From Terriglobus saanensis SP1PR4 (GTDB taxonomy: Bacteria > Acidobacteriota > Terriglobia > Terriglobales > Acidobacteriaceae), in the NCBI RefSeq assembly GCF_000179915.2, contig NC_014963.1:3410001-3474000 (forward strand): a stretch of DNA of 64,000 nt. Reading direction: 5' to 3'. The notes beneath the pieces are model-generated. The model was not told where the DNA came from. It made no database searches and saw nothing but the letters and a program-made list of their open reading frames with translations. Shown in pieces: positions 1-64,000 of the stretch. The position numbers were made by a program, and so were the translations under genes. The number at the start of each line of letters is the position of its first letter. Position 1 is the stretch's first letter.

Positions 1-720
1 CTCTTCCGTTCCTTCGATGTTCGGGAAGAAGTCCAGTGTGTTGACCAGTGATTCGTTGTTGTCGATACCGTCGAGGATAAAGTTGTTCGCCTGGGGACGA
101 AGACCGTTGCTCGAAAGCGATCCACCGCCGCCGGACGCGTTACGGAACGTCTCGGCATCCCCGTTCACACCGGAGGCGCCATTGCCATAGTTTCCGCGCG
201 TGACACCTGGCGTCAGTAGAGCCAACTGAGTGAAGTTTCGCCCATTGAGGGGGAGCTCCGTGATCTGGCGTCCCTGAATGACCTCGCCGACGGACGACGT
301 GGCTGCGTCGACCAGGGGAGCTTCGGAGGTAACCTCAATGGTTGTGTTCTCGGAACCTACCGTAAGCGCAAAGCTGAGGGTCTGCACCTGAGAAACCTGC
401 AGGTTGAAACTCTGCACCGCAGACGTAAAACCCGCCTTTGAGACAGTGACCTTATAGCTTCCGCGCGGAAGAGCGGGAGCGTTGTAGTTGCCGCTGTCGT
501 CGGCCAGGATGGCCGTGGTGGCGGACGTTTCGGTGTTGACGATGGTGATGGACGCGCCGGGTACGACCGCTCCGGTGGAATCAGTGATGACGCCATTCAC
601 GCGACCGGTATCTGTCTGTGCGAGAAGGCGCGACTGTGTGCCAAGGATCAAGGAGAGAATGACGACGGCCACGCCCAAAATACGGCTGACCGGGCTTCTC
701 ATCTTATAAGGGGTGTTCAT
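1..720 (-). CDS. TonB-dependent receptor, Oar type (N-terminal part, truncated by window edge)
   Basis: Reading the minus strand from an ATG at 720 gives 240 codons that stay open to the window edge, so only the N-terminus is present. It begins MNTPYKMRSPVSR, followed by a hydrophobic signal peptide ending near LLAQ. Next comes a carboxypeptidase-regulatory-like beta-sandwich (GVITDSTGAVVPGASITI, GNYNAPALPRGSYKVTV), then the start of the plug with LPLNGRNFTQLALLTPGV and FILDGIDNNE. This order is typical of the roughly 1100-residue Oar-like receptors of Acidobacteriota, thought to import oligosaccharides across the outer membrane in a TonB-driven way. It diverges from the membrane-bound regulator at 973 and lies beside pectin enzymes, so a pectin oligosaccharide substrate is a reasonable inference only. 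Confidence 0.88.
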   Translation of the reverse strand, partial: MNTPYKMRSPVSRILGVAVVILSLILGTQSRLLAQTDTGRVNGVITDSTGAVVPGASITIVNTETSATTAILADDSGNYNAPALPRGSYKVTVSKAGFTSAVQSFNLQVSQVQTLSFALTVGSENTTIEVTSEAPLVDAATSSVGEVIQGRQITELPLNGRNFTQLALLTPGVTRGNYGNGASGVNGDAETFRNASGGGGSLSSNGLRPQANNFILDGIDNNESLVNTLDFFPNIEGTEE

Positions 721-972
721 AAACTAAAGCCTCCAGGAAGAAACATCGGTCCGGGTCTTTTCACGGGCCGATTGCTTCACCGGGACTAACACTCGTCATT
801 CTGCAGAGATCACCGCAATCTTCTTCGTTTCCTTTGTCTTTCTTTTTTAGATCAACACTTTCATCAAATCAAATCAATCACTTAGCAGCTTCCCATCGAT
901 CGATTTGTATCTCTGTAATAATGTTTATTGATCCGCTAGCCCTCCTTCCCGGGGCCTATCCGCTCTTTCTTT
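721..972. promoter_or_regulatory. Divergent promoter region between receptor and regulator
   Basis: This 252-base gap separates two divergent genes and must hold both promoters. It is AT-rich in its centre, with a pyrimidine-rich run at about 820-850 and short iterations of AATCA around 866-880. No convincing operator palindrome was seen. Confidence 0.4.
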
Positions 973-3192
973 ATGACGAGTAATTCGCTCCAAGCCCGCA
1001 TCGCTTTCGGCCTGTTTGAGGCCGACCTGACTTCGGGAGAGCTGTACAAAGCGGGCTTTCGCGTAAAGCTTCAAAGTCAGCCCTTCCGCGTCCTGATGGC
1101 CCTGGTGGAACGCCCAGGAGAGGTGGTCACGCGCGAGGAGCTTCAGCTTCGCCTCTGGGGCAAAGATACGACCGTCGATTTCGACCATTCCCTCGGAACA
1201 GCGATTAATAAGATAAGAGAAGCCCTCGGGGACTCCGCCGAGAACCCTCGTTTTGTAGAAACCCTGGCGAAGCGCGGCTACCGATTCATCGCACCGGTCA
1301 CTCTCCCCCCGAACTCGGTCTCTCAGGAGACGCCCGAAGTTCTTCCCGCAGCTTCCCCAACACCGACCTCAACCGATGTGCCGCCTTTTTACCCTCCCAC
1401 CATGATCGAAGCTTCTCCGACGGGGGCACACGGAATTTCGCCAGGCGAAATTCTGTCCCGGCGGATCCAGACCCGATACCTGCTCGCCGGAGGAGTCGCT
1501 CTCGTTGTTGTAATCGCCGGAGCTTTCTTTCTCGGTGCGGGGCGGGAGCAGGTGCTCGTTCCAAAACTTCGCCAGATCACGCACGATGGCCATATTCTCC
1601 CCGGATCGCGTGCCATGGAGGCCTTCCCCGCAGTCGTTACCGACGGAGTCCACCTTTTTACCTCCGATGTGCAGGAAGGCAAAGTGGAACTCGTCCAGAT
1701 TTCGACCGTCTCGGGAGACGCAAAGCCCCTGGGGATTCCGGACGAGGTCATGGGACCGTCCGTGGGCGATATCTCGCCCGATGGATCGAGGCTCCTGATA
1801 CGGAGCCACCTCTCGAATGAATCGGAGCAACCTCTTTGGATGGTTCCCGTGGGTGGCGGATCGGCCCAGCGGGTGCCGAATGTGCTGGCGCATGACGCCA
1901 CATGGATGCCAAACGGAGAAGATGTCCTCTTCGCTGCGGAAGAGAAGCTTTTCGTCGCCCACCTTAAAGACAGATCCATCGAGGAGATGGCAAAGCTGCC
2001 GGGAAGGGCGTTCTGGCTCCGCTGGTCCTCCGATGGAAAACGCCTGCGTTTCACCATCTTCGATCCGATCACGCACACACAGGCGCTGTGGCAACTGGAT
2101 GCTGGCAGTGCCAGCCCAAAACCGTTGCTGAAGGGGTGGAAGGAAGACGCGGACACCTGTTGCGGTGTGTGGACCGCCGACGGCTCCTCTTTCATCTTTC
2201 AGGCGATGCACGGCAATGAATCGGACCTATGGCGTATGGGTGGTCATGGCGTTGGAACGCCACAGAGACTGACGGACGGGCCGATGGTCTTTCAGGGCGC
2301 CGTGGCCGCACGAACTGGAACACGCATCTTTTTCACCGGTGTGGACGTGCAGTCGGATGTCGAGATCTACCGCCCGCAGAGTAAGGACTTCGGTCCGGTG
2401 CAGAGCTTTCTCCGCGACGCACATCGGCTCGAATTCTCCCGCGACCGGCAGTGGGTTGCGTGGGCCGATACGAATGGGCGGCTCTGGCGGGCGCGGATCG
2501 ATGGCAGCGAAAAACTCCAACTGACGCCCGATGCCATTCAGGTCTTCCTCGTGCGCTGGTCTCCGGATGGCAACCGGCTCGCCCTCATGGGACGGGAGAC
2601 CGGAAAAGCGTGGCAGATTTACTTAGTAAAAGCCGATGGCAGCGCCCTGGAGCGCGTCCTGCAGGAGTCGCGGAACGCCGGAGATCCTACCTGGTCGCCT
2701 GATGGAAAGTCGCTCGCCTTCGGACGGGTCCCGGACCTCATGGGGAAGGAAGAAGAAGCACGCATGGTGCAGATCGTCGATCTGGACACCCGTGCCGTGC
2801 AGACCCTGCCGGGTTCGGAGAACCTCTTCAGCCCGAGATGGTCGCCGGACGGACGTCACATCGCGGCGATCTCTCTCGATCAGCGCCGACTGATGCTCTA
2901 TGACACGGCGACCCATCAGTGGCGGCAACTCGCCTACGGGTCCTTCGCCGACCCGGTCTGGACCTCGGACAACCAGGCGATCATCGCCCATGGATTTATG
3001 GACTCACGTCAGCCCATCGTTCGCGTTGCGGTGCAGGATGGCCGGGTGGAAGAGCTTGCCACCCTGTCCAACTTCCATGCGGGCAGCATCATGGATTTCT
3101 TCTTCTGCGGTCTGACACCGGACAATCTGGCAGTCGTGCGAGCGCAGCGAGCTACGGGCAATCTCTATTCGCTGGATACCGGAGCGCATTAG
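973..3192 (+). CDS. CadC-like membrane regulator: winged helix, TM helix, TolB/PD40 beta-propeller
   Basis: The 739-residue protein starts with an OmpR/CadC-type winged-helix domain (about residues 8-110; QPFRVLMALVERPGEVVTREEL, DFDHSLGTAINKIREALGD, ETLAKRGYRFIAPV). A Pro-rich linker follows (115-165), then one transmembrane helix (about 170-190, LLAGGVALVVVIAGAFFLGAG). The rest is a periplasmic beta-propeller with repeated W-S-x-D-G strands (RWSSDGKRL, RWSPDGNRL, TWSPDGKSL, RWSPDGRHI). Such one-component regulators bind DNA from the membrane and presumably sense a periplasmic ligand with the propeller. It lies between a divergent receptor and a pectin-degradation operon, so it probably controls them. 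The start at 973 has no clear ribosome-binding site, but the wHTH fold begins only a few residues later. Confidence 0.87.
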   Translation: MTSNSLQARIAFGLFEADLTSGELYKAGFRVKLQSQPFRVLMALVERPGEVVTREELQLRLWGKDTTVDFDHSLGTAINKIREALGDSAENPRFVETLAKRGYRFIAPVTLPPNSVSQETPEVLPAASPTPTSTDVPPFYPPTMIEASPTGAHGISPGEILSRRIQTRYLLAGGVALVVVIAGAFFLGAGREQVLVPKLRQITHDGHILPGSRAMEAFPAVVTDGVHLFTSDVQEGKVELVQISTVSGDAKPLGIPDEVMGPSVGDISPDGSRLLIRSHLSNESEQPLWMVPVGGGSAQRVPNVLAHDATWMPNGEDVLFAAEEKLFVAHLKDRSIEEMAKLPGRAFWLRWSSDGKRLRFTIFDPITHTQALWQLDAGSASPKPLLKGWKEDADTCCGVWTADGSSFIFQAMHGNESDLWRMGGHGVGTPQRLTDGPMVFQGAVAARTGTRIFFTGVDVQSDVEIYRPQSKDFGPVQSFLRDAHRLEFSRDRQWVAWADTNGRLWRARIDGSEKLQLTPDAIQVFLVRWSPDGNRLALMGRETGKAWQIYLVKADGSALERVLQESRNAGDPTWSPDGKSLAFGRVPDLMGKEEEARMVQIVDLDTRAVQTLPGSENLFSPRWSPDGRHIAAISLDQRRLMLYDTATHQWRQLAYGSFADPVWTSDNQAIIAHGFMDSRQPIVRVAVQDGRVEELATLSNFHAGSIMDFFFCGLTPDNLAVVRAQRATGNLYSLDTGAH

Positions 3193-3304
3193 CTGGCAGC
3201 TCTTTCTGACTGAAAACAAAGCGCTTGCGTGTTGACTGAAAGTTGATCCTCAAATTATCGCAGGGTGCTTGCGTTGATCGATCGATTCGCGTTTTTCTCC
3301 TCAT

Positions 3305-5809
3305 ATGCGATCACGCGAATCTTTCCTTTTAAAGACTTCCCTCACTTTAAAGACTTCCCTCACTCTCATTCTCGTCACGGAGGCTCTCTCGGCCTATGGT
3401 CAGCAGTTCAAACCGACGGGACACGGAGTCGAGGCAAGCGCGGACGGAACCGTCCTTCAGATCTCGGCACTGCGTGAGGATGTTCTGCGAGTGCGGATGT
3501 GGAAGGCGGGCAAGGAGTCTGAGGACGCATCCTGGGCCGTATTGCCGAAAGCACGGAAGAGTTCAGTCCACGTCGTCGCAGAACCTCGGGGGTTCCACAC
3601 GCAGCAGCTTCGCGTGACCATCGGTACAGACCTCACGCTGACTGTCGCGGACCTGAACGGAAGAGTTTTGCAGAAGGATGCGGAGCCAGTGACATGGCAA
3701 GGCGATCGATTCCGTGTGCGTAAGGACCGGACGTCCGAGGACAGCTTCTTCGGCTTGGGCGACAAGCCCGGTCCACTCGACCGCAGCGGCCAGGCTTTCG
3801 CCATGTGGAATACCGACACCTTCGGCTGGCAGGAGACGACCGACCCCATCTATAAGAGCATTCCCTTCTTCATAGACTTCAAGAACGGCAGGGCCCTTGG
3901 CGTTCTGGTCGATAACACATGGAGAAGCTTCTTCGACTTTGGCCGCGAGAACCCGAATCAGATCTCCTTTGGGGCCCCCAACGGCCCCATCGACTATTAC
4001 CTTCTCTACGGTCCGGAACCAAAGCAGGTCGTGAGCGCCTACGCCTGGCTGACTGGACCCACGCCGCTTCCCCCTCTGTGGTCCCTCGGGTTTCAGCAGT
4101 CTCGCTACAGCTACTATCCCGCATCGCAACTAATGGAGGTCGCGAAACGCCTCCGCGACGACAAGATTCCGAGCGATGCCCTCTACCTGGATATCGACTT
4201 CCAGAACAAGAACCGCCCCTTCACCGTAGACGACGAGCACTACCCCCACTTTTCGGAGATGGTGAAGCAGCTTGCGCAGGACCACTTCCACCTCGTAGTC
4301 ATCACCGACCTGCACATCGCTCATCTACCGAATGCTGACTACGCTCCCTACGACAGCGGCACCGCCGGAGACCAGTTCGTGAAGAATCCGGATGGTTCGA
4401 CCTACGTGGGAGAGGTATGGCCCGGGCCGTCGGTCTTTCCGGACTTCACTCAGGCCACCACACGTGCCTGGTGGGGAACGCTCTACAAGGACTTCACCTC
4501 CATGGGCGTGGCTGGTTTCTGGAACGATATGAACGAACCGGCAGTCTTTGGAGTTCCGAGCAAGACCATGCCGGACAACATTCAGCACCGCATCCACGAA
4601 CCGGGATTTGCGGAGAGAACTGCGACCCACGCGGAGATCCATAATGTCTATGGGATGGAGAACTCGCGCGGTACGTACGAAGGTCTTCTGGCGCTGCAAC
4701 CGAATGTGCGGCCCTTCGTGCTGACGCGCGCAAGCTATGCCGGTGGCCAGCGCTATGCCGCAACGTGGACGGGGGACAATAGTTCCACGTGGAACCATCT
4801 GCGGATGACCGTTCCCCAGATTGTGAACCTGGGTCTCAGCGGCTTCTCCATGTCCGGAGCTGACGTGGGCGGATTTGCAGGATCTCCGTCGCCCGATCTG
4901 CTCACAAAGTGGATCGAAGTGGCGGCTTTTCAGCCGATCGATCGTGACCACGCCGCCAAAGGGACACGTCCGCACGAGGTGTGGGCGGACGGCCCTGTGC
5001 ATGAAGCCATCCGCAAGCGCTACATCGAGGAGCGCTACCGCCTGATGCCGTATCTTTACACTGCCGCTGAGGAGACTTCTCGCGATGGTCTGCCCATCAT
5101 GCAGCCTCTCTTCCTTGAGTTTCCACATGCCAATGCGAACGGCCGCGCGATGGATTTGGACACGGGCGGCGGCGAGTTCCTTTTCGGGCAACACATCCTC
5201 GTCGCTCCGAATCCTTCCCCTGAAGAGGGGGCAGCGTACGAGGTGCATCTCCCTCCCGGAACCTGGTACGACTACTGGAGTGGCGAGCGCTACGAGCGGA
5301 ACCAGCAGATGAAGACCCTCGACCTGGAGCAGCGAGACAAGCTGACGCAGGAGAAGCCTCTGATGGTGACGCCTACCCTGGAAGCCTTGCCCGTATACGT
5401 TCGCGGCGGAAGCATCATCCCGATGGCGCCGCTGACGCAGAGTGTGGATGAAACACCACAAGGACCTCTGACCGTCCGCATCTATCTTGCAAGCGATGCG
5501 AAGGAGCCATGCGCTGGCGAAGTCTACACAGACGACGGCAAGAGCTTCGACTATCGCAAGGGACAATATGCGCGTGTGCACTTTGCGTGCGCGCAGCAGG
5601 CAGACGGTTCGCTTCAGATCAGCGTGCTTCCGCAGGAAGGAAAGTACACGCCGTGGTGGAAGAGCTATCGCTTCGAGGTTCTCGGCTGGACTCCGAAGGA
5701 GAAGAAGGCCGAGGTCTCAGGAAGATCCACGTCTCTGGAGACGGATGGCGCGACCGCAAAGGTCACCTCAGAAGCTAAACGAAACGGCCTGCAGATTATC
5801 CTGAGATAA
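3305..5809 (+). CDS. Glycoside hydrolase family 31 (alpha-glucosidase/alpha-xylosidase type)
   Basis: The 834-residue exported enzyme has an N-terminal signal peptide that includes a tandem LKTSLT repeat, a GH31 N-terminal domain, a (beta/alpha)8 barrel and C-terminal beta domains. Family hallmarks are visible. The nucleophile lies in FWNDMNEP (Asp408) and the acid/base in TWTGDNSSTW (Asp491). SGADVGGF and FQPIDRDHAAKGTRPHEVW follow as usual. GH31 retains alpha-glucosidases, alpha-xylosidases and related enzymes, and the sequence alone does not choose between them. It is first in a run with GH28 and CE8 genes (106- and 17-base gaps), so a role in trimming plant cell-wall oligosaccharides is likely. 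The ATG at 3305 has no evident Shine-Dalgarno sequence. Confidence 0.92.
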   Translation: MRSRESFLLKTSLTLKTSLTLILVTEALSAYGQQFKPTGHGVEASADGTVLQISALREDVLRVRMWKAGKESEDASWAVLPKARKSSVHVVAEPRGFHTQQLRVTIGTDLTLTVADLNGRVLQKDAEPVTWQGDRFRVRKDRTSEDSFFGLGDKPGPLDRSGQAFAMWNTDTFGWQETTDPIYKSIPFFIDFKNGRALGVLVDNTWRSFFDFGRENPNQISFGAPNGPIDYYLLYGPEPKQVVSAYAWLTGPTPLPPLWSLGFQQSRYSYYPASQLMEVAKRLRDDKIPSDALYLDIDFQNKNRPFTVDDEHYPHFSEMVKQLAQDHFHLVVITDLHIAHLPNADYAPYDSGTAGDQFVKNPDGSTYVGEVWPGPSVFPDFTQATTRAWWGTLYKDFTSMGVAGFWNDMNEPAVFGVPSKTMPDNIQHRIHEPGFAERTATHAEIHNVYGMENSRGTYEGLLALQPNVRPFVLTRASYAGGQRYAATWTGDNSSTWNHLRMTVPQIVNLGLSGFSMSGADVGGFAGSPSPDLLTKWIEVAAFQPIDRDHAAKGTRPHEVWADGPVHEAIRKRYIEERYRLMPYLYTAAEETSRDGLPIMQPLFLEFPHANANGRAMDLDTGGGEFLFGQHILVAPNPSPEEGAAYEVHLPPGTWYDYWSGERYERNQQMKTLDLEQRDKLTQEKPLMVTPTLEALPVYVRGGSIIPMAPLTQSVDETPQGPLTVRIYLASDAKEPCAGEVYTDDGKSFDYRKGQYARVHFACAQQADGSLQISVLPQEGKYTPWWKSYRFEVLGWTPKEKKAEVSGRSTSLETDGATAKVTSEAKRNGLQIILR
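3328..3363 (+). repeat. Perfect 18-bp tandem duplication inside the GH31 signal-peptide coding region
   Basis: TTTAAAGACTTCCCTCAC occurs twice back to back (3328-3345 and 3346-3363) without a mismatch. Being 18 bp, it keeps the frame and doubles a six-residue block (LKTSLT) in the hydrophobic leader. Confidence 0.95.
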
Positions 5810-5915
5810 GCGCGAAGACGAACGAAGCAAAGAATCTTGACGAGGCTCGGCGGGCCTCCATATAGTTCAGGCCAACGATTGCAGTGCGATCCTTGCCTGT
5901 TCCAAGTGGAGTTTC

Positions 5916-7298
5916 GTGATTCGAACAGCCTCTTTTGCCCTTCCTTTCTTTTGTTCGTTTGCCCTGTCTGTGCTCGCGCAGGACACACGCCACGTGGCGG
6001 AGCCGGTTATTCCACCGGCATGCATTGTCCTGAGGGCGCAGCTTCACGCCGAGAAGAATACTCTCCGTGAAGCGGATGAACAGCGGCTCGACACCGATCG
6101 CATTCAGAAGGCGATCGACACGTGCGGCAGCGGAAGGGCCGTAGCGTTGCGCACCGACGGGGCCGCGAATGCCTTCCTAACCGGGCCTCTCGAACTGCGG
6201 GAGGGAGTCACGCTGCTCGTTGAAAAGGGCGTGACGCTCTACGCTTCGCGCGACCCCAAACTCTATGACACGCAGCCGGGCGGCTGTGGCACCTCTGGGC
6301 CTGACAGCCGACCGTGCAGGCCGTTGCTCAGCGTGAAGGATGTAAAGAACGCGGCGATCATGGGCGAGGGAACCATCGACGGTCGCGGTGGAAGCACGCT
6401 GCTTGGAAAGACCTATAGCTGGTGGCAGCAGTCTCGCGCCGCCGAGCCTACAAATCTGAAGTACTCCGCGCCACGCTTACTGGTGGCCAGTCATGCCGAC
6501 GGTTTGATTCTCTACCGCATCCGTCTGCATAACTCAGCGAATTTCCACGTTGCGGTGAACGGAACGGACGGCTTCACGGCGTGGGGTGTCCATCTTCTGA
6601 CTCCCACCATTCGCGGCACGGATGCACGCAACACGGACGGCATCGATCCCGGCTCATCACAGAACGTGACCATCACCAAAAGCTGGATCGACAACGGCGA
6701 CGACAATATCGCGATCAAGGCCGGCGTCCACCACATGAGTGTGATCGACAATCATTTTTACAGTGGCCACGGGATGTCCATGGGGTCAGAGGCTCGTGAC
6801 GAGTCGGAGATTCTTGTGGATACGTTGACGCTCGACCACACGACCAGCGGCATTCGCATCAAGAGCAACGTGCAGCGCGGCGGTATGGTGCGGGGTGTGG
6901 TCTATCGCAACCTCTGCATGCGCGACGTGGCAGTTCCGATCTCGATCAGCCCGTTCTATAACGGCCAGACAACCGACGGGATCGACGATCTCGGTTTGAA
7001 AGGATCGTTCACGCCCGACTATAAGGGCATCCGTGTCGAAAATGTTTTGAGTCTGACTCCCGGTATCGTGCAGGTTGCAGGCCTGAACCCTGAGCATCCG
7101 ACGGAGATCACGTTGGATGGTGTGGAGGTCCGAGGTGTGAAGCCGGAGCAGGTCCGCGCTCGCTACAGCAATATTACGTTCGGTCCCAAGGGTGCGAACT
7201 TTACCTTCAGCGGTACAGGTGTGACGAACACGCCTCCCGCACCGAAGCTTCAGATGGACTTTTCGTGCGCGAATAAGTTCGTGCCGTATCAGGATTAG
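5916..7298 (+). CDS. Glycoside hydrolase family 28 (exo/endo-polygalacturonase)
   Basis: The 460-residue enzyme has a GTG start at 5916 and a clear signal peptide (ASFALPFFCSFALSVLAQ). It shows all four GH28 signatures in order: N239-T-D241, G-D262-D263-N, G-H285-G and R314-I-K316. The three Asp residues act in inverting hydrolysis of alpha-1,4-galacturonan, and the His and Arg-Lys bind the substrate carboxylates. The fold is a right-handed beta-helix, consistent with the repetitive central sequence. It lies 17 bases upstream of a pectinesterase and 106 bases after a GH31 gene, so the three form a probable pectin operon acting in the periplasm or outside the cell. Confidence 0.95.
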   Translation: MIRTASFALPFFCSFALSVLAQDTRHVAEPVIPPACIVLRAQLHAEKNTLREADEQRLDTDRIQKAIDTCGSGRAVALRTDGAANAFLTGPLELREGVTLLVEKGVTLYASRDPKLYDTQPGGCGTSGPDSRPCRPLLSVKDVKNAAIMGEGTIDGRGGSTLLGKTYSWWQQSRAAEPTNLKYSAPRLLVASHADGLILYRIRLHNSANFHVAVNGTDGFTAWGVHLLTPTIRGTDARNTDGIDPGSSQNVTITKSWIDNGDDNIAIKAGVHHMSVIDNHFYSGHGMSMGSEARDESEILVDTLTLDHTTSGIRIKSNVQRGGMVRGVVYRNLCMRDVAVPISISPFYNGQTTDGIDDLGLKGSFTPDYKGIRVENVLSLTPGIVQVAGLNPEHPTEITLDGVEVRGVKPEQVRARYSNITFGPKGANFTFSGTGVTNTPPAPKLQMDFSCANKFVPYQD

Positions 7299-7315
7299 CT
7301 GAAAGGATCTCCACC

Positions 7316-8377
7316 GTGTCACGCACCTGTGCTTTTTTCACCTTTGCCCTCGCCACTTTGTGCGTCACATCTTCTCTGACTGCGGAATCGATGAAGCGGG
7401 TTACCGTCTCCGCCTCTGGCGACACTGACTTCCACACGTTGCAGGAGGCCGTCGATCATGCGCCGTCCACAGGAGAGATTATTCTTTTGGCTCCTGGCCG
7501 ATATCGAGAAAAGATTCACATCACCACACCCAACATCCGGTTGATCGGCGTTGGGAAGAGGCCGCAGGATGTGGTGCTGAGTTGGAACGACTCCGCCCGC
7601 AGGGCGGGGGGCACGGGCAAGAGTGGGAGCGTGAGTGTGGATGCGGACGGCTTCGCCGCCGAAAACCTCACGATTGAAAACACATGGGAGATGGAGAACG
7701 AACGTACAGAAGAAGGTGCGCAGGCGGTAGCCCTGCTTCTCAATTCGGACCGCGCCGTGCTGGACAACGTACGACTGCTGGGCGCGCAGGATACGCTCTA
7801 TGCGAACAGCCGCACCTGCCACGAGAACCTGCCGAAGGATGGCAGCGTTCCACCTCCGGGGCAGACGGCCTGCAGCGCATCCCGTGAATACTTCCGTAAC
7901 TGCTATATCGAGGGTCACGTCGATTACATCTTCGGTGATGCCAAGGCGGTTTTTGACCATTGCGAGATGCACTCGCGGCATCATGACACCGTAATGCTGA
8001 CGGCACAGAGCAGGCACTTTCCTGAAGAGGACTCCGGCTATTTCTTCCTGCACAGCCGCATCACCGGCGAGGACGTTGGGGACAAAGTTGTTCTGGGCCG
8101 TCCGTGGCGCGACTACTCCACCGTGCTTTTCTACGACACAGACGTACAGCAGAAGCTGAGCGCGGATGGCTGGTCGGAGTGGGCTGGACGTCTGAAGACC
8201 AGTTCGTACCACGAGTACAAATCGCACGGGCCGGGAGTGAACGGGGGCCATCGCATCGTGAACTATCCTCCGCTTTCGGCTGCGGAAGAAGAGCAGCTTA
8301 CGCCGACGGGCCTACTTGGCGGAAAAGACCATTGGAATCCCATGGAGGAGGCGAATCGTCTCCGCGAACGCCGGTAG
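7316..8377 (+). CDS. Pectinesterase (pectin methylesterase, CE8)
   Basis: The 353-residue exported beta-helix protein starts with GTG at 7316 behind GAAAGGATCTCCACC, a good ribosome-binding site. CE8 motifs are complete. LLAPGRYREKI and QAVALLLNSDRA precede GAQDTLYANS with the acid/base Asp159. GHVDYIFGDA carries the nucleophile Asp203, and LGRPWRDY carries the substrate Arg262. The enzyme removes methyl esters from homogalacturonan, exposing free galacturonate for the GH28 enzyme encoded immediately upstream. The 17-base spacing argues for a shared transcript. Confidence 0.95.
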   Translation: MSRTCAFFTFALATLCVTSSLTAESMKRVTVSASGDTDFHTLQEAVDHAPSTGEIILLAPGRYREKIHITTPNIRLIGVGKRPQDVVLSWNDSARRAGGTGKSGSVSVDADGFAAENLTIENTWEMENERTEEGAQAVALLLNSDRAVLDNVRLLGAQDTLYANSRTCHENLPKDGSVPPPGQTACSASREYFRNCYIEGHVDYIFGDAKAVFDHCEMHSRHHDTVMLTAQSRHFPEEDSGYFFLHSRITGEDVGDKVVLGRPWRDYSTVLFYDTDVQQKLSADGWSEWAGRLKTSSYHEYKSHGPGVNGGHRIVNYPPLSAAEEEQLTPTGLLGGKDHWNPMEEANRLRERR

Positions 8378-8420
8378 ACCCGGAGCCTGTCGCGTTTCGA
8401 TCTCCTTATTGCGCAGAAAG

Positions 8421-9092
8421 ATGCACTCATTCGCTCACGCTGCTATTCTGACGCGGATGATTACGAACGGGCCACTTTTTCGAAACATCAAGAGAAGCAA
8501 CGATTTTCGCAACTTTGTTGTTCGTGGCGACTGGTATTTTGGGCAGGTTCCCTCCTACCGCAGCCTACTCACTGGAGCGCTCTTCGACGTTGCTTCGGAG
8601 CATCATGCTTCGATTGGACATCTCCTGCTTTCCCGGCGATCTTCCAGCGCGCAGGCGTTGCTTCGCCCACTTGTGGAAACTGCGCTGCGCGTGATGTGGA
8701 TCATGAAGTGTTCGGACTCTCAGATCGACGCGATCAAGAATAAGCGTGGCAAGCGAGACGGCTGGCTGGATCTTGCGCATACGATTACTGAGATTGAAAG
8801 TCAGTACCGGAGCGAGAAATTTCTAAAGAAGTACTTTCCGAATACCGATTTCCTTGACGATCTGACCCACGGCGGCATGGGACTGGCGATAGGAAAACTC
8901 GCGGTTCTGCTCGATCTCCAGAAGGAGTCTTTCGAGAAGGACGCTAATTTCTGCATCTTCACGGCAGACAGGACTCTCGTTCTCATGAGCCTGGCTTACT
9001 TCACCAATGTGGGAAATAAGGTGCATACGAATGCTCTGAGTGCTTATTACGCTGCGGTATTCGACGAATTCGAGCACGCCTCTGCCGTATAA
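8421..9092 (+). CDS. Hypothetical helical protein
   Basis: The open frame could start as early as 8316 inside the pectinesterase gene, but ATG 8421 (behind AGAAAG) or ATG 8457 avoids that overlap. I take 8421, giving 223 residues. There is no signal peptide and no membrane segment. The sequence is mainly helical, with a block HHASIGHLLLSRRSSSAQALLRPLVETALRVMWIM. That block resembles domains of unknown function (DUF5677/DUF6988-like) found in soluble bacterial proteins; the resemblance is from memory and weak. It follows the pectin genes on the same strand, but nothing in it suggests sugar metabolism, so it may be an unrelated passenger. Confidence 0.6.
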   Translation: MHSFAHAAILTRMITNGPLFRNIKRSNDFRNFVVRGDWYFGQVPSYRSLLTGALFDVASEHHASIGHLLLSRRSSSAQALLRPLVETALRVMWIMKCSDSQIDAIKNKRGKRDGWLDLAHTITEIESQYRSEKFLKKYFPNTDFLDDLTHGGMGLAIGKLAVLLDLQKESFEKDANFCIFTADRTLVLMSLAYFTNVGNKVHTNALSAYYAAVFDEFEHASAV

Positions 9093-9111
9093 GCGTCAGG
9101 CAGCTCAGACA

Positions 9112-9147
9112 GAAAAAGGGTGACCGCACCGAAGGTATGCGGCCACC
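9112..9147 (-). terminator. Intrinsic terminator of the TIGR03118-like gene
   Basis: On the minus strand, just past the stop at 9157, GGTGGCCGCA (9147-9138) pairs with TGCGGTCACC (9128-9119) through one G-U pair. The loop itself can close with CC-TTCG-GG. The stem is followed by CTTTTTCT, a typical U-tract. Confidence 0.8.
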
Positions 9148-9156
9148 TGCCCGAAT

Positions 9157-10809
9157 CTATTGAACCGTTAACGCGACCATGGTCTGCTGACTTGTCGCGC
9201 CCGAGGTGGCAACGATGGCTACGCTGGAGCTTCCCGCAGGTGTGGGGATGGTGGTGTCCCCGCAGCCAGCCAGGAACGCGATGCTTCCTGCGCACACAAA
9301 CAAAAGTGCACGCAGTAATGAAGCTCCCGGTCGCTTCTTCCGCCAGCACAGCAGCGACACGAAGGGGACCAGCGAGGCCAGGGCGATGCCCGAACCCGGT
9401 CGGCCCTTGTTGAACGGACGAAGCGCACCCATGGTGGAAGTTGTCTGGATCGTCACGGTGCTAATCGCTGCTGCCGTGGGAGACACACTCAGCTGACTGG
9501 GCGCGAAGGTGCAGGTCGCACCCACGGGCAGGCCGGTGCAGGTGAGCGTCACACTCCCACTGAAGCCGTTAACGGGCGCAACGCTGATGGAGGTGTTGAC
9601 CGAGCTTCCCGCCTTGACGATGAGCGCGCTGTCCGCAGTGGTGAAGCCGAACGTCGATGCACCGCCTGTGGACGTGCTTGAAATTGCGCCCAGCAGGCCG
9701 TGTGCTTCTTTATCCAAACCTGCCGTGAAATACACGGTGCTGAGATCGCCTCCGCTGACGGAAGCACTGCCCGTCACCTTAGTCCCACCGGTCAGCAGGT
9801 CCCACAGGCTGGCATAGACGAGTGATTTGCCTGTGCTGTCCATCACTTGTCCGACGTAGGCGTAGGTCTTCGGGTCGTAGACATTGATCTTGCCGTCGCC
9901 GAAGTTTCCGACCAGCAGATCGTTGCTGTAGATCCCGAAGTTCGCAGGCGCGAAGGCCACGCCCCAGGGGGAGTTCAGGTTGCCGCCCGTCACGGCACGC
10001 GTTACGAAGTTGCCTGCTGTGTCAAAGACATCGAGGACACCCACACCAACGCCATCCTGCGATCGAAACGGTGCCGTTGCTGTGCGTTGGGTGTATGCGA
10101 TGAAGATCTGCGTCCCTAAAATATGGATGGAAAACGGTGCATAATTTGCCGGAAGATTTGGGTCGGTGAAAGTCCCGGCAAGCTTCGCTGCTTTATAGGT
10201 GGAGTCGTATACCTCGACTGCGGCCGTCGCAAAGTTGGGCGCTAACAGGAAGCTTCCATTCGCAGTGTTGAGGAGCGCCAGGCCGGTATAGGACGCGCTG
10301 GTGGCGCTATTGTTGACCACGATCTGTGCGTGCGCATTGTTGGTGCCGAGCTTTGAGTTCCAACCGGAGATCGTTCCGTCCAGCGTGGAGAAGAGGAAGC
10401 TGGGTGCCGTTCCGTTCGGGAGCAGGAGACCCGTCGATCCTGCTGCTGTTACGGAGCCGGACGGTAATCCATTTGCAGTCGGCACTGCTCCGAGAGGAAC
10501 GATGACTTTGAAGGCAATCGTTCCAGAGGGTTGCACGACGTAGTTGTAACCGGTGCCTGCAGCGCTGATCCACCAAACAGGACTTGCAGAGACACCCCAA
10601 GGATTGATGAAGTTCGGATCGACCGTTGTCGCAGGCACCGATCCATCCGAAAGTATGTTGGTTACACTGAAGGCTTGCGCCCCCGCGTGCAGAGAGGCTA
10701 CGCCACAAAATACCGCGGCTAAGAGTCCTGCGACGATCTTCCGTTGCACCGCGGCAAGCTTTTGCAACGGTGCGGTTTTTTCTTGATTCCGTTCACTCGA
10801 CACGCGCAT
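9157..10809 (-). CDS. TIGR03118-like secreted protein with Ig-like domain
   Basis: The start at 10809 is chosen because AGAGG lies seven bases upstream; a longer frame to 10905 has no such site. The 550-residue product has an N-terminal hydrophobic export signal (IVAGLLAAVFCGVASLHAGAQA). A propeller-like domain follows, opening with NILSDGSVPATTVDPNFINPWGV and matching the uncharacterised TIGR03118 family (SGWNS, GLALLN, NSPWGVAFAPANFG, LWDLLTGG). Next comes an Ig-like repeat (FSGSVTLTCTGLPVGATCTF). The C-terminus has a hydrophobic stretch with CWRKK and a further segment ending in AGCGD. The function is unknown. It ends in its own terminator, so it is probably monocistronic. Confidence 0.8.
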   Translation of the reverse strand: MRVSSERNQEKTAPLQKLAAVQRKIVAGLLAAVFCGVASLHAGAQAFSVTNILSDGSVPATTVDPNFINPWGVSASPVWWISAAGTGYNYVVQPSGTIAFKVIVPLGAVPTANGLPSGSVTAAGSTGLLLPNGTAPSFLFSTLDGTISGWNSKLGTNNAHAQIVVNNSATSASYTGLALLNTANGSFLLAPNFATAAVEVYDSTYKAAKLAGTFTDPNLPANYAPFSIHILGTQIFIAYTQRTATAPFRSQDGVGVGVLDVFDTAGNFVTRAVTGGNLNSPWGVAFAPANFGIYSNDLLVGNFGDGKINVYDPKTYAYVGQVMDSTGKSLVYASLWDLLTGGTKVTGSASVSGGDLSTVYFTAGLDKEAHGLLGAISSTSTGGASTFGFTTADSALIVKAGSSVNTSISVAPVNGFSGSVTLTCTGLPVGATCTFAPSQLSVSPTAAAISTVTIQTTSTMGALRPFNKGRPGSGIALASLVPFVSLLCWRKKRPGASLLRALLFVCAGSIAFLAGCGDTTIPTPAGSSSVAIVATSGATSQQTMVALTVQ

Positions 10810-10972
10810 GTGAATCCTCTTTCCGTAATTGGCTGAGATGGAACTCTGGCGGAATGTTCGGCAGAGGGCAACGTTACGAGGGGGAGGGGCGCCTGATGTC
10901 AGCAAAATGTCATGCCAATGTCATCACCTGCACAAGATTTAGCGTGGAGCGTTTTCCAACCCACCCATGCTG

Positions 10973-12166
10973 CTAGTGCTTGCTGAAGAGCAGCGAATCC
11001 GTATCTGCGGAGCTGATCTGGGAGTCGTTGGGATAGGCCACGTCCACATTGGCCGCTGTAATCAGCCGGTGCTTGACGAAGGCGGCAGAGGGGATCTCCC
11101 GACCCTGGACTCGATCGACAGCCAGTGCGATCACGGCCTCTCCATAGCGTTCGGGAAAATATCCGACCGATCCGATGAGACGAGAGTTCGGTCGTCTCAT
11201 CTCGCGCCTCGCTTCGATACTCGCGTTTTGACCTACGGCCAGACAATGCTCTGAGCGGCCAAATTCTTCAAAGGCCTGCAGACCTCCAAGGCAGCTGGGG
11301 TCATTCAGCGCGGCGAGCAGGATCTTCTTTGACGTGCTTTTGTAGAGATGTTTTCTCACGGCCAGGAGACTGTCTTCGAACCTTCCTTTGCCATCCAGGA
11401 AGATCGCCTTCTCATCCGGCAACTTCGGCAGGATTTCGCGGATCCCCGCAAGCGTCGCGATCATGCGCGTCCGAGGCAGAGGACCGGCGATGGGAAGCTC
11501 CAGCAAAATGACTTCGTCTACTGCGCCACCCCACTGTTGAACACAGGCATGGCCTAATGCCCGGCCTCCGATGATCCCTGCCTTGTAGTTATCCGCGCCG
11601 TAGTAGGTAGCGCCGGGATGTGGAATATCGATCGCGATCATCGGAATTCCCGCCTCGAGAATTTTGGAAGCGACCAGCGAAGCGCTCTGGTGAACTGTCT
11701 GGAATTCGATGACGAGATCCACGTGCTCGCGAACGAAGACGTCGGCATTCCGGACGGCGGCCTTTGGATTGTATTGATTGTTCAGAACAAGCAGGTCGAT
11801 CCCAGCACGGTAAGCGCTGCTGCGGATGCTGTCGGAAACCAACCTGGAGAAGGAGAACTCTTCACTCTGCGAAGCATACCCAAAGCGCAGCTTTCTCTTC
11901 AGGCCCTGCTTGCCTGACGGTCTGTAATTGTTCTTGGAGACCCTTTCCAGGACACCGCAGCTTACGAGAGTGCAGAGCAGACGGTAGGCCGTAGGGCGAG
12001 TCAGCTTCGTATGTTTACAAACCTCGTCGAGACTTACCTCCTCAGTGGAGGCCTGCACGTATTTGAGGATCTCGCACGCTCTGACGACGGACTGCACTGT
12101 GTTGTCTCGAACGGCATGAACATGTGCTGGCTGAATCGAGGGGCTTTCTTTCTTCTGAGACGACAT
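10973..12166 (-). CDS. Transcriptional regulator: IclR-type winged helix fused to a sugar-binding (periplasmic-binding-protein-like) domain
   Basis: In this 397-residue protein, residues about 22-85 form an IclR-type wHTH (VQSVVRACEILKYV, SLDEVCKHTKLTRPTAYRLLCTLV, GVLERV). The IclR effector domain is absent. Instead, residues about 105-385 look like a ribose/galactose-type periplasmic-binding domain of the LacI/GalR class. Typical pieces are DLVIEFQTVHQSASLV, GIPMIAIDIPHPGATYYGADNYKAG, LLAALNDPSCLGGLQAFEEFG and GSVGYFPERYGEAVI. There is no signal peptide, so it is cytosolic. It diverges from the receptor and glycosidase operon at 12405, and the shared gap holds palindromes. It probably senses a sugar released by that operon. 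Confidence 0.87.
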   Translation of the reverse strand: MSSQKKESPSIQPAHVHAVRDNTVQSVVRACEILKYVQASTEEVSLDEVCKHTKLTRPTAYRLLCTLVSCGVLERVSKNNYRPSGKQGLKRKLRFGYASQSEEFSFSRLVSDSIRSSAYRAGIDLLVLNNQYNPKAAVRNADVFVREHVDLVIEFQTVHQSASLVASKILEAGIPMIAIDIPHPGATYYGADNYKAGIIGGRALGHACVQQWGGAVDEVILLELPIAGPLPRTRMIATLAGIREILPKLPDEKAIFLDGKGRFEDSLLAVRKHLYKSTSKKILLAALNDPSCLGGLQAFEEFGRSEHCLAVGQNASIEARREMRRPNSRLIGSVGYFPERYGEAVIALAVDRVQGREIPSAAFVKHRLITAANVDVAYPNDSQISSADTDSLLFSKH

Positions 12167-12187
12167 GGCTCCGACCTTCTTCCGCAG

Positions 12188-12293
12188 TGCGAAATATTAC
12201 ACGACCCTGCGGCATCTCGACCAGCTGGCAAAATGCTGCAAAGAAGGCCAATTCCGGGAATGTGCGGCCAATCGATATTTCGCAGAACGAAAT
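12188..12293. promoter_or_regulatory. Candidate operator: palindrome ATTTCG-N5-CGAAAT plus distal inverted half-site
   Basis: ATTTCG-cagaa-CGAAAT (12277-12293) is a perfect 6+6 palindrome. Part of it (ATATTTCGCA, 12275-12284) is exactly inverted relative to TGCGAAATAT at 12188-12197, 77 bases away. Both lie in the 238-base divergent gap between the IclR-like regulator and the receptor. This layout suits a dimeric regulator binding two sites, possibly with looping. The binding is inferred. Confidence 0.5.
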
Positions 12294-12404
12294 AGTCGTT
12301 CCACGCCCTTTTCCAATGGTGCCTCGTGAGTGAGATGCCTAGTATGGCCGTCGTTCGCAGGCTTGCACCGTCATCGCTGCTCGGGCCTGCACTCAGGAGG
12401 CAAT

Positions 12405-15400
12405 ATGAAATCCGTACCATCAACATGCAGGTCCTTGCGGGACAACGCGAGGCGCCGGGCCGGGGCCTGGTTGAGATCGACGCTATTTTTAATAATTATG
12501 GCGATGGTGCTCTTTATGCCGCAGAGGTGTAGAGCACAATCGACTACCGGAGATATCGTCGCGGCAGTCATTGACCCATCGAACGCTGCCATCCCGAAGG
12601 TGGGGCTCGTTCTTTCGCAGGTCGAGACCGGTCAACAGATCAAGCAGACCGGTGATGCGAACGGCCTGGCGGTCTTCAGCTCGCTCAAGCCGGGCAACTA
12701 TAAACTGATTGCGACGCAGCCCGGCTTCAGAACAACGGAGTTGGACAACATCACGGTGGTCATCGGACAGCGTGTCAGCCTGGACGTGCGGATGCAGGTG
12801 GGAGCAAGCAGCGAGTCTGTGACGATCTCCGCCAGTGAAGCCGCTCTTCTCAACTCAGAGAGCGCCTCCGTGGGTCAGGTGATCAATAAAAGCAGCATCG
12901 ATACGCTGCCGCTGAATGGCCGCAATTTCATTCAACTGACTCAGCTGACCACAGGGGCCGCACCCATCGGCGCAGGCAATTCTCCTGCAACAACATGGAC
13001 TGGCCGCTCCGACACGACGGTGTCCTTCGCTGGCCTTCGGGAGAGCGACACGAGCTTCCTGGTGAACGGAATCGAGACGCGCAATGCCCGGTTTGGCAAT
13101 ACGGGCATTCGTCCCTCGGTGGACGCCATCCAGGAGTTCCGCGTGCAGAGGACGACCTTCGGCGCTGAGTTCGGACATGCTGCTTCCATCGTCAACACGG
13201 AGTTGCTGGGCGGCGCAAACCCGTTCCATCTCGTCCTGTTTGAACTGAATCGCAACCGCGCCTACGCTGCCAATACCTACTTTGCAAAGCAGGCGGGAGC
13301 GCAGCAGCCAGCGCTGAATCAGAACAACTTTGGTGCTACGTTGAGCGGGCCTGTTCTTCTGCCGAAGATTTATAACGGGCGAGACAAGACATTTTTCATG
13401 TTCAACTTTGAAGCCTTTCGGCTGACCCAGGGGCAGACGCTGACGAGCATCTATCCGTCGGTCGCGCAACTGCAAGGCAATCTAGCGGACGATAGCGCAG
13501 GGACTGGGCTCTATCCGACCAACTCAGCCTTTTGCGCTGCGAACTCTTCTTCCGCAAAGTGCGTTGATGTGATCAATCCCCTGACCAACCAGCCTTTCGC
13601 AGGAAATATTATTCCGACGGCGCAGCTCGATGCTACTGCGCAGAAGGCACTGCAGTTTATTCCTGCTCCGAACCTTGGAAGCGCCGGAGGTGTGAACTTC
13701 CCGAGCTTTAACACAATCCGTACACCGCGCAATACGCAGAGCATCAATCAGTACAACGTTCGACTGGATCACAGGTTCAGTGATCGCGACAGCATCTATG
13801 CGACCTGGTCCGACAGCAATGACATCCTGTACTCACCGGCGATTAATCCACTCGGTGGCAATACGGCGCCTTTGAACGACCATCTCTGGACGGGTACTTA
13901 CGCACACGTCTTCTCACCGACTCTCTTCAACGAATTCCGATTCGGTGTCAACGACTCGGCGACCTTCCGCAATGCAGAGAGTGCCTTTGGTCCAAACTAC
14001 GCGGGCGATCTGTTTGGGCTACCGTATGCGAACAATGCGGATGCCGCCACGTATGGCGTACCCAACTTCGGCATCTCGGGGTTCGGTCCGGTAGGCTCCA
14101 TCACCGAAGTGATCGGAGCGGATGACAAGAATTACCAGGTCTCCGACAACCTTACCTGGACGCATGGACGGCTAACCTCGGTCAACGGGCTTCAATACCT
14201 GCATGAGAGCTTCACCCAGATCACGGATTTCGGATCGAATCCCAATCTTGTTTATAACAACGGCTATTCGACGCGGAATGCTTCAGGGAATCGTGTGAGC
14301 AGCATCGGGCTCAGCGACTTTCTTCTTGGCGAACCCTATTCGATTACGGCAGCCAGTGGCGACTCGACCCAATCCCTGCATACTGCTTACTACGGCTTCT
14401 TCTCGCAGAACAACTGGAAGGTCCTCCCGTCGTTGACGCTCAACCTTGGGCTTCGATACGAGTATGCGGGATCTCCCATCGAGTCCCGCGATCGGAGTCA
14501 GTTCTTCGATACAACAAACGGTCAGTTCTACTATGCGGGCTCTACGATCCGGCGATCGATTGTGAAGCCGGATAAGAATAACTTTGCGCCTCGCCTAGGC
14601 TTTGCATGGCGTCCACCTTCTCTTACCAATACGGTGATTCGCGGCGGTGTAGGAACTTATTACGCCACCGACAACTTCAACGAAGAACAGTTCAAGAACC
14701 AGGGAAGCCCCTTCTATACCTCCCGGAGCAATACGCCGAGTTCTACCACTCCTGTCTCGATCTTCAATCCATTCGCTTCGAGCTCCACTGCGTTCCCGCC
14801 GGCAAACGCAAATATCTTTACTCTGGATCAGAACAATCGCACGTCTTACATCAACCAATGGGGATTGGATATTCAACAATCCTTTGCATCGGATTATCTT
14901 TTTGAACTGGAGTACGCAGGAGGTAGCGGGCAGAAGCTGGCGCAGCGGCGCAATGCGAACATTGGCGCTGTCGATACGACGGGGAAGATCCCCCTCCTGA
15001 ACCGCGTTCCTTTCCCACAGTATGGCTTCATCCTGGTGACCGGCAACTACGGCCGGTCGAACTACAACGCACTCACCGCGAAACTGGAGAAGCGGCTGAG
15101 CCATGGAAATTCTTTTCTGGTTGCTTATACGTTCTCGAAGGCAATCGACATCGGCATCACGGATGACTTCTCTGCTCTCTCGACCGACTTCTTTCGTTAC
15201 GACCGTGGAGTCTCCGACTACCACGTGCCGCATCGGCTGGTCATAAGCTATGCCTATCAACTTCCGTTCGGCCGTGGCAAAACATTCTTTGGAACGGCTC
15301 CTCTTCCCGTGGAGTATCTCATTGGAGGCTGGCAGTTCAACGGGATTACAAGCTTTAGTTCAGGCCAGTACAGCACGCCCACGCTAGCGGGTGACAACCT

Positions 15401-15758
15401 GAATATCGGCTCCTTCAGTCAATCGCGTCCCAATCGTGTGTCGGACCCGAGGATTGGTCGGAACACCCCCACACAGTGGTTCAACGTGGCAGCGTTCGTA
15501 CAACCAGCCTTTGGGACTCCGGGCAATGCGGGGCGTAACTCTGTCGAGCAGCCTGGCTATCAAAATTGGGATGCCAGCTTGTTCAAGGCTTTTCCTGTGA
15601 AAGATCGTGCTAACTTCCAGTTGCGGCTGGAAGCATTCAATCTCTTCAATCACACACAGTTTGGATCGGCGAATACTTCAGTCGGTCCGGGGTTCGGCTC
15701 AATTACATCCACGAGAGCCGCACGCATCGTCCAGGTCGGCGGCAGGTTCCAGTTCTAG
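12405..15758 (+). CDS. TonB-dependent receptor, Oar type
   Basis: The ATG at 12405 is preceded by AGGAGG four bases upstream, which decides the start over an upstream frame from 12330. The product has 1117 residues. A signal peptide ends near RCRAQS. A carboxypeptidase-regulatory-like domain follows (AAVIDPSNAAIPKVGLVL, GNYKLIATQPGFRT), then a plug with LPLNGRNFIQLTQL and FLVNGIETRNARFG, and a long outer-membrane barrel ending in VQVGGRFQF with the usual terminal aromatic residue. It heads an operon with a GH39-like glycosidase 33 bases downstream, then rhamnose mutarotase and a sugar isomerase. It is therefore probably the importer for the oligosaccharide processed by those enzymes. Confidence 0.92.
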   Translation: MKSVPSTCRSLRDNARRRAGAWLRSTLFLIIMAMVLFMPQRCRAQSTTGDIVAAVIDPSNAAIPKVGLVLSQVETGQQIKQTGDANGLAVFSSLKPGNYKLIATQPGFRTTELDNITVVIGQRVSLDVRMQVGASSESVTISASEAALLNSESASVGQVINKSSIDTLPLNGRNFIQLTQLTTGAAPIGAGNSPATTWTGRSDTTVSFAGLRESDTSFLVNGIETRNARFGNTGIRPSVDAIQEFRVQRTTFGAEFGHAASIVNTELLGGANPFHLVLFELNRNRAYAANTYFAKQAGAQQPALNQNNFGATLSGPVLLPKIYNGRDKTFFMFNFEAFRLTQGQTLTSIYPSVAQLQGNLADDSAGTGLYPTNSAFCAANSSSAKCVDVINPLTNQPFAGNIIPTAQLDATAQKALQFIPAPNLGSAGGVNFPSFNTIRTPRNTQSINQYNVRLDHRFSDRDSIYATWSDSNDILYSPAINPLGGNTAPLNDHLWTGTYAHVFSPTLFNEFRFGVNDSATFRNAESAFGPNYAGDLFGLPYANNADAATYGVPNFGISGFGPVGSITEVIGADDKNYQVSDNLTWTHGRLTSVNGLQYLHESFTQITDFGSNPNLVYNNGYSTRNASGNRVSSIGLSDFLLGEPYSITAASGDSTQSLHTAYYGFFSQNNWKVLPSLTLNLGLRYEYAGSPIESRDRSQFFDTTNGQFYYAGSTIRRSIVKPDKNNFAPRLGFAWRPPSLTNTVIRGGVGTYYATDNFNEEQFKNQGSPFYTSRSNTPSSTTPVSIFNPFASSSTAFPPANANIFTLDQNNRTSYINQWGLDIQQSFASDYLFELEYAGGSGQKLAQRRNANIGAVDTTGKIPLLNRVPFPQYGFILVTGNYGRSNYNALTAKLEKRLSHGNSFLVAYTFSKAIDIGITDDFSALSTDFFRYDRGVSDYHVPHRLVISYAYQLPFGRGKTFFGTAPLPVEYLIGGWQFNGITSFSSGQYSTPTLAGDNLNIGSFSQSRPNRVSDPRIGRNTPTQWFNVAAFVQPAFGTPGNAGRNSVEQPGYQNWDASLFKAFPVKDRANFQLRLEAFNLFNHTQFGSANTSVGPGFGSITSTRAARIVQVGGRFQF

Positions 15759-15791
15759 ATCCAGTACCAGGCTTTCATAAGAGAGGAAACT

Positions 15792-17303
15792 ATGATTCTG
15801 AGAAGTAAGTATTTGTCTCTTGCAGCCATCTTTGTTTTTGGCATTGCATGCTCTTCTGGCGCACAGGATGCGAAGAGGTATGAGATCAAGATTGATCGAT
15901 CGAAGTCTCTGGTTTCTAAATCGACTCCTACGCTTCAGGTCGTGGTGAACCCGATGCTTCTTCGGGGGGCGCCGATGCATGATGGATCTTTTGAGGCGCT
16001 GCATGCGCTCGGAGCGGACTATGTCCGTTACGTTCCCTGGCTTCCCTATCCACGTCAGGCCGTGGCAGAGCTTGAGGAGCCGAAGGATGGTCATACTTCG
16101 TGGGACTTTTCGCATATCGATCCCACGCTTGAAGACTTCATGAAGGCGACCGAAGGGCACAGCGTCATCCTTAACTTCAGCACGATCCCTGCATGGATGT
16201 ACAAGACGGCGAAACCGGTCACCTACCCCACGGATCCGAACGAGGTTTCCTGGGACTACACACAGGGAACAGAGCTACGCGATCCTTCGATGAAGGAGGT
16301 GGCAGGCTATTTCGTCCGACTTCTGAGTTGGTACACGAAGGGTGGGCTCACGGATGAGTACGGGAAGTGGCATGAATCAGGACATCACTACAAGGTGGCG
16401 TATTGGGAGTTATTAAACGAGATCGACTTCGAGCACCATTGGTCTCCGGAGACCTACACGCGTTTCTATGACGCGACGGTGGAAGCCATGCGGAAGGTCG
16501 ATCCCAATTTGAAGTTCGTGGCGCTTGCCATGGCGATCCCGGGAAAGAGTCCGGAGATGTTTGCGTACTTTCTGAACCCGGCGCACCATCGCAAGGGTAT
16601 TCCGATCGATTTCATCTCCTACCACTTCTACGCTTCGCCCGGCGACGACCAAACGCTCGATCACTGGCAGTTCACCTTTTTTGCGGAAGAGGAAGGCTTC
16701 CTGAACACAGTCCGCTATATCGAGACCATTCGGAAGCACTATGCTCCCTCGGTGAAGACCGATCTGGATGAGATTGGAGTGATTCTTGCCGAAGATGGGA
16801 AGGAGAATGCCCAGCCCGGAAAATACGTCGCAAAAGACGAGCCACCTGCCTATTGGAATCTGGCTGGAGCCATGTATGCCGACCTCTATACGCAATGCGC
16901 TCGCATGGGGATCGATGTGATTGGTGAGTCGCAATTGGTGGGCTACAAATCCCAGTTTCCGAGTGTCAGCATGGTGAATTACAAGACTTCAAAGCCCAAT
17001 GCACGTTTGTTGATCTTGAAGCTGCTTCACGACAACTTCGGACCGGGAGACAAGATTCCTGACACGACCGGTGGAGATTCTTCTCTAACCATCCAGGCCT
17101 TCGATACAAAAGAGGGACACAAGCTACTGTTGATCAATAAGCGAAATCGCGGACAGGAAGTTACTCTGCCATCTGACGTGGGAAGTTATCGCGTCTCTCG
17201 TGTTGTAACGTCGGCAGCCGACAGCATCGAAACGGCGGAAGCTCAGTCTCGCCGTTCGTTGAAATTGGAACCCTTCGAAGTTGCTGTGCTTACATGGAAG
17301 TGA
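15792..17303 (+). CDS. Clan GH-A glycoside hydrolase, GH39-like
   Basis: The 503-residue secreted protein has a signal peptide (LAAIFVFGIACSSGAQ), a (beta/alpha)8 barrel and a C-terminal beta domain. The acid/base is probably Glu210 in YWELLNEIDFEHHW and the nucleophile Glu327 in KTDLDEIGV, the spacing expected for retaining clan GH-A enzymes. Features such as GADYVRYVPWLPYP and IDFISYHFYASPGDD suggest family GH39, which includes beta-xylosidases and uronidases; GH51 is a less likely alternative. It starts 33 bases after the receptor with AGAGGAAACT as ribosome-binding site and precedes rhamnose-related genes. The substrate is therefore probably a deoxysugar-containing glycan, but this is inference. 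Confidence 0.82.
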   Translation: MILRSKYLSLAAIFVFGIACSSGAQDAKRYEIKIDRSKSLVSKSTPTLQVVVNPMLLRGAPMHDGSFEALHALGADYVRYVPWLPYPRQAVAELEEPKDGHTSWDFSHIDPTLEDFMKATEGHSVILNFSTIPAWMYKTAKPVTYPTDPNEVSWDYTQGTELRDPSMKEVAGYFVRLLSWYTKGGLTDEYGKWHESGHHYKVAYWELLNEIDFEHHWSPETYTRFYDATVEAMRKVDPNLKFVALAMAIPGKSPEMFAYFLNPAHHRKGIPIDFISYHFYASPGDDQTLDHWQFTFFAEEEGFLNTVRYIETIRKHYAPSVKTDLDEIGVILAEDGKENAQPGKYVAKDEPPAYWNLAGAMYADLYTQCARMGIDVIGESQLVGYKSQFPSVSMVNYKTSKPNARLLILKLLHDNFGPGDKIPDTTGGDSSLTIQAFDTKEGHKLLLINKRNRGQEVTLPSDVGSYRVSRVVTSAADSIETAEAQSRRSLKLEPFEVAVLTWK

Positions 17304-17315
17304 GGGTAGCCGCAC

Positions 17316-17696
17316 ATGCAACGGGTTGCGTTCCAACTATGCATCAAGGAAGGTTGCGAACAGGCCTATGACGAAGCCCACCGCAGAGTCTGGCCGGAAC
17401 TTATCTCTGAGCTGCGGGCCGCGGGCGTTGTGGAGTATTCCATCTTTCGACGCAACCAGGACCTGTTTCTGTATATGGAAGTGTTGAGCTTCGATTCTTT
17501 TCTTCAGTATCTTGATGAGAGCGAGGTGGACCGGCGATGGCAGCAGGAGATGGCAGACCTGTTTGTGCAGGTTCCCTCTCTACGCTCGGGAGAACGTTTC
17601 GCCATGATGAACGAGGTGTTCCATATGTCCGGTCAGAAGACATCTACAACCGACCAAGAGAGAACGAACGAAAGGATGTCATCGAATGGAAGCTGA
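17316..17696 (+). CDS. rhaM: L-rhamnose mutarotase
   Basis: The 126-residue protein matches RhaM over its first ~105 residues: MQRVAFQLCIKEGCEQAYDEAHRRVWPEL, GVVEYSIFRRNQDLFLYMEV, RRWQQEMADLF and the C-terminal LRSGERFAMMNEVFHM. RhaM interconverts the alpha and beta anomers of L-rhamnose in the cytosol. The last ~20 residues are a low-complexity tail that runs into the next gene, overlapping it by 11 bases and suggesting translational coupling. It starts 12 bases after the GH39-like gene. It supports rhamnose, or a related 6-deoxy sugar, as a product of the locus. Confidence 0.92.
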   Translation: MQRVAFQLCIKEGCEQAYDEAHRRVWPELISELRAAGVVEYSIFRRNQDLFLYMEVLSFDSFLQYLDESEVDRRWQQEMADLFVQVPSLRSGERFAMMNEVFHMSGQKTSTTDQERTNERMSSNGS

Positions 17697-19122
17697 GTAC
17701 AGCGCGCTGCGTGTGGGTCTTGTCGGTTTGGGCCTGGAGGCTTATTGGAGTCAGTTCGAAGGTTTGGAGCAGAGGCTTCGTGGATATCTCACGACCGTGG
17801 AGGAACGTATCGCTGTTCCTAACCGGCAAATCGTGAATCTGGGTCTCGTCGACAGCCCCGAGAAGGCACAGGAAGCGGCACACCGTTGCCGCAAGGAAGA
17901 GATCGACATCCTGCTGGTGTATGTCACAACATACGCCTTATCATCTACCGTTCTGCCTCTGATCAAACGTGCCAAGGTGCCTGTGGTTCTTTTGAATCTG
18001 CAGCCGGAGCGAAGCATTGATTACGCGCGGTTCAATGCAATGCAAGACAGAAGGAAGATGACCGGGGACTGGCTGGCCTACTGCAGCGCATGTCCCGTTC
18101 CTGAGATCGCGAACGTTCTTAGCAGGTTGTCGATTGCGTTCCAGCAGGTGACGGGAACGCTGGAACCAGAACATCCGTGCTGGCAGCAGATTGAAGAGTG
18201 GCTGCAGGCCGCCTACGTTGTGCACCGGTTGGCTGAGAGTCGTCTCGGTCTCATGGGCCACTACTACGGTGGGATGTTGGATATCTCTACCGACCTGGTC
18301 CAGGTAAGCGGGCGATTCGATGTTCATATTGAAATGATTGAAGTGGATGAGTTGAGCGCACTGCGGCGAGAGGTTGACGAGGAAGCGATCCAGAGCAAGA
18401 TCCGGAGCTTTCGGGAGTTCTTCACCGTTGGCGAAGATTGCACAGAGGTCGAACTGAACAGGGCGGCAAAAACAGCAGTCGCGCTCGATCAACTTGCCCA
18501 GGAGAAGCGTCTGGATCTGATGGCTTACTACTATAAAGGCAGTGGAATCGCTGAGAATGAAGACACGATGAGTTCGATCATTCTCGGAACCTCCATGCTG
18601 ACTGGAAGTGGCTTACCCGTGGCGGGCGAATATGAAATCAAGAATGCCATTGCAATGAAGATCATGGATTTGCTCGGTGCCGGTGGGTCTTTCACGGAGT
18701 ATTACGCGATGGACTTCGAGCGGGATGTCGTCCTTATGGGACATGACGGGCCAGGTCACGTCGGGATCGCGGAAGACAAGATCAGGGTTCGGCCTCTGGA
18801 GGTGTATCACGGCAAGGTGGGAAACGGACTTTCTGTAGAGATGTCCGTAAAGCATGGCCCGGTGACTCTTCTCTCTGTCGTGGAAGATCGCGAGCACGGC
18901 TTCAAGTTACTGGTCGCCGAAGGAGAGAGCGTAGCGGGGCCTATTTTGGAGATCGGCAACACGAATAGCAGTTACAAATTCAGTGTGGGGGCGACAGCAT
19001 TCGCAGAGTCATGGAACGCAAATGGTCCCGCACACCACTGTGCCATCGGTGTCGGACATGTAGCATCCTCGATCAAAAAGATCGCTGAATTACTTGGACT
19101 GAAAGCGGTTCAGATTTGTTGA
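17686..19122 (+). CDS. L-fucose/L-arabinose isomerase family protein
   Basis: The 478-residue protein has an N-terminal fucose/arabinose-isomerase fold (LRVGLVGLGLEAYWSQFEGL, EEIDILLVYVTTYALSSTVLPL, VPVVLLNLQP). The C-terminal domain has GEYEIKNAIAMKIMDLLGAGGSFTEYYAMDF and LMGHDGPGHVGIAEDKI, as in AraA/FucI relatives that bind a divalent metal. The reaction would be aldose-to-ketose isomerisation. Its coupling to RhaM (11-base overlap, AAAGGA ribosome-binding site inside rhaM) suggests L-rhamnose, L-fucose or L-arabinose as the substrate, not decided by sequence. No kinase or aldolase gene follows, so the pathway must continue elsewhere. Confidence 0.83.
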   Translation: MEAEYSALRVGLVGLGLEAYWSQFEGLEQRLRGYLTTVEERIAVPNRQIVNLGLVDSPEKAQEAAHRCRKEEIDILLVYVTTYALSSTVLPLIKRAKVPVVLLNLQPERSIDYARFNAMQDRRKMTGDWLAYCSACPVPEIANVLSRLSIAFQQVTGTLEPEHPCWQQIEEWLQAAYVVHRLAESRLGLMGHYYGGMLDISTDLVQVSGRFDVHIEMIEVDELSALRREVDEEAIQSKIRSFREFFTVGEDCTEVELNRAAKTAVALDQLAQEKRLDLMAYYYKGSGIAENEDTMSSIILGTSMLTGSGLPVAGEYEIKNAIAMKIMDLLGAGGSFTEYYAMDFERDVVLMGHDGPGHVGIAEDKIRVRPLEVYHGKVGNGLSVEMSVKHGPVTLLSVVEDREHGFKLLVAEGESVAGPILEIGNTNSSYKFSVGATAFAESWNANGPAHHCAIGVGHVASSIKKIAELLGLKAVQIC

Positions 19123-19426
19123 AATGCTTTCGCATAGGAAGGCCGACGCCAGGGGGAGATTCACTCCATGTAAAGCAGAGGGAATTTATGCAACCGCTTG
19201 CTTTGTGTTATTCTTTCTTTCGTATGCGAAGCACACACATCCATTTGACGTATTGTTGTTGCTGTTGACCCTCTCTGCGGTCCGGCAAGAACTATGGGCG
19301 GTCTAGTTCTTCTTCTCATCCCCTGAATGAATAAAAAATTAGTGTTCGACGCTTTTGTGTCTTACCTGTTTTTTGTGCGCGGAAATCTTTCTGCGCCTTT
19401 GCGACTTATGTCGTCCGAGAGGCTTT
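19123..19426 (+). promoter_or_regulatory. Intergenic region upstream of second receptor
   Basis: This gap of about 300 bases contains T-rich sequence and a TTG-rich stretch (about 19251-19268). It presumably holds the promoter of the receptor at 19427. A 60-codon open frame (19124-19306) has no credible ribosome-binding site. I see no strong terminator or operator. Confidence 0.35.
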
Positions 19427-22400
19427 ATGTTATCGAAGCGATCCCTTTCCTTTGTGTTGATGTTTTTCTCTTCTTTTCTCTCAATTTCCGCAAACGGACA
19501 GAGCTCCGGAAGCGGAACCCTTAGTGGAACGGTCACGGACAGTGCGGGCGCTGTCCTGCCGGAAGCGGAGGTAACGGTTCGCCAGACCGCGACAGGTGTT
19601 GAACGCTCCACTAAGACAAACTCAAGCGGAATTTACTCTTTGCCTGCTCTCCGTGCCGGGGAGTACGTTGTGCGTGTGCAGGCACCCGGGTTTCAGCGAA
19701 TAGAACAGGATGGAGTTGTCCTCCAGTCGGACACGACCCGCACCATCAATCTTCAACTTGCGGTAGGTGGAGCGTCGGATACGACGACGGTTACGACCGC
19801 TGCTCCTGCGATTGAAACGTCGGAGGGCTCACTCAATACCATCATCACAGGAACACAGCTGAGCGAGCTTGCAACGAACGGTCGCAACTTTACCCAGTTT
19901 CTTTCGCTCGGCACAGGCGTGAGCAGTTCGCAGACTGGCCAGCGCATGGGCGTGGGGCAGGAGGGCAATCCGCTGACCTCTGTCAACGGTGGACGCATCA
20001 ATTCCAACGCTTTCACTTATGACGGCATTCTTGCGATGGATACGGGCGGCAACCGGGGTCTGAATCTTTTCCCTCCGATGGAGGCGATTCAGGAGATCCA
20101 GGTTCATAAGAGCAACTACACAGCAGATATCGGCTCCTTCGGCTACAGCCAGGTGAACGTTGTGACACGCTCCGGTGGTGAGAAGTACCATGGCGATGTG
20201 TACGAGGTGTTCTCGAATGACGCTTTGAATGCGCGCAACTACTTCAACACTTCCAAGCCACCACTCCATGACAACAACTTTGGATATGACTTTGGCGGCC
20301 ACCTCTTGCCCGGAGCGAAGGGCAAATTTACCCGAAATCTTTTCTTCTTCTGGTCGCAGGCGTTTGATCGTCGTTCCGGGCCGGAGCTTACGAGTTTCAC
20401 TTCGGCTCCGCAAAGCACTTTCACGGCGACTACTCCTACCGTCGCACAGAGGGCCGGAAACTTCGCCGGTTCCGCGGCGATTACCAACCCCGATACGGGC
20501 TTGCCTTACGCTGGAAATCAGATCACGAACATCGATCCGAACGCGACACTTCTTTTGAATGCCTACTTCCCACTGCCCAACAGCACGAGTTCATCGAACT
20601 ATGTCATCAGTCCGAAGAGCCAGACGAAATGGCGCGAGGAGTTGATTCGCATCGATGCAACGCTGTCGCCCAGCGATACGATCACGGCACGCTATGCGCA
20701 TGATGCGTGGAGCCAGCAACAAGCAATCTTGAAGCCGTCCAACCAGTCTTTTGCAACCATCGGTGGATTCTTTGCGAAGCCGGGGCAGAGCGGCGTGTTG
20801 CAGTGGACGCATATCTTCTCGCCAACGCTGCTGAATCAGGCGACGATCGGTTATTCGCGCAATCAGATTACGCAGTCGCCCGATTCCAACGGCCAGCGTC
20901 CAGCGGGGTTGACTATCCCAAGCTTGTATGGCGCGAACATCTACAATCTGATCCCCACGATTACGATCAGCGGATTCTCCTCCATTGGCGCACAGGGTCT
21001 GACGAATAACACGAATAATGTCTACACCTGGCGGGATGACGTAACGAAGCAGCTGCATAGTCACTCGTTCAAAGCAGGTTTCAATATCCTTCGCATTCAG
21101 AAGTTCGATCGCTTTCCTTATGGCGGACAGGCAGGGTCGTTCAGCTTCACGGGATCTGCTACTGGAAATGCGCTGGCTGATTTCCTCACCGGTCATGCTT
21201 TCAGCTACGTGGAACAGAGCAATGTACCCAATGTCTATCTCTTCTCCAATATGTATGAAGCCTATGTGCAGGACGACTGGAAGATTACGCGTAACCTCAC
21301 TTTCAATCTCGGGGTTCGCGACACGATCTTCCAAGGTGCGCCCAATGGCTACGACAAGTACGACCGCATCTCGGGATTTGTGCCCAGCTTATACTCTGCC
21401 GCCAATGCGCCCACAGTGACTTCGACTGGAACGTTGGTCGCTGGTACGGGCGATCCTCTTAATGGGATTATTACGCCGGGTAATCTCAAGGGACTCGACC
21501 TTCCCCGCTCGCTTACTGGAGCGAGAAATAACATCGGTCCTCGTGTTGGTTTTGCGTGGTCTCCGTTCGGTTCCTCCACTACATCGGTTCGTGGCGGCTA
21601 CGGGCTTTTCTATCACTGGGACAACGATAACCATGAGAACCTGAGCGGCAATCCGCCTTTCGCACAATCCGCGACGATCTACAACACAACACTGACGGGG
21701 TTCGCTTCGGGTGCGCAGACACTCTTTCCACCGACGCTCGCTGCCTTTGATACACGCAAGCTTTATCCAACAGTCACGCAGTATTCCCTCACGGTGGAGA
21801 AACAGCTTCCGGGGTCCACTGTGCTTTCGGTAAGCTACGTTGGTAACAGCGCGCGTCATCTGGACCAGACGCCCAATATCAACCAGGCGCAACCCAACGC
21901 TGCTGTGGCAGCAGGGACGGTGAACGTCAATACTGTTCGGCCCTATAGGGGCTATGCCGCGATCAACTATGACGTGCGTTCCGCTTCCGCGAGTTACAAC
22001 TCATTGCAGGTCGATGCGCGCCGTCGTTTCAAAAATGGCTTTCTCTTCGAAGCAGCCTATACCTATTCGCGTTCGCTCGGATCGCAGGTAGGGCAGAACC
22101 AGTTTGTGAATGAGAAAGGCCCGACGGCTTATGATCGCCCGCAGAGTTTCACGATTAACTACGTCTACGACCTGCCGTTCTTCCGTGGCCGCCGCAGTCT
22201 TGCGGCCTATACGCTTGGAGGCTGGGAAGTCAGCGGGGTCTCTACCTTCCAGGGTGGCACGCCTGTGACCCTGGCGATCTCTGCAGATCGCGCAGGCGTA
22301 GGCAACACGGGACAGCGCCCAAATGTGACCGGTCCGGTAACGTATCAGCATGGGAACATCAATGGCTATTTTTCAACGACTAACTTTAGCCAGCCTGCAC

Positions 22401-22663
22401 TGGGCACGTTTGGGAATTTGGGGTTGAACACCATCCGCCAGCCTGGATTGAATAGCACGCAGTTCAATCTCTCAAAAAAAGCGACCTTCCGCCTAGTTGG
22501 AGATACCCCGGTCACAGCGAAGTTTGAAGGAGAATTCTTCAATCTCTTCAACCACCCGGCGTTTAATGGACTGGGAACCACCGTCGGTGCAGCGACCTTT
22601 GGCAAGATCACGTCCGCACTTGATCCACGGAATGTTGTCTTCAAGTTGAAGTTCTCTTTTTAG
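19427..22663 (+). CDS. TonB-dependent receptor, Oar type
   Basis: The start at 19427 is set by GAGAGG just upstream; an earlier in-frame ATG at 19355 would add a non-signal-like extension. The 1078-residue product has a signal peptide (LSFVLMFFSSFLSISANGQS), a regulatory-like domain (TVTDSAGAVLPEAEVTV, GIYSLPALRAGEYVVRVQAPGF) and a plug (LATNGRNFTQFLSLGTGV). The barrel ends NVVFKLKFSF. It is followed 35 bases later by a Tat-exported sulfatase, so it may import a sulfated glycan or its fragments. It is divergent in sequence from the receptor at 12405, so the two likely have different substrates. Confidence 0.92.
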   Translation: MLSKRSLSFVLMFFSSFLSISANGQSSGSGTLSGTVTDSAGAVLPEAEVTVRQTATGVERSTKTNSSGIYSLPALRAGEYVVRVQAPGFQRIEQDGVVLQSDTTRTINLQLAVGGASDTTTVTTAAPAIETSEGSLNTIITGTQLSELATNGRNFTQFLSLGTGVSSSQTGQRMGVGQEGNPLTSVNGGRINSNAFTYDGILAMDTGGNRGLNLFPPMEAIQEIQVHKSNYTADIGSFGYSQVNVVTRSGGEKYHGDVYEVFSNDALNARNYFNTSKPPLHDNNFGYDFGGHLLPGAKGKFTRNLFFFWSQAFDRRSGPELTSFTSAPQSTFTATTPTVAQRAGNFAGSAAITNPDTGLPYAGNQITNIDPNATLLLNAYFPLPNSTSSSNYVISPKSQTKWREELIRIDATLSPSDTITARYAHDAWSQQQAILKPSNQSFATIGGFFAKPGQSGVLQWTHIFSPTLLNQATIGYSRNQITQSPDSNGQRPAGLTIPSLYGANIYNLIPTITISGFSSIGAQGLTNNTNNVYTWRDDVTKQLHSHSFKAGFNILRIQKFDRFPYGGQAGSFSFTGSATGNALADFLTGHAFSYVEQSNVPNVYLFSNMYEAYVQDDWKITRNLTFNLGVRDTIFQGAPNGYDKYDRISGFVPSLYSAANAPTVTSTGTLVAGTGDPLNGIITPGNLKGLDLPRSLTGARNNIGPRVGFAWSPFGSSTTSVRGGYGLFYHWDNDNHENLSGNPPFAQSATIYNTTLTGFASGAQTLFPPTLAAFDTRKLYPTVTQYSLTVEKQLPGSTVLSVSYVGNSARHLDQTPNINQAQPNAAVAAGTVNVNTVRPYRGYAAINYDVRSASASYNSLQVDARRRFKNGFLFEAAYTYSRSLGSQVGQNQFVNEKGPTAYDRPQSFTINYVYDLPFFRGRRSLAAYTLGGWEVSGVSTFQGGTPVTLAISADRAGVGNTGQRPNVTGPVTYQHGNINGYFSTTNFSQPALGTFGNLGLNTIRQPGLNSTQFNLSKKATFRLVGDTPVTAKFEGEFFNLFNHPAFNGLGTTVGAATFGKITSALDPRNVVFKLKFSF

Positions 22664-22698
22664 GCGCAACGCACGTTTTGATAGACGAAAGGATTTCC

Positions 22699-24201
22699 AT
22701 GTCAGAAGTAAAATCATCCAACGAAGACTTTCAGGCTGTGACGCCAAGCAAAGCGACCAGGCGTGATTTTCTACAGGCGTCGCTTGCCATTGCAGGCACA
22801 GCAGCGGTTTCGAGCGTAGCGACAACTCCGCCGGCAGTCGCACAGACGAAGCAGAAGCGCCCTAACCTCGTCTTCTTTTTTGGAGAAGGCCAACGGGCGG
22901 ATGCACTCTCCATCGCCGGACATCCCATTCTCAAGACACCGAACCATGACCGTATCGGACGCGAAGGTGTTCGCTTTACCAACGCGTTCTGCACCAATGC
23001 GCTTTGCGCCCCTGCCCGTGCGACTGCACTCACGGGCATGTATTCGCGTTCGACGGGGGCGCTCGACAATACGAAGGGCCGCATTCCACTTGCTTCGGAT
23101 ATCCCGCTCTTCACGGAGATCCTTCAGAAAGAGGGATACGAGGTTGCGATCCTGGGGAAGGTACACACGCGCAATGGCGTGGAGGAGCGGAATTGGGACT
23201 ATTACTTCGGACACAACAATCCGAGCAACGACTATGCGAATCCTCTGTTTAAGGAAGGCCGCAGAGGGAAAGTGGGTCCGCAGAAACAGTATGAGGCCGT
23301 CTATCCAGACGACCTTACGACCGACCGCGCCATTTCCTGGATCGACGAAGATCGTGGCGACAAGCCGTTCTGCGTTCTGATCTGGTTTGTTGCACCGCAC
23401 GAGCCCTTCTTCCGTCCGCGCCGTCATGCGGATCTCTACAACGGCACACCCATAGCCAAGCCCGTGACTTTTGATGACGATCTCAAGGGATATCCCGGCA
23501 AGCCAAAGAGCTTTGTTGCTGCGGAAAACAAGCTTGGAACCACGTCCAGTCACGTGGCCTGCGGGTCGCTCGAAGGCGTCGCGAAGGATTATTACGCAGG
23601 GCTAGTCGCAGTGGATGAGAATATCGGCCGCGTTCTCGATCATCTGGAGAAAAAGAAGATTCTCGACGACACGGCCATCCTGCATAGCTCCGACCATGGA
23701 TACTTCCTGGGAGAGTGGAGGCTCTTCGATAAGCGACTGATGCACGAGCCTTCGATCCGCGTTCCGTTCCAGGTACGTTATCCGAAGCGTATTCCTTCCG
23801 GTACGGTGCGTGAAGAGATGGTGTTGGACACAGACATTGCACCCACTCTTTTGGATCTTGCGGGTGTGCCAATTCCAGCGCACATGCAAGGCAAGAGCAT
23901 TCTGCCGCTGACAAAGAAGAACGATCCGGAGTTCCGCAAGGAGTGGTACTACGAGTATTACGAGTGGCCGAACCCGGAGAAAGTAGCTCCGCACCGCGGC
24001 ATTCGCACGGAACAATACAAACTGATTCAATACGTCCTCGATCCCACAGAAGGAGAACTTTACGATCTGAAGAAAGATCCGGGTGAACGCAATAATCTTT
24101 ATGGCGCGTCGCAGTTCACCGCTCTTCAGAGTCATCTGACAGAACGACTTAACGCTTTGCGTGCGGAGATTCCTGAACGTAAGGAAGCCAGTCAGAGTTA
24201 G
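22699..24201 (+). CDS. Sulfatase, Tat-exported
   Basis: The start at 22699 has GAAAGGA five bases upstream; a TTG at 22678 is less likely. The 500-residue product carries a twin-arginine signal (TRRDFLQASLAIAGTAAV). The formylglycine motif is C103-A-P-A-R with TALTGMYS, a Cys-type sulfatase matured by a formylglycine-generating enzyme. SDHGYFLGEW (Asp332, His333) and SIRVPFQVRYP are conserved. The N-terminal metal motif, normally two adjacent Asp residues, reads F-F-G-E63-G64-Q-R-A-D, which is unusual. It cuts sulfate esters, here probably on a polysaccharide, given the receptor immediately upstream. A perfect 18-bp stem-loop follows the stop. Confidence 0.88.
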   Translation: MSEVKSSNEDFQAVTPSKATRRDFLQASLAIAGTAAVSSVATTPPAVAQTKQKRPNLVFFFGEGQRADALSIAGHPILKTPNHDRIGREGVRFTNAFCTNALCAPARATALTGMYSRSTGALDNTKGRIPLASDIPLFTEILQKEGYEVAILGKVHTRNGVEERNWDYYFGHNNPSNDYANPLFKEGRRGKVGPQKQYEAVYPDDLTTDRAISWIDEDRGDKPFCVLIWFVAPHEPFFRPRRHADLYNGTPIAKPVTFDDDLKGYPGKPKSFVAAENKLGTTSSHVACGSLEGVAKDYYAGLVAVDENIGRVLDHLEKKKILDDTAILHSSDHGYFLGEWRLFDKRLMHEPSIRVPFQVRYPKRIPSGTVREEMVLDTDIAPTLLDLAGVPIPAHMQGKSILPLTKKNDPEFRKEWYYEYYEWPNPEKVAPHRGIRTEQYKLIQYVLDPTEGELYDLKKDPGERNNLYGASQFTALQSHLTERLNALRAEIPERKEASQS

Positions 24202-24205
24202 CTGA

Positions 24206-24252
24206 CCAGTATCCCGCAGCAAATCCCCGATGGTTTTGCTGCGGGATACTGG
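24206..24252. terminator. Perfect 18-bp inverted repeat after the sulfatase gene
   Basis: CCAGTATCCCGCAGCAAA (24206-24223) is exactly complementary to 24235-24252, with an 11-base loop. No T-run follows on either strand, so it may act as a Rho-assisted terminator or a 3'-end stabilising stem. Confidence 0.65.
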
Positions 24253-24357
24253 ACGCTATGGGAGTTCGGCCTGGCTCTGCAACCGCTTCACAACTCGCTG
24301 GTCCGTTTCGCAACATTTCACGCGACACGATCATGACCGCTCGATAGCATCCGGCTC

Positions 24358-25524
24358 ATGAGAAACTCAATCGCCTCCCTCTCTCAGATCCTGATCTGTT
24401 TCGCCTCTTTCACAGTGAGCGCCTCGGCTCACGCAGCGGAACAGATCAAAGTTCCAATGACCAATGACCGCTGGACGACGACAGCCGGGAAGGTAGACTT
24501 TGTCGAATTCAAGGGCAAGCCGTCGATTGAATTGAAGGCTGGCAACTACGCGCAGCATGTTCCCACCGGTGCAGCGGTGCTCAAAGACCTTACCTTTCGC
24601 AACGGAACGATCGAGTACGATGTTGCGGCGACCAGCGACATGGGCGCAGGCTTCGTCTTCCGTCGCGCAGACAAAGACAACTACGAAATGTTCTATCTGC
24701 GCCCCAGGCCCAAATGCCAGGAGGCCCCGGATTGCGTGCAATACGCTCCAGAGACGCACGGTGTTTTATTGTGGGATGTCTTCCCTCAGTATCAAGGGCC
24801 TGCACCCTTGCGCATGGACGAGTGGAATCACATTAAGCTGGTAGTCTCCGGCAAACGCATGCACGTCTACGTGAACGGCGCGGCGGAACCGACCTTGAAG
24901 ATTGGACGATTGGAGGGGGACGCCAGCGAGGGCGGCCTCATGTTGGAAGGACCCGGCATCTTCGCCAATCTCGTCGTTACTCCGGACGCAGTGGAAGGCC
25001 TGCCCAGTGAACCAGAGAGCGACGCAACGATGTCCGACGATCGCTACGTGCGCCACTGGAAGCTTTCGCCCTTCGCGAAGCTGGAGGCGGGTCAAATGCC
25101 GACTTTCGCCGATCTGCCGAAGGTCTCGGCGGCATGGACCTCGCTCGACGCAGAACGGGGAGGCCTGGTGAACGCAAGCCGCATCTATGGATTGCCTTTG
25201 GCCCGAGCGGACCGCGCCGTAGTCTGGCTCAAGACAAACATTCACTCCGAGAGCACCCAGGAAAAGCACGTTACGCTGGGATGGCTCCGCGAGATTGTGG
25301 TGTTTGTAAATGGTCAACTCGTCTTTGCGGACAAGAACCTGTATCAGCCACCGGCGGCACGCAAGACGCCAGATGGACGTCTATCGCTGGAAAACGGCTC
25401 GTTGATGCTTCCCCTGAAGGCCGGTGATAATGAAGTGGCTGTAGCCATCGTGAATAACTTTTACGGGTGGGGGCTTCAGATGCACTTCGACGACGTGAAA
25501 GGGCTTACACTGGCCGCGCAATAG
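24358..25524 (+). CDS. Secreted protein with concanavalin-like (DUF1080/LamG-type) domain and galactose-binding-like C-terminus
   Basis: The 388-residue protein has a signal peptide ending near SAHAAEQ. Residues about 45-220 resemble a laminin-G/DUF1080 jelly roll (FRNGTIEYDVAATSDMGAGFVFRRADKDNYEMFYLRP, WNHIKLVVSGKRMHVYVNG). Residues about 240-385 resemble a galactose-binding-like beta-sandwich (RADRAVVWLKTNI, GWLREIVVFVNGQLVFADKN, LKAGDNEVAVAIVNNFYGWG). No catalytic residues are recognised, so it may be a carbohydrate-binding or sensing protein. Its stop lies only 26 bases before the probable start of a LytS-type kinase, which hints at co-transcription and perhaps a periplasmic ligand-binding role for that kinase. 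That link is inference. Confidence 0.72.
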   Translation: MRNSIASLSQILICFASFTVSASAHAAEQIKVPMTNDRWTTTAGKVDFVEFKGKPSIELKAGNYAQHVPTGAAVLKDLTFRNGTIEYDVAATSDMGAGFVFRRADKDNYEMFYLRPRPKCQEAPDCVQYAPETHGVLLWDVFPQYQGPAPLRMDEWNHIKLVVSGKRMHVYVNGAAEPTLKIGRLEGDASEGGLMLEGPGIFANLVVTPDAVEGLPSEPESDATMSDDRYVRHWKLSPFAKLEAGQMPTFADLPKVSAAWTSLDAERGGLVNASRIYGLPLARADRAVVWLKTNIHSESTQEKHVTLGWLREIVVFVNGQLVFADKNLYQPPAARKTPDGRLSLENGSLMLPLKAGDNEVAVAIVNNFYGWGLQMHFDDVKGLTLAAQ

Positions 25525-25550
25525 CAGAGGGAAAGAAGAGCGGGAGGCAT

Positions 25551-26678
25551 TTGGTTATCGATAGAGAGCGGCGCTCAGTGTTTGGCGGAAGCAGCAGGTG
25601 GGGCCGTTGGTTCGTCGCCTTCCTGCTCTGGAGCATCCTCGGCCTGCTGTTTGCGCTTCCCAATCTATCGGCTTCCAACTGGATCCACCCGCTCCTCGGT
25701 TCGCTCGCGCAGTGGTGGTCCTGGGGGTTGGTCACTCCGCTTATCTTCTGGGTGGACGAACGACTTCCATTCGAGGAAGCTCATCCTGGCAAGCGTGTCC
25801 TTGCACAGCTGCTGCCCAGCATCGCTTTAACCACTCTCTATGTCTACGTCTTTGCAGCCGTGCGAGCGCTCTTCGGTCTGAGCGCGTGGAATTCGCTGAC
25901 GGGTACACAGCTCCTTTTCATGGCATTTCGCGGCGGCATTCTTTGGAGCCTGCTGGTCTATTGGCTTATCTTCGGGGCACGCCAGACCTTTCGCTACCAT
26001 GAGCACTACCTGGCCAGCGAGCTGCGATTGGAGCGCATGGAGCGCAGCTTTTCTCAGGCCCGCCTTGAATCACTGCGCATGCAACTGGATCCGCATTTCC
26101 TCTTCAACGCGCTGAACACCATCTCCTCGCAGGTGGAACGAGACCCCAGGCTCGCGCGCAGCATGATCGAGCATCTCGGAGATCTGCTCCGGCTTTCCCT
26201 CGAGGCCCACGACAAACAAGAGGTCCCGCTCGCGGAAGAGATGGCTTTTCTGGATCACTATCTTGCGATACAAACCATTCGTTTTGGAGCCAGCCTACGT
26301 TTTGAAACTCACATCGCACCGGAGGTAAAGTTCGTGCTGGTTCCCTGCCTCATGGTGCAGCCCCTCGTCGAGAATGCGATCCGTCACGGTATCTCCCACC
26401 GTGCCTCGGGTGGAGAGGTCATCGTCACGGCACGGCGGAACGCGGAGCGTCTCGAGATTCGCGTCACCGACGATGGAGTAGGGCTGCCACCCGGTTGGAC
26501 GCTCGAAAACTCCACAGGACTCGGACTCTCCGTCACGCGCGAACGCATTGCGGGTCTCTATCCCAAGGGAAGCAGCCATTTTGCAGTATCGCGACGGCCT
26601 GAAGGAGGCACAGAAGTCGAGATATCCTTGCCTTTGCGATGGTCTGGAGGAGAAACCGATGATCGCACCGCGCGATGA
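25551..26678 (+). CDS. LytS-type sensor histidine kinase (His_kinase family)
   Basis: I choose a TTG start at 25551 because GGGAGG lies four bases upstream. A longer frame from GTG 25467 would overlap the preceding gene by 58 bases. The 375-residue product has four probable transmembrane helices in its first ~150 residues (FVAFLLWSILGLLFALPNL, WWSWGLVTPLIFW, ALTTLYVYVFAAVRALFGL, GGILWSLLVYWLIF). A short coiled segment follows, then the phospho-acceptor box LDPHFLFNALNTISSQ and a HATPase domain (VQPLVENAIRHGIS, VTDDGVGLPPG). It overlaps its LytTR partner by 20 bases. With no large extracytoplasmic domain, it probably senses through its membrane helices or with a partner protein. Confidence 0.88.
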   Translation: MVIDRERRSVFGGSSRWGRWFVAFLLWSILGLLFALPNLSASNWIHPLLGSLAQWWSWGLVTPLIFWVDERLPFEEAHPGKRVLAQLLPSIALTTLYVYVFAAVRALFGLSAWNSLTGTQLLFMAFRGGILWSLLVYWLIFGARQTFRYHEHYLASELRLERMERSFSQARLESLRMQLDPHFLFNALNTISSQVERDPRLARSMIEHLGDLLRLSLEAHDKQEVPLAEEMAFLDHYLAIQTIRFGASLRFETHIAPEVKFVLVPCLMVQPLVENAIRHGISHRASGGEVIVTARRNAERLEIRVTDDGVGLPPGWTLENSTGLGLSVTRERIAGLYPKGSSHFAVSRRPEGGTEVEISLPLRWSGGETDDRTAR

Positions 26679-27444
26679 AGCCCTGCGTATTCTCGTGGCG
26701 GATGATGAAGCGCCGGCACGCCAGCGCCTGATCGACCTGTTGCAGAAAGACTCGCGCGTTGGGATTATTTTTGAAGCCAGCGACGGACAGGCAGCAGTAG
26801 AAATTATCGAACGCGAGGCCCCCGATCTTATCTTTCTCGATGTGCAGATGCCGGAGCTCAGTGGACTGGAAGTCATCGAAGCCATCGGCGCCGCAGCCAT
26901 GCCACTCACTATCTTTGTCACGGCCTACGATCAACATGCGATTCGAGCTTTTGAAGCTAATGCACTCGATTACCTGCTGAAGCCCTTTAGTGACGAACGA
27001 CTGGAAGCCGCGTTGGCCCGTGCCAAGACTCGGCATGATGAGCGTAGCGTGCAGGAGTTCGGACGCAACATTCTGCGCATGGTCTCCGCGACGCCGCCAG
27101 TCGACCGACGAATCGACCGGTTGGTCGTAAGAACTGCAGGGACGACTCGCTTCATTCGCGTAGTGGATATCGATTGGATCGAGGCCGCAGGCGTCTATGT
27201 CAATCTACATGTCGGCGGGAAAGAGTTGCTCTACCGCGCTTCAATCAACGAGCTTACCGACCGGTTCGATCCGATGCGTTTTATCCGCGTCCATCGGTCG
27301 GCCATCGTTAATATCGATAGCATTGTCGAGCTCCAGCCTATTTCTCACGGCGAGTTCGAACTTGTTCTGAAAGATGGTCACCGCTCGCGTGTCAGCAGAA
27401 CCTATCGAGGTCTGCTTGAGAAGCGGCTAGGTCAATCTTTATAA
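26659..27444 (+). CDS. LytTR-family response regulator
   Basis: The ATG at 26659 is preceded by GGAGGAGA, and the gene overlaps the kinase gene by 20 bases. The 261-residue product has a receiver domain (LRILVADDEAPARQRL, phospho-acceptor Asp in LIFLDVQMPELSG, LKPF) and a C-terminal LytTR DNA-binding domain (VVRTAGTTRFIRVVDIDWIEAAGVYVNLH, FIRVHRSAIVNIDSIVEL, RVSRTYRGLLEKRL). It would be phosphorylated by the kinase encoded just upstream. Targets are probably nearby genes of this block, such as the sulfatase or the sugar dehydrogenase, but no direct-repeat LytTR site was identified with confidence. Confidence 0.92.
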   Translation: MIAPRDEALRILVADDEAPARQRLIDLLQKDSRVGIIFEASDGQAAVEIIEREAPDLIFLDVQMPELSGLEVIEAIGAAAMPLTIFVTAYDQHAIRAFEANALDYLLKPFSDERLEAALARAKTRHDERSVQEFGRNILRMVSATPPVDRRIDRLVVRTAGTTRFIRVVDIDWIEAAGVYVNLHVGGKELLYRASINELTDRFDPMRFIRVHRSAIVNIDSIVELQPISHGEFELVLKDGHRSRVSRTYRGLLEKRLGQSL

Positions 27445-27621
27445 GGAGAGATCGCAACTTCATGGCCGACAATGACCTTTCGGAAGCCGTTCCGATAGTG
27501 TCGTTCATCCTACAATCGACTAAGCGGGTTACTCTGTAACGGAACAAAAGATTTCGAAGACAAGCGTTGGCGTGACAAGATTTTTCGACACCGATCACTC
27601 GATTGATAAAGGGAGAAAAAG

Positions 27622-28842
27622 ATGAAGCATTTTGCGATCGCGGGGCTTTGCCTAGCCATGGCCGCGAGCGGAGCATTGGCACAGGTCAATGCAGGGGAAC
27701 AGAAGTCTGAGCCTAGCCTGCCATTCAATATGGTTCAGGTAACGACGTTGAGCTTGCCCTGGAAGATCGCTTTCCTACCCGACGGGCGGATGCTGATTAC
27801 CGAGAAGGTCGGCGGTTTGCAATTGGTCACCCAGCAAGGAGCAAAGACGCCCGTTACGGGCGCGCCAGCCGTTCTCTATCGAGGTCAGGGTGGAATGCTG
27901 GGTGTCTACGTTTCGCCACACTATGCCAAAGACCACAATATCTACCTCACCTATTCAGAACCCGGCGACGGAGGGTCGAGCCTGGCGCTTGCGCGTGCCC
28001 AGTTGAAGATCGGCCAGGATGCGGCAAGCCTTGAGGGGCTCCAAGTGATCTGGCGCGACGGCGAGAGAGGGGATGGCGGCCAGTTCGGCGCGGAGGTTGC
28101 CTTTTCTCCAAACGGCAAGTATCTCTTTCTCTCCTCTGGCGATCGTCAGCGGATGACGCCAGCCCAGGACCCTAACCAGCCGCTCGGTAAGATATTGCGA
28201 CTGACGCTGGATGGCAAACCGGCTCCGGGCAATCCGATGGCTGGCAAGACAGGCACGCCCACTGTGCCCGTCATCGATCCTCCTGCAAATACGGAAGAAG
28301 CGAAGACCGCCCCGGTCATAAGAACGTACACCTTTCCCGGCCCTAATCTGACGCCAGCGGAGACTTGGAGCACGGGAATCCGTACTCCCTATGGTCTGGC
28401 CTTTGCGCCGGACGGTCGGTTGTGGGAGCTTGAGCATGGACCACGGGGCGGCGATGAGTTGAACCTGATCGAACCCGGCAAAAATTATGGCTGGCCGCTG
28501 GTCTCTTACGGACACAACTATGACGGTGTGCCCATTCCCAATCCGGACACACGCCCCGACTTGACGAAGCCTGTTATTTATTGGGTGCCAGTCATCGCAC
28601 CGGGCAACCTCGTGTTCTACAAAGGAGCAATGTTCTCGAAGTGGAATGGCTCGGCTCTTGCGAGCGGACTGATATCGAAAGCGCTCATCCGCATCACCTT
28701 CGACGGCAAGGGAGGAGCGCAGACTGCGGAGCGATGGGATATAGGTCGTAGAGTCCGCGACGTGGAAGTTGCTCCTGATGGCGCGCTGTGGATGATCGAG
28801 GATGCAAAGCCAGGTGGTCTCTTCCGCCTGACACCGAAATAA
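27622..28842 (+). CDS. PQQ-dependent soluble sugar dehydrogenase (Asd/YliI-like)
   Basis: The 406-residue protein has a clear signal peptide (FAIAGLCLAMAASGALAQ) and a six-bladed propeller with the soluble aldose-dehydrogenase signatures: LSLPWKIAFLPDGRMLITEK, GGMLGVYVSPHY, DPNQPLGKILRLTLDG, WSTGIRTPYGLAFAPDGRLWELEHGPRGGDELNLI and GKNYGWPLVSYG. Such periplasmic enzymes oxidise aldoses with PQQ. The position of the usual general-base His, in the motif HFGSR, reads Q154-F-G-A-E. The downstream gene encodes a c-type cytochrome, a plausible electron acceptor, but a stem-loop sits between them. GGGAGAAAAAG precedes the ATG. Confidence 0.85.
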   Translation: MKHFAIAGLCLAMAASGALAQVNAGEQKSEPSLPFNMVQVTTLSLPWKIAFLPDGRMLITEKVGGLQLVTQQGAKTPVTGAPAVLYRGQGGMLGVYVSPHYAKDHNIYLTYSEPGDGGSSLALARAQLKIGQDAASLEGLQVIWRDGERGDGGQFGAEVAFSPNGKYLFLSSGDRQRMTPAQDPNQPLGKILRLTLDGKPAPGNPMAGKTGTPTVPVIDPPANTEEAKTAPVIRTYTFPGPNLTPAETWSTGIRTPYGLAFAPDGRLWELEHGPRGGDELNLIEPGKNYGWPLVSYGHNYDGVPIPNPDTRPDLTKPVIYWVPVIAPGNLVFYKGAMFSKWNGSALASGLISKALIRITFDGKGGAQTAERWDIGRRVRDVEVAPDGALWMIEDAKPGGLFRLTPK

Positions 28843-28856
28843 GGCCAGGTCTTCTT

Positions 28857-28885
28857 CTACCGCCTAAGCAAAGCTTAGGCGGTAG
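28857..28885. terminator. Perfect 13-bp inverted repeat with AAA loop
   Basis: CTACCGCCTAAGC (28857-28869) and GCTTAGGCGGTAG (28873-28885) form a strong stem with a three-base loop, 14 bases after the sugar-dehydrogenase stop. There is no following T-run, so it may attenuate or stabilise the transcript rather than end it. Confidence 0.6.
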
Positions 28886-28924
28886 GCGAGATCAACGTTG
28901 TAACCCCGGAAGAGCGATGACGAT

Positions 28925-29491
28925 ATGGACCAAAAATTGAAAGTAGTGTTTGGGGCGATGTTTGCGTCACTGTGCTTCCTTTGCCTCTCTGGGGAAGCCG
29001 TTGGCCAGACTCTGCCGGAGGGCAAAGGCAAGGCGGAATTTGTACACAACTGCACTGCCTGTCACCGCGCGGATATGACCACCCGTCTAAGGAAGACCCC
29101 GGATGAGTGGAGAAAAACTGTTGATAACATGGCAGCCCGCGGCACGGATGGCTCAAAAGAAGATCTGGACAACGTCGTTCTCTACCTGGTCACAAATTTT
29201 GCAGCGGACGAGCCTGGCCCGGCTGCGACAACTCCATCCACAACGCCTCCTTCGATCTCGGCTGGAACAGCGGTGCTGAACTCCTCAGAGATCGAACGCG
29301 TGAAGCGCATCATCGCGGAGAGCGATTGTTTCGCATGCCGTCGTATAGAAAAACAAGGTGCGTCTACCGAGCCAGCATGGAATGGTGTGGGAGGATGGCG
29401 CATGACGGATGAGATACGAACGGCTATGATTCGTCCGCATCCAACACTCGCGCCAAGCAACAAACTCGTTCGATCGACCGACACGAGGTAG
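28925..29491 (+). CDS. c-type cytochrome, two domains, second haem site altered
   Basis: The 188-residue exported protein has a signal peptide (VVFGAMFASLCFLCLSGEAVGQ). Domain 1 (about 30-95) contains a normal haem c motif, C43-T-A-C46-H47, with a possible axial Met in DNMAARG. After a Pro/Thr linker, domain 2 (about 120-188) has C135-F-A-C138-R139, in which the haem-ligating His is replaced by Arg (CGT, one transition from CAT). The protein ends soon after a segment (IRPHPTLAPSNKLVRSTDTR) where related proteins usually continue, so domain 2 may be decayed or truncated. It lies 82 bases after the PQQ sugar dehydrogenase and could be its electron acceptor through domain 1. Confidence 0.75.
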   Translation: MDQKLKVVFGAMFASLCFLCLSGEAVGQTLPEGKGKAEFVHNCTACHRADMTTRLRKTPDEWRKTVDNMAARGTDGSKEDLDNVVLYLVTNFAADEPGPAATTPSTTPPSISAGTAVLNSSEIERVKRIIAESDCFACRRIEKQGASTEPAWNGVGGWRMTDEIRTAMIRPHPTLAPSNKLVRSTDTR

Positions 29492-29532
29492 AGTCCGTCA
29501 TTGGGTTCGCTTGCAGTAGCCGTCCAAGAGAG

Positions 29533-30933
29533 CTACGGCGCGAGCGGTAAGCGGATGATGCACTTAGCTCCATGAAGAACTGCTGTGTCGAAGGTGATGC
29601 TTCCACCATCTCTTTCAAGCACCAACTTGGCGATGGAAAGCCCCAGACCGGAGCCGCGATTTGCGGAAGCCGCAGAAGAAGTGCCAGTAAAAAAGCGTTC
29701 AAATACCAGTTGTTCGTCGCTCGATGCAATCCCAGGTCCGCTGTCGTGAATGCTCACCTGGGCGTGAGAAGTGTTTGTGCCATAGGTAATTTGAAGCGGA
29801 GAGTCCTGTGGAGAAAACTTCACGGCGTTATGGATCACGTTGATCAGGGCGATTCGGACGAGGCTCCGATCGGCATAGACGATGAGACTGCCGTTGTCCT
29901 CATAGACTTCGGAGACGGTTACATTTCGCTCTTCGATCAGAACCCCAAGAAGGTTCAATACCTCGCGCACCAGCTCTGGAATGGGAAAGGAGGTCTGCGC
30001 TTTTCCGGGCTGGGCGGACTCTGCTTTTGCGAGCAAGAGCAGCCCTTCGATCGTCTGATTCAAGCGTCTCGTCTCTTCAAGAATGCTTCCGATCGCTTCG
30101 CGGTACTCTTCCGGAGTCGATGCTTCCTGTAGCGCCACCTCGCCCACGGCGCGAAGCGAAGCCAGTGGCGTGCGAAGTTCATGGGCGGCGTTGGCAGTGA
30201 AGCGTCTCAATTGCTCGAATGCCTGTTCCAGGCGCTCCAGGAGATGATTGAAGACGCGGGCCATGTGTCCCAGTTCGTCATGCTCGTTTTCGACTTCCAG
30301 ACGATCATGCAGATTGCTCGCGGTAATCTGCTCTGCGCGCGCGGCCATCTCCTCCATGGGCTGTAGCGCGCGCTTCGCGATGGCGTATCCGGCGAAACCC
30401 GCCAATAAGAGACCGGCAGGAAGTGCCACGAGAAGCAGAGCAAAAAACTGCTCCATGCGATCGCGAAAGAGGCTCAAGCTGTAGCCCAGCCGTATGAGAA
30501 CCGTTCTACCCTGCATGCCGTGCAGATGGCTGATGAGGAAGACATGTTCCCCATCGGCCATTTTGACGACACGCTGGTTGAAGGTGCCATTCCCTTCCTC
30601 CGGCATAGACGAACCGCCAAGGCTGGAGCCGTGCAGAGTATCGCTACGGTACAAAATATTGCCTGACAGATCGCGCACTTCCATCAACCGATCAATGAGC
30701 AGATGCGAGCGCGGATGAGAGTGGTAATCCTCCCTGAGGTGGAGAACGTTTTGCTGATCGAAGTAAAGCAGCCCCTCTACTGTCTCTACATCCTGCACTT
30801 CGTCGTGATAGACCTGACGCGTGAGCACGGCGTATTGGAAGATGAAGACGAGACCTATGTAGAGCGCGAGGAGAACGGCGAGAACCGTAACGTACCAGAG
30901 CGTCAACTTTGTACGGAGTTTTCTGGGCCTCAT
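29533..30933 (-). CDS. Sensor histidine kinase, heavy-metal/CusS-like
   Basis: The 466-residue protein has an N-terminal TM helix (LWYVTVLAVLLALYIGLVFIF), a periplasmic loop, a second TM (LLLVALPAGLLLAGFAGYAI), a HAMP domain, HisKA (TANAAHELRTPLASLRAVGEVALQEA) and HATPase_c (NVIHNAVKFSPQ, HDSGPGIA, GSGLGLSIAKLV). It overlaps the upstream response-regulator gene by four bases (ATGA). The architecture matches CusS/CopS metal sensors, and the pair diverges from an RND efflux operon. Copper, silver or another envelope stress is therefore a reasonable signal, although no metal-binding cluster is obvious in the loop. Confidence 0.9.
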   Translation of the reverse strand: MRPRKLRTKLTLWYVTVLAVLLALYIGLVFIFQYAVLTRQVYHDEVQDVETVEGLLYFDQQNVLHLREDYHSHPRSHLLIDRLMEVRDLSGNILYRSDTLHGSSLGGSSMPEEGNGTFNQRVVKMADGEHVFLISHLHGMQGRTVLIRLGYSLSLFRDRMEQFFALLLVALPAGLLLAGFAGYAIAKRALQPMEEMAARAEQITASNLHDRLEVENEHDELGHMARVFNHLLERLEQAFEQLRRFTANAAHELRTPLASLRAVGEVALQEASTPEEYREAIGSILEETRRLNQTIEGLLLLAKAESAQPGKAQTSFPIPELVREVLNLLGVLIEERNVTVSEVYEDNGSLIVYADRSLVRIALINVIHNAVKFSPQDSPLQITYGTNTSHAQVSIHDSGPGIASSDEQLVFERFFTGTSSAASANRGSGLGLSIAKLVLERDGGSITFDTAVLHGAKCIIRLPLAP

Positions 30934-31631
30934 GGCTGCGGCTCCCTAAGGCTGAATCCGACACCGCGAATCGTCTGCAGCAGTTTGGTTGGATAGGGAT
31001 CGTCCAGCTTCTTGCGCAGGCGCGCCACTTGAACGTCGATCACATTGTCGATGGGAGTGAAGCGAGAAGACTCCTGCCACACATCCTTCGCAAGCATCTC
31101 CCGCGAAACTGTGCGCCCCTGATTCTCCGCAAGGTACAGCAGGAGATCGAACTCTCGTGGCGTAAGTTCAAGACGTACACTGGCGCGATGAGCGACCTTC
31201 GATTTCGCATCGATTTCCAGATCGCCGATCTGAATCGCGGAGGTGTCAGGAGTCGGCAGTGTGCGACGGAGCAGGGCCTGGATGCGCGCCATGAGTTCAG
31301 GAAATGAAAACGGTTTTCCCAGATAATCATCCGCGCCGGAAGAGAGTCCTTCCACGCGGTCCTCCACCGTGTTGTGCGACGTAAGAACGAGGACCCGGAG
31401 GTCGAGGCCCTCTCTGCGAATCTGTTTCAAAATATCCAGACCGCTGCGGTGCGGCAGCGTAAGGTCCAGAAGCAGGAGGTTCGGCTGCAGCGTGTGCACA
31501 AGGAAGAAGCCCTCTTCCGCACTGGACGCCGTGGCTACTTCATAGCCTGCGGGTTCCATGCCGGCGACGAGAGCCGCAGCCATTTTCCTGTCGTCTTCGA
31601 TGATGAGAATCTTTGCCCGCAGATGTGTCAC
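30930..31631 (-). CDS. OmpR-family response regulator, CusR-like
   Basis: I take the GTG at 31631 because AAGGAG lies nine bases upstream; a GTG at 31649 would place that site inside the gene. The 233-residue product has a receiver domain (AKILIIEDDRKMA, phospho-acceptor in LLLLDLTLPHRSG, LGKPFSF) and a winged-helix domain (LELTPREFDLLLYLAENQGRTVSREML, VIDVQVARLRKKLDDPYPTKLLQTIRGVGFSL). It is translationally coupled to the kinase gene and divergent from the efflux operon. Its probable operator is the TTACA-N4-TGTAA-type palindrome at 31686-31701. Confidence 0.92.
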   Translation of the reverse strand: MTHLRAKILIIEDDRKMAAALVAGMEPAGYEVATASSAEEGFFLVHTLQPNLLLLDLTLPHRSGLDILKQIRREGLDLRVLVLTSHNTVEDRVEGLSSGADDYLGKPFSFPELMARIQALLRRTLPTPDTSAIQIGDLEIDAKSKVAHRASVRLELTPREFDLLLYLAENQGRTVSREMLAKDVWQESSRFTPIDNVIDVQVARLRKKLDDPYPTKLLQTIRGVGFSLREPQP

Positions 31632-31685
31632 TCGCGCCCGCTCCTTCACGATGATTCAGCACGCAACCGCTAAGGACAAGGGCTT

Positions 31686-31701
31686 CCTTACAAATGTAAG
31701 G
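31686..31701. promoter_or_regulatory. Putative response-regulator operator CCTTACA-AA-TGTAAGG
   Basis: This is a perfect 7+7 inverted repeat with a two-base spacer, located 55 bases from the response-regulator start. The half-site TGTAAGG recurs at 31717-31723 and 31959-31965. Metal-responsive OmpR-family regulators of the CopR/CzcR class are known to bind TTACA-spacer-TGTAA-like elements, which supports the assignment. Confidence 0.6.
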
Positions 31702-31764
31702 GAACTGTCAGAGTTTTGTAAGGAACGAAGGTGGTTCACTGCAGATAGACCATTGCAGAGACCG

Positions 31765-31833
31765 ATGACTGCAGCGCGCCTGCTTTTGTGGATGACGGTT
31801 TTGCAAACCTTCACGGCTGCCCAGCGGCGCTAG
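31765..31833 (+). pseudogene. Decayed duplicate of the 5' end of the gene at 32008
   Basis: The 22-codon frame MTAARLLLWMTVLQTFTAAQRR follows a leader that aligns with the leader of the downstream gene, whose product begins MTTVRTWLLVALG. The shared context is GTAAGG-A/G-AC, GGT-G/A-G/A-TTCA and a common CCGATGAC around the start codon. It reads as a truncated copy of the signal-peptide region, or possibly a short leader peptide. Confidence 0.4.
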
Positions 31834-32007
31834 ATCGATGGGAATAGAACGTAGTCTCACAGTGTTTATAGCCACAATAGTGCGGCCGCACCAAATATTT
31901 GAGTAGAAACGCCGCAGCACCGCGCAAAGGAGCTAAAGACGATGCGAATGACAACGAGTGTAAGGGACACAGGTGATTCATCCGCAAATAGACTATTGGA
32001 GGTTCCG

Positions 32008-32811
32008 ATGACCACAGTGCGCACTTGGCTTCTCGTTGCTCTTGGATGCATATCTGGAACGCTTGTTTTTGGTCAGGCATCAGTTTCTACTCGTGCGGAA
32101 CTGCTCGCACCCAAGACGACGCTACCCATCGTGTTCTCAAGCGGGATCAACGCAGCCAGCGTGCACGACGGACAAAAGTTCGTGGCAAAGACGACGCAAG
32201 AGGTCTTGCTGAAAAATGGTGCAGTGGTTCGCCCAGGAGCTTCTGTTGTCGGGCACGTCGTTGCGGCGAAGGCGTTCGTTCTGGACAAGACGCCCTATGC
32301 GAACCAAGAAGAATCCGTTCTCACGATCCAGTTTGATGCGCTGCTTGTTGCCGGGGAACGCATTCCACTGCGGGTGTCGGTTCGCGCGATGGCTGACCCA
32401 ATCACAAGCTGGAACGCGCCTGCTCCAGCAGCGAGCGATATGGATCCGACCGGAACACGAGAGCAGATTGGTGGCGATCAGGTCACGCCATCGCGTCGTG
32501 AAGTGCTTTCTGCAGAGGGCGATGTCGTTGGCTACCAGCGTCACGGCGGGGTTGCCGCCCATCTGATTGCGAGTGTCGGGAATGCGCCCACTCCATGCGA
32601 TTCGAGTTCTACCGAGGAACCAATGGGTCTCTTCTCTGCCTCAGCTTGCGGGCTTTACGGCTTTGTAGGGCAGAAAGCTCTTGTAACGGGAACGGCCTCG
32701 AATCCTTCGATTTTGTCCCTTGCGTCGACTCGCTTTTCTCCGCAGATCTGGCGGCAAAGCACGGCGCTCCTCGAAGTAGTTGCAACTGAGCATACGCAGA
32801 TGGTCCGGTAA
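32008..32811 (+). CDS. Hypothetical exported protein preceding efflux operon
   Basis: The start at 32008 is set by GGAGG just upstream; an in-frame ATG at 31942 gives a non-signal extension. The 267-residue product has a signal peptide (TWLLVALGCISGTLVFGQA). The mature part is beta-rich, with FVAKTTQEVLLKNGAVVRPGASVVGHVV, suggesting a periplasmic barrel- or sandwich-like domain. No known family is recognised. It has two Cys residues in its C-terminal third (PTPCDSS, SACGLYGF) that could form a disulfide or bind metal. It lies 82 bases upstream of the TolC-like gene on the same strand and under the same control region, so an accessory role in efflux or stress response is plausible. Confidence 0.7.
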   Translation: MTTVRTWLLVALGCISGTLVFGQASVSTRAELLAPKTTLPIVFSSGINAASVHDGQKFVAKTTQEVLLKNGAVVRPGASVVGHVVAAKAFVLDKTPYANQEESVLTIQFDALLVAGERIPLRVSVRAMADPITSWNAPAPAASDMDPTGTREQIGGDQVTPSRREVLSAEGDVVGYQRHGGVAAHLIASVGNAPTPCDSSSTEEPMGLFSASACGLYGFVGQKALVTGTASNPSILSLASTRFSPQIWRQSTALLEVVATEHTQMVR

Positions 32812-32893
32812 TAGAGCTAAATTCACGGTTTCAATGGTCACCGCATGAGGCACAGAGTGCGGGATCAATTTCTAAGATTTGGGTGATTTCCTG

Positions 32894-34210
32894 ATGAGAT
32901 TTTGCACGGCTCTTGTAGCCGGCGTCCTGGTCTGTCTCACCGTGCCGAGTAGTTTCCTGCGGGGGCAGGAAGTGGCCGCGGCATCTGTAACACCAACGCT
33001 GACCCTGGCAGAAGCCGAGGCGGCGGCGATCGCGAATCAGCCTCGTCTGCTCGCCGCTCAACTGAGATCTCGCGCCTCCGCGCAACGTATTCGAGAAGCA
33101 CGGTCGGCCTACATGCCAACGGTGGGCTTCAACGCCACGGGCGCGCTGGTGGCCGATACGGGAAGCTCCACGGCAACGGGGAATATCACAACCTCCGCGA
33201 TCTCGGACCGCTTCGCCTATGGCGGCAACCTCGTGCAGCTCGTGACCGATTTCGGACGGACGAGCGCTCTTGTAGGCAGCGCCCAAGCGACTGCGGAAGC
33301 GCAACGCAGCTTAATGACGCTGACCAGAGCGCAGATCCGACTGAACGTGCGTGAGGCGTATTACCAGGTGCTTGGGGCCGAAGCGGTGCTGCGAGCCGCA
33401 GAGGCAGCCCATGCCAGTCGGCAGCTCATCTCACGCCAGCTTTCCGCGCTTGCTCAAAGCGAGCTGAGATCGACGCTCGATGTCAACTTCGCCAAGGTAC
33501 TGGAGAGCCAGGCGGAACTGGCTGTAGTGCGGGCGCAGAGCGTGGTGGCCCAACAGAGAGGCCACCTTGCCACTGCCATGGGATCGGAAAGAATCATCTC
33601 CGCGAAGCTTATCGAGGTAACAGAAGCGCAAGTGCCTCCAGCCGCTCCAGAGGAGTTGCTCGCTGGCGCGCAGACGCAGCGTGCAGACCTGGGCGCGGCG
33701 CAAGCCCAGCAGCATGCCGCCGCAGAGTTTGCGCTTTCCGAAAAGCGGTTGAGCTATCCCACACTAAATGTTCTAGGGACGGCTGGTCAGATTCCTTATC
33801 GCGACCACACGCTGCATGACAGCTACGCGGCAGCGGGTTTCAACCTGAACATTCCGATCTTCAATGGCGGTCTTTTTACGGCTCGTCGCACGGAAGCGGA
33901 GCTGGAAGCGAATGCACGCTCGCGGGATGTGCAGGAGGTCAAGCTACAGGTAACCGAGCAGGTCCGGAACGCCTGGTACCAGACGGATGAAGCCTACCGC
34001 AGCCTGGATGTCTCCGCACGGCTGGTTGCGCAGAGCAAAGAGGCTCTGCGACTGGCACAGGACCGCTACGAAGCTGGTCTGGGAAGCATTGTGGAGTTGA
34101 ACGAAGCGCAGCTCAATGAAACCTCAGCCGAAATCACTTCGGCAGACGCCACCTACACCTACCTCTCTCGCCATGCGGAGCTGGACTTCGCCGCTGGTCT
34201 GTTGAATTGA
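32894..34210 (+). CDS. TolC-family outer-membrane efflux protein
   Basis: The ATG at 32894 gives a 438-residue protein with a signal peptide (FCTALVAGVLVCLTVPSSFLRG). TolC-type internal duplication is visible: LTLAEAEAAAIANQPRL, ARSAYMPTVGFNATG, long helices rich in Ala/Gln/Arg, then FNLNIPIFNGGLFTARRTEAELEA and RLAQDRYEAGLGSIVELNEAQL. These build the trans-periplasmic alpha-helical tunnel and outer-membrane barrel. It is 14 bases upstream of the adaptor gene and belongs to the tripartite TolC/MFP/RND operon. A TTG at 32879 is a less likely start. Confidence 0.93.
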   Translation: MRFCTALVAGVLVCLTVPSSFLRGQEVAAASVTPTLTLAEAEAAAIANQPRLLAAQLRSRASAQRIREARSAYMPTVGFNATGALVADTGSSTATGNITTSAISDRFAYGGNLVQLVTDFGRTSALVGSAQATAEAQRSLMTLTRAQIRLNVREAYYQVLGAEAVLRAAEAAHASRQLISRQLSALAQSELRSTLDVNFAKVLESQAELAVVRAQSVVAQQRGHLATAMGSERIISAKLIEVTEAQVPPAAPEELLAGAQTQRADLGAAQAQQHAAAEFALSEKRLSYPTLNVLGTAGQIPYRDHTLHDSYAAAGFNLNIPIFNGGLFTARRTEAELEANARSRDVQEVKLQVTEQVRNAWYQTDEAYRSLDVSARLVAQSKEALRLAQDRYEAGLGSIVELNEAQLNETSAEITSADATYTYLSRHAELDFAAGLLN

Positions 34211-34224
34211 AAGGAACGAAGACG

Positions 34225-35442
34225 ATGGCGTTTACCAAACGTAAAGCGTTGCTCGGAGTTGTGGCTGCGCTCACTGCCTCCAACCTCACGGCCTGCAAGT
34301 CCGCCGCGCCTCCTGTGACCGAAGTTCCCACTGTTCCAGTTGCGAATGTGACTCCAGCAACGCTTGAGAACGATCTGACTGTTTCTGCAGAGTTCCGGCC
34401 CTACCAAGAGGTCGACGTCATGGCGAAGATCTCTGGCTACGTGAAGAATATTCGCGTGGATATCGGAGATCGTGTGCATCAAGGCGATATTCTCGCTACG
34501 CTCGAAGTTCCCGAGATCCAGGACGACAAAGCCAAGGCAAGAGCCGGTGTTGCCGTCGCTGAAGCCAATGTGGTCACCGCGCAGGCGGCTGTCCAGCAGG
34601 CTTCTGCTGCAACGAACATGGCCCACCTTTCGTTCCAGCGGATACGGGATGTTGCTGCAAGAGATAAAGGTCTGGTTCCCAGACAGGAAGTCGATGTAGC
34701 ACAGTCGCGCGATATGGAAGCGACGGCGAGATTGGCGAGCGCCAACTCCGCGGTGAAGGCCGCCAAACAGGCAAAGCTTGCAGCCGACTCGGAGTATGCC
34801 AGGGCGGAGGCCATGATGCAGTACGCCACCATTCGCGCGCCTTTTAGCGGTGTGATCACAAAGCGCTATGCGAACACCGGATCGATGATTCAGGCGGGTA
34901 CATCTTCGCAGACACAGGCCATGCCGATCGTTCGTCTCGCGCAAAACGACCTGCTTCGTCTTACGCTACCTGTTCCGGTCTCTGCTGTCTCCGAAGTGAA
35001 GAACGGACAAGCGGTCGACGTAAATCTTGCGAACCCCAGGCGCACTCTGCAAGGAACGATCACGCGATCCAGCAATACGGTGCAGATGGCGACACGCACC
35101 ATGGAGACAGAGGTGGATGTGCCGAACCGGGATGGCAGCCTGGTTCCGGGCATGTATGCAGAGGTGCATCTCCATCTGGCAGCGCGTCCCAATGTTCTAA
35201 GCGTGCCTCTGGATGCAGTGGAAGGCCTCGGGACCAGTATACAGCAGGCTTACGTAGTGCGTGGCGGGGTAGTTCATCTAATCCCTATCGTCGTCGGTCT
35301 GCAAACAGCAACGCGCGTGGAGATCCTTTCCGGCTTGCAGAGTGGAGACCGGGTGATCGTTGGCAGGCACACCGGATTGTCGGATGGCGAGAAGGTCGAT
35401 GCCCACCCTGCTACGTACGAAAGTACATCGAGCCGCAGCTAA
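34225..35442 (+). CDS. RND efflux periplasmic adaptor (MFP/HlyD family), lipoprotein-like
   Basis: The ATG at 34225 follows GAAAGGAACGAAGACG, and a TTG at 34207 overlapping tolC is less likely. The 405-residue product has an N-terminal lipoprotein-type signal (LLGVVAALTASNLTACKS). A lipoyl-like half (YQEVDVMAKISGYVKNIRVDIGDRVHQGDIL) is followed by an alpha-hairpin, the second lipoyl half (MMQYATIRAPFSGVITKRYANTGSMI) and beta-barrel/membrane-proximal domains (TMETEVDVPNRDGSLVPGMYAEV). It bridges the RND pump and the TolC-like channel. Spacing to the pump gene is 27 bases. Confidence 0.93.
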   Translation: MAFTKRKALLGVVAALTASNLTACKSAAPPVTEVPTVPVANVTPATLENDLTVSAEFRPYQEVDVMAKISGYVKNIRVDIGDRVHQGDILATLEVPEIQDDKAKARAGVAVAEANVVTAQAAVQQASAATNMAHLSFQRIRDVAARDKGLVPRQEVDVAQSRDMEATARLASANSAVKAAKQAKLAADSEYARAEAMMQYATIRAPFSGVITKRYANTGSMIQAGTSSQTQAMPIVRLAQNDLLRLTLPVPVSAVSEVKNGQAVDVNLANPRRTLQGTITRSSNTVQMATRTMETEVDVPNRDGSLVPGMYAEVHLHLAARPNVLSVPLDAVEGLGTSIQQAYVVRGGVVHLIPIVVGLQTATRVEILSGLQSGDRVIVGRHTGLSDGEKVDAHPATYESTSSRS

Positions 35443-35469
35443 CCCAGGACGAAAGAAAAGAGCGAAACC

Positions 35470-38400
35470 ATGTCGGGATTTTCCATCCGAAACCCTTATC
35501 TAATTCTGGTGCTGTGCCTTGTAGTAATGATTCTTGGCACTGTGAGTGCAGGAGACATGCCGGTTGATATGTTTCCAACCATCAATCTGCCCGTGGTGGC
35601 TGTGGCTACGTTTTACTCAGGCATGCCACCCCAACAGATCGAGACAAACATCACGTATCACCTCGAACGTCAGTTCACGTTGGCAAGCGGTATTGACCAC
35701 ATGGAGTCACGCTCTCTTCCCGGTGTGAGCCTTATCAAGGTCTTCTTCCGTGCGGGTACAGACGCAGATGCGGCAGCAGCCTCCATCTCTTCGCTTGCCA
35801 TGAGCGATCTTCGCGACATGCCTCCAGGCACCTATCCACCCATCATCCTGAAGCAGGATGCTTCCAGCATTCCTGTCGCACTGGTTCCACTGACCGGTGC
35901 CGGATTGAGCGAGAGCAAGCTAAAAGACATCGGACAGAACTATGTGCGTAACCAGCTTGCCAGCGTTCAGGGTGCTTCTGTTCCTCAGCCCTTTGGTGGA
36001 ACGTGGCGCCAGATCCAGCTCTACGCCGATCCGTACAAGCTTGAGGCTAATCAACTCAGTCCTATGGACGTTGTCCGGGCAGTCAATGAATCCAACGTTA
36101 TCCTGCCCGCTGGGGACGCCGAGATTGGACGCTACGACTACAGCATCTATACCAACTCGATGCTCAAGGGACCGGACGATATCGCCCAGGTGCCGATCAA
36201 GACCGTCGGGCAATCGCCGGTCCGCATCGGAGATGTCGCAACGCCGAAGGACTCCTTTGCGAAGCAGTACAGCATCGTTCGGGTCGACGGCCAGCGTGCG
36301 GTTTACGTGCCGATTTTCAAACAAGGTGGCGACTCCAACACCATCGCGATTGTGAACGGCGTGCGAGAGACGCTGAAGAAGCTCTATGACGTTCCCTCCG
36401 CATTGAAGAGTGAGGTCGTCTTCGATCAGGCGCGCTTCGTACGCACCGCGATTGAAACCTTGATTCACGAAGGCGGCGTGGGCCTCTTTCTCACTTGCCT
36501 CATGATCCTTGTGTTTCTTGGGAGTCTTCGCGCGACCATTGCCGTCTTCTTTTCGATTCCCCTCTCTCTGCTGGCTACGTTCATCGTCCTGCGTATGACA
36601 GGCAACTCGGTAAACAGCATGGTGCTTGGCGGCCTTGCTCTGGCGCTGTCGCGACTTATCGATAACTCTGTGGTGGTGCTGGAGAATATCTTTCGCCATC
36701 TGGAGAACGGAGAGACGCCTGCTGTCGCTGCGGAAAAAGGGGGCAGCGAGGTCGCTCTTCCCGTGCTCGCCGGCACTCTCACGACCGTAGTCGTCTTCTT
36801 CCCTGTAACAATGCTCTATGGTGTGAGCCGCTTCCTGTTCTCTGCACTCGCGCTCGCTGTCGTGATCTCACTCTTTGCGTCTTACTTTGTGGCCCTGACG
36901 GTCGTGCCACTCTTCTGTTCCAAGTTCATCAAGAGCGCACATGGCGACGTGGTTCACGAGTCCGCGGAGACAGAGCAGGCGATCGATGCCGATCCGACTG
37001 TAGATAAAGTAGGACTGTGGGTGCGTTTCAACGCAAGGTTTACCGCGGGGTTCGACGGGCTATTACACCGCTACGACCGTCTGGTGCAGCAGGTTCTGGA
37101 TGCACCCAAGAAGGTACTGCTCGTATCCGGCATTGTGTTCCTCCTCAGCCTGCTGCTCTTTCCCTTGCTTGGATTGTCCTTCTTTCCACGCACGGATGCT
37201 GCCCAGTTCGTCATCAATTTCAAAGCGCCTTCAGGTACCCGTCTGAATGACACAGAGGTCGAAGCGGCCAAACTGGAAGGAATAGTGCGTCGCGTCGTCT
37301 CCAAACACGACATGGGGATGATCGTGTCTAACCTTGGTGTCGATCCCGGCTTCTCCGCGCTTTATTCGCCCAACGCCGCGATGCATACGGGATTCACTCA
37401 GGTCGCTCTGAATCCGGAACATAAGACGAGCAGCTTTACTTACATCGATGAGGTTAAGAACGCGCTTGCGAAAGAGATGCCGGAACTGCAGACATTTTTC
37501 TCCAGCGGTAGCCTGGTAGATGGAGTCCTCAATATGGGCGGCTCTGCACCGATCGATGTACGTATCGCAGGGAACGATATCAACGCCGACTACGGCATGG
37601 CGCAGTCCATCGCGGCAAAGATACGCAAAGTCCGTGGTGTGGCCGACGTCTATATTCCGCAGGACATCGATTATCCCGCGCTACGCATTTCAGTGGACCG
37701 TACACGAGCAAGTGAGCTTGGACTTACGGAAAAAGAAGTCGTATCCAATCTCATCACCGCACTTACTTCCAACCAGATGATCGCTCCAAGTATCTGGATC
37801 GACCCCAAAAGTGGCAACAACTACTTCCTCACCGTGATGTACAAGGAAGGTCAGGTCAGATCGATCGAAGATTTGAAAGCGATTCCGCTGCATGGAACCA
37901 ATGTTGCACAACCAACGCGTCTGGATATGGTTGCAAACATCGAGCAGTTCAATGCACCGACGGAGTTAGATCATACGCAGATCCGCCGGTTCGTCGATAT
38001 CTATGTTCGTCCGCAAAACGAAGATCTTGGAAAGATCACCACGCAGATTCAGGCCATCGTGGATTCAGCTCATGCCCCGCATGGCATGGATGTGACGCTC
38101 ACGGGAAGTGTGAACTCGATGAACGCTTCCTTCCGCAGCTTCGCCATTGGACTTACTCTCTCTGTCCTTCTGCTGTATCTCATCCTGGTCGCTCAATTTC
38201 GCTCCTTCCTGGATCCCTTCATCATCCTGCTGGCTCTTCCTCCAGGAATCACGGGCGTTATTCTGACCCTTCTGGCTTGGGGAACAACGCTCAATGTTAT
38301 GTCGCTTATGGGAGTCGTGATGCTGGCAGGCATATCGCTTTCCAACAGCATCCTGATTGTGGAGTTCGCCCATCATCTGCTCAAAGACGGGATGAATGTT

Positions 38401-38634
38401 CGCGAGGCCATCATCACTTCCTGTCGCGTGCGTCTGCGGCCGATTTTGATGACTTCGCTGGCTACGTTGATCGGTCTTCTACCGATGGCGCTCAAGCTGG
38501 GCGAAGGCAGTGAATCGTATGCACCGCTGGCCCAAGCGCTGATCGGTGGCCTGACGCTTTCCGTGCTGCTCACGGTCTTCCTTGTACCCGCTGGCTTTTA
38601 TCTCACCTACCGAAACAGGCCAGTCGTCACATAA
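35470..38634 (+). CDS. RND inner-membrane efflux transporter (AcrB/HAE1-like)
   Basis: The 1054-residue protein has the RND layout. TM1 is near the N-terminus (LILVLCLVVMILGTVSA), with a large periplasmic loop beginning MPVDMFPTINLPVVAV. TM2-6 lie at about 335-480 and TM7 at ~550. A second loop with GSVNSMNASFRSF is followed by TM8-12. The motif normally carrying two adjacent Asp residues in TM4 reads L-I-D398-N399-S-V-V-V-L-E-N, so one of the proton-relay acids is Asn. Export is proton-driven. The substrate is unknown; the CusSR-like regulators suggest metals or toxic organics, but the sequence lacks the clear HME-class motifs. Confidence 0.93.
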   Translation: MSGFSIRNPYLILVLCLVVMILGTVSAGDMPVDMFPTINLPVVAVATFYSGMPPQQIETNITYHLERQFTLASGIDHMESRSLPGVSLIKVFFRAGTDADAAAASISSLAMSDLRDMPPGTYPPIILKQDASSIPVALVPLTGAGLSESKLKDIGQNYVRNQLASVQGASVPQPFGGTWRQIQLYADPYKLEANQLSPMDVVRAVNESNVILPAGDAEIGRYDYSIYTNSMLKGPDDIAQVPIKTVGQSPVRIGDVATPKDSFAKQYSIVRVDGQRAVYVPIFKQGGDSNTIAIVNGVRETLKKLYDVPSALKSEVVFDQARFVRTAIETLIHEGGVGLFLTCLMILVFLGSLRATIAVFFSIPLSLLATFIVLRMTGNSVNSMVLGGLALALSRLIDNSVVVLENIFRHLENGETPAVAAEKGGSEVALPVLAGTLTTVVVFFPVTMLYGVSRFLFSALALAVVISLFASYFVALTVVPLFCSKFIKSAHGDVVHESAETEQAIDADPTVDKVGLWVRFNARFTAGFDGLLHRYDRLVQQVLDAPKKVLLVSGIVFLLSLLLFPLLGLSFFPRTDAAQFVINFKAPSGTRLNDTEVEAAKLEGIVRRVVSKHDMGMIVSNLGVDPGFSALYSPNAAMHTGFTQVALNPEHKTSSFTYIDEVKNALAKEMPELQTFFSSGSLVDGVLNMGGSAPIDVRIAGNDINADYGMAQSIAAKIRKVRGVADVYIPQDIDYPALRISVDRTRASELGLTEKEVVSNLITALTSNQMIAPSIWIDPKSGNNYFLTVMYKEGQVRSIEDLKAIPLHGTNVAQPTRLDMVANIEQFNAPTELDHTQIRRFVDIYVRPQNEDLGKITTQIQAIVDSAHAPHGMDVTLTGSVNSMNASFRSFAIGLTLSVLLLYLILVAQFRSFLDPFIILLALPPGITGVILTLLAWGTTLNVMSLMGVVMLAGISLSNSILIVEFAHHLLKDGMNVREAIITSCRVRLRPILMTSLATLIGLLPMALKLGEGSESYAPLAQALIGGLTLSVLLTVFLVPAGFYLTYRNRPVVT

Positions 38635-38722
38635 GTTGCATGAAGAGGAAACAATAAGCGCATCGTTGTCCCCCACCGATAATCGTTCTCTGACGTAATC
38701 TTGACGGTGTAAGGAGAATGGA

Positions 38723-40054
38723 ATGCCCGAAACGATTTTTACTCACTTCGAGACAATAAAGTTCGAGGGTCACGGTTCCTCGAAACCGCTATCGTATCAA
38801 TTTTATGATGCAAACAAGGTAGTTCTCGGCAAGCCGCTGAAAGAGCATCTGCGGTTTGCGGTCGCCTACTGGCACTCGCTCGCCATGACGGGCAGCGACC
38901 CTTTCGGCGGACCCACGATTGCCCGTCCCTGGTTTGCCGCGGGCGATCCCATTGCACAGGCCAAGGTTAAGGCTGACGCAGCTTTTGAGCTCTTCCGCGT
39001 CCTGGATCTTCCATTCTTCTGTTGGCACGATGCAGATATCGCTCCACCCGGCAATACACTCGCCGACACTTTGAAGAACTTCCACATCATGGTGGATTAT
39101 CTCGAAGAGAAGATGCAAGGATACGACACGAAACTGCTCTGGGGCACGGCCAATCTCTTCTCTCATCCTCGCTTTATGGCCGGTGCATCCACCAATCCTG
39201 ACCCGCAGGTATTTGCCTGGTCCGCCGCGACGGTAAAGAATTGCATGGATGCGACCAAGCGCCTCGGCGGCAGCAATTATGTTCTTTGGGGTGGTCGTGA
39301 GGGATACGAAACACTTCTGAATACGGACATGAAAAAGGAACTCGAACAGATGGGTCGCTTCCTGTCTCTCGTAGTCGACTATAAGCACAAGATCGGTTTC
39401 GAAGGCCAGATCCTCATCGAGCCCAAGCCTAAAGAACCAACCGTGCATCAGTATGATTTTGACGCTGCAACCGTATATGGCTTTCTGAAGCGCTTTGGCC
39501 TGGAGAACGAGGTGAAGGTCAATCTCGAAGCAAATCACGCGACGCTTGCCGGCCATACCTTTGAGCACGAAATCGCAACGGCGGGCAGCCTCGGCATTCT
39601 GGGCTCGCTCGATATCAATCGTGGCGATGCTCTTCTCGGCTGGGATACCGATCAGTTCCCCAATGACCTGTGGACGATGACGATGTCGATGTACCACGTC
39701 ATCAGAGCGGGCGGTCTGGGCAAAGGAGGTTGCAACTTTGACGCGAAAGTCCGCCGCCAGAGCTTTACCGCAGAGGACATGGTGCACGCACATGTGGGTG
39801 GAGTAGACCTCTGCGCACGTGCCTTCCTCACGGCAGCCGCCATCATCGAAGATGGCACATATGATGCCCTGCTCGAGGAGCGCTACTCAGGATGGAAATC
39901 CGGCGAGGCCTCGAGCATGCTCGCCGGAAAGTACTCTCTGGACCAAATAGAAAAGATGGCCCTTGAGAATGCAATCGATCCACAGCCGCGTTCAGGCAAA
40001 CAGGAACAGCTCGAAAACCTGCTCATGCGCAGCATCTACTCAGCCAAGCTGTAA
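38723..40054 (+). CDS. xylA: Xylose isomerase
   Basis: The 443-residue protein is a complete class II XylA. The active-site His lies in FFCWHDADIAP. Metal ligands and substrate residues appear in ILIEPKPKEPT, NLEANHATLAGHTFEHE and LDINRGDALLGWDTDQFP. It converts D-xylose to D-xylulose in the cytosol with divalent metals. AAGGAGA precedes the ATG. It is monocistronic by layout, with a strong terminator right after the stop and no xylulokinase next to it. It fits a lifestyle based on plant cell-wall sugars. Confidence 0.97.
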   Translation: MPETIFTHFETIKFEGHGSSKPLSYQFYDANKVVLGKPLKEHLRFAVAYWHSLAMTGSDPFGGPTIARPWFAAGDPIAQAKVKADAAFELFRVLDLPFFCWHDADIAPPGNTLADTLKNFHIMVDYLEEKMQGYDTKLLWGTANLFSHPRFMAGASTNPDPQVFAWSAATVKNCMDATKRLGGSNYVLWGGREGYETLLNTDMKKELEQMGRFLSLVVDYKHKIGFEGQILIEPKPKEPTVHQYDFDAATVYGFLKRFGLENEVKVNLEANHATLAGHTFEHEIATAGSLGILGSLDINRGDALLGWDTDQFPNDLWTMTMSMYHVIRAGGLGKGGCNFDAKVRRQSFTAEDMVHAHVGGVDLCARAFLTAAAIIEDGTYDALLEERYSGWKSGEASSMLAGKYSLDQIEKMALENAIDPQPRSGKQEQLENLLMRSIYSAKL

Positions 40055-40060
40055 AAGAAA

Positions 40061-40093
40061 TTGGGGAGACCGGGGTTAAGCCGGTCTCCCCAA
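40061..40093 (+). terminator. Intrinsic terminator of xylA
   Basis: TTGGGGAGACCGG (40061-40073) pairs perfectly with CCGGTCTCCCCAA (40081-40093) across a 7-base loop and is followed by TCCTTGTT. It lies six bases after the xylA stop. Confidence 0.85.
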
Positions 40094-40192
40094 TCCTTGT
40101 TGCACTCAGATTAAATCGTGCGCAAAGGAACTATCACTAGAAGCTCTGGAAGAGTCGACGACTTTTGATCGTCGAGGATATCGGGAGGAAGT

Positions 40193-40621
40193 GTGAAACG
40201 CGTCAAAGGTACAAACGAAGATGCAAAAGGTCGGGCGCTTATCGGCATAACCAAAATAGCCGGAAGGGCGGTTCGGCGAATACCATTCCGTGGCGAAGCG
40301 CCGTTCGAGGGAGAGCGAGATCGCTCGTTCCGGCGAATCATCTTATCGATCCCCTCCGGCAAAGTGAGTACTTACGGCAAGGTAGCCGCTGCTGCCGGCT
40401 ATCCGCTGTATCACCGAGCAGTCGCCCGGATGCTAAGGACAGATCCCCCAGATCGACTGCCATGGCATCGGGTGGTGGGAGCGGGCGGGGCGATCAAGTT
40501 ACCGGGTGAGGCAGCAAAAGAACAACGCGCGAGACTGCGGCTTGAGGGTGTCAGGTTTCGCGGGGAACGCGTGGACATGGAAGGATTTGAATATCCGCTC
40601 TCCCCTTGGGAGAGTGCGTGA
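40193..40621 (+). CDS. Alkyltransferase-like (ATL) protein, MGMT DNA-binding domain with Trp in place of Cys
   Basis: The 142-residue protein matches the DNA-binding domain of O6-methylguanine-DNA methyltransferase (SFRRIILSIPSGKVSTYGKVAAAAGYP, HRAVARML). The alkyl-acceptor motif PCHR reads P90-W91-H92-R93-V94. ATL proteins of this type cannot transfer the alkyl group but bind O6-alkylguanine and hand it to nucleotide-excision repair. The first ~40 residues are a basic extension. The GTG at 40193 follows GGGAGGAA. A 7+7 palindrome (TCGACGA-N7-TCGTCGA, 40155-40175) lies upstream. The gene is isolated between xylA and a convergent tonB. Confidence 0.9.
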   Translation: MKRVKGTNEDAKGRALIGITKIAGRAVRRIPFRGEAPFEGERDRSFRRIILSIPSGKVSTYGKVAAAAGYPLYHRAVARMLRTDPPDRLPWHRVVGAGGAIKLPGEAAKEQRARLRLEGVRFRGERVDMEGFEYPLSPWESA

Positions 40622-40643
40622 TCTTCGGCGTTCGATGGCCGGT

Positions 40644-41261
40644 CTACACTCTCTCATAGCGAAAGATGAGCTCCTGTTCACTTGCCACTGCAACTCCGTT
40701 TCGGGTTGCAGGTTCAAAGATCCAACCGCGCACTTTCTCCATGACGAACTGATCGATGGTCGGCTCGATTCCCTGAACGAGCCGCACTTCGGAGATCTTT
40801 CCAGTTTCGCTGATGACGACATCCATGATGACATTGCCGCCGCGACCATGAGCCAAGGCGCTCAGGTCAGGTTGCGGTCGTGGAAATACCTTGCCCATGG
40901 CTATCGTTACATCGCCCTCGCCTTTGCCGCTCAAAGCAGAGTCCTCCTGGCCCTTCTCTGCTTTCGCAGACGCGGATGGTGCTGCCTGATCTTGAACATT
41001 CTTTGTTGTCAAAGCAGGAATTGGCCTGTTCTGCTCGTGACGCATGATCGCCCCTGCGTCCGAAGTGATACGTGAGCCGGGACGGTAGACCAGGAGAGTG
41101 CTTTGACCGATCTTTGTACCAGGGAGCCGATAGGGATAAACATTCTTCGCTGCGCCATGCACCAGGAAAATTAGAACGATCACGATCGCATGAACTGTCA
41201 CGGCCGCGATGGTCGGCCGTATATGGTCAGTGTCGCCTTCCACGGAAACGTTGAGCTTCAT
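40644..41261 (-). CDS. TonB-family energy transducer
   Basis: The ATG at 41261 has AGGAG immediately upstream, which decides it over a longer frame from 41366. The 205-residue product has a short cytosolic N-terminus, one TM anchor (IAAVTVHAIVIVLIFLVHGAA), a periplasmic linker and a C-terminal TonB domain (GGNVIMDVVISETGKISEVRLVQGIEPTIDQFVMEKVRGWIFEPATRNGVAV). It would deliver the proton-motive force to TonB-dependent receptors such as those in this window. No exbB/exbD genes are adjacent. The Pro-rich stretch usual in TonB is weak here. Confidence 0.82.
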   Translation of the reverse strand: MKLNVSVEGDTDHIRPTIAAVTVHAIVIVLIFLVHGAAKNVYPYRLPGTKIGQSTLLVYRPGSRITSDAGAIMRHEQNRPIPALTTKNVQDQAAPSASAKAEKGQEDSALSGKGEGDVTIAMGKVFPRPQPDLSALAHGRGGNVIMDVVISETGKISEVRLVQGIEPTIDQFVMEKVRGWIFEPATRNGVAVASEQELIFRYERV

Positions 41262-41561
41262 AACTCCTCTAGGCAGAACCATGTCGTGTCCTACACAGAA
41301 TGAGAGACCGGTCAGGTAGACAGTGTAAGGCAGAGGTCCGCCGATCAGAACAGAAGAATGGACCATTCGACCAAGGAAGTCCGAGGTGCACTAAACGGTG
41401 CTCATCCCCAGCTCAAGCAGCAGACCGTTTGTGACGATAGGGTCTGCACGTACATCGAAAGTGTCATTTCGACGTAAACCAATATGGTTAGGCGATTCTC
41501 TACAATCGTCCTCGCACTATGTTTTTCAACCAAATGTCATCAGCAAAAAGGGAGAATGTTC
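41262..41561. other. Intergenic region between tonB and hypothetical gene
   Basis: This 300-base divergent gap presumably holds both promoters. No clear repeats, palindromes or RNA genes were seen. Confidence 0.3.
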
Positions 41562-42014
41562 ATGCAGCATATCAAGGTAGAGTGTGGCTACTGTCCACCT
41601 GAAAACAAGAAGACTCAGTTTCACGGAACTCATCAGGACTGGGAGATGCATCCGTCGTGGATTGCAGGAGTAGAAGCCTTGAATGCCTATGGTGACTGGG
41701 TAAGCTCAGTTGTTTTGCCCATCGCGTTCCAATGGATCGAGGAGCATAAGCCAGAGGTTTATGCTACGGTGCCAGAAGATGTCAAGGACGATGTGGGAGT
41801 GGCGATTGCTGCCGCCTTTAAGCTAGTAAAAGAGCTTTCAGCCTACCAAAATGGGATGAAAAAGCGGGCGGCTTATGAAGCGGCCGTGGCCGATGGGACT
41901 TGGAATCCGTCAAATACGAATCCAGTGTGGACCGGTATTGTGAAAAAGGTAAGGACTGAGACGGAAGAGGCATTCGCAGAGCAATCATCGCTTCTAGGTG
42001 ATACACCCCGATAG
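41562..42014 (+). CDS. Hypothetical protein
   Basis: The ATG at 41562 has AAGGGAGA about seven bases upstream; an earlier in-frame ATG at 41484 lacks one. The 150-residue product is soluble and mostly helical. It has an N-terminal C-G-Y-C pair (VECGYCPPENKK) that might bind a metal, followed by HGTHQDWEMHPSWIAGVEALNAYGDWVSSVVLPIAFQWIEEH. I do not recognise the family. It is flanked by tonB (divergent) and a diguanylate cyclase (convergent), with no evident operon partner. Confidence 0.6.
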   Translation: MQHIKVECGYCPPENKKTQFHGTHQDWEMHPSWIAGVEALNAYGDWVSSVVLPIAFQWIEEHKPEVYATVPEDVKDDVGVAIAAAFKLVKELSAYQNGMKKRAAYEAAVADGTWNPSNTNPVWTGIVKKVRTETEEAFAEQSSLLGDTPR

Positions 42015-42143
42015 CAGGTACCTGAATCGTGGCATTCATTGGTGAGGGAATGTAGTGGATTGAAGCTGCATTCCCTCCCAAGGTCCAGCATGCCAGAGAA
42101 TCTCAAAGCGAAGCACCTACAAACCATAGGTAAGAAACTATCC

Positions 42144-44054
42144 TTAACAAAATGGCATGTTGGGTTCAGCTGAGACGACGCAATTGCGCCCACTGCTTTT
42201 GGCCCGATAGAGAGCTGTGTCGACGACTCGAATCACAGCCTCATACTCATGGTTCGATGTGAAGTTCGAGGCCACGCCGAAGCTTGCAGTCACCTCCAGC
42301 ATTGTCTCGCCATCCATGATACGCGCCGACTGCACAGCCAGGCGCAGTTCTTCGGCGCGGCTCAGCGCGCCTTCTATGCTGCAACCTGGCAGGATCAGTA
42401 GGAACTCCTCGCCGCCGTAACGTCCGCCCCAGTCGTGGGTGCGCAAAGAACTCATAAAGATTGCGCTGAGCTCTTTCAGTACCAGGTCTCCCACTGGATG
42501 ACCGAAGGTATCGTTGACCTTCTTGAAATGATCCACATCAATCAGGATGACGCTGAGTGGCACCTTTTCGCGGCGCGAGCGTTCCAGCTCCTGGCGCAAT
42601 CGCTGAACGATGATGCGATGGTTCCAAAGACCGGTCAAACCGTCGTGCTCGGCATAGTGACGTATTCGCTCACTTTCACGCATGAGTTCCACCTTCTCCT
42701 GTCTCAGTTTGTCCTGACGACGCTGGTCATCGCGAACGCTGTTATAGACGGCATAGACGATGGCGACAAGGAGGGATGCTCCGACGAGAGTGCGGAGAGA
42801 GATTGCGCTGCCACCGATCGTGAAGAGTGGCGAATCGATGCTGGACGCGATGGGCCAATGGGTAAATTGGCGGCCCTGTTTAACCGCGTTCCTAAAAACG
42901 AGAAGCATTTCATCCAGGAAAGCCGTAATAGCTACCAGCCAGCGGGTCGAGTCAAGTGTTTTGCGATGGAAAAGCGCATAGCCGGCCAAAATCAGAGGAA
43001 AAGCCTCAAGCAGAGTATAGAGAAAGGCCGATATAGCATCGGCGGCCTGGACCATTCCGCTCCACTGCGATCTCCAACTCAAGGCAATCAGTACGCCATC
43101 CAGAATTCCGTTCGCGAGGCAAATGCAAGCAAGGATGCGGGTGAGCCGGGTTATCGCACTATTTTCATGGAGAGAGAGAAGCCAGACAAGCAGAAACCAG
43201 AGTGATACATCCCGTATGGAGGATAGGACTTGTGCAGCTCCCATGGCCACAACATAAGACCAGTGGAGATGAGCGTTCAGGAGCAGCAGATTGGCCGGTG
43301 AAACAATGGCAAAGCCTGTCATCCAGAATAGGAGCCACCGAGTAGGATTTCGCAACCAGAGGAGAAGACTCAAACACGCAACCAGGGCACAGAGGAGGCT
43401 ATCCCCAAAAACGAATTGCTGGCTGCGCAGCCACTGATAGTCGAGCGCAGCCCTAGCGGTCGCGATGGCTGCGGGACTTCCGATCAGAGGGGCTGACTCA
43501 AATCCCCCTGCATCACCGAAATCATCGGAAAGCAGGGGGGCCTTCCAAACGCGCACGGCCAGAACGCCGCGCGACATGTCGCCAAGTTCAAAAACTTGCG
43601 CCGACTGAGAGTAGTACCAAACCGGATGGGAGTCGAGCTTGCCGTTACGTCCAATGAGTGAACCGTTCCAATAAATTTCATATGCATCTTTGACATGCGG
43701 CACCAAAAGCGAAAACTGCGGAGCGATACCAGGGGCTGGGGTGAGCGAGATGGAACACCGGTACCAGGCAAAGCCTGTGTAGTGGGCGTGACCCTGCTTG
43801 CCCCAAGGGCGGTCCGCACGAAGTTGCTCCCAGCGAGAACTGTCAAAAGCGGGAGTCGCCCATGCCGGATCGTCTCCTGGATGGAACTGCCAAGGGCCGT
43901 CGAGGCTGGCTGTTCCCTTGCCGAGGCCCTCGATAACGATGGCAGAGATTGGCGTGGTCTCTGCTCCAGCCTGTTTCGCCTGTGAAAAAAGGGCACCGAA
44001 GGCAAACACAGCAAGAGCAACGATGCGGGCGAACAAGGAAAAGCATGCAGGCAT
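42144..44054 (-). CDS. Membrane diguanylate cyclase with 7TMR-DISM-like sensor (GGDEF)
   Basis: The 636-residue protein has a signal peptide (FARIVALAVFAFGALFSQA). Residues about 30-190 form an extracytoplasmic galactose-binding-like beta-sandwich (LDGPWQFHPGDDPAW, AHYTGFAWYRCSISL, DAYEIYWNGSLIGRNG). About seven TM helices follow (~215-430), then a coiled linker and a GGDEF domain (AEHDGLTGLWNHRIIVQRL, SVILIDVDHFKKVNDTFGHPVGD, RYGGEEFLLILPG). The active site is GGEEF, and an RxxD motif (RTHD) lies exactly five residues upstream, an intact inhibitory I-site. It should make cyclic-di-GMP in response to an external ligand, possibly a sugar. Confidence 0.9.
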   Translation of the reverse strand: MPACFSLFARIVALAVFAFGALFSQAKQAGAETTPISAIVIEGLGKGTASLDGPWQFHPGDDPAWATPAFDSSRWEQLRADRPWGKQGHAHYTGFAWYRCSISLTPAPGIAPQFSLLVPHVKDAYEIYWNGSLIGRNGKLDSHPVWYYSQSAQVFELGDMSRGVLAVRVWKAPLLSDDFGDAGGFESAPLIGSPAAIATARAALDYQWLRSQQFVFGDSLLCALVACLSLLLWLRNPTRWLLFWMTGFAIVSPANLLLLNAHLHWSYVVAMGAAQVLSSIRDVSLWFLLVWLLSLHENSAITRLTRILACICLANGILDGVLIALSWRSQWSGMVQAADAISAFLYTLLEAFPLILAGYALFHRKTLDSTRWLVAITAFLDEMLLVFRNAVKQGRQFTHWPIASSIDSPLFTIGGSAISLRTLVGASLLVAIVYAVYNSVRDDQRRQDKLRQEKVELMRESERIRHYAEHDGLTGLWNHRIIVQRLRQELERSRREKVPLSVILIDVDHFKKVNDTFGHPVGDLVLKELSAIFMSSLRTHDWGGRYGGEEFLLILPGCSIEGALSRAEELRLAVQSARIMDGETMLEVTASFGVASNFTSNHEYEAVIRVVDTALYRAKSSGRNCVVSAEPNMPFC

Positions 44055-44250
44055 GTGCTAAGCATACAAATCGCGTTCAGCTTTGCGCGATAGAGAAATT
44101 TCGATTCCAGAGCTAAGTCCTTGAAATCTTACAGACCATAGCCATCCTCTGACGGAGAACCTTGCTGCAGAGGACCCTGTTTGAGCTCTCCAGCGTTATT
44201 CCCAGACCATCCGGCGACAAAACGCCAAACATTAAGAAAAACAAATTTTC

Positions 44251-44895
44251 ATGACGAGGTTTTTCGTTGTCCTGCGCATATATAGGCAGAGACCAACTTT
44301 GATGATTAACCAAGTCACCACTATGCCCGACAGTTTCCATAACGAAGTATATGCAGAAGACGTTTCTCTCCTATCAGCGACGGTCGCCAAACAAAAAAAT
44401 ATTGGTTTGCTGCATTACCGAACTTCCCTCTACAGCTACGCCATGTCGCTGACCCGCAGTCGTGAAGACTCCGAAGACCTCGTCCAAGAGACCTTTGCAC
44501 GCGCGATTCCCGGTCAGAAGGACCTGCTGGCCGAAAGTAATATGAAAGGCTGGCTCTTTACGATTTTGAAGCACATTTGGTTCAACGAACTCAGGCGCCG
44601 ACGGAATGCTCCTCAGAGTATTTCAGCTTCACCGGATGCAGATATCTTTGACTCCATTCCTTCCGATTCGCTTGGACCGAGCGAGATCTATATGAAATTA
44701 TTCGAACGAAAGCAGGTCCAGGAATCCATTCAGGGACTTTCCCCGAGACTGAGGGAGATCATCGTCCTAAGAGAATATGCAGAACTTTCTTATCGAGATA
44801 TTGCCGCCGTTCTAGGGTGTCCTATGGGTACCGTCATGTCGCGCCTCACGCGCGCCAGGCAGAAGCTTCAGGTCTCATTGTCCGCAATGGCGTAA
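44251..44895 (+). CDS. ECF-type RNA polymerase sigma factor
   Basis: The product is up to 214 residues; starts at 44251, 44302 and 44323 are possible and none has a convincing ribosome-binding site. It contains sigma region 2 (LLHYRTSLYSYAMSLTRSREDSEDLVQETFARA, MKGWLFTILKHIWFNELRRRRN) and region 4 (LSPRLREIIVLREYAELSYRDIAAVLGCPMGTVMSRLTRARQKL). It resembles the general ECF group that includes SigK/EcfG-like factors. No anti-sigma gene is adjacent, so its control is unknown. It is convergent with a Ser/Thr kinase gene, separated by paired hairpins. Confidence 0.85.
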   Translation: MTRFFVVLRIYRQRPTLMINQVTTMPDSFHNEVYAEDVSLLSATVAKQKNIGLLHYRTSLYSYAMSLTRSREDSEDLVQETFARAIPGQKDLLAESNMKGWLFTILKHIWFNELRRRRNAPQSISASPDADIFDSIPSDSLGPSEIYMKLFERKQVQESIQGLSPRLREIIVLREYAELSYRDIAAVLGCPMGTVMSRLTRARQKLQVSLSAMA

Positions 44896-44920
44896 GCGAA
44901 GTGTGACATTAAAGACAACC

Positions 44921-44997
44921 TCATCGCTGCGGGCCGCCTCAGCGATGAATCCTCTTGGCAAGGTTTGTAGATCTTCTACGAGGGCATGCAAACCTTG
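44921..44997. terminator. Two tandem stem-loops between convergent genes (bidirectional terminator)
   Basis: TCATCGCTG/CAGCGATGA (44921-44929 with 44940-44948) and CAAGGTTTG/CAAACCTTG (44959-44967 with 44989-44997) are perfect 9-bp stems. Inside the second, GTAGA-TCT-TCTAC can pair as well. They fill the gap between the sigma-factor and kinase stops. Confidence 0.65.
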
Positions 44998-45001
44998 CGA
45001 A

Positions 45002-47797
45002 TTACGAACTGCGCTTCAGCAAAGCCTGCGCCTGATGCAGCCGGATTTCAACCCGCCGTGCTTCACGGGTGCTCTCGGGGGAAGCAGCGCCTCGCTGTTG
45101 CCATTTCCTCCAGATTTGGCTGCTTTGTTCGTAGGAATAGATTGCAGCCTGAACTTCAGAAGTGCGAGCTGTGCCGGATCCAGCTATCTCTCTGGCTTTG
45201 CTCAGATGTACGTCCCCCTGAGTCCGCAGACACAAGCTTACGTTCCTCAATACAAGCAGGCTGGGGGAATTCCTGTCATATTGTTGAAGGAGTGGCGACG
45301 CATCTTCCGCATAACGGGTCGCTTCCGTTAGATTGTGCGCTTCAAGTTCCACGTCGGCCAACCTGCAGTATGCCCCCATAAGATGGATGAGCCCATGCGA
45401 GCTGAAGTTCGCCTGCTCCGCCCGTATGCGAGCATTGTCTTTGAGAAGATTCATCTGCTCGGCGCGCTGTGCATCCGGAAGTACTTCGGCGAGGGCCTCA
45501 TCGAGTATTGAGATACGGTGCTGAAGTTCTGCCCCATATGCTGGCTGGAGAGTTTTCGTAAGCGACAAAGCGCGCTGATACCACAAAGCAGCATTTGCCG
45601 GATTGTTTTGCCTTTCCGCATCTGCCATTGCGGAAAGTGCAGAGATTGTGGTGAAGCTTGATTGGATGTCTTTGGAGTCATGGGAATCCAGCAACTTTGA
45701 AAGAGCAAGGGTCTTTTCCGCATAGACTTTTGCCTGCTGACTATCTCCTATATTGATGAAGTCTCTTCCGGCGAGAGTGTTCACCATGGTCCGGTAAGAA
45801 AACAGAAGTGTTCCGCGAGCTCTGGAAGAGGGAAATGCCTGAGACAGTTCCGAAGCGATGGAAGCAGCAGTTTGCGTTTCCTCCAGACTTTCCTTGTACC
45901 GGCCAAAGTCATTGAGCGCATCCGCCGTACGGAGGTGGAGGTCCGCCAGCAAAAGGTCGTGGTCCAATTTCCCGTTCGGTTGACCGCCAAGCACCTTAAA
46001 GCCCATTTCGAAATCGGTGAACGCTATATTCGGCTCCAGACGCCACATGGCCGCATCACCCATACCGGAGTAGACCATCGTCAGCGTTCGCTCACGCTGT
46101 GTTGAACTCGGATCCTGCCTCCAATATGGGTAGGCGAGAGACAAAGCCCTTGCATACGTTTTAGTAGCGCCTTCAACGTCTTTTTCGAATGTTTGAATGT
46201 ATGCGATGTGCAGCAAAGCTTCCACAAGCGCCGCCGTACTCTCGGCGCTATGCAATCTCGCATCTGCCTTTTCTGCAAATTGCAGCGCGCTTTGGTAGCT
46301 CTTGATCGCCTCGTCTGTACGACCGAGATTGGACACAGAAGGCAGACCCTCTATATCGCCGACACGGATATGGAGGGAGGACATGGCGAGGAGCAACCGC
46401 GGGTCGCTCCCCATGGTTATCTCTAATTGGTTCAGGTACGCAAGGGCGCGCCGGGAGATTGCAGCACGCACCTCGGTAGAGCTTCCGCTCTGCTGAGCAT
46501 TTTCAGCCATGCTGCCGATGGTGCTTTGCGCCAAGCTGCTGATCTCCTGCACACGGGCCTCTGCGGCGCGCGATCTCCACCTGTAGCCAGCATAGGATGC
46601 GGCCAACATGGCGATACATAGAAAAATGCTCACCAGTGTGCCTTTGTGCCGGATGCAGGCTTTGCGCAAGACATAGAGGAAGGTCGCCTTTCGGGCAAGC
46701 ACGGGCCGCCCCTCGAGGAACCGCTGCAAGTCTTCGGTGAGATGTTGGACAGACTTGTATCGTCTTTCTGGCGCTTTCTCCATCGCCATGAGGACAATCC
46801 GGTCCAGATCACCGGAAAGTTCACGCTTGAGCCGCGTGGCAGCCACAACGGCACTGGGTTTGCGTACCGTCTCTTGGAGAACAGTCCGTTCCGCTTCCGC
46901 AGGGGTGAGACGCTCCAGGTCGTAGGGCCTGACATCTGTTAGTAACTCGTACAGCAGCACACCCAGGGAGTAAATATCAGAAGCTACGGAGAGTGGTTTA
47001 CTCTGGAATTGCTCAGGACTAGCGTAGCTGGGTGTGAGCCAGAGTAATGTCTTTGGATTTGCCTCTCCGGCGCCGCTCGATACCGAAGGTCCGAGCGTTT
47101 TCGCGATGCCGAAGTCAATCAGCTTCGGATGACCGTCCTTCGACACAAGCACGTTTTCCGGCTTGATGTCGCGATGCAGAATCAACTTCTGGTGAGCGTG
47201 ATACACCGCGCCGCAAACGGCACTGAAGAGATCCAGACGCTCCGGGGTGGAAAGCTTGTGTTCCATGCAGTACGTTGTAATCGCCTGACCTTCCACGTAT
47301 TCCATGACAAGGAAGGGATGCCCCTCCAAGGTCTCGCCGCCGTCCAGAATCGTTCCAACATTTGGGTGGTTGAGCGTGGCCAAAATCTGGCGTTCTTCCC
47401 GGAAACGGCGCGATACTTCGGGGGTGGCGTACCCTGCACGCACTGTTTTAATGGCAACGATCTGGGAATACTGATCATCGACACGCTGCGCGAGGTGGAC
47501 GGTACCCATTCCGCCCGAGTTTAACTCTCGCAGCAGCAGATAGGGGCCCAGCCGTGTGCCGGTAGAAGTGGAAGCGCTACTGCCTTCAGAGGCAAACCAA
47601 TCGTCGAACTGGTGCCGGACAGTTGCATCGAGCACGCTGTCTGCATCCGCCTCCGCGCGCAAGAGAGAAAGAACTTCAAGGATCAGAGATTCGTCTCCGG
47701 CCGCGGCAAGCCGCACAAAGTCCTCTTGATCCTTCTTCGGTCGCTCAGTCGCTTCGAAGAAAATCTGTTCGATCGTTTTCCAGCGAGCATCCATCAT
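45002..47797 (-). CDS. Ser/Thr protein kinase (Hanks type) with TM helix and TPR-like tail
   Basis: In this 931-residue protein, residues ~80-350 form a kinase domain: glycine loop LNSGGMGTVHLA, VAIKTV lysine, LILHRDIKPENVLV catalytic loop, KLIDFGIAK, PSYASPEQF and SDIYSLGVLLYELLT. A basic stretch leads to one TM helix (~388-407, TLVSIFLCIAMLAASYAGY). The remaining ~500 residues are helical repeats of TPR type (LGRTDEAIKSYQSALQFAEKA, GATKTYARALSLA, LWYQRALSLTKTL). It overlaps the upstream ECF sigma gene by ATGA. This sigma/kinase pairing is common in Acidobacteriota and suggests phosphorylation-linked sigma control. Confidence 0.9.
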   Translation of the reverse strand: MMDARWKTIEQIFFEATERPKKDQEDFVRLAAAGDESLILEVLSLLRAEADADSVLDATVRHQFDDWFASEGSSASTSTGTRLGPYLLLRELNSGGMGTVHLAQRVDDQYSQIVAIKTVRAGYATPEVSRRFREERQILATLNHPNVGTILDGGETLEGHPFLVMEYVEGQAITTYCMEHKLSTPERLDLFSAVCGAVYHAHQKLILHRDIKPENVLVSKDGHPKLIDFGIAKTLGPSVSSGAGEANPKTLLWLTPSYASPEQFQSKPLSVASDIYSLGVLLYELLTDVRPYDLERLTPAEAERTVLQETVRKPSAVVAATRLKRELSGDLDRIVLMAMEKAPERRYKSVQHLTEDLQRFLEGRPVLARKATFLYVLRKACIRHKGTLVSIFLCIAMLAASYAGYRWRSRAAEARVQEISSLAQSTIGSMAENAQQSGSSTEVRAAISRRALAYLNQLEITMGSDPRLLLAMSSLHIRVGDIEGLPSVSNLGRTDEAIKSYQSALQFAEKADARLHSAESTAALVEALLHIAYIQTFEKDVEGATKTYARALSLAYPYWRQDPSSTQRERTLTMVYSGMGDAAMWRLEPNIAFTDFEMGFKVLGGQPNGKLDHDLLLADLHLRTADALNDFGRYKESLEETQTAASIASELSQAFPSSRARGTLLFSYRTMVNTLAGRDFINIGDSQQAKVYAEKTLALSKLLDSHDSKDIQSSFTTISALSAMADAERQNNPANAALWYQRALSLTKTLQPAYGAELQHRISILDEALAEVLPDAQRAEQMNLLKDNARIRAEQANFSSHGLIHLMGAYCRLADVELEAHNLTEATRYAEDASPLLQQYDRNSPSLLVLRNVSLCLRTQGDVHLSKAREIAGSGTARTSEVQAAIYSYEQSSQIWRKWQQRGAASPESTREARRVEIRLHQAQALLKRSS

Positions 47798-48390
47798 GTC
47801 TTTGCGTGCTTTCCACTCAACTCAAGCCGCAACCATGCCTGGCCCAGACGCAGCTCCCGACTAACGGTCGCCACGGAGATGCCTTCCACCAGAGCTAGCT
47901 CCTCATTGGTCATACCGCCAAAGTACTTCTGTTCGATGATGCGTGCCTTCCTTGGATCCAGTGAGGAAAATCGTTCCAATGCTTCATGCAAAGCCAGCAG
48001 ATCCAGGCGTGGGCCGTCTTGCGCCACAATCTCCGGATGCAAGGTGACTCGTTCCCCGGCCTCACGCTTTTGTGCCATTCGCTTGCGCGCATGCTCGATC
48101 AAAACTCGCTTCATCGTGATCGCGGCAATGGCATAGAAGTGCGCGCGGTTTTGCGCGATGAGGGTTGTTTGTTTGGAAAGCCGGAAAAACGCTTCGTGAA
48201 CAAGTGCACTTGGCTCCAACGTCCGCGCGTAGGACTCATTACCCAGACGGGCTTTGGCTGCTCGTACAAGATCGTCGTAGATTAAAGGCGTGAGTTCGTG
48301 AAGTGCGGCCGGGTCTCCGCCTTTCCAACGGGAAATGAGATTCGTCACCGAAGGTTCTTTCGTGTTCACATTCGCCTCACTGGAAGACAT
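47794..48390 (-). CDS. ECF sigma factor (TIGR02999-like), partner of Ser/Thr kinase
   Basis: I choose the ATG at 48390; another at 48414 adds eight residues, and neither start has a strong ribosome-binding site. The ~198-residue product has TIGR02999-type features: SVTNLISRWKGGDPAALHELTPLIYDDLVRAA, LEPSALVHEAFFRL, the basic KRVLIEHARKRMAQKR and region 4 (LDPRKARIIEQKYFGGMTNEELALVEGISVATVSREL). The stop overlaps the kinase start (ATGA), so the two are translationally coupled. The gene faces away from the SDR gene at 48771. Confidence 0.9.
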   Translation of the reverse strand: MSSSEANVNTKEPSVTNLISRWKGGDPAALHELTPLIYDDLVRAAKARLGNESYARTLEPSALVHEAFFRLSKQTTLIAQNRAHFYAIAAITMKRVLIEHARKRMAQKREAGERVTLHPEIVAQDGPRLDLLALHEALERFSSLDPRKARIIEQKYFGGMTNEELALVEGISVATVSRELRLGQAWLRLELSGKHAKT

Positions 48391-48770
48391 TGCGCTATAC
48401 CGCCCGGAGATCATTGCACTCGTGTACGCATCGAGGCTTGACAGGTGCTGAGCAGCAAAAGTTCGTAGTCAGATTTCGCGGTGTTCTGCGCATATCCCAG
48501 TGGAGACCTCACATCGCGGACGCAACTGTCCTATTCCATTATCCCTTAAAGCAATTCCTTTTCCGCATCCGGATCCCCAGGCGAATGCCGTCGCCAGAAG
48601 CGCCTTGTGGGGCAAGATTTTCGAAGGCGTAGTAGCTCAAAAGAGGCTTGTCCTGCCTCGTGACACGGAGTATGCTTCGCAACTTACTACTCCACAAAAG
48701 CAGGCACACCGTGAAACGGCCAATTGCATCTCAGTCAAAGAAGCATTTTTCGCGAGAGTGAGACGAACCG
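48391..48770. other. Intergenic region
   Basis: This 380-base divergent gap lies between the sigma factor and the aldehyde reductase. It should carry both promoters. No repeat, palindrome or RNA gene was recognised. Confidence 0.3.
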
Positions 48771-49664
48771 ATGGTTGACCTGTACAAGTTGCAAGATCCC
48801 ACGAAACAATATCCGAGACCCAAATTTAAACGTCAGCCCCAGAACGTACCGGGCCTGGCGAAGAATATGACTCCCCGCCCCGACCATGGAGAGGAAAGCT
48901 ATCGCGGAAGCGGCCGCTTACCCAACCGAAAAGCCCTTGTTACCGGCGGCGACTCAGGTATCGGTCGTGCTGCTGCGATTGCCTTTGCTCGCGAAGGCGC
49001 AGATGTCGTCATCAACTATCTTCCCAGCGAAGAAGCCGATGCGAAGGAAGTGATTGCGCTGATCGAGAAGGAAGGTCGTAAAGCGTTCGCGATCCCTGGG
49101 GACATCAGCAACGAAGCCTTCTGCAAAAGGCTCATTGCTCAAGCTCATAAGAAGTTAGGCGGCCTCGACATCCTTGCTTTGGTCGCGGGCAAACAACACG
49201 CGGTGGAGAAGATTGCCAACATCAGTACGGCCCAGATGGAGCAGACGTATCGCGTGAACGTGTTCGGATTGTTTTGGCTCTGCAAAGCTGCGCTTCCGCT
49301 GATGCCTCCAGGCGGTTCAATCATCACAACTGCATCGATCCAAGCGACGCATCCGAGCTCGTCGCTGTTGGACTACGCTCCGACAAAGGCCGCTATCCTC
49401 GCATTTACACGCGCGCTCGCGAGGCAGGTCGCCGAAGATGGCATCCGGGTCAACTGCGTTGCGCCTGGGCCTGTCTGGACACCATTACAAACCAGCGGTG
49501 GCCAGCCGGATAAGAAGATTCCTGCCTTCGGATCTGAGACGCCCATGAAGCGTCCCGGACAGCCAGTAGAGATGGCACCGCTCTATGTTCTCCTTGCGTC
49601 GCAGGAATCGAGCTATGTAACGGGCGAAATCTACGGAGCGACGGGCGGCTTAGAGATCTCGTAA
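48771..49664 (+). CDS. yghA: SDR-family oxidoreductase, YghA-like aldehyde reductase
   Basis: The 297-residue protein opens with the YghA/YhdF-type extension ([26 protein letters not shown]). The Rossmann glycine motif is TGGDSGIG, and the catalytic Y-x-x-x-K lies in [12 protein letters not shown]. The LVAGKQ segment, the PGPVW motif ([19 protein letters not shown]) and the C-terminal [14 protein letters not shown] all closely match E. coli YghA, an NADPH-dependent aldehyde reductase. The gene ends in a short stem-loop, convergent with the glucosidase. It probably detoxifies aldehydes or acts in stress; the substrate is uncertain. Confidence 0.85.
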
Positions 49665-49690
49665 TTGTTTGCCGGGCACAATCGCCATCA

Positions 49691-49715
49691 AACGCCGTGC
49701 GTGGCGTTGTTTCTC
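49691..49715 (+). terminator. Short stem-loop with T-rich tail after yghA-like gene
   Basis: AACGCC-GTGCGT-GGCGTT forms a 6-bp stem followed by GTTTCTC, 26 bases after the stop. It is weak but placed correctly between convergent genes. Confidence 0.45.
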
Positions 49716-49752
49716 GCTTCGCTCCTGGTTTCCTCTGTAATCCGAAGGCTCA

Positions 49753-52437
49753 TTACATCTCTCCTTTGCTGCCGCTCACACGAAGCAGACATGTCGCCAC
49801 CAGGGCGGTCCAACCCGTCTGGTGGCTCGCACCAGTACCCCGGCCAGTGTCTCCGCAGAAGTATTCGCTGAAGAGAACCAGATCACGCCAATGTGGGTCA
49901 TCGATATAACGTCGCTCGTCTCCATGAGAAGCCCGCCGACCAGACTCGTCGCGTGTAAAGAGACCTACAAGACGCTTCCCTATCTCCTGCTGAACCTCAA
50001 GAAGCGTTAGAAATTTTCCGCTGCGGGTGGGGCACTCTACTTTAAAAGCATCACCGTACACGGCGTGGTATCGCTCCAGCGCATTCAGCAGCAGAATGTT
50101 GACCGGAAACCAAATAGGGCCGCGCCAGTTGCTATTGCCGCCAAACATGCCGCTGTCTCCCTCGCCGGGAAGATACTTGATGACAAGTTTGTGGCCTTCG
50201 AGTTCGATTTCATATGGGTGCTCGTCATGATATTTCGATAACGCACGAATGCCGTGATCTGAAAGAAACTCCGTCTCATCCAGGACACAGCGAAGTATGC
50301 GCAGCAACCGTTCCTTAGGCACAAGTGCAAGAAACTTTGAGCCTTTAAACTCCGGGTCTTCGGACTCAACATCGGAGACGTAACGCGAGAGTCCGGGGCT
50401 GTTCTTGAGGAACCAATGCAGACGTTTGCTGAATCCCGGTAGCTTTTCTATCTGGTCTTGCTTCAGCAGACAGATTGCGTAGAGCGGCACAATGCCGACG
50501 ATAGAACGAATCTTCAACGCGATCGGCTCCTTGCCTTTTCGTTCAAGTCGATCGAAGTAAAAGCCCTGTTCCTCGTCCCATAGGCCGCCGTCACCCCCAT
50601 CATTGATGGCGTCAATGATGGCGACATAGTGCTCGAAGAATTTGCTGGCGATGTCCTCATACGCGGGTCGCGTTTGTGCCAGTTCGAGCGCCATCGTTAA
50701 CATCGCGGCGCAATACAGCCCCATCCATGCCGTGCCGTCGGCCTGATTCAGTGTCGCTCCGTTCGGCAGAGCCATGTTGCGGTCGAAGACGCCGATGTTA
50801 TCCAACCCGAGAAATCCGCCCCCAAAAAGGTTCTTACCGTTTACGTCGTTATGGTTCACCCACCAGGTAAAATTCAACAGAAGTTTTTGAAAGGCACGCT
50901 CCAGGAAGTCGACGTCTTTCTTCCCTTCCTTGCTTTTGGCATCGATCAAATACACATGCATTACGGCCCACGCGTGCACTGGTGGATTCACATCTCCGAA
51001 AGCGAACTCGTAGGCTGGCATCTGGCCGTTCGGGTGCATATACCATTCACGCAACAGCAACAGAAGTTGGTTTTTAGCGAAGGTCGGATCGATCTCCGCC
51101 ATCGGGATCATATGGAACGCGGTATCCCAGGCGGCAAACCACGGATACTCCCATTTGTCGGGAATCGAAAGAATGTCGCGACAGAAGAGATGCCGCCACT
51201 GCGCATTCGGTGCATCGAACCTTTCTCTCGGTGGCGATGGCTGCGCCGGGTCGCCCTCAAGCCAGCGTTGCGACACGTAATAGTAGAACTGTTTGCTCCA
51301 AAGCAGGCCGCCATAAGCTTGACGTGCAACGTTGCGCTCATCTTCGTTGTAAGCGCTTGGCAATCGAGCAGCGTAGAACTGATCGGCTTCTGCCAGACGT
51401 TGACAAAAACATTCGTCAAAGGCTGACGAATCTATCGGTGCGGGCTCATGCTCATCTTCGCGAACAAGGCGCAATCGAAGGACGCGCGTCTCTCCTGCTT
51501 CGAGCTTCATGCGAAAGACAAACGCCACCTTGGTCCCGACGTTGTCCCGATTGACGGCGGCAGCATCACCACCCACCAGGTAACGATCGAACGCATCCTT
51601 CGTGAAGCCTTGCTTGCCCTGAAAATTATGGTCGAGTCGTCTTATATTTGTATCGTTCTCGGTGAATAAGACCTCTTCGGGCATCTCATTCAAAGGAATA
51701 AATCGATAGCGGCCCAGAGTCTTGTGGTTCGCAACAATCGTGTGCGGCTCTGCTTCTTTCAGCCGCATCCATGGACGTGTTTCTTCGCCCGGTTCAATGT
51801 TTCGCCATGACCAGTTATTACGCAAAGTCAACGTCGGTGCCACCGTTAGAGTCGCTGCGTCCGGACCACGGTTTGAAATGGTCAGCCGTATGAGCGTGTC
51901 CTCCGGAGCGGCTTTGGCATACTCCACCTGCATATCGAAGTAGCGCTCTTCGTCGAAGATGCCCGTGTCGAGGAGTTCATACTCCGAATCGGCATACGTA
52001 CGATCACGATTCGTCGTTACCAGGTCGTCGTACGGGAAGGCTCGCTGTGGATACTTGTAAAGAGCCTTGGCATAGGAGTGCGTTGGTGTTGCATCGAGAT
52101 AGTAAAACTGCTCCTTAACATCTTCGCCATGATTGCCCTCAGAGTTGCCAAGGCCGAAGAGGCGCTCCTTTAGGATGGGATCCGCGCCATTCCAGAAAGA
52201 AGTGGAATAGCAGAGGCGGCACTCTCGGTCCGTCCAGCCAAGGAGTCCATCCTCGCCCCACCGATAGGCACGGTAGCGGGCCATATCGTGTGTGAACGCC
52301 CAAGCATTGCCGTCTGCGGAATAGTCTTCTCTGACCGTACCCCACTGGCGTTCCGGCAGATAGGTTCCCCACCTCTGCCAGTTTTCTTCCCGAGTCTCCG
52401 ATTTCCGGAGACGTTCCTCTTCCTCACCGAGCTTCAT
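49753..52437 (-). CDS. GH63/MGH1-like glucosidase
   Basis: The 894-residue protein has no signal peptide, so it is cytosolic. An N-terminal beta domain (RYRAYRWGEDGLLGWTDREC, ERLFGLGNSEGNHGEDVKEQ) precedes an (alpha/alpha)6 barrel. The barrel shows motifs of the GH63/mannosylglycerate-hydrolase-like group: YPWFAAWDTAFHMIPMAEIDP, PAYEFAFGDVNPPVHAWAV, GGFLGLDNIGVFDR, GEGDSGMFGGNSNWRGPIWFPVN. The Asp in AWDTAF is the likely acid catalyst. Such enzymes hydrolyse alpha-glucosidic or related compatible-solute linkages, and the true substrate is unknown. AGGAGGAAGTGGC gives a very strong ribosome-binding site. Confidence 0.87.
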   Translation of the reverse strand: MKLGEEEERLRKSETREENWQRWGTYLPERQWGTVREDYSADGNAWAFTHDMARYRAYRWGEDGLLGWTDRECRLCYSTSFWNGADPILKERLFGLGNSEGNHGEDVKEQFYYLDATPTHSYAKALYKYPQRAFPYDDLVTTNRDRTYADSEYELLDTGIFDEERYFDMQVEYAKAAPEDTLIRLTISNRGPDAATLTVAPTLTLRNNWSWRNIEPGEETRPWMRLKEAEPHTIVANHKTLGRYRFIPLNEMPEEVLFTENDTNIRRLDHNFQGKQGFTKDAFDRYLVGGDAAAVNRDNVGTKVAFVFRMKLEAGETRVLRLRLVREDEHEPAPIDSSAFDECFCQRLAEADQFYAARLPSAYNEDERNVARQAYGGLLWSKQFYYYVSQRWLEGDPAQPSPPRERFDAPNAQWRHLFCRDILSIPDKWEYPWFAAWDTAFHMIPMAEIDPTFAKNQLLLLLREWYMHPNGQMPAYEFAFGDVNPPVHAWAVMHVYLIDAKSKEGKKDVDFLERAFQKLLLNFTWWVNHNDVNGKNLFGGGFLGLDNIGVFDRNMALPNGATLNQADGTAWMGLYCAAMLTMALELAQTRPAYEDIASKFFEHYVAIIDAINDGGDGGLWDEEQGFYFDRLERKGKEPIALKIRSIVGIVPLYAICLLKQDQIEKLPGFSKRLHWFLKNSPGLSRYVSDVESEDPEFKGSKFLALVPKERLLRILRCVLDETEFLSDHGIRALSKYHDEHPYEIELEGHKLVIKYLPGEGDSGMFGGNSNWRGPIWFPVNILLLNALERYHAVYGDAFKVECPTRSGKFLTLLEVQQEIGKRLVGLFTRDESGRRASHGDERRYIDDPHWRDLVLFSEYFCGDTGRGTGASHQTGWTALVATCLLRVSGSKGEM

Positions 52438-52848
52438 GCCACTTCCTCCTCTATTGATCCAGCCAATTCTCCGCTAACTTTGATTGGATGCATATCTTAC
52501 AGCGCGCGGAGCAACTTAGAATCGATGCTCAAACAGGGGGCCTGGGCCTGCGACGAGGTGGCTCGCTCCACACAGAAATGCTCGAGCATGAATAGAAATT
52601 TATATTTCGAAAGAGGAATACCGGCACCTGGCATGTGTTAGTTAATCGTACGTGTCTTGTTCCTCTAAAATTACGTCGAACGTAAGCCAAAAGAACTACA
52701 AACTGTTCGCCAATTTTGCCGTGAACCTAATGGGATTGTCATAGAATTCTTGCGAACCGTTCGATCGGTGCAGAGTGCCCGAGCGGTTCACGAGTGATCC
52801 ACTGCAATCCCCCCTTCGCATACTCAGAGAATCGTAAGGAGGTTTATC
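52438..52848. promoter_or_regulatory. Divergent intergenic region with TTACGT-CGA-ACGTAA palindrome
   Basis: The 411-base gap lies between the glucosidase and the PQQ-propeller gene. A perfect 6+6 palindrome (52671-52685) and a looser GAACCG/CGGTTC pair near 52755-52790 are the only structures seen. The palindrome is a candidate operator; which gene it serves is unclear. Confidence 0.4.
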
Positions 52849-54873
52849 GTGTCCTATCTCTCTTCATTTGTAAGCCGCGCGGCCGCACTCTCAGGCTGCA
52901 TTTTCATGTTGTCGATCTTCCAGCCGAAGATAAGTCATGCACAGGCGGGAGTATTCACCCAGCATAATGACCCTTTTCGCGATGGAGTGAATGCGAGCGA
53001 GACCATCCTGACTCCTGTCAATGTCAACACGACGACATTCGGAATCGTCGCTAAGGTCCAGTTGGACGATCAAATCTATGCCCAACTCCTCGTGGACCCT
53101 AGTGTCACCATAGGCGGTGTTAAACGCAATGTGCTCTATGCAGCCACAACGAATAACAGTCTCTATGCACTGGACGCCAACACGGGCGCACAGATCTGGA
53201 AAGTAAACCTGGGCACTGCTTTCACGGTGAGCAATAACGGTGCCACCTGCACAGACATGCTTGGCTCGGCTGGCACCATAGGCACGCCCGTGATTAACAC
53301 AGCAACGAATGCCATTTATGTCGTGGCCCAAACCTGGGACGCGACCACCAGCACCTCTACCCATAAGTTGCATGCGCTCGATCTCTCCACGGGGGCCGAA
53401 CATACGGGCAGTCCGGTGGTGATCCAGGCAACTGGATTCAACTCCAGAGCGGAGCTTCAGCGTCCGGGCCTTTTATTTGCGAATAATAACATTTATATCG
53501 CCTTTGGATCGCACTGCGACCAAGGCACTTATAAAGGATTTCTGTTTGCCTACAACGCCACCTCTCTGGCCCAGATTGGAGTCTTTAATGCAGCTCCAAC
53601 GACGAATGGCAATGCGTTCTGGGAGGCGGGAACTGGTCCGACGAGCGATGCTGCTGGCAATATCTACAACGTCACAGGCAACGGCACCTTTGATGGAGTG
53701 ACGAACTTCAGCGAATCGCTTCTGAAGTCCGACGCCAATCTGAACCTGCTCGATTGGGGGACACCCAGTGATTTTTCGCAACTAGACGCGGCCGATCAGG
53801 ATTTCAGTTCCTCCGGCGCGGTGTATATCCCCGGTAAGAACCTTGTAGTAGCTGGGGGCAAAGACGGCGTGCTCCGCGTCTTCAATGCGGCCAATCTCGG
53901 CCATCTCGGCAACAACCTGCAGAATATTCAGGCGACGTCTTCTCATATCCACTCCATCATTTACTTCAATAACAACGCTATTATTTGGGGACAGAATGAC
54001 TTCGCAAAGATATTTCCTTTCACAGGTTCCACTCTTGCAAGCGCGCCAGTATTTACTGGAACCACGCAGGCAGTCGGCCATCCCGGTGGAAGTTTGTCGG
54101 TATCCGCAAACGGAGTTACAAACTCTATTCTCTGGGCCTCCACCAACACCGGTGCAGGACCCGACGGCCAGGGCGCCTGGCACGCTTCGGTCGCTGGCAT
54201 TTTGCACGCCTATGCCCTCTCCAGTACAAGCATGACTGAGATCTGGAATAGTCAGTTGAATGCCACGCGTGACACGTGCAACTTCTATGCCAAATTCAAT
54301 GCACCCACGGTTGCGAACGGGATGGTCTACCTGGCTAGCTTCGGAACTGCTCAGACAAAATCAGGACAGGTCTGTTTTTACGGTCTGCTTCCGAACTCTC
54401 CGGGCGCGAACCTGATTCCCGATGGTACTTACTTTGTTCAAAGTATTCAAAGCAATCTGGTTCTCGATGTCCCAGGGCTTTCGACAACATCTGGCACGGT
54501 GGTGCAACAGTACACACTGAACAACGGAAAGAATCAGCAATGGAAGCTCAAGAATCTTGGAAACAATGTCGTCACGCTGACCAATGTCACGAGCAATCTG
54601 GTACTTGATGTTGTTGGAGCTTCCAAGGCGAATAGCGCTTTGGTCGATCAAGCTACTTTAGTAGCCAACCAGACTTCCCAGGAGTGGACGGTCACCGCAA
54701 CTACGAGTGGCTCATTCGTATTGACCAACAAGAACAGTGGGCTGGCACTGGATGTCGATGGAGGAGGCGTCACCGTTGGCGAGCAGATTGACCAGTTCCC
54801 TTACAATAATCACACTTGGCAGCAATGGAGGTTTCTCCCTCTCAGTGCAAGCGTGAGCGCTGTTCAGAAATAA
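52849..54873 (+). CDS. Secreted PQQ-like propeller protein with C-terminal ricin-B lectin domain
   Basis: The GTG at 52849 follows a strong AAGGAGGTTTATC. The 674-residue product has a signal peptide ending near ISHAQA. Residues ~35-520 form a PQQ-like beta-propeller with repeats such as NNSLYALDANTGAQIWKVNLG, KLHALDLSTGAEH and GKDGVLRVFNAANLG. The C-terminal ~145 residues carry three ricin-type QxW repeats (NQQWKL, SQEWTV, WQQWRF), each led by an LVLDV/LALDV motif. The ricin domain should bind sugars. The propeller lacks a recognisable quinoprotein active site, so it may be a structural or binding module. It is 67 bases upstream of a Tat-exported asparaginase homologue. Confidence 0.85.
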   Translation: MSYLSSFVSRAAALSGCIFMLSIFQPKISHAQAGVFTQHNDPFRDGVNASETILTPVNVNTTTFGIVAKVQLDDQIYAQLLVDPSVTIGGVKRNVLYAATTNNSLYALDANTGAQIWKVNLGTAFTVSNNGATCTDMLGSAGTIGTPVINTATNAIYVVAQTWDATTSTSTHKLHALDLSTGAEHTGSPVVIQATGFNSRAELQRPGLLFANNNIYIAFGSHCDQGTYKGFLFAYNATSLAQIGVFNAAPTTNGNAFWEAGTGPTSDAAGNIYNVTGNGTFDGVTNFSESLLKSDANLNLLDWGTPSDFSQLDAADQDFSSSGAVYIPGKNLVVAGGKDGVLRVFNAANLGHLGNNLQNIQATSSHIHSIIYFNNNAIIWGQNDFAKIFPFTGSTLASAPVFTGTTQAVGHPGGSLSVSANGVTNSILWASTNTGAGPDGQGAWHASVAGILHAYALSSTSMTEIWNSQLNATRDTCNFYAKFNAPTVANGMVYLASFGTAQTKSGQVCFYGLLPNSPGANLIPDGTYFVQSIQSNLVLDVPGLSTTSGTVVQQYTLNNGKNQQWKLKNLGNNVVTLTNVTSNLVLDVVGASKANSALVDQATLVANQTSQEWTVTATTSGSFVLTNKNSGLALDVDGGGVTVGEQIDQFPYNNHTWQQWRFLPLSASVSAVQK

Positions 54874-54940
54874 CGTTCCGACTACGGACGAAGCCTGACA
54901 TATGTGCCAGGCTTCGCCAGCACTTTCCAGAGAGAACCTC

Positions 54941-56182
54941 ATGAATTTTTCACGCAGAGATTTTCTCGCCACAGCAGCCATCTCTTCAGCCGCTGTTGCC
55001 CTTGGATCTCAAGGCGATGCCCAATCTGTTCCGCCCAATCATGATCATGACCAGACGCTTCATAGCCATCCGAAGCCAACTCATCCTTTCGTGCCAAGGT
55101 TGCCCGCGCTCCTTTGCACGCAGGCGGGGACAATAGGAATCGACGCTGCCTTCGAGATGCTGAAGCAAGGGAGTGACACGCTCGACGCCGCGTTGCATGT
55201 CACAAAGACTCAAGAGGACGACCCCAATGACTATTCCACGGGCATTGGAGGACTTCCTAACGAAGAATGTGAAGTTCAGCTAGACGCTTGCTGTTTGCAT
55301 GGACCAACACGTCGAAGCGCAGCCGTAGGGGCGGTAAGCAAGATAAAAAACGCTTCTCTTATGGCACGCGCGGTCATGGAGCGAACTGGATATTCTTCTC
55401 TCGTAGGTCTCGATGCACAACGCTTTGCGATCAGCCAGGGATTTTCAAAGGAGAACCTGACTACTGAGCGTACGCGCAGGATGTGGGCTGTCTGGAAGAA
55501 GATTCAGTCCCATCCGGAATTGCCAGGTGAAGGTATCTTTGATCCGAACTGGCCAACAACCTTCAGGAAGACACACTTCCTTCCTTCTTCGCCGCAGGAC
55601 TTAAATCAGTTGATTCGCAAGTTGGAGCCGCTTGCCATTCAAGTAGGTCTCGGGCCTCAATTTACCTGGCGTGCCATTTTTGACGCTCTGCTTCCGGTGT
55701 CGACGCCTCTGTATGTCTCCACTGTGAATCAAAAGAAAGAGATTTCGAGCGCAGCCACCACGAGCGGAGTTCCGTGGAGGCTGGCGGGAACAACTAGCGA
55801 TATTGCGATGATTGGAGCTGGTTGCTATCTGGACCCAGAGGTTGGCTCAGCGGGGAGCACGGGAAGCGCAGAAGCAAACATCAAGATAGCCGGGGCCCGA
55901 ACGATCGTGGAAAATATGCGCAGAGGGATGTCACCGGAAGAAGCAGGCATGGATGCGCTGCACCGCATTGTGCATTGGTATGGGAGCGACATGACTGCGC
56001 TCCGTTTCGTCGAGATGGTGTATTACATTCTGCGCAACGATGGAGTCTATGCGGGCGTCTCGCTCTGGCGCGGTGACAGGACTGGCAACCTGCGGCAATT
56101 CACAATCCATGACGGATCGCGTCGCACGGAAGAGTGCAAGTTCTTATTCGATAGCAATCCGTCTAACGGCCAAGCGATCTGA
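54941..56182 (+). CDS. Glycosylasparaginase-family (Ntn hydrolase) homologue, Tat-exported, active site atypical
   Basis: The ATG at 54941 follows AGAGAG. The 413-residue product has a Tat signal (SRRDFLATAAISSAAVALGS). Family similarity is strong in the first half (DDPNDYSTGIGGLPNEECEVQLDACCLHGPTRRSAAVG) and near the end (GSAGSTGSAEANIKIAGARTIVENMRRGMSPEEAG). However, the self-cleavage site, normally G-T followed by a small or polar residue before the conserved V-N, reads S254-T255-P256-L-Y-V-S-T-V-N. The catalytic Thr position therefore falls on Pro256. The substrate Arg of GRVGDSPIIGAG is Thr284. It may be inactive or use another chemistry; a working glycosylasparaginase is not supported. 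Confidence 0.78.
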   Translation: MNFSRRDFLATAAISSAAVALGSQGDAQSVPPNHDHDQTLHSHPKPTHPFVPRLPALLCTQAGTIGIDAAFEMLKQGSDTLDAALHVTKTQEDDPNDYSTGIGGLPNEECEVQLDACCLHGPTRRSAAVGAVSKIKNASLMARAVMERTGYSSLVGLDAQRFAISQGFSKENLTTERTRRMWAVWKKIQSHPELPGEGIFDPNWPTTFRKTHFLPSSPQDLNQLIRKLEPLAIQVGLGPQFTWRAIFDALLPVSTPLYVSTVNQKKEISSAATTSGVPWRLAGTTSDIAMIGAGCYLDPEVGSAGSTGSAEANIKIAGARTIVENMRRGMSPEEAGMDALHRIVHWYGSDMTALRFVEMVYYILRNDGVYAGVSLWRGDRTGNLRQFTIHDGSRRTEECKFLFDSNPSNGQAI

Positions 56183-56232
56183 ATGCTCTGGAACCCCTCT
56201 GCAATTTGGGATCAAGTCTCGTCAGTGTCGCA

Positions 56233-56268
56233 ACCTGTCCGGTAATACGCCAATCTTACCGGACAGGT
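56233..56268. terminator. Perfect 13-bp inverted repeat between convergent genes
   Basis: ACCTGTCCGGTAA (56233-56245) and TTACCGGACAGGT (56256-56268) form a stem with a 10-base loop, between the asparaginase-like gene and the receptor. It could serve both strands. No long T-run is present on either side. Confidence 0.65.
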
Positions 56269-56290
56269 AACTCCACATCACCAATCAAAG

Positions 56291-59200
56291 CTAGAAGAGC
56301 AGTTTTGCTGCTAGTTGAAGCTGGCGCGATGATCCGGCTGTACTTGTTATTTGTCCAAAGCTCGACGCGGTCGTGAACGCCGATCCAGACAATGTCAGGG
56401 AGTTATTCGAAAGCGGAGGGGCAAGGTTAGGGTGGTTGGGGAGATTGAATGCCTCGGCGCGGAATTGGAACGCAGATCCTTCTCGGATCCGGGTCAACGC
56501 GAAGTTTTTCACCAGCGAGAAGTCCAGTTCGTTAAAGGAAGGCCCTGATACAGAGTTGCGCTGCTCGTTGCCAAACCGCGTGCCTGCAATCCCTGTAGTG
56601 TTTACCGGTACGGCGAAACACGACTGATTAATGTACTTGGCCCAGTTCCCCTTGTTGACCGGGTTGCCGCCGCTACACCCAGTGCCCGTAACACGGTCTG
56701 GAAAATCAAGAGGCGAACTGTTTCCCAGGCCGAGTGTGTCACCACCTATGACGACGGTGAACGGGGATCCAGACGAGATCTGGTAGATGCCACCAATCTG
56801 CCAACCGTTGACTAAGTAGGAAGCAAAGTTATGGCTCTTGATGAGATCGGGCGATGTCCAGACCGCATTCGCAACGAAGACCAGAGGGATATTGAAGTCG
56901 GACACGCCCCGAAGTTGATGGAAGAGGAACCCATTCACCGAGTTGGAATATGGAGTGCCGGAGGTGATCGACGAGCTACCATCGACGCTCTTCTGCCAAG
57001 TGAAGGAGCCTTGCCACTGCAGACTTTTGCCGATGCGCTGCTTCAATTCGACCAGCAGACCGCTGTAGCTGCTGTCCGAGAACCATCCACTTCCATAGAT
57101 GGTTCCGAAGGCCTGATTCGGCTTCTTAGTCGCATTCGATGACGCCAGACAGCTGATATTGACAACGGTTGCGGTCCCGCATGGAAAGACAAGGCTCCCT
57201 GGTGTATTCACTACTGGCTGCGGTACATTCGCATCCGACGTGGTCAGTCCCTGATGAACTCCATGCGAGCCGACATAACCTACCTTGAAGCTCATCTTGG
57301 CTGGCAATTCCTGTTGAAGGGCCAGGTTGTACTGCTGCATGTAGTTCCGAGGCGGATTGTATTGAATGTAGGCAACGGTCGGCTTGGCTGTCCCGGCTCC
57401 GTTGCGGATGTAGTTCCAGGCGGTGGTTGGGAATGGATTGGCTGACCCCGAAGGCAATGTGGAACTGCTTAGATTGATCTGATAGGGAGCCTGCTGACCA
57501 AGTTGCAGATTGAACTCCCAGGTAAGCGGGAGCACATCAAAGATGCCGTAGCCACCGCTGATGTTCGTCTTACCGTGGGAGAAATCAGGACTATAAGAGA
57601 AGCCAACTCTAGGAGAGAAGTTTTTGCGGGTTGGATTCTGGAAGAGCGGGTCCCCCAGGAACTGTGTGGTGCTGGTGAGATCGCGGATGTTGGCTAGACG
57701 TCCATTCTCTGCAGTCAGCACGCTCGCTGGCTCGTAGCGCAGACCTACGGTGACATTCAGGTTACGAGTCACCCGCCAGGTGTCCTCTCCATAGGCACCG
57801 AATACGTTCTGGCGAAGATTGATTGGCACCGGATTGGTTGTCGTCACTGTTCCAGTAGAAGGCTTGTTGGTAAGAAAATTAGGGAGCGAAGTAAAGCTGA
57901 AGTTCCCGTAGTTATAGTTGGAGAAGGTCATGTTCGAATAAATTCGCTGGTACAGGAAGCCGAATTTCAAGGAGTGCTTACCCTTGATTAGGAACGCGTC
58001 GTCGGTGAACTGTGGTGTGCTGAATCCGTAATGCACCGAGGAACCACCGATGACTCCTCCAGTGAAACCGGTGAGTGAGGTGACGCTGATCAGGGGAGCA
58101 CTAAGACCCGGGGCAGGCCCCAGGCTCGCGTCGGAGCCGAGAGGGTTCGCTCCTGGAATCTTCACGAGCGACGAGGCGGTTTCGTAGTTTGCGCCCATGC
58201 GGAACGAGTTATAGAACGAGTTAGAGAACACATGATTCTCTGAGATCGAAAGCATCTGCCGCTTGGTTGTGCTCTGCTGCTGGTTCACATTCACAACATC
58301 GGGCTGTACCGTTGAGCCTTTGTCCCAGAGATAGGTCACGTATAAAGAATCCTTCGCAGAAAAGATCTGATCTCCGCGAACCGTGAAGAAGTTTTCGGGC
58401 GTGACTTGCTTTGCCGGGAAAACGTACTGACCTGTGTCGCCCGTAATGATGCCGTTCGGGAGGGCCCAAAGGGGCAAGTAGGGTTTGATGGAGGCATCCA
58501 CCGTTACTGGAGCAGCGGTCACCAGCGCACCGGTGCGCGCCTGGACCGTAGGTACATTCGCGACGGACGTTGAGCTGCTCACATTGCGGAAACCTTCGTA
58601 ATTCCCGAACAGAAAGGTACGATTCTTCACGATGGGGCCGCCTGCAGTGGCTCCGAATTGGTTCCGGTGCAAGGGCAGTTTCGACTGATCGAAGTAGTTT
58701 CTAGAATCGAAGACATTGTTCCGAACGAATTCATACACCGAGCCATGGATCTGATTGGTGCCTGCCCGCGTGATGGCGTTGATGACAGCGCCAGCCGAAA
58801 GGCCATAGGAGGCGGAGTAATTACTGGAGATGATCGAGAACTCGCCGATCGCATCTGCACCCAGCGTAAGTCCTGCCGTGCTACCAGGCGTCGAGTTGGC
58901 ATAATCGTTCACGTTGATACCGTCCAGTCGATAGCTGTTCAACTGAGGACGGCTGCCAGCAATGGTAAGTTGTTGACCGAATCCGCGATTGCCGCGGCTG
59001 CTGGGATTGCCCGCCGCTGGCTGGCTGCGCACAGAGGCTGTTCCGGGCTGCAAGGTTGCGATCTGCGTCCAGTCACGGCCGTTCAGAGGCAGTTCCCGAA
59101 TCGTCGAGCCCTCCACCACGGTGCTGATCGCCGAGTTGCCGAGTTCCACGCTGGAACCAGTGTCTTCAACCACAACGGTTTGATCTGCCGAAGCAACTTG

Positions 59201-59545
59201 CAGCGTGAAGTTGATCGTCGATTGCTCGCCTACGCTGAGGGAGACACCCTTTCGGAGTTCGGTACGAAAGCCGTTCGCCTCCACATGAATTTCGTAAGGG
59301 CCTGGAACGAGATTGGGCGCCGAGTACTCACCGGAGCGATTCGTAGCCAGTGAGCGTGCGACGCCCTGAGAGATATTTGTGAGAGTGACCTTTGCACCCA
59401 CGATGACGCCGCCACTAGAGTCTTCCAATTTTCCGGAGACCGTGGCGCCCACCACTTGAGCACCAGCTGACGAATGCAAAGTACATAGGATTATGAATAG
59501 TCCTGCTAAGAACATCAGAACATCGACTCGAAACATCTTTCGCAT
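56291..59545 (-). CDS. TonB-dependent receptor, Oar type
   Basis: The ATG at 59545 has GAGAGG six bases upstream. The 1084-residue product starts with a signal peptide (VLMFLAGLFIILCTLHSSAGAQ). A regulatory-like domain follows (KLEDSSGGVIVGAKVTL, GEYSAPNLVPGPYEIHVEANGF), then a plug with LPLNGRDWTQIATLQPG and YRLDGINVNDYANSTPG, and a long barrel ending LQLAAKLLF. The plug motif carries DW instead of the more usual NF. The gene stands alone, convergent with the asparaginase-like gene, so its cargo cannot be inferred. Its promoter lies in the AT-rich gap beyond 59545. Confidence 0.92.
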   Translation of the reverse strand: MRKMFRVDVLMFLAGLFIILCTLHSSAGAQVVGATVSGKLEDSSGGVIVGAKVTLTNISQGVARSLATNRSGEYSAPNLVPGPYEIHVEANGFRTELRKGVSLSVGEQSTINFTLQVASADQTVVVEDTGSSVELGNSAISTVVEGSTIRELPLNGRDWTQIATLQPGTASVRSQPAAGNPSSRGNRGFGQQLTIAGSRPQLNSYRLDGINVNDYANSTPGSTAGLTLGADAIGEFSIISSNYSASYGLSAGAVINAITRAGTNQIHGSVYEFVRNNVFDSRNYFDQSKLPLHRNQFGATAGGPIVKNRTFLFGNYEGFRNVSSSTSVANVPTVQARTGALVTAAPVTVDASIKPYLPLWALPNGIITGDTGQYVFPAKQVTPENFFTVRGDQIFSAKDSLYVTYLWDKGSTVQPDVVNVNQQQSTTKRQMLSISENHVFSNSFYNSFRMGANYETASSLVKIPGANPLGSDASLGPAPGLSAPLISVTSLTGFTGGVIGGSSVHYGFSTPQFTDDAFLIKGKHSLKFGFLYQRIYSNMTFSNYNYGNFSFTSLPNFLTNKPSTGTVTTTNPVPINLRQNVFGAYGEDTWRVTRNLNVTVGLRYEPASVLTAENGRLANIRDLTSTTQFLGDPLFQNPTRKNFSPRVGFSYSPDFSHGKTNISGGYGIFDVLPLTWEFNLQLGQQAPYQINLSSSTLPSGSANPFPTTAWNYIRNGAGTAKPTVAYIQYNPPRNYMQQYNLALQQELPAKMSFKVGYVGSHGVHQGLTTSDANVPQPVVNTPGSLVFPCGTATVVNISCLASSNATKKPNQAFGTIYGSGWFSDSSYSGLLVELKQRIGKSLQWQGSFTWQKSVDGSSSITSGTPYSNSVNGFLFHQLRGVSDFNIPLVFVANAVWTSPDLIKSHNFASYLVNGWQIGGIYQISSGSPFTVVIGGDTLGLGNSSPLDFPDRVTGTGCSGGNPVNKGNWAKYINQSCFAVPVNTTGIAGTRFGNEQRNSVSGPSFNELDFSLVKNFALTRIREGSAFQFRAEAFNLPNHPNLAPPLSNNSLTLSGSAFTTASSFGQITSTAGSSRQLQLAAKLLF

Positions 59546-59961
59546 CGTCGGCCTCTCAATAGGTACTGATTTCGTGAAATGGTGGTGCGCCCTGTAGAGA
59601 CCGCAATCGGCTCAGAAACAGTCCACAGTACTAATATGAGTATTGAGAGTGGATATTATCCGCACAAAATACACTTGTCAATTAGATTTTTGAATAGACT
59701 GTGAATGAAGTCTAAGCTACATAAAATGAAATATTTAGACGGATTTCAACATTGTTAGAGGTAAAAAACGAGTGAACGCTGCGGAGCGATATCCGCGCTC
59801 AGTTCTGCGCTTTTTCAGAAAATTTTACGAAATAAACTGCTCAAAAATTATCAGATCTCGTATCAGGCTGCCCGGATCGTGATTTGTCTTCGCGGCGATC
59901 CATAATACAATCACATCCATTCAGAGAGACGGGATACCGTTCTCCGGAAAGATGGAATGAC
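59546..59961. promoter_or_regulatory. AT-rich region upstream of the receptor at 59545
   Basis: The ~415 bases are markedly AT-rich compared with the surrounding genes, especially 59620-59830. They presumably contain the receptor promoter. No gene with a plausible start is present and no convincing repeat was seen. Confidence 0.35.
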
Positions 59962-59991
59962 CAACAAAATGCGTAGCCGAAAAGCTGCGCA
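59962..59991 (-). terminator. Intrinsic terminator of the dehydratase/cyclodeaminase operon
   Basis: On the minus strand, 15 bases after the stop at 60006, TGCGCAGC-TTTTCG-GCTACGCA forms an 8-bp stem (one G-U type pair) followed by TTTTGTT. Confidence 0.75.
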
Positions 59992-60005
59992 TCGTTTGCT
60001 CTCGA

Positions 60006-60953
60006 TCATTGCTGGTTGTTTTCAAATGCTGCAAGAACGCGACTCGCGATCGCTATGTCCTGCACAGCTACGCCGGTAAGGTCCGCGATCGTAATATCCT
60101 GTCTGTTCTGGCGACGCAGAGTTTCATTTTCAATCATCTCGCCTATCTCCGTCAGGTCATGGATCGCGATCAAATTGCGCGCCAGAGCAAACGAAGAATC
60201 TCCATAGGCCGAGCATTGGCTCCGACTATCCACGATGCGGAGTTTTGCCAGAGCGAACAACTGTGGGTCCAGTTCCTGCTTTTCGCCACCGTCGGCGCCG
60301 ACCGCAGTGATATGTGTTCCCGGCGATACATCGCCAGCAAAAAGAAGGGCCTCCGTGGATGCCGTTGTAGTGATGATCAATTGCGAGTTTCTCGCAACGT
60401 CCTTCACCGTGGGACAGACCTCAATCTCGAACCCATCTACATGGAAGGCGCGCGCTCGGTCATTAGATCTCGCCCAAAGTTTTACTTTGCGGCAGGAAGT
60501 GATACTGCGTAGATATTCGAGTTGAAGCTTTGCCTGAATGCCAGCGCCAACCATTCCAATACATTCGATAGGAGAAGGCGCAAGATATTTTGCTGCCACC
60601 GCACCTGCGGCAGCGGTGCGAACATTCGTGAGGTAGCCTTCGTCCTGAAGAATTACGAGCAGCTCCCCCGTCAGGCGGCTAAAGACCAGAACCACTCCGT
60701 TACTCGAAGGAAGACCAAGTCCGGGGTTATTCCAAAAGCCCGTGGCTACCTTAATCGTAAAGGTAGTTCCATGCTTCAGATAGCCATATTTGATGTGGCA
60801 ATCGCCCGGGGGATCTTTGAACAGCATTTCTCCGACAGGGGGCACAACGGCCTCTCCACGAGAGTACGCAACGAATGCTTCCTCCATCGCAACGATGACA
60901 TCTTGCGGGTCAAGCAGCGCCTCGATCAGGGCACGTGAATAGACTTTTGCCAT
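60006..60953 (-). CDS. Ornithine cyclodeaminase/mu-crystallin family protein (EutC- or BhcD-like)
   Basis: The 315-residue protein has the family fold. The substrate-binding half includes YGYLKHGTTFTIKVATGFWNNPGLGLPSSNGVVLVF and TNVRTAAAGAVAAKYLAP. The Rossmann half has the NAD(P) motif IGMVGAGIQAKLQLEYLR and GTHITAVGADGGEKQELDPQL. Members reduce or deaminate amino/imino acids. The start codon overlaps the stop of the dehydratase gene by one base (TAATG), so the two are coupled. The same pairing is known in hydroxyectoine use (EutB/EutC) and in the beta-hydroxyaspartate route (BhcB dehydratase, BhcD iminosuccinate reductase). Which of these applies is not decided by sequence. Confidence 0.85.
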   Translation of the reverse strand: MAKVYSRALIEALLDPQDVIVAMEEAFVAYSRGEAVVPPVGEMLFKDPPGDCHIKYGYLKHGTTFTIKVATGFWNNPGLGLPSSNGVVLVFSRLTGELLVILQDEGYLTNVRTAAAGAVAAKYLAPSPIECIGMVGAGIQAKLQLEYLRSITSCRKVKLWARSNDRARAFHVDGFEIEVCPTVKDVARNSQLIITTTASTEALLFAGDVSPGTHITAVGADGGEKQELDPQLFALAKLRIVDSRSQCSAYGDSSFALARNLIAIHDLTEIGEMIENETLRRQNRQDITIADLTGVAVQDIAIASRVLAAFENNQQ

Positions 60954-61936
60954 TAGATCGCCTTACGAGCACGCGCAGAAAGATTACCGCCGCAGATAAC
61001 AATGGCTACTGTCTTGCCAGCATAGTTTTCCACGGTCTTGATAAAAGCGGCTAGAGCCACGGCAGCTGCGCCCTCGATGATCCAGTTCTTTTCTCTATAG
61101 GCCAGACGCATCGCATTGAGGATCTCTTCCTCGGTCACCAAGACCATCGAATCCACGACACTGCGAGCAACTTCAAAGGTGATTGAGCCTTCCTCAACGC
61201 CGCCAGTCGTACTTTCTGACAAGGTGTCCTTCTCTTCCATCGAAAGAATATGACCGGCCTTGAGCGATTCATACAGCACGCGAGATCCCTCTGGCCAGCA
61301 GCCAACCACCTCCGTACGTGGCGAAGCATATTTCAGATAGGAGCCTATGCCGCCGATCAAGCCGCCGCCGCCCACGGTGACAAAAACAGCATCCAGATCT
61401 GGAATTTGCTCCAATAATTCCACGGCAACGGTACCCTGACCTGCCAGGACGTCCCAATTGTTATAAGGCGAGATGAAGATACGACCGGATTCGGACGCGT
61501 GTTCGCGGGCTGCGAGCTCTGCATCTAAAGGCCCCGCGCCCACACGGCGAATACGCGTGCCATACCCTTCGATCCGCGTTGTCTTCTCCGGTCCAACCGG
61601 CATTGAAACAAATACTTCAGCCGAAACGCCTGCTTGTTTCGCTGCAGAGGCAATACCCAGGCCGTGGTTTCCATTCGATGCCGTCGTCACTCCCTTGACT
61701 CTCTCATCGTCAGTGAGGCACAAGATCCTATTGGTGGCTCCACGTAGTTTGAAAGAACCCGTCTCCTGGAGGTTCTCCAGCTTTGCAAATACTTTCGCGT
61801 TGCTTCCCGAAAACAGGTTAGAGATATCTTCGATTTCGGTGCGTACGACCGAATCCTTGATGCGGTTATACGCCTCGACCACTCGAAGGCCACGGGATTC
61901 CCTGCCAAGGTCCAATGTTGGATCTACTGTTGCCAT
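60953..61936 (-). CDS. PLP-dependent threonine/serine dehydratase family (EutB- or BhcB-like)
   Basis: The 327-residue protein is a fold-type II PLP enzyme. The Schiff-base Lys63 lies in ETGSFKLRGATNRI. SNGNHGLGIASAAKQAG and the phosphate-binding GGGGLIGGIGSYLK are present. The length (no C-terminal ACT domain) fits catabolic dehydratases of threonine, serine or 3-hydroxyaspartate. It is first in a two-gene operon with the cyclodeaminase-like gene (TAATG overlap). It diverges from a peptide-type ABC transporter, suggesting that a hydroxy amino acid or its peptide or ectoine-like precursor is imported and broken down. Confidence 0.87.
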   Translation of the reverse strand: MATVDPTLDLGRESRGLRVVEAYNRIKDSVVRTEIEDISNLFSGSNAKVFAKLENLQETGSFKLRGATNRILCLTDDERVKGVTTASNGNHGLGIASAAKQAGVSAEVFVSMPVGPEKTTRIEGYGTRIRRVGAGPLDAELAAREHASESGRIFISPYNNWDVLAGQGTVAVELLEQIPDLDAVFVTVGGGGLIGGIGSYLKYASPRTEVVGCWPEGSRVLYESLKAGHILSMEEKDTLSESTTGGVEEGSITFEVARSVVDSMVLVTEEEILNAMRLAYREKNWIIEGAAAVALAAFIKTVENYAGKTVAIVICGGNLSARARKAI

Positions 61937-62305
61937 AGAAGCCTTCCTTTATGAGCGCGCGTCGGGATCGGATTTTTAAATGTGTGTTCTTAAGAGAGCA
62001 GCTGCGATTAATCTCTTGCAAGCGTCAATAATTGTTCTTTATATCACAAAGACCAATTTTATGCTTTCCTATAGGGCTTCCTGAGAGGCCTTGACCCAGG
62101 CATTATCTTCCGCACAGGGATTGAGTTTCGAATTGTAACCATTGATCGAAATCGCGGCCATGGTGTAAATTGCATTTATTCGATCTAAAGTTCAATTAAA
62201 TCCATCACGTCCATAAAATATGGAGCCATGGAATTGATTTTGCCGTCGCAACACGTTGCATTTGAGCATGTCTAGCGGTCACGTTTCATGAGGGGAAGAA
62301 CACCG
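61937..62305. promoter_or_regulatory. Divergent promoter region with GCAAC-AC-GTTGC palindrome
   Basis: This 369-base AT-rich gap lies between the dehydratase operon and the ABC permeases. A perfect 5+5 palindrome lies at 62248-62259, 47 bases before the permease start. No regulator gene is adjacent in the window. Confidence 0.4.
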
Positions 62306-63250
62306 ATGCTGCAATATGTTGCCAAGCGGTTGCTGCTGACTCTCCCCACGCTTTTTCTTGTATCGCTCATCGTCTTCACGCTCATACGGCTCGTTCCAGG
62401 CGATCCGGCTCAGGTGCTCCTCGGCGACGATATGAATAAAGCATCGGTCGCCGCGATGCGCGAGGAGATGGGACTGAATCGCCCTCTGCCAACACAATAC
62501 GTCACGTGGCTGTCGCACGGGATTCGCGGCAATCTCGGCGTGTCCATCAGCACTGGCGAACCGGTCACAAGCCTCATCTTTCAGCGCTTCCAACTGTCTG
62601 CGGTAGTAGCTTTGGTCGCTGTCATTCTGGCTACCTTGATCGCCATCGGTGCAGGCATGATCGCGGCATGGAAACAAAACAGCTCGATCGATATAGCCGT
62701 TGTAGGCGCCGCCTCGCTGGTTCTCGCAATCCCAAGTTTCTGGCTTGGCCTTCTTCTGTTACTGGTGTTTGGTCTCAAATTCGGTTGGCTGCCGGTCGTG
62801 GGTTACATTCCGTTCGCTGAAGACGCATGGCAATGGGCGCTCTTTCTTGTGCTTCCCGTCCTCACGCTTACGATCGTCGAAAGTGGCGTACTCACCCGCA
62901 TGATGCGCGCTTCCTCACTCGACGTCCTGAAGATGGAGTACGTTACACATGCACGAGCCAAGGGCCTTTCCGAACTCAGAGTTCTTACCCGCCATGTCTT
63001 CCCAAACGCCTTCGCTCCAACATTGACATTGGTCGGTCTTACGCTTGGTCAACTGATCGGCGGCATTGCAGTCATCGAAACAGTCTTCACTTTGCCTGGC
63101 CTTGGCCGCCTCATGGTCGACGCGATTATGGCGCGCGATTATCCAGTCGTTCAGGGATGCCTTCTTTTCACAGGCCTGGTTTATGTCGTGATCAATCTAG
63201 TGGTGGATCTCTGCTATCCCTTCTTCGATCCTCGTGTGGCGGCCAACTGA
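62306..63250 (+). CDS. ABC transporter permease, DppB/OppB type
   Basis: The ATG at 62306 follows GAGGGGAAG; an ATG at 62288 is also in frame. The 314-residue product has the N-terminal signature of peptide-type permeases (MLQYVAKRLLLTLPTLFLVSLIVFTLIRLVPGDPAQ), about six TM helices and the EAA loop (YVTHARAKGLSELRVLTRHVFPNAFAP). It ends FFDPRVAAN. It overlaps the next permease by TGATG. The system imports peptides, nickel or glutathione-like solutes; the substrate-binding protein and ATPases lie outside the window. The neighbouring dehydratase suggests amino-acid-related cargo. Confidence 0.92.
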   Translation: MLQYVAKRLLLTLPTLFLVSLIVFTLIRLVPGDPAQVLLGDDMNKASVAAMREEMGLNRPLPTQYVTWLSHGIRGNLGVSISTGEPVTSLIFQRFQLSAVVALVAVILATLIAIGAGMIAAWKQNSSIDIAVVGAASLVLAIPSFWLGLLLLLVFGLKFGWLPVVGYIPFAEDAWQWALFLVLPVLTLTIVESGVLTRMMRASSLDVLKMEYVTHARAKGLSELRVLTRHVFPNAFAPTLTLVGLTLGQLIGGIAVIETVFTLPGLGRLMVDAIMARDYPVVQGCLLFTGLVYVVINLVVDLCYPFFDPRVAAN

Positions 63251-64000
63251 TGCGTATTGGCCGTCATCACTTCCGCCTCAATGCACTCATTGGCTGTATT
63301 TTTGTTGGGATACTTCTGCTGTCCATTGCTGTAGGTTTCGCATGGATGCCGTATGATCCGATCGCAATCGACCTCGACCACACGCTGGCACCGCCATCGA
63401 TGGCCCATTGGCTAGGCTCTGATGAGTTCGGCCGCGATGTTCTCAGTCGCGCCATGTTGGGCGCGCGCATCAGCGCCTCGATCGCCTTCGAGGCGACTTT
63501 AGGTGCCCTCGTCATCGGCGCGGCCCTGGGTATCCTCACCGGCTTCGTTCGTGGCTGGACGGATCGTCTCGTCATGATGGTCAACGATGCGATGCTCGCG
63601 CTTCCAGGAATTTTGCTTGCTCTCGGTTTGATCGCAGTGCTTGGCTCTGGTCGAAGCAGCATCGTTCTCGCCCTTACGCTCGCCTATCTCCCCTCGGTAG
63701 TCCGGGTGATCCGTGGAGCCGTCCTGTCTATTCGTCAGCGAGAATACATCGAGGCTTCCCAGGTTGCCGGAAACAGCACGCTTTACACCATGGGGCGTCA
63801 CGTTCTACCCAACGTTTTACCGCCGATTATCGTATTGGGTACGAGCGTCTTCGGATGGGTGGTCTTATCGGAGAGCGCCCTCAGCTTCCTTGGCGTTGGC
63901 GTGCCGCCACCAGCGCCAACCTGGGGCGATATGCTCTCCTCCTCTCGGCCGTACATGGAAAATGCCACATGGCTCAGCATCGTGCCGGGCCTCTGCATCG
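63250..64000 (+). CDS. ABC transporter permease, DppC/OppC type (C-terminus cut by window edge)
   Basis: The ATG at 63250 overlaps the preceding stop (TGATG). The reading frame stays open for 250 codons to the edge. It begins MRIGRHHFRLNALIGCIFVG, a TM helix, then PPSMAHWLGSDEFGRDVLSRAMLGAR, the hallmark of DppC-type permeases. Further TMs follow, with the EAA loop REYIEASQVAGNSTLYTMGRHVLPNVLPP and SFLGVGVPPPAPTWGDML. Only some tens of residues are missing by comparison with the family. It forms the second half of the permease heterodimer. Confidence 0.92.
   Translation, partial: MRIGRHHFRLNALIGCIFVGILLLSIAVGFAWMPYDPIAIDLDHTLAPPSMAHWLGSDEFGRDVLSRAMLGARISASIAFEATLGALVIGAALGILTGFVRGWTDRLVMMVNDAMLALPGILLALGLIAVLGSGRSSIVLALTLAYLPSVVRVIRGAVLSIRQREYIEASQVAGNSTLYTMGRHVLPNVLPPIIVLGTSVFGWVVLSESALSFLGVGVPPPAPTWGDMLSSSRPYMENATWLSIVPGLCI

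Follow-up and report, generated by a model that had tools for sequence, protein, structure and literature searches.

A probable rhamnose-linked catabolic operon encoding an AraA-fold isomerase in Terriglobus saanensis SP1PR4

Results

One module within an apparent row of separate units

In the window (the whole stretch of 64,000 nucleotides that was analysed), positions 10973–19122 appear, from sequence comparisons, to be the only part of the gene block studied that behaves as a module: a regulator gene diverges from the genes for a first Oar-type receptor, a GH39-like hydrolase, RhaM and an aldose isomerase. It is fairly probable that this segment is one rhamnose-linked catabolic operon adjoined by other units, and the isomerase most likely acts on a second sugar accompanying L-rhamnose. 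The initial annotation had read positions 12405–29491 as a single polysaccharide-utilisation unit. Profile searches confirmed its gene list: every gene it named lies on the + strand and encodes the stated domains (Table 1). The single unit itself was not borne out, as gene linkage, the position of a palindrome and the hairpins suggest a row of separate units.

Table 1. Features of the block and of the divergent regulator, in window coordinates
Feature	Position	Strand	Basis and remarks
Regulator, IclR-type HTH (PF09339) fused to sugar-binding Peripla_BP_4 domain	10973..12166	-	Profile search; divergent from operon
Palindrome, second copy	12178..12196		Motif search; imperfect (2 mismatches in 19), 98 bp away from the perfect copy
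Operator-like palindrome ATTTCR-N5-YGAAAT	12277..12293		Motif search; perfect copy
Oar-type TonB-dependent receptor 1 (PF25183 + PF13620)	12405..15758	+	Profile search
GH39-like clan GH-A glycosidase	15792..17303	+	PF01229, 33.2 bits (cut-off 26); N-terminal signal sequence by eye
RhaM-type sugar mutarotase	17316..17696	+	PF05336, 91.6 bits (cut-off 23.4)
AraA-fold aldose isomerase (PF11762/PF02952)	17686..19122	+	Overlaps RhaM by 11 bp
Oar-type receptor 2 (PF25183 + PF13620)	19427..22663	+	Profile search; pairs with sulfatase
Tat-exported S1-type sulfatase (PF00884 + TAT signal)	22699..24201 (ORF 22678–24201)	+	Profile search
Hairpin after sulfatase	24206..24252		21-nt arms; -40.9 kcal/mol with flanks, z -7.4; no T tract
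PF06439/LamG-like secreted protein	24358..25524	+	Profile search
LytS-type histidine kinase	25467..26678	+	Profile search
LytTR response regulator	26659..27444 from first ATG (ORF opens 26548)	+	Profile search
Putative GSDH-family (PQQ-type) aldose dehydrogenase	27622..28842	+	PF07995, 359.7 bits (cut-off 25)
Hairpin in GSDH–cytochrome gap	28857..28885		Hairpin search; perfect 13-bp stem, no T tract
Cytochrome c	28925..29491	+	One intact haem motif (CTACH), one broken (CFACR)

The regulator and an operator-like palindrome

The regulator gene lies outside the range of the initial annotation and belongs with the first half of the block. It is retained in 21 of 36 acidobacterial isomerase loci, and the rha locus of the host has, between RhaI and RhaEW, a similarly built regulator that is 42% identical to it. 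The palindrome accompanies the regulator gene in 15 of 17 divergent loci, which are the loci it was derived from, so that this count is not an independent test; 397 kb of control sequence contained 1 match at up to one mismatch. In loci L043 and L054 the palindrome lies outside the script-marked upstream stretch, and it is absent from L033 and L055. The regulator would bind the pair of sites in the divergent promoter and would control receptor 1, the hydrolase, RhaM and the isomerase. Promoter and terminator scans gave matches no more numerous than in shuffled sequences.

Products of the putative operon

An orthologue of receptor 1 (54–81% identical) is present in 6 of 39 isomerase loci. None of the proteins of the block matched a SusD model, as the initial annotation had said; Oar-type receptors usually work without SusD. 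SusD-family proteins accounted for 3 of the 89 neighbour proteins scanned in named isomerase loci (112 were listed; short ones and some near-duplicates were left out). The GH39-like gene is present in 27 of 36 acidobacterial isomerase loci. Its PF01229 match exceeds the gathering score and is partial (profile positions 141–235 of 472), and its fold matches are a mixture of GH51, GH39 and GH30 entries with TM of about 0.5–0.65. Residues E210 and E327, which from their spacing we take to be the acid/base and nucleophile glutamates, are invariant in 27 aligned rows. RhaM scored below the TIGR02625 equivalog cut-off (44.9 vs 99.6 bits), and was detected in 11 of 36 acidobacterial isomerase loci by profiles and in 17 of 37 by six-frame search.

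The structure of the isomerase was predicted with a pLDDT of 92.9, and a search with this structure gave Z scores of 35–37 to AraA vs 27–28 to FucI/D-arabinose isomerase. E315, E338, H353 and H450 are invariant in 22 rows and match the E, E, H, H metal-ligand positions of AraA; their roles are presumed from those in E. coli AraA. The protein scored 59.2 bits against the AraA equivalog PRK02929 (cut-off 622) and 60.3 bits against the SftI profile NF048012 (cut-off 700), and had no match to PF02610, PF06134 (RhaA) or the RhaI-type PF01261. Scores of the isomerase profile A3 against solved structures are inflated because A3 includes one AraA and one SftI-like row (L194, L193). On the predicted model, the enzyme has the L-arabinose isomerase fold; it falls in an unassigned subfamily. 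Relatives about 60% identical occur in Bacteroidota, Verrucomicrobiota, Planctomycetota, rhizobia and Deinococcus, and in plasmid records the family is labelled 'arabinose isomerase'. Judged by titles and abstract openings, a literature search returned no paper on this subfamily.

Rhamnose genes in isomerase loci

Relatives of the isomerase gene are often found beside alpha-L-rhamnosidase, RhaM, RhaT or RhaI genes. Counted on six-frame stop-to-stop segments (ORF calling hid genes under longer antisense ORFs, such as araB in L037 and RhaM in L033), at least one rhamnose marker was present in 24 of 37 acidobacterial isomerase loci, in 48 of 80 named loci (L142 on an FGGY kinase alone) and in 0 of 20 sulfatase-anchored control loci, the named and unnamed sets sharing some genomes. 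No marker was found in 13 of the 37 acidobacterial and 32 of the 80 named loci. With looser profiles, the numbers were 25 of 36, 47 of 80 and 1 of 20, respectively. Alpha-L-rhamnosidases were found in 15 of the 37 acidobacterial and 34 of the 80 named loci.

One other locus, L033, carries all five genes in the order of the window, followed by GH106 and GH78 rhamnosidases; L048 and L049 have the five genes in a different order, and other isomerase loci retain parts of the set. In Deinococcus sp. AJ005, rhaI, a mutarotase, a rhamnose ABC transporter and the isomerase lie side by side. Rhizobial isomerase operons comprise an AraC regulator, an ABC transporter and sometimes a CocE hydrolase, with no rhamnose genes in view.

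The adjoining units

Receptor 2 and the sulfatase appear to form a unit separate from the isomerase operon. The sulfatase has CAPAR at residue 110, which fits C-x-P-x-R, the formylglycine motif of S1 sulfatases, and the hairpin behind its gene is a possible transcript boundary. Further downstream, the PF06439 protein, LytS/LytTR, the GSDH-family protein (far below the TIGR03606 cut-off) and the cytochrome were linked neither to the isomerase operon nor to the receptor 2–sulfatase pair in the 39 isomerase and 20 sulfatase loci. The cytochrome may be decaying, since its second haem motif has lost the histidine and the protein ends soon after.

These observations bear on the proposal that the whole block is co-regulated and serves the use of a sulfated glycan containing deoxysugars, the GSDH-family protein and the cytochrome oxidising some of the sugar in the periplasm. 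The genes are adjacent and on the same strand, the sulfatase is complete, and the host genome encodes an FGE-type protein with CHKSYC. Sulfatases were also found in 4 of 39 isomerase loci: a close one (71%) in L051 only, on the opposite strand, 7.2 kb upstream and with a 29–30% receptor, and distant ones (28–30%) in L038, L055 and L059. Two of the 80 named loci had one as well, and GSDH-family proteins were 2 of the 89 neighbours scanned. Given these distant sulfatases and GSDH-family neighbours, sulfatase and GSDH-family genes may be loosely associated with isomerase loci. However, the linkage seen in the window is not conserved in the 39 isomerase and 20 sulfatase loci, operator-like sites occur in the block before receptor 1 only, hairpins at 24206 and 28857 may mark transcript boundaries, a second regulatory pair (LytS/LytTR) lies within the block, and a haem motif of the cytochrome is broken. 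One joint unit from 12405 to 29491 was rejected on the missing linkage, the operator-like sites and the possible boundaries, and the co-regulated glycan scheme is very unlikely. Independent regulation of the two halves, which the initial annotation had named as evidence against its own reading, is what the palindrome and the hairpins suggest. Of its sulfated or deoxysugar-rich glycan, rhamnose handling is supported for the first half of the block; a link of either the sulfatase or periplasmic oxidation to that glycan is unsupported.

The substrate of the isomerase

Of 103 genomes with an isomerase match, the 23 whose matches were only partial, paralogous or distant were counted as lacking the enzyme; genomes with weak matches to RhaI (6 of 155) and AraB (8 of 181) were likewise counted as lacking those genes. 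On this basis RhaI was present in 77 of 80 isomerase-bearing genomes vs 72 of 169 others (Fisher 2e-18, uncorrected for relatedness), and AraB in 75 of 80 vs 98 of 169, a difference that was not significant within RhaI-positive genomes (p 0.23). The host has RhaI, encoded by a gene separate from that of the isomerase, and another pentose-type isomerase elsewhere. Replacement of RhaI by the isomerase was rejected on this co-occurrence. Acting alongside the canonical RhaI rather than in its place, the isomerase would most likely use a second sugar accompanying L-rhamnose. A sulfoquinovose isomerase tied to the sulfatase was discarded on the SftI score and the lack of linkage.

The enzyme could also duplicate RhaI as a further L-rhamnose isomerase, reserved for the rhamnose that the operon releases, as suggested by the RhaM gene that precedes and overlaps it, the Deinococcus rhamnose operon, the related regulator in the host rha locus, and the finding of RhaA-family proteins in only 2 of the 89 scanned neighbours. 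We consider this unlikely: RhaI is present in the host and in nearly all isomerase-bearing genomes, and inducible rhamnose isomerase activity is absent from rhaI mutants of Sinorhizobium meliloti Rm1021, according to section 3.5 of PMC9025865, despite an isomerase orthologue (60%) on pSymB of S. meliloti 2011. An L-arabinose isomerase would agree with the AraA fold (Z 37) and the plasmid-record annotation. GH51 arabinofuranosidases also rank among the top structural matches of the hydrolase, and araB and araD occur in the host, in an arabinofuranosidase–AraD–AraB set, whereas PF02610 is absent from it. In addition, araB lies directly upstream of GH39–isomerase in genome G020 (L037 and L105), araB-araD-araA lies behind the isomerase in L160, and AraA and the isomerase are mildly exclusive within AraB-positive genomes (p 0.013). 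Yet in 4 of 19 loci where araB was found, all four in AraA-lacking genomes, its neighbour is a FucI-like isomerase, and the ara-linked one of the host, at 5046914 (71%), presumably acts as its arabinose isomerase. This led us to reject replacement of AraA, a reading taken seriously on account of the missing PF02610. As 61 genomes with AraB have neither AraA nor the isomerase, the AraA equivalog score is low, and araB occurs in only 1 of 37 acidobacterial and 2 of 80 named isomerase loci, arabinose is a rather improbable substrate.

Discussion

With a second sugar accompanying L-rhamnose as the preferred substrate, the pathway would run as follows. A rhamnose-containing glycoside would be imported or cleaved at the cell surface, the GH-A hydrolase would release a sugar, RhaM would interconvert its anomers, and the isomerase would convert the aldose to a ketose. 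No kinase or aldolase gene is present in 10973–19122, and the ketose would pass to enzymes encoded elsewhere (rhamnose pathway, about 1.75 Mb). We tentatively propose, at somewhat less than even chances, that this widespread and mis-annotated subfamily supplies a step so far missing from the utilisation of glycans that contain rhamnose. It would act on a sugar set free together with rhamnose but distinct from both L-rhamnose and L-arabinose, such as L-fucose or a different 6-deoxyhexose, and would have spread with rhamnosidase loci through six or more phyla. A family annotated as 'arabinose isomerase' lies within or close to genes for rhamnose use and alpha-L-rhamnosidases in Acidobacteriota, Bacteroidota, Verrucomicrobiota, Planctomycetota and Deinococcota. 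It occurs in rhizobia as well and, where this was counted, accompanies the known rhamnose isomerase; knowing its substrate would identify a sugar step of plant-glycan breakdown overlooked by current annotation.

The best solved match of the sulfatase is the N-acetylglucosamine-6-sulfatase entry 5g2v (E 6.8e-86), here in a separate unit. With the SusC/SusD loci of Bacteroidota the block shares a TonB-dependent receptor, a secreted glycosidase and sugar-pathway genes, but it has no SusD, an Oar-type receptor and its own regulator type. The isomerase is of the same superfamily as FucI and SftI, with a weak SftI profile match, and differs from FucI by the Z scores and from SftI by the cut-off given above. 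It resembles AraA in fold (Z near 37 across some 456 residues) and in the four metal-ligand positions, but is only 12–18% identical to the listed solved AraA entries, lies mostly outside ara operons and carries G where the compared AraA row has W21 and Q23. Neither 'arabinose isomerase' nor 'fucose isomerase' appears as a term in the main text of a 2013 survey of rhamnose regulons (PMC3870299). Across phyla the isomerase shares neighbourhoods with genes of the L-rhamnose regulon (RhaM, RhaT, RhaI/RhaA, RhaB, RhaD/RhaEW), and to this regulon the operon described here, with its RhaM and a regulator built like that of the host rha locus, adds an AraA-fold isomerase.

Gene content and conservation of the module

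The initial annotation treated 12405-29491 as a single polysaccharide-utilisation-like block joining rhamnose handling, a sulfatase and periplasmic sugar oxidation. All the genes it named are present in the window (G000:C1:3410001-3474000 of the complete 5.10 Mb host genome); this gene list was correct, but a single unit was too broad, and the real system is the module at 10973-19122. The genes from receptor 1 to the isomerase are closely packed; 304 bp separate the isomerase from the likely start of receptor 2, and 35 bp separate receptor 2 from the sulfatase.

Features of the block (window coordinates)
Feature	Start	End	Remark
Regulator	10973	12166	divergent from the first-half genes
Palindrome	12178		imperfect
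Palindrome	12277		perfect
Receptor 1	12405	15758	
GH39-like hydrolase	15792	17303	
RhaM	17316	17696	
Isomerase	17686		11 bp overlap with RhaM
Receptor 2	19427		likely start
Hairpin 3' of sulfatase	24206	24252	-40.9 kcal/mol, z -7.4
Hairpin 3' of GSDH	28857	28885	-26.4 kcal/mol, z -6.4
Cytochrome c	28925	29491	

Up to 20 kb was extracted around each of 40 isomerase relatives, and the filter recovered the isomerase in 39 (L040 was missed); three of these (L068-L070) belong to a paralogue group (36-39% identity), which leaves 36 proper loci. The latter contain the GH39-like gene in 27 cases, the regulator in 21, GH106 in 13, RhaM in 11 and GH78 in six; by six-frame search, RhaM was found in 17 of 37 acidobacterial isomerase loci. 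A close receptor 1 (54-81%) was less common (6/39 loci). Locus L033 carries the five genes as ordered in the window, followed by GH106 and GH78, and two others (L048, L049) carry all five in a different order. In none of the 39 loci was there a match to the PF06439 protein, LytS, LytTR, GSDH or the cytochrome (E 1e-10, half coverage). A sulfatase 71% identical to that of the window was present in L051 only, on the opposite strand, and sulfatases of 28-30% identity in L038, L055 and L059. Of 20 sulfatase-anchored loci, five have a close receptor 2 (73-91%) upstream and three have another TonB-dependent receptor within 3.7 kb upstream; the block's genes past the sulfatase occur in none. Because of this linkage pattern in both sets of loci, receptor 2 and the sulfatase form a pair of their own.

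In the paralogue group (L068-L070 and L192), the gene is accompanied by an Oar receptor and by a protein of 850-860 aa, which in L068 has no Pfam match; next in L068 are genes for an MFS transporter and a BD-FAE esterase.

Putative regulatory signals

The divergent regulator consists of an IclR-type HTH fused to a periplasmic-binding-protein-like sugar domain. A palindrome, ATTTCR-N5-YGAAAT, is located at its 5' end; the pattern, derived from the same loci in which it was afterwards counted, is present with at most one mismatch in 15 of the 17 loci with the divergent arrangement, window included, and absent at this stringency from L033 and L055. Two copies, spaced 86-134 bp, occur in 10 of the 17. 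Copies in L043 and L054 fall outside the stretch scored as upstream because the regulator start is uncertain there. Elsewhere in the isomerase-anchored loci there were five more matches with one mismatch, including one that precedes a same-strand regulator (L056), and a sulfatase-anchored control of 397 kb gave one match. The window has one other exact match, intragenic, at 1435. Since 10 of 100 shuffles of the window reached at least two matches, weight is placed on the conserved position of the palindrome and not on its count. The 19-mer was not found, with up to three mismatches, before receptor 2, the PF06439 gene, LytS, GSDH or the cytochrome.

Two intergenic hairpins, after the sulfatase and after GSDH, are unusually strong. 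They are putative terminators, a function only inferred because both are devoid of a T tract.

Association with rhamnose genes

Genes found close to the isomerase in relatives encode, among others, alpha-L-rhamnosidases of GH106 and GH78, RhaT, RhaI and RhaEW. The six-frame search detected a rhamnose marker in 24 of 37 loci of the acidobacterial set and 48 of 80 of the named set (the two overlap in some genomes), compared with 0 of 20 control loci; none was detected in the remaining 13 and 32. One of the 48 positives (L142) has an FGGY kinase as sole marker. A looser ORF-based count gave 25/36 and 47/80, with 1/20 in the control. By phylum, as taken from record titles, the positive named loci were Acidobacteriota 15/24, Bacteroidota 20/34, Verrucomicrobiota 11/18 and Planctomycetota 2/4. 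Pfam assignment of 89 further neighbour proteins in the named loci yielded GH130 (5), GH32 (4), SusD (3), RhaA (2), GH28 (2) and GSDH (2).

In Deinococcus sp. AJ005, rhaI, a mutarotase, a rhamnose ABC transporter with rhaS and the isomerase share one neighbourhood. In rhizobia, the isomerase gene is beside an AraC regulator and a sugar ABC transporter, with no rhamnose genes in the stretch viewed; the copy on pSymB of S. meliloti ml56 adjoins an ABC transporter and a CocE/NonD hydrolase. Plasmid-borne orthologues from Deinococcus and rhizobia, about 60% identical (L227 3994-10422; L226, L229, L230, L232), are annotated as arabinose isomerase.

Enzymes of the block

The hydrolase is above the PF01229 threshold with a partial match; its predicted model (pLDDT 87.2) matches GH51, GH39 and GH30 at TM about 0.5-0.65, none clearly best, and all 27 rows compared share E210 and E327. 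The sulfatase is probably active, because it has a CAPAR motif and the genome encodes an FGE-type protein with the FGE motif CHKSYC. Among solved structures, GSDH is similar to the aldose dehydrogenases 7cdy and 2g8s. The cytochrome c gene is possibly decaying: its second haem motif, CFACR, has lost the histidine, and it ends early.

The isomerase, RhaI and AraA

Among 249 genomes of the order, an isomerase orthologue (57% identity or more across most of its length) was found in 80 and RhaI in 149; genomes with only partial, paralogous, distant or weak matches were scored as lacking the gene concerned. RhaI is present in 77 of the 80 isomerase genomes versus 72 of the 169 others (Fisher 2e-18, genomes treated as independent); the isomerase thus accompanies RhaI and does not substitute for it. 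At about 1.75 Mb the host itself carries RhaT, a LutB-like protein and RhaI, then an IclR-type regulator that shares 42% identity with the one in the window, RhaEW and RhaB. RhaEW is above the NCBI cut-off; the assignments of RhaT, RhaI and RhaB are best matches with scores under theirs. S. meliloti strains Rm1021 and 2011 have a common origin, and pSymB of strain 2011 carries an isomerase orthologue (60% identity). The rhaI mutants of Rm1021 are reported to be devoid of inducible rhamnose isomerase activity (PMC9025865).

The isomerase might instead be the L-arabinose isomerase of the host, as PF02610 (AraA) was not found there and the ara locus at about 2.07 Mb (L199 5497-9696) comprises consecutive arabinofuranosidase, AraD and AraB genes but no AraA; in addition, araB adjoins the isomerase gene in genome G020 and locus L160. 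However, an alternative FucI-like isomerase adjoins araB in 4 of 19 araB loci (L207, L211, L220, L223), and the host carries this one too, at 5046914 (71%). Across the 249 genomes there was no association with AraA (15/80 versus 38/169), and among AraB-positive genomes exclusion was only mild (p 0.013). The isomerase is thus not clearly the host L-arabinose isomerase. Among relatives, AraA is next to araB in some and the alternative FucI-like isomerase in others.

The isomerase shares 60-65% identity with its counterparts in the loci from Bacteroidota, Verrucomicrobiota and Planctomycetota, 58-62% with most rhizobial copies and those on Deinococcus plasmids, and 42% with that of Nonomuraea. 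Two orthologues from another acidobacterial family (L188 7857-9419, L189 10579-12138), divergent to a GH106 gene, have by eye a signal-peptide-like N-terminal extension, an arrangement as though the isomerase were exported.

The predicted isomerase model (pLDDT 92.9) aligns with AraA structures over 447-459 residues (Z 35-37); its alignments with FucI and D-arabinose isomerase reach Z 27-28, and the following rows are at or below 11.3. Against curated profiles, the isomerase scores far under the cut-offs for AraA (59 against 622 bits) and SftI (60 against 700). E315, E338, H353 and H450 are invariant in 22 orthologues plus paralogues, and the rows from rhizobia, Deinococcus, Bacteroidota, Verrucomicrobiota and Planctomycetota keep all four; they align with the AraA metal ligands. 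Y20, W21 and Q23, common to the isomerase family, correspond to Y, G and G in the AraA row compared.
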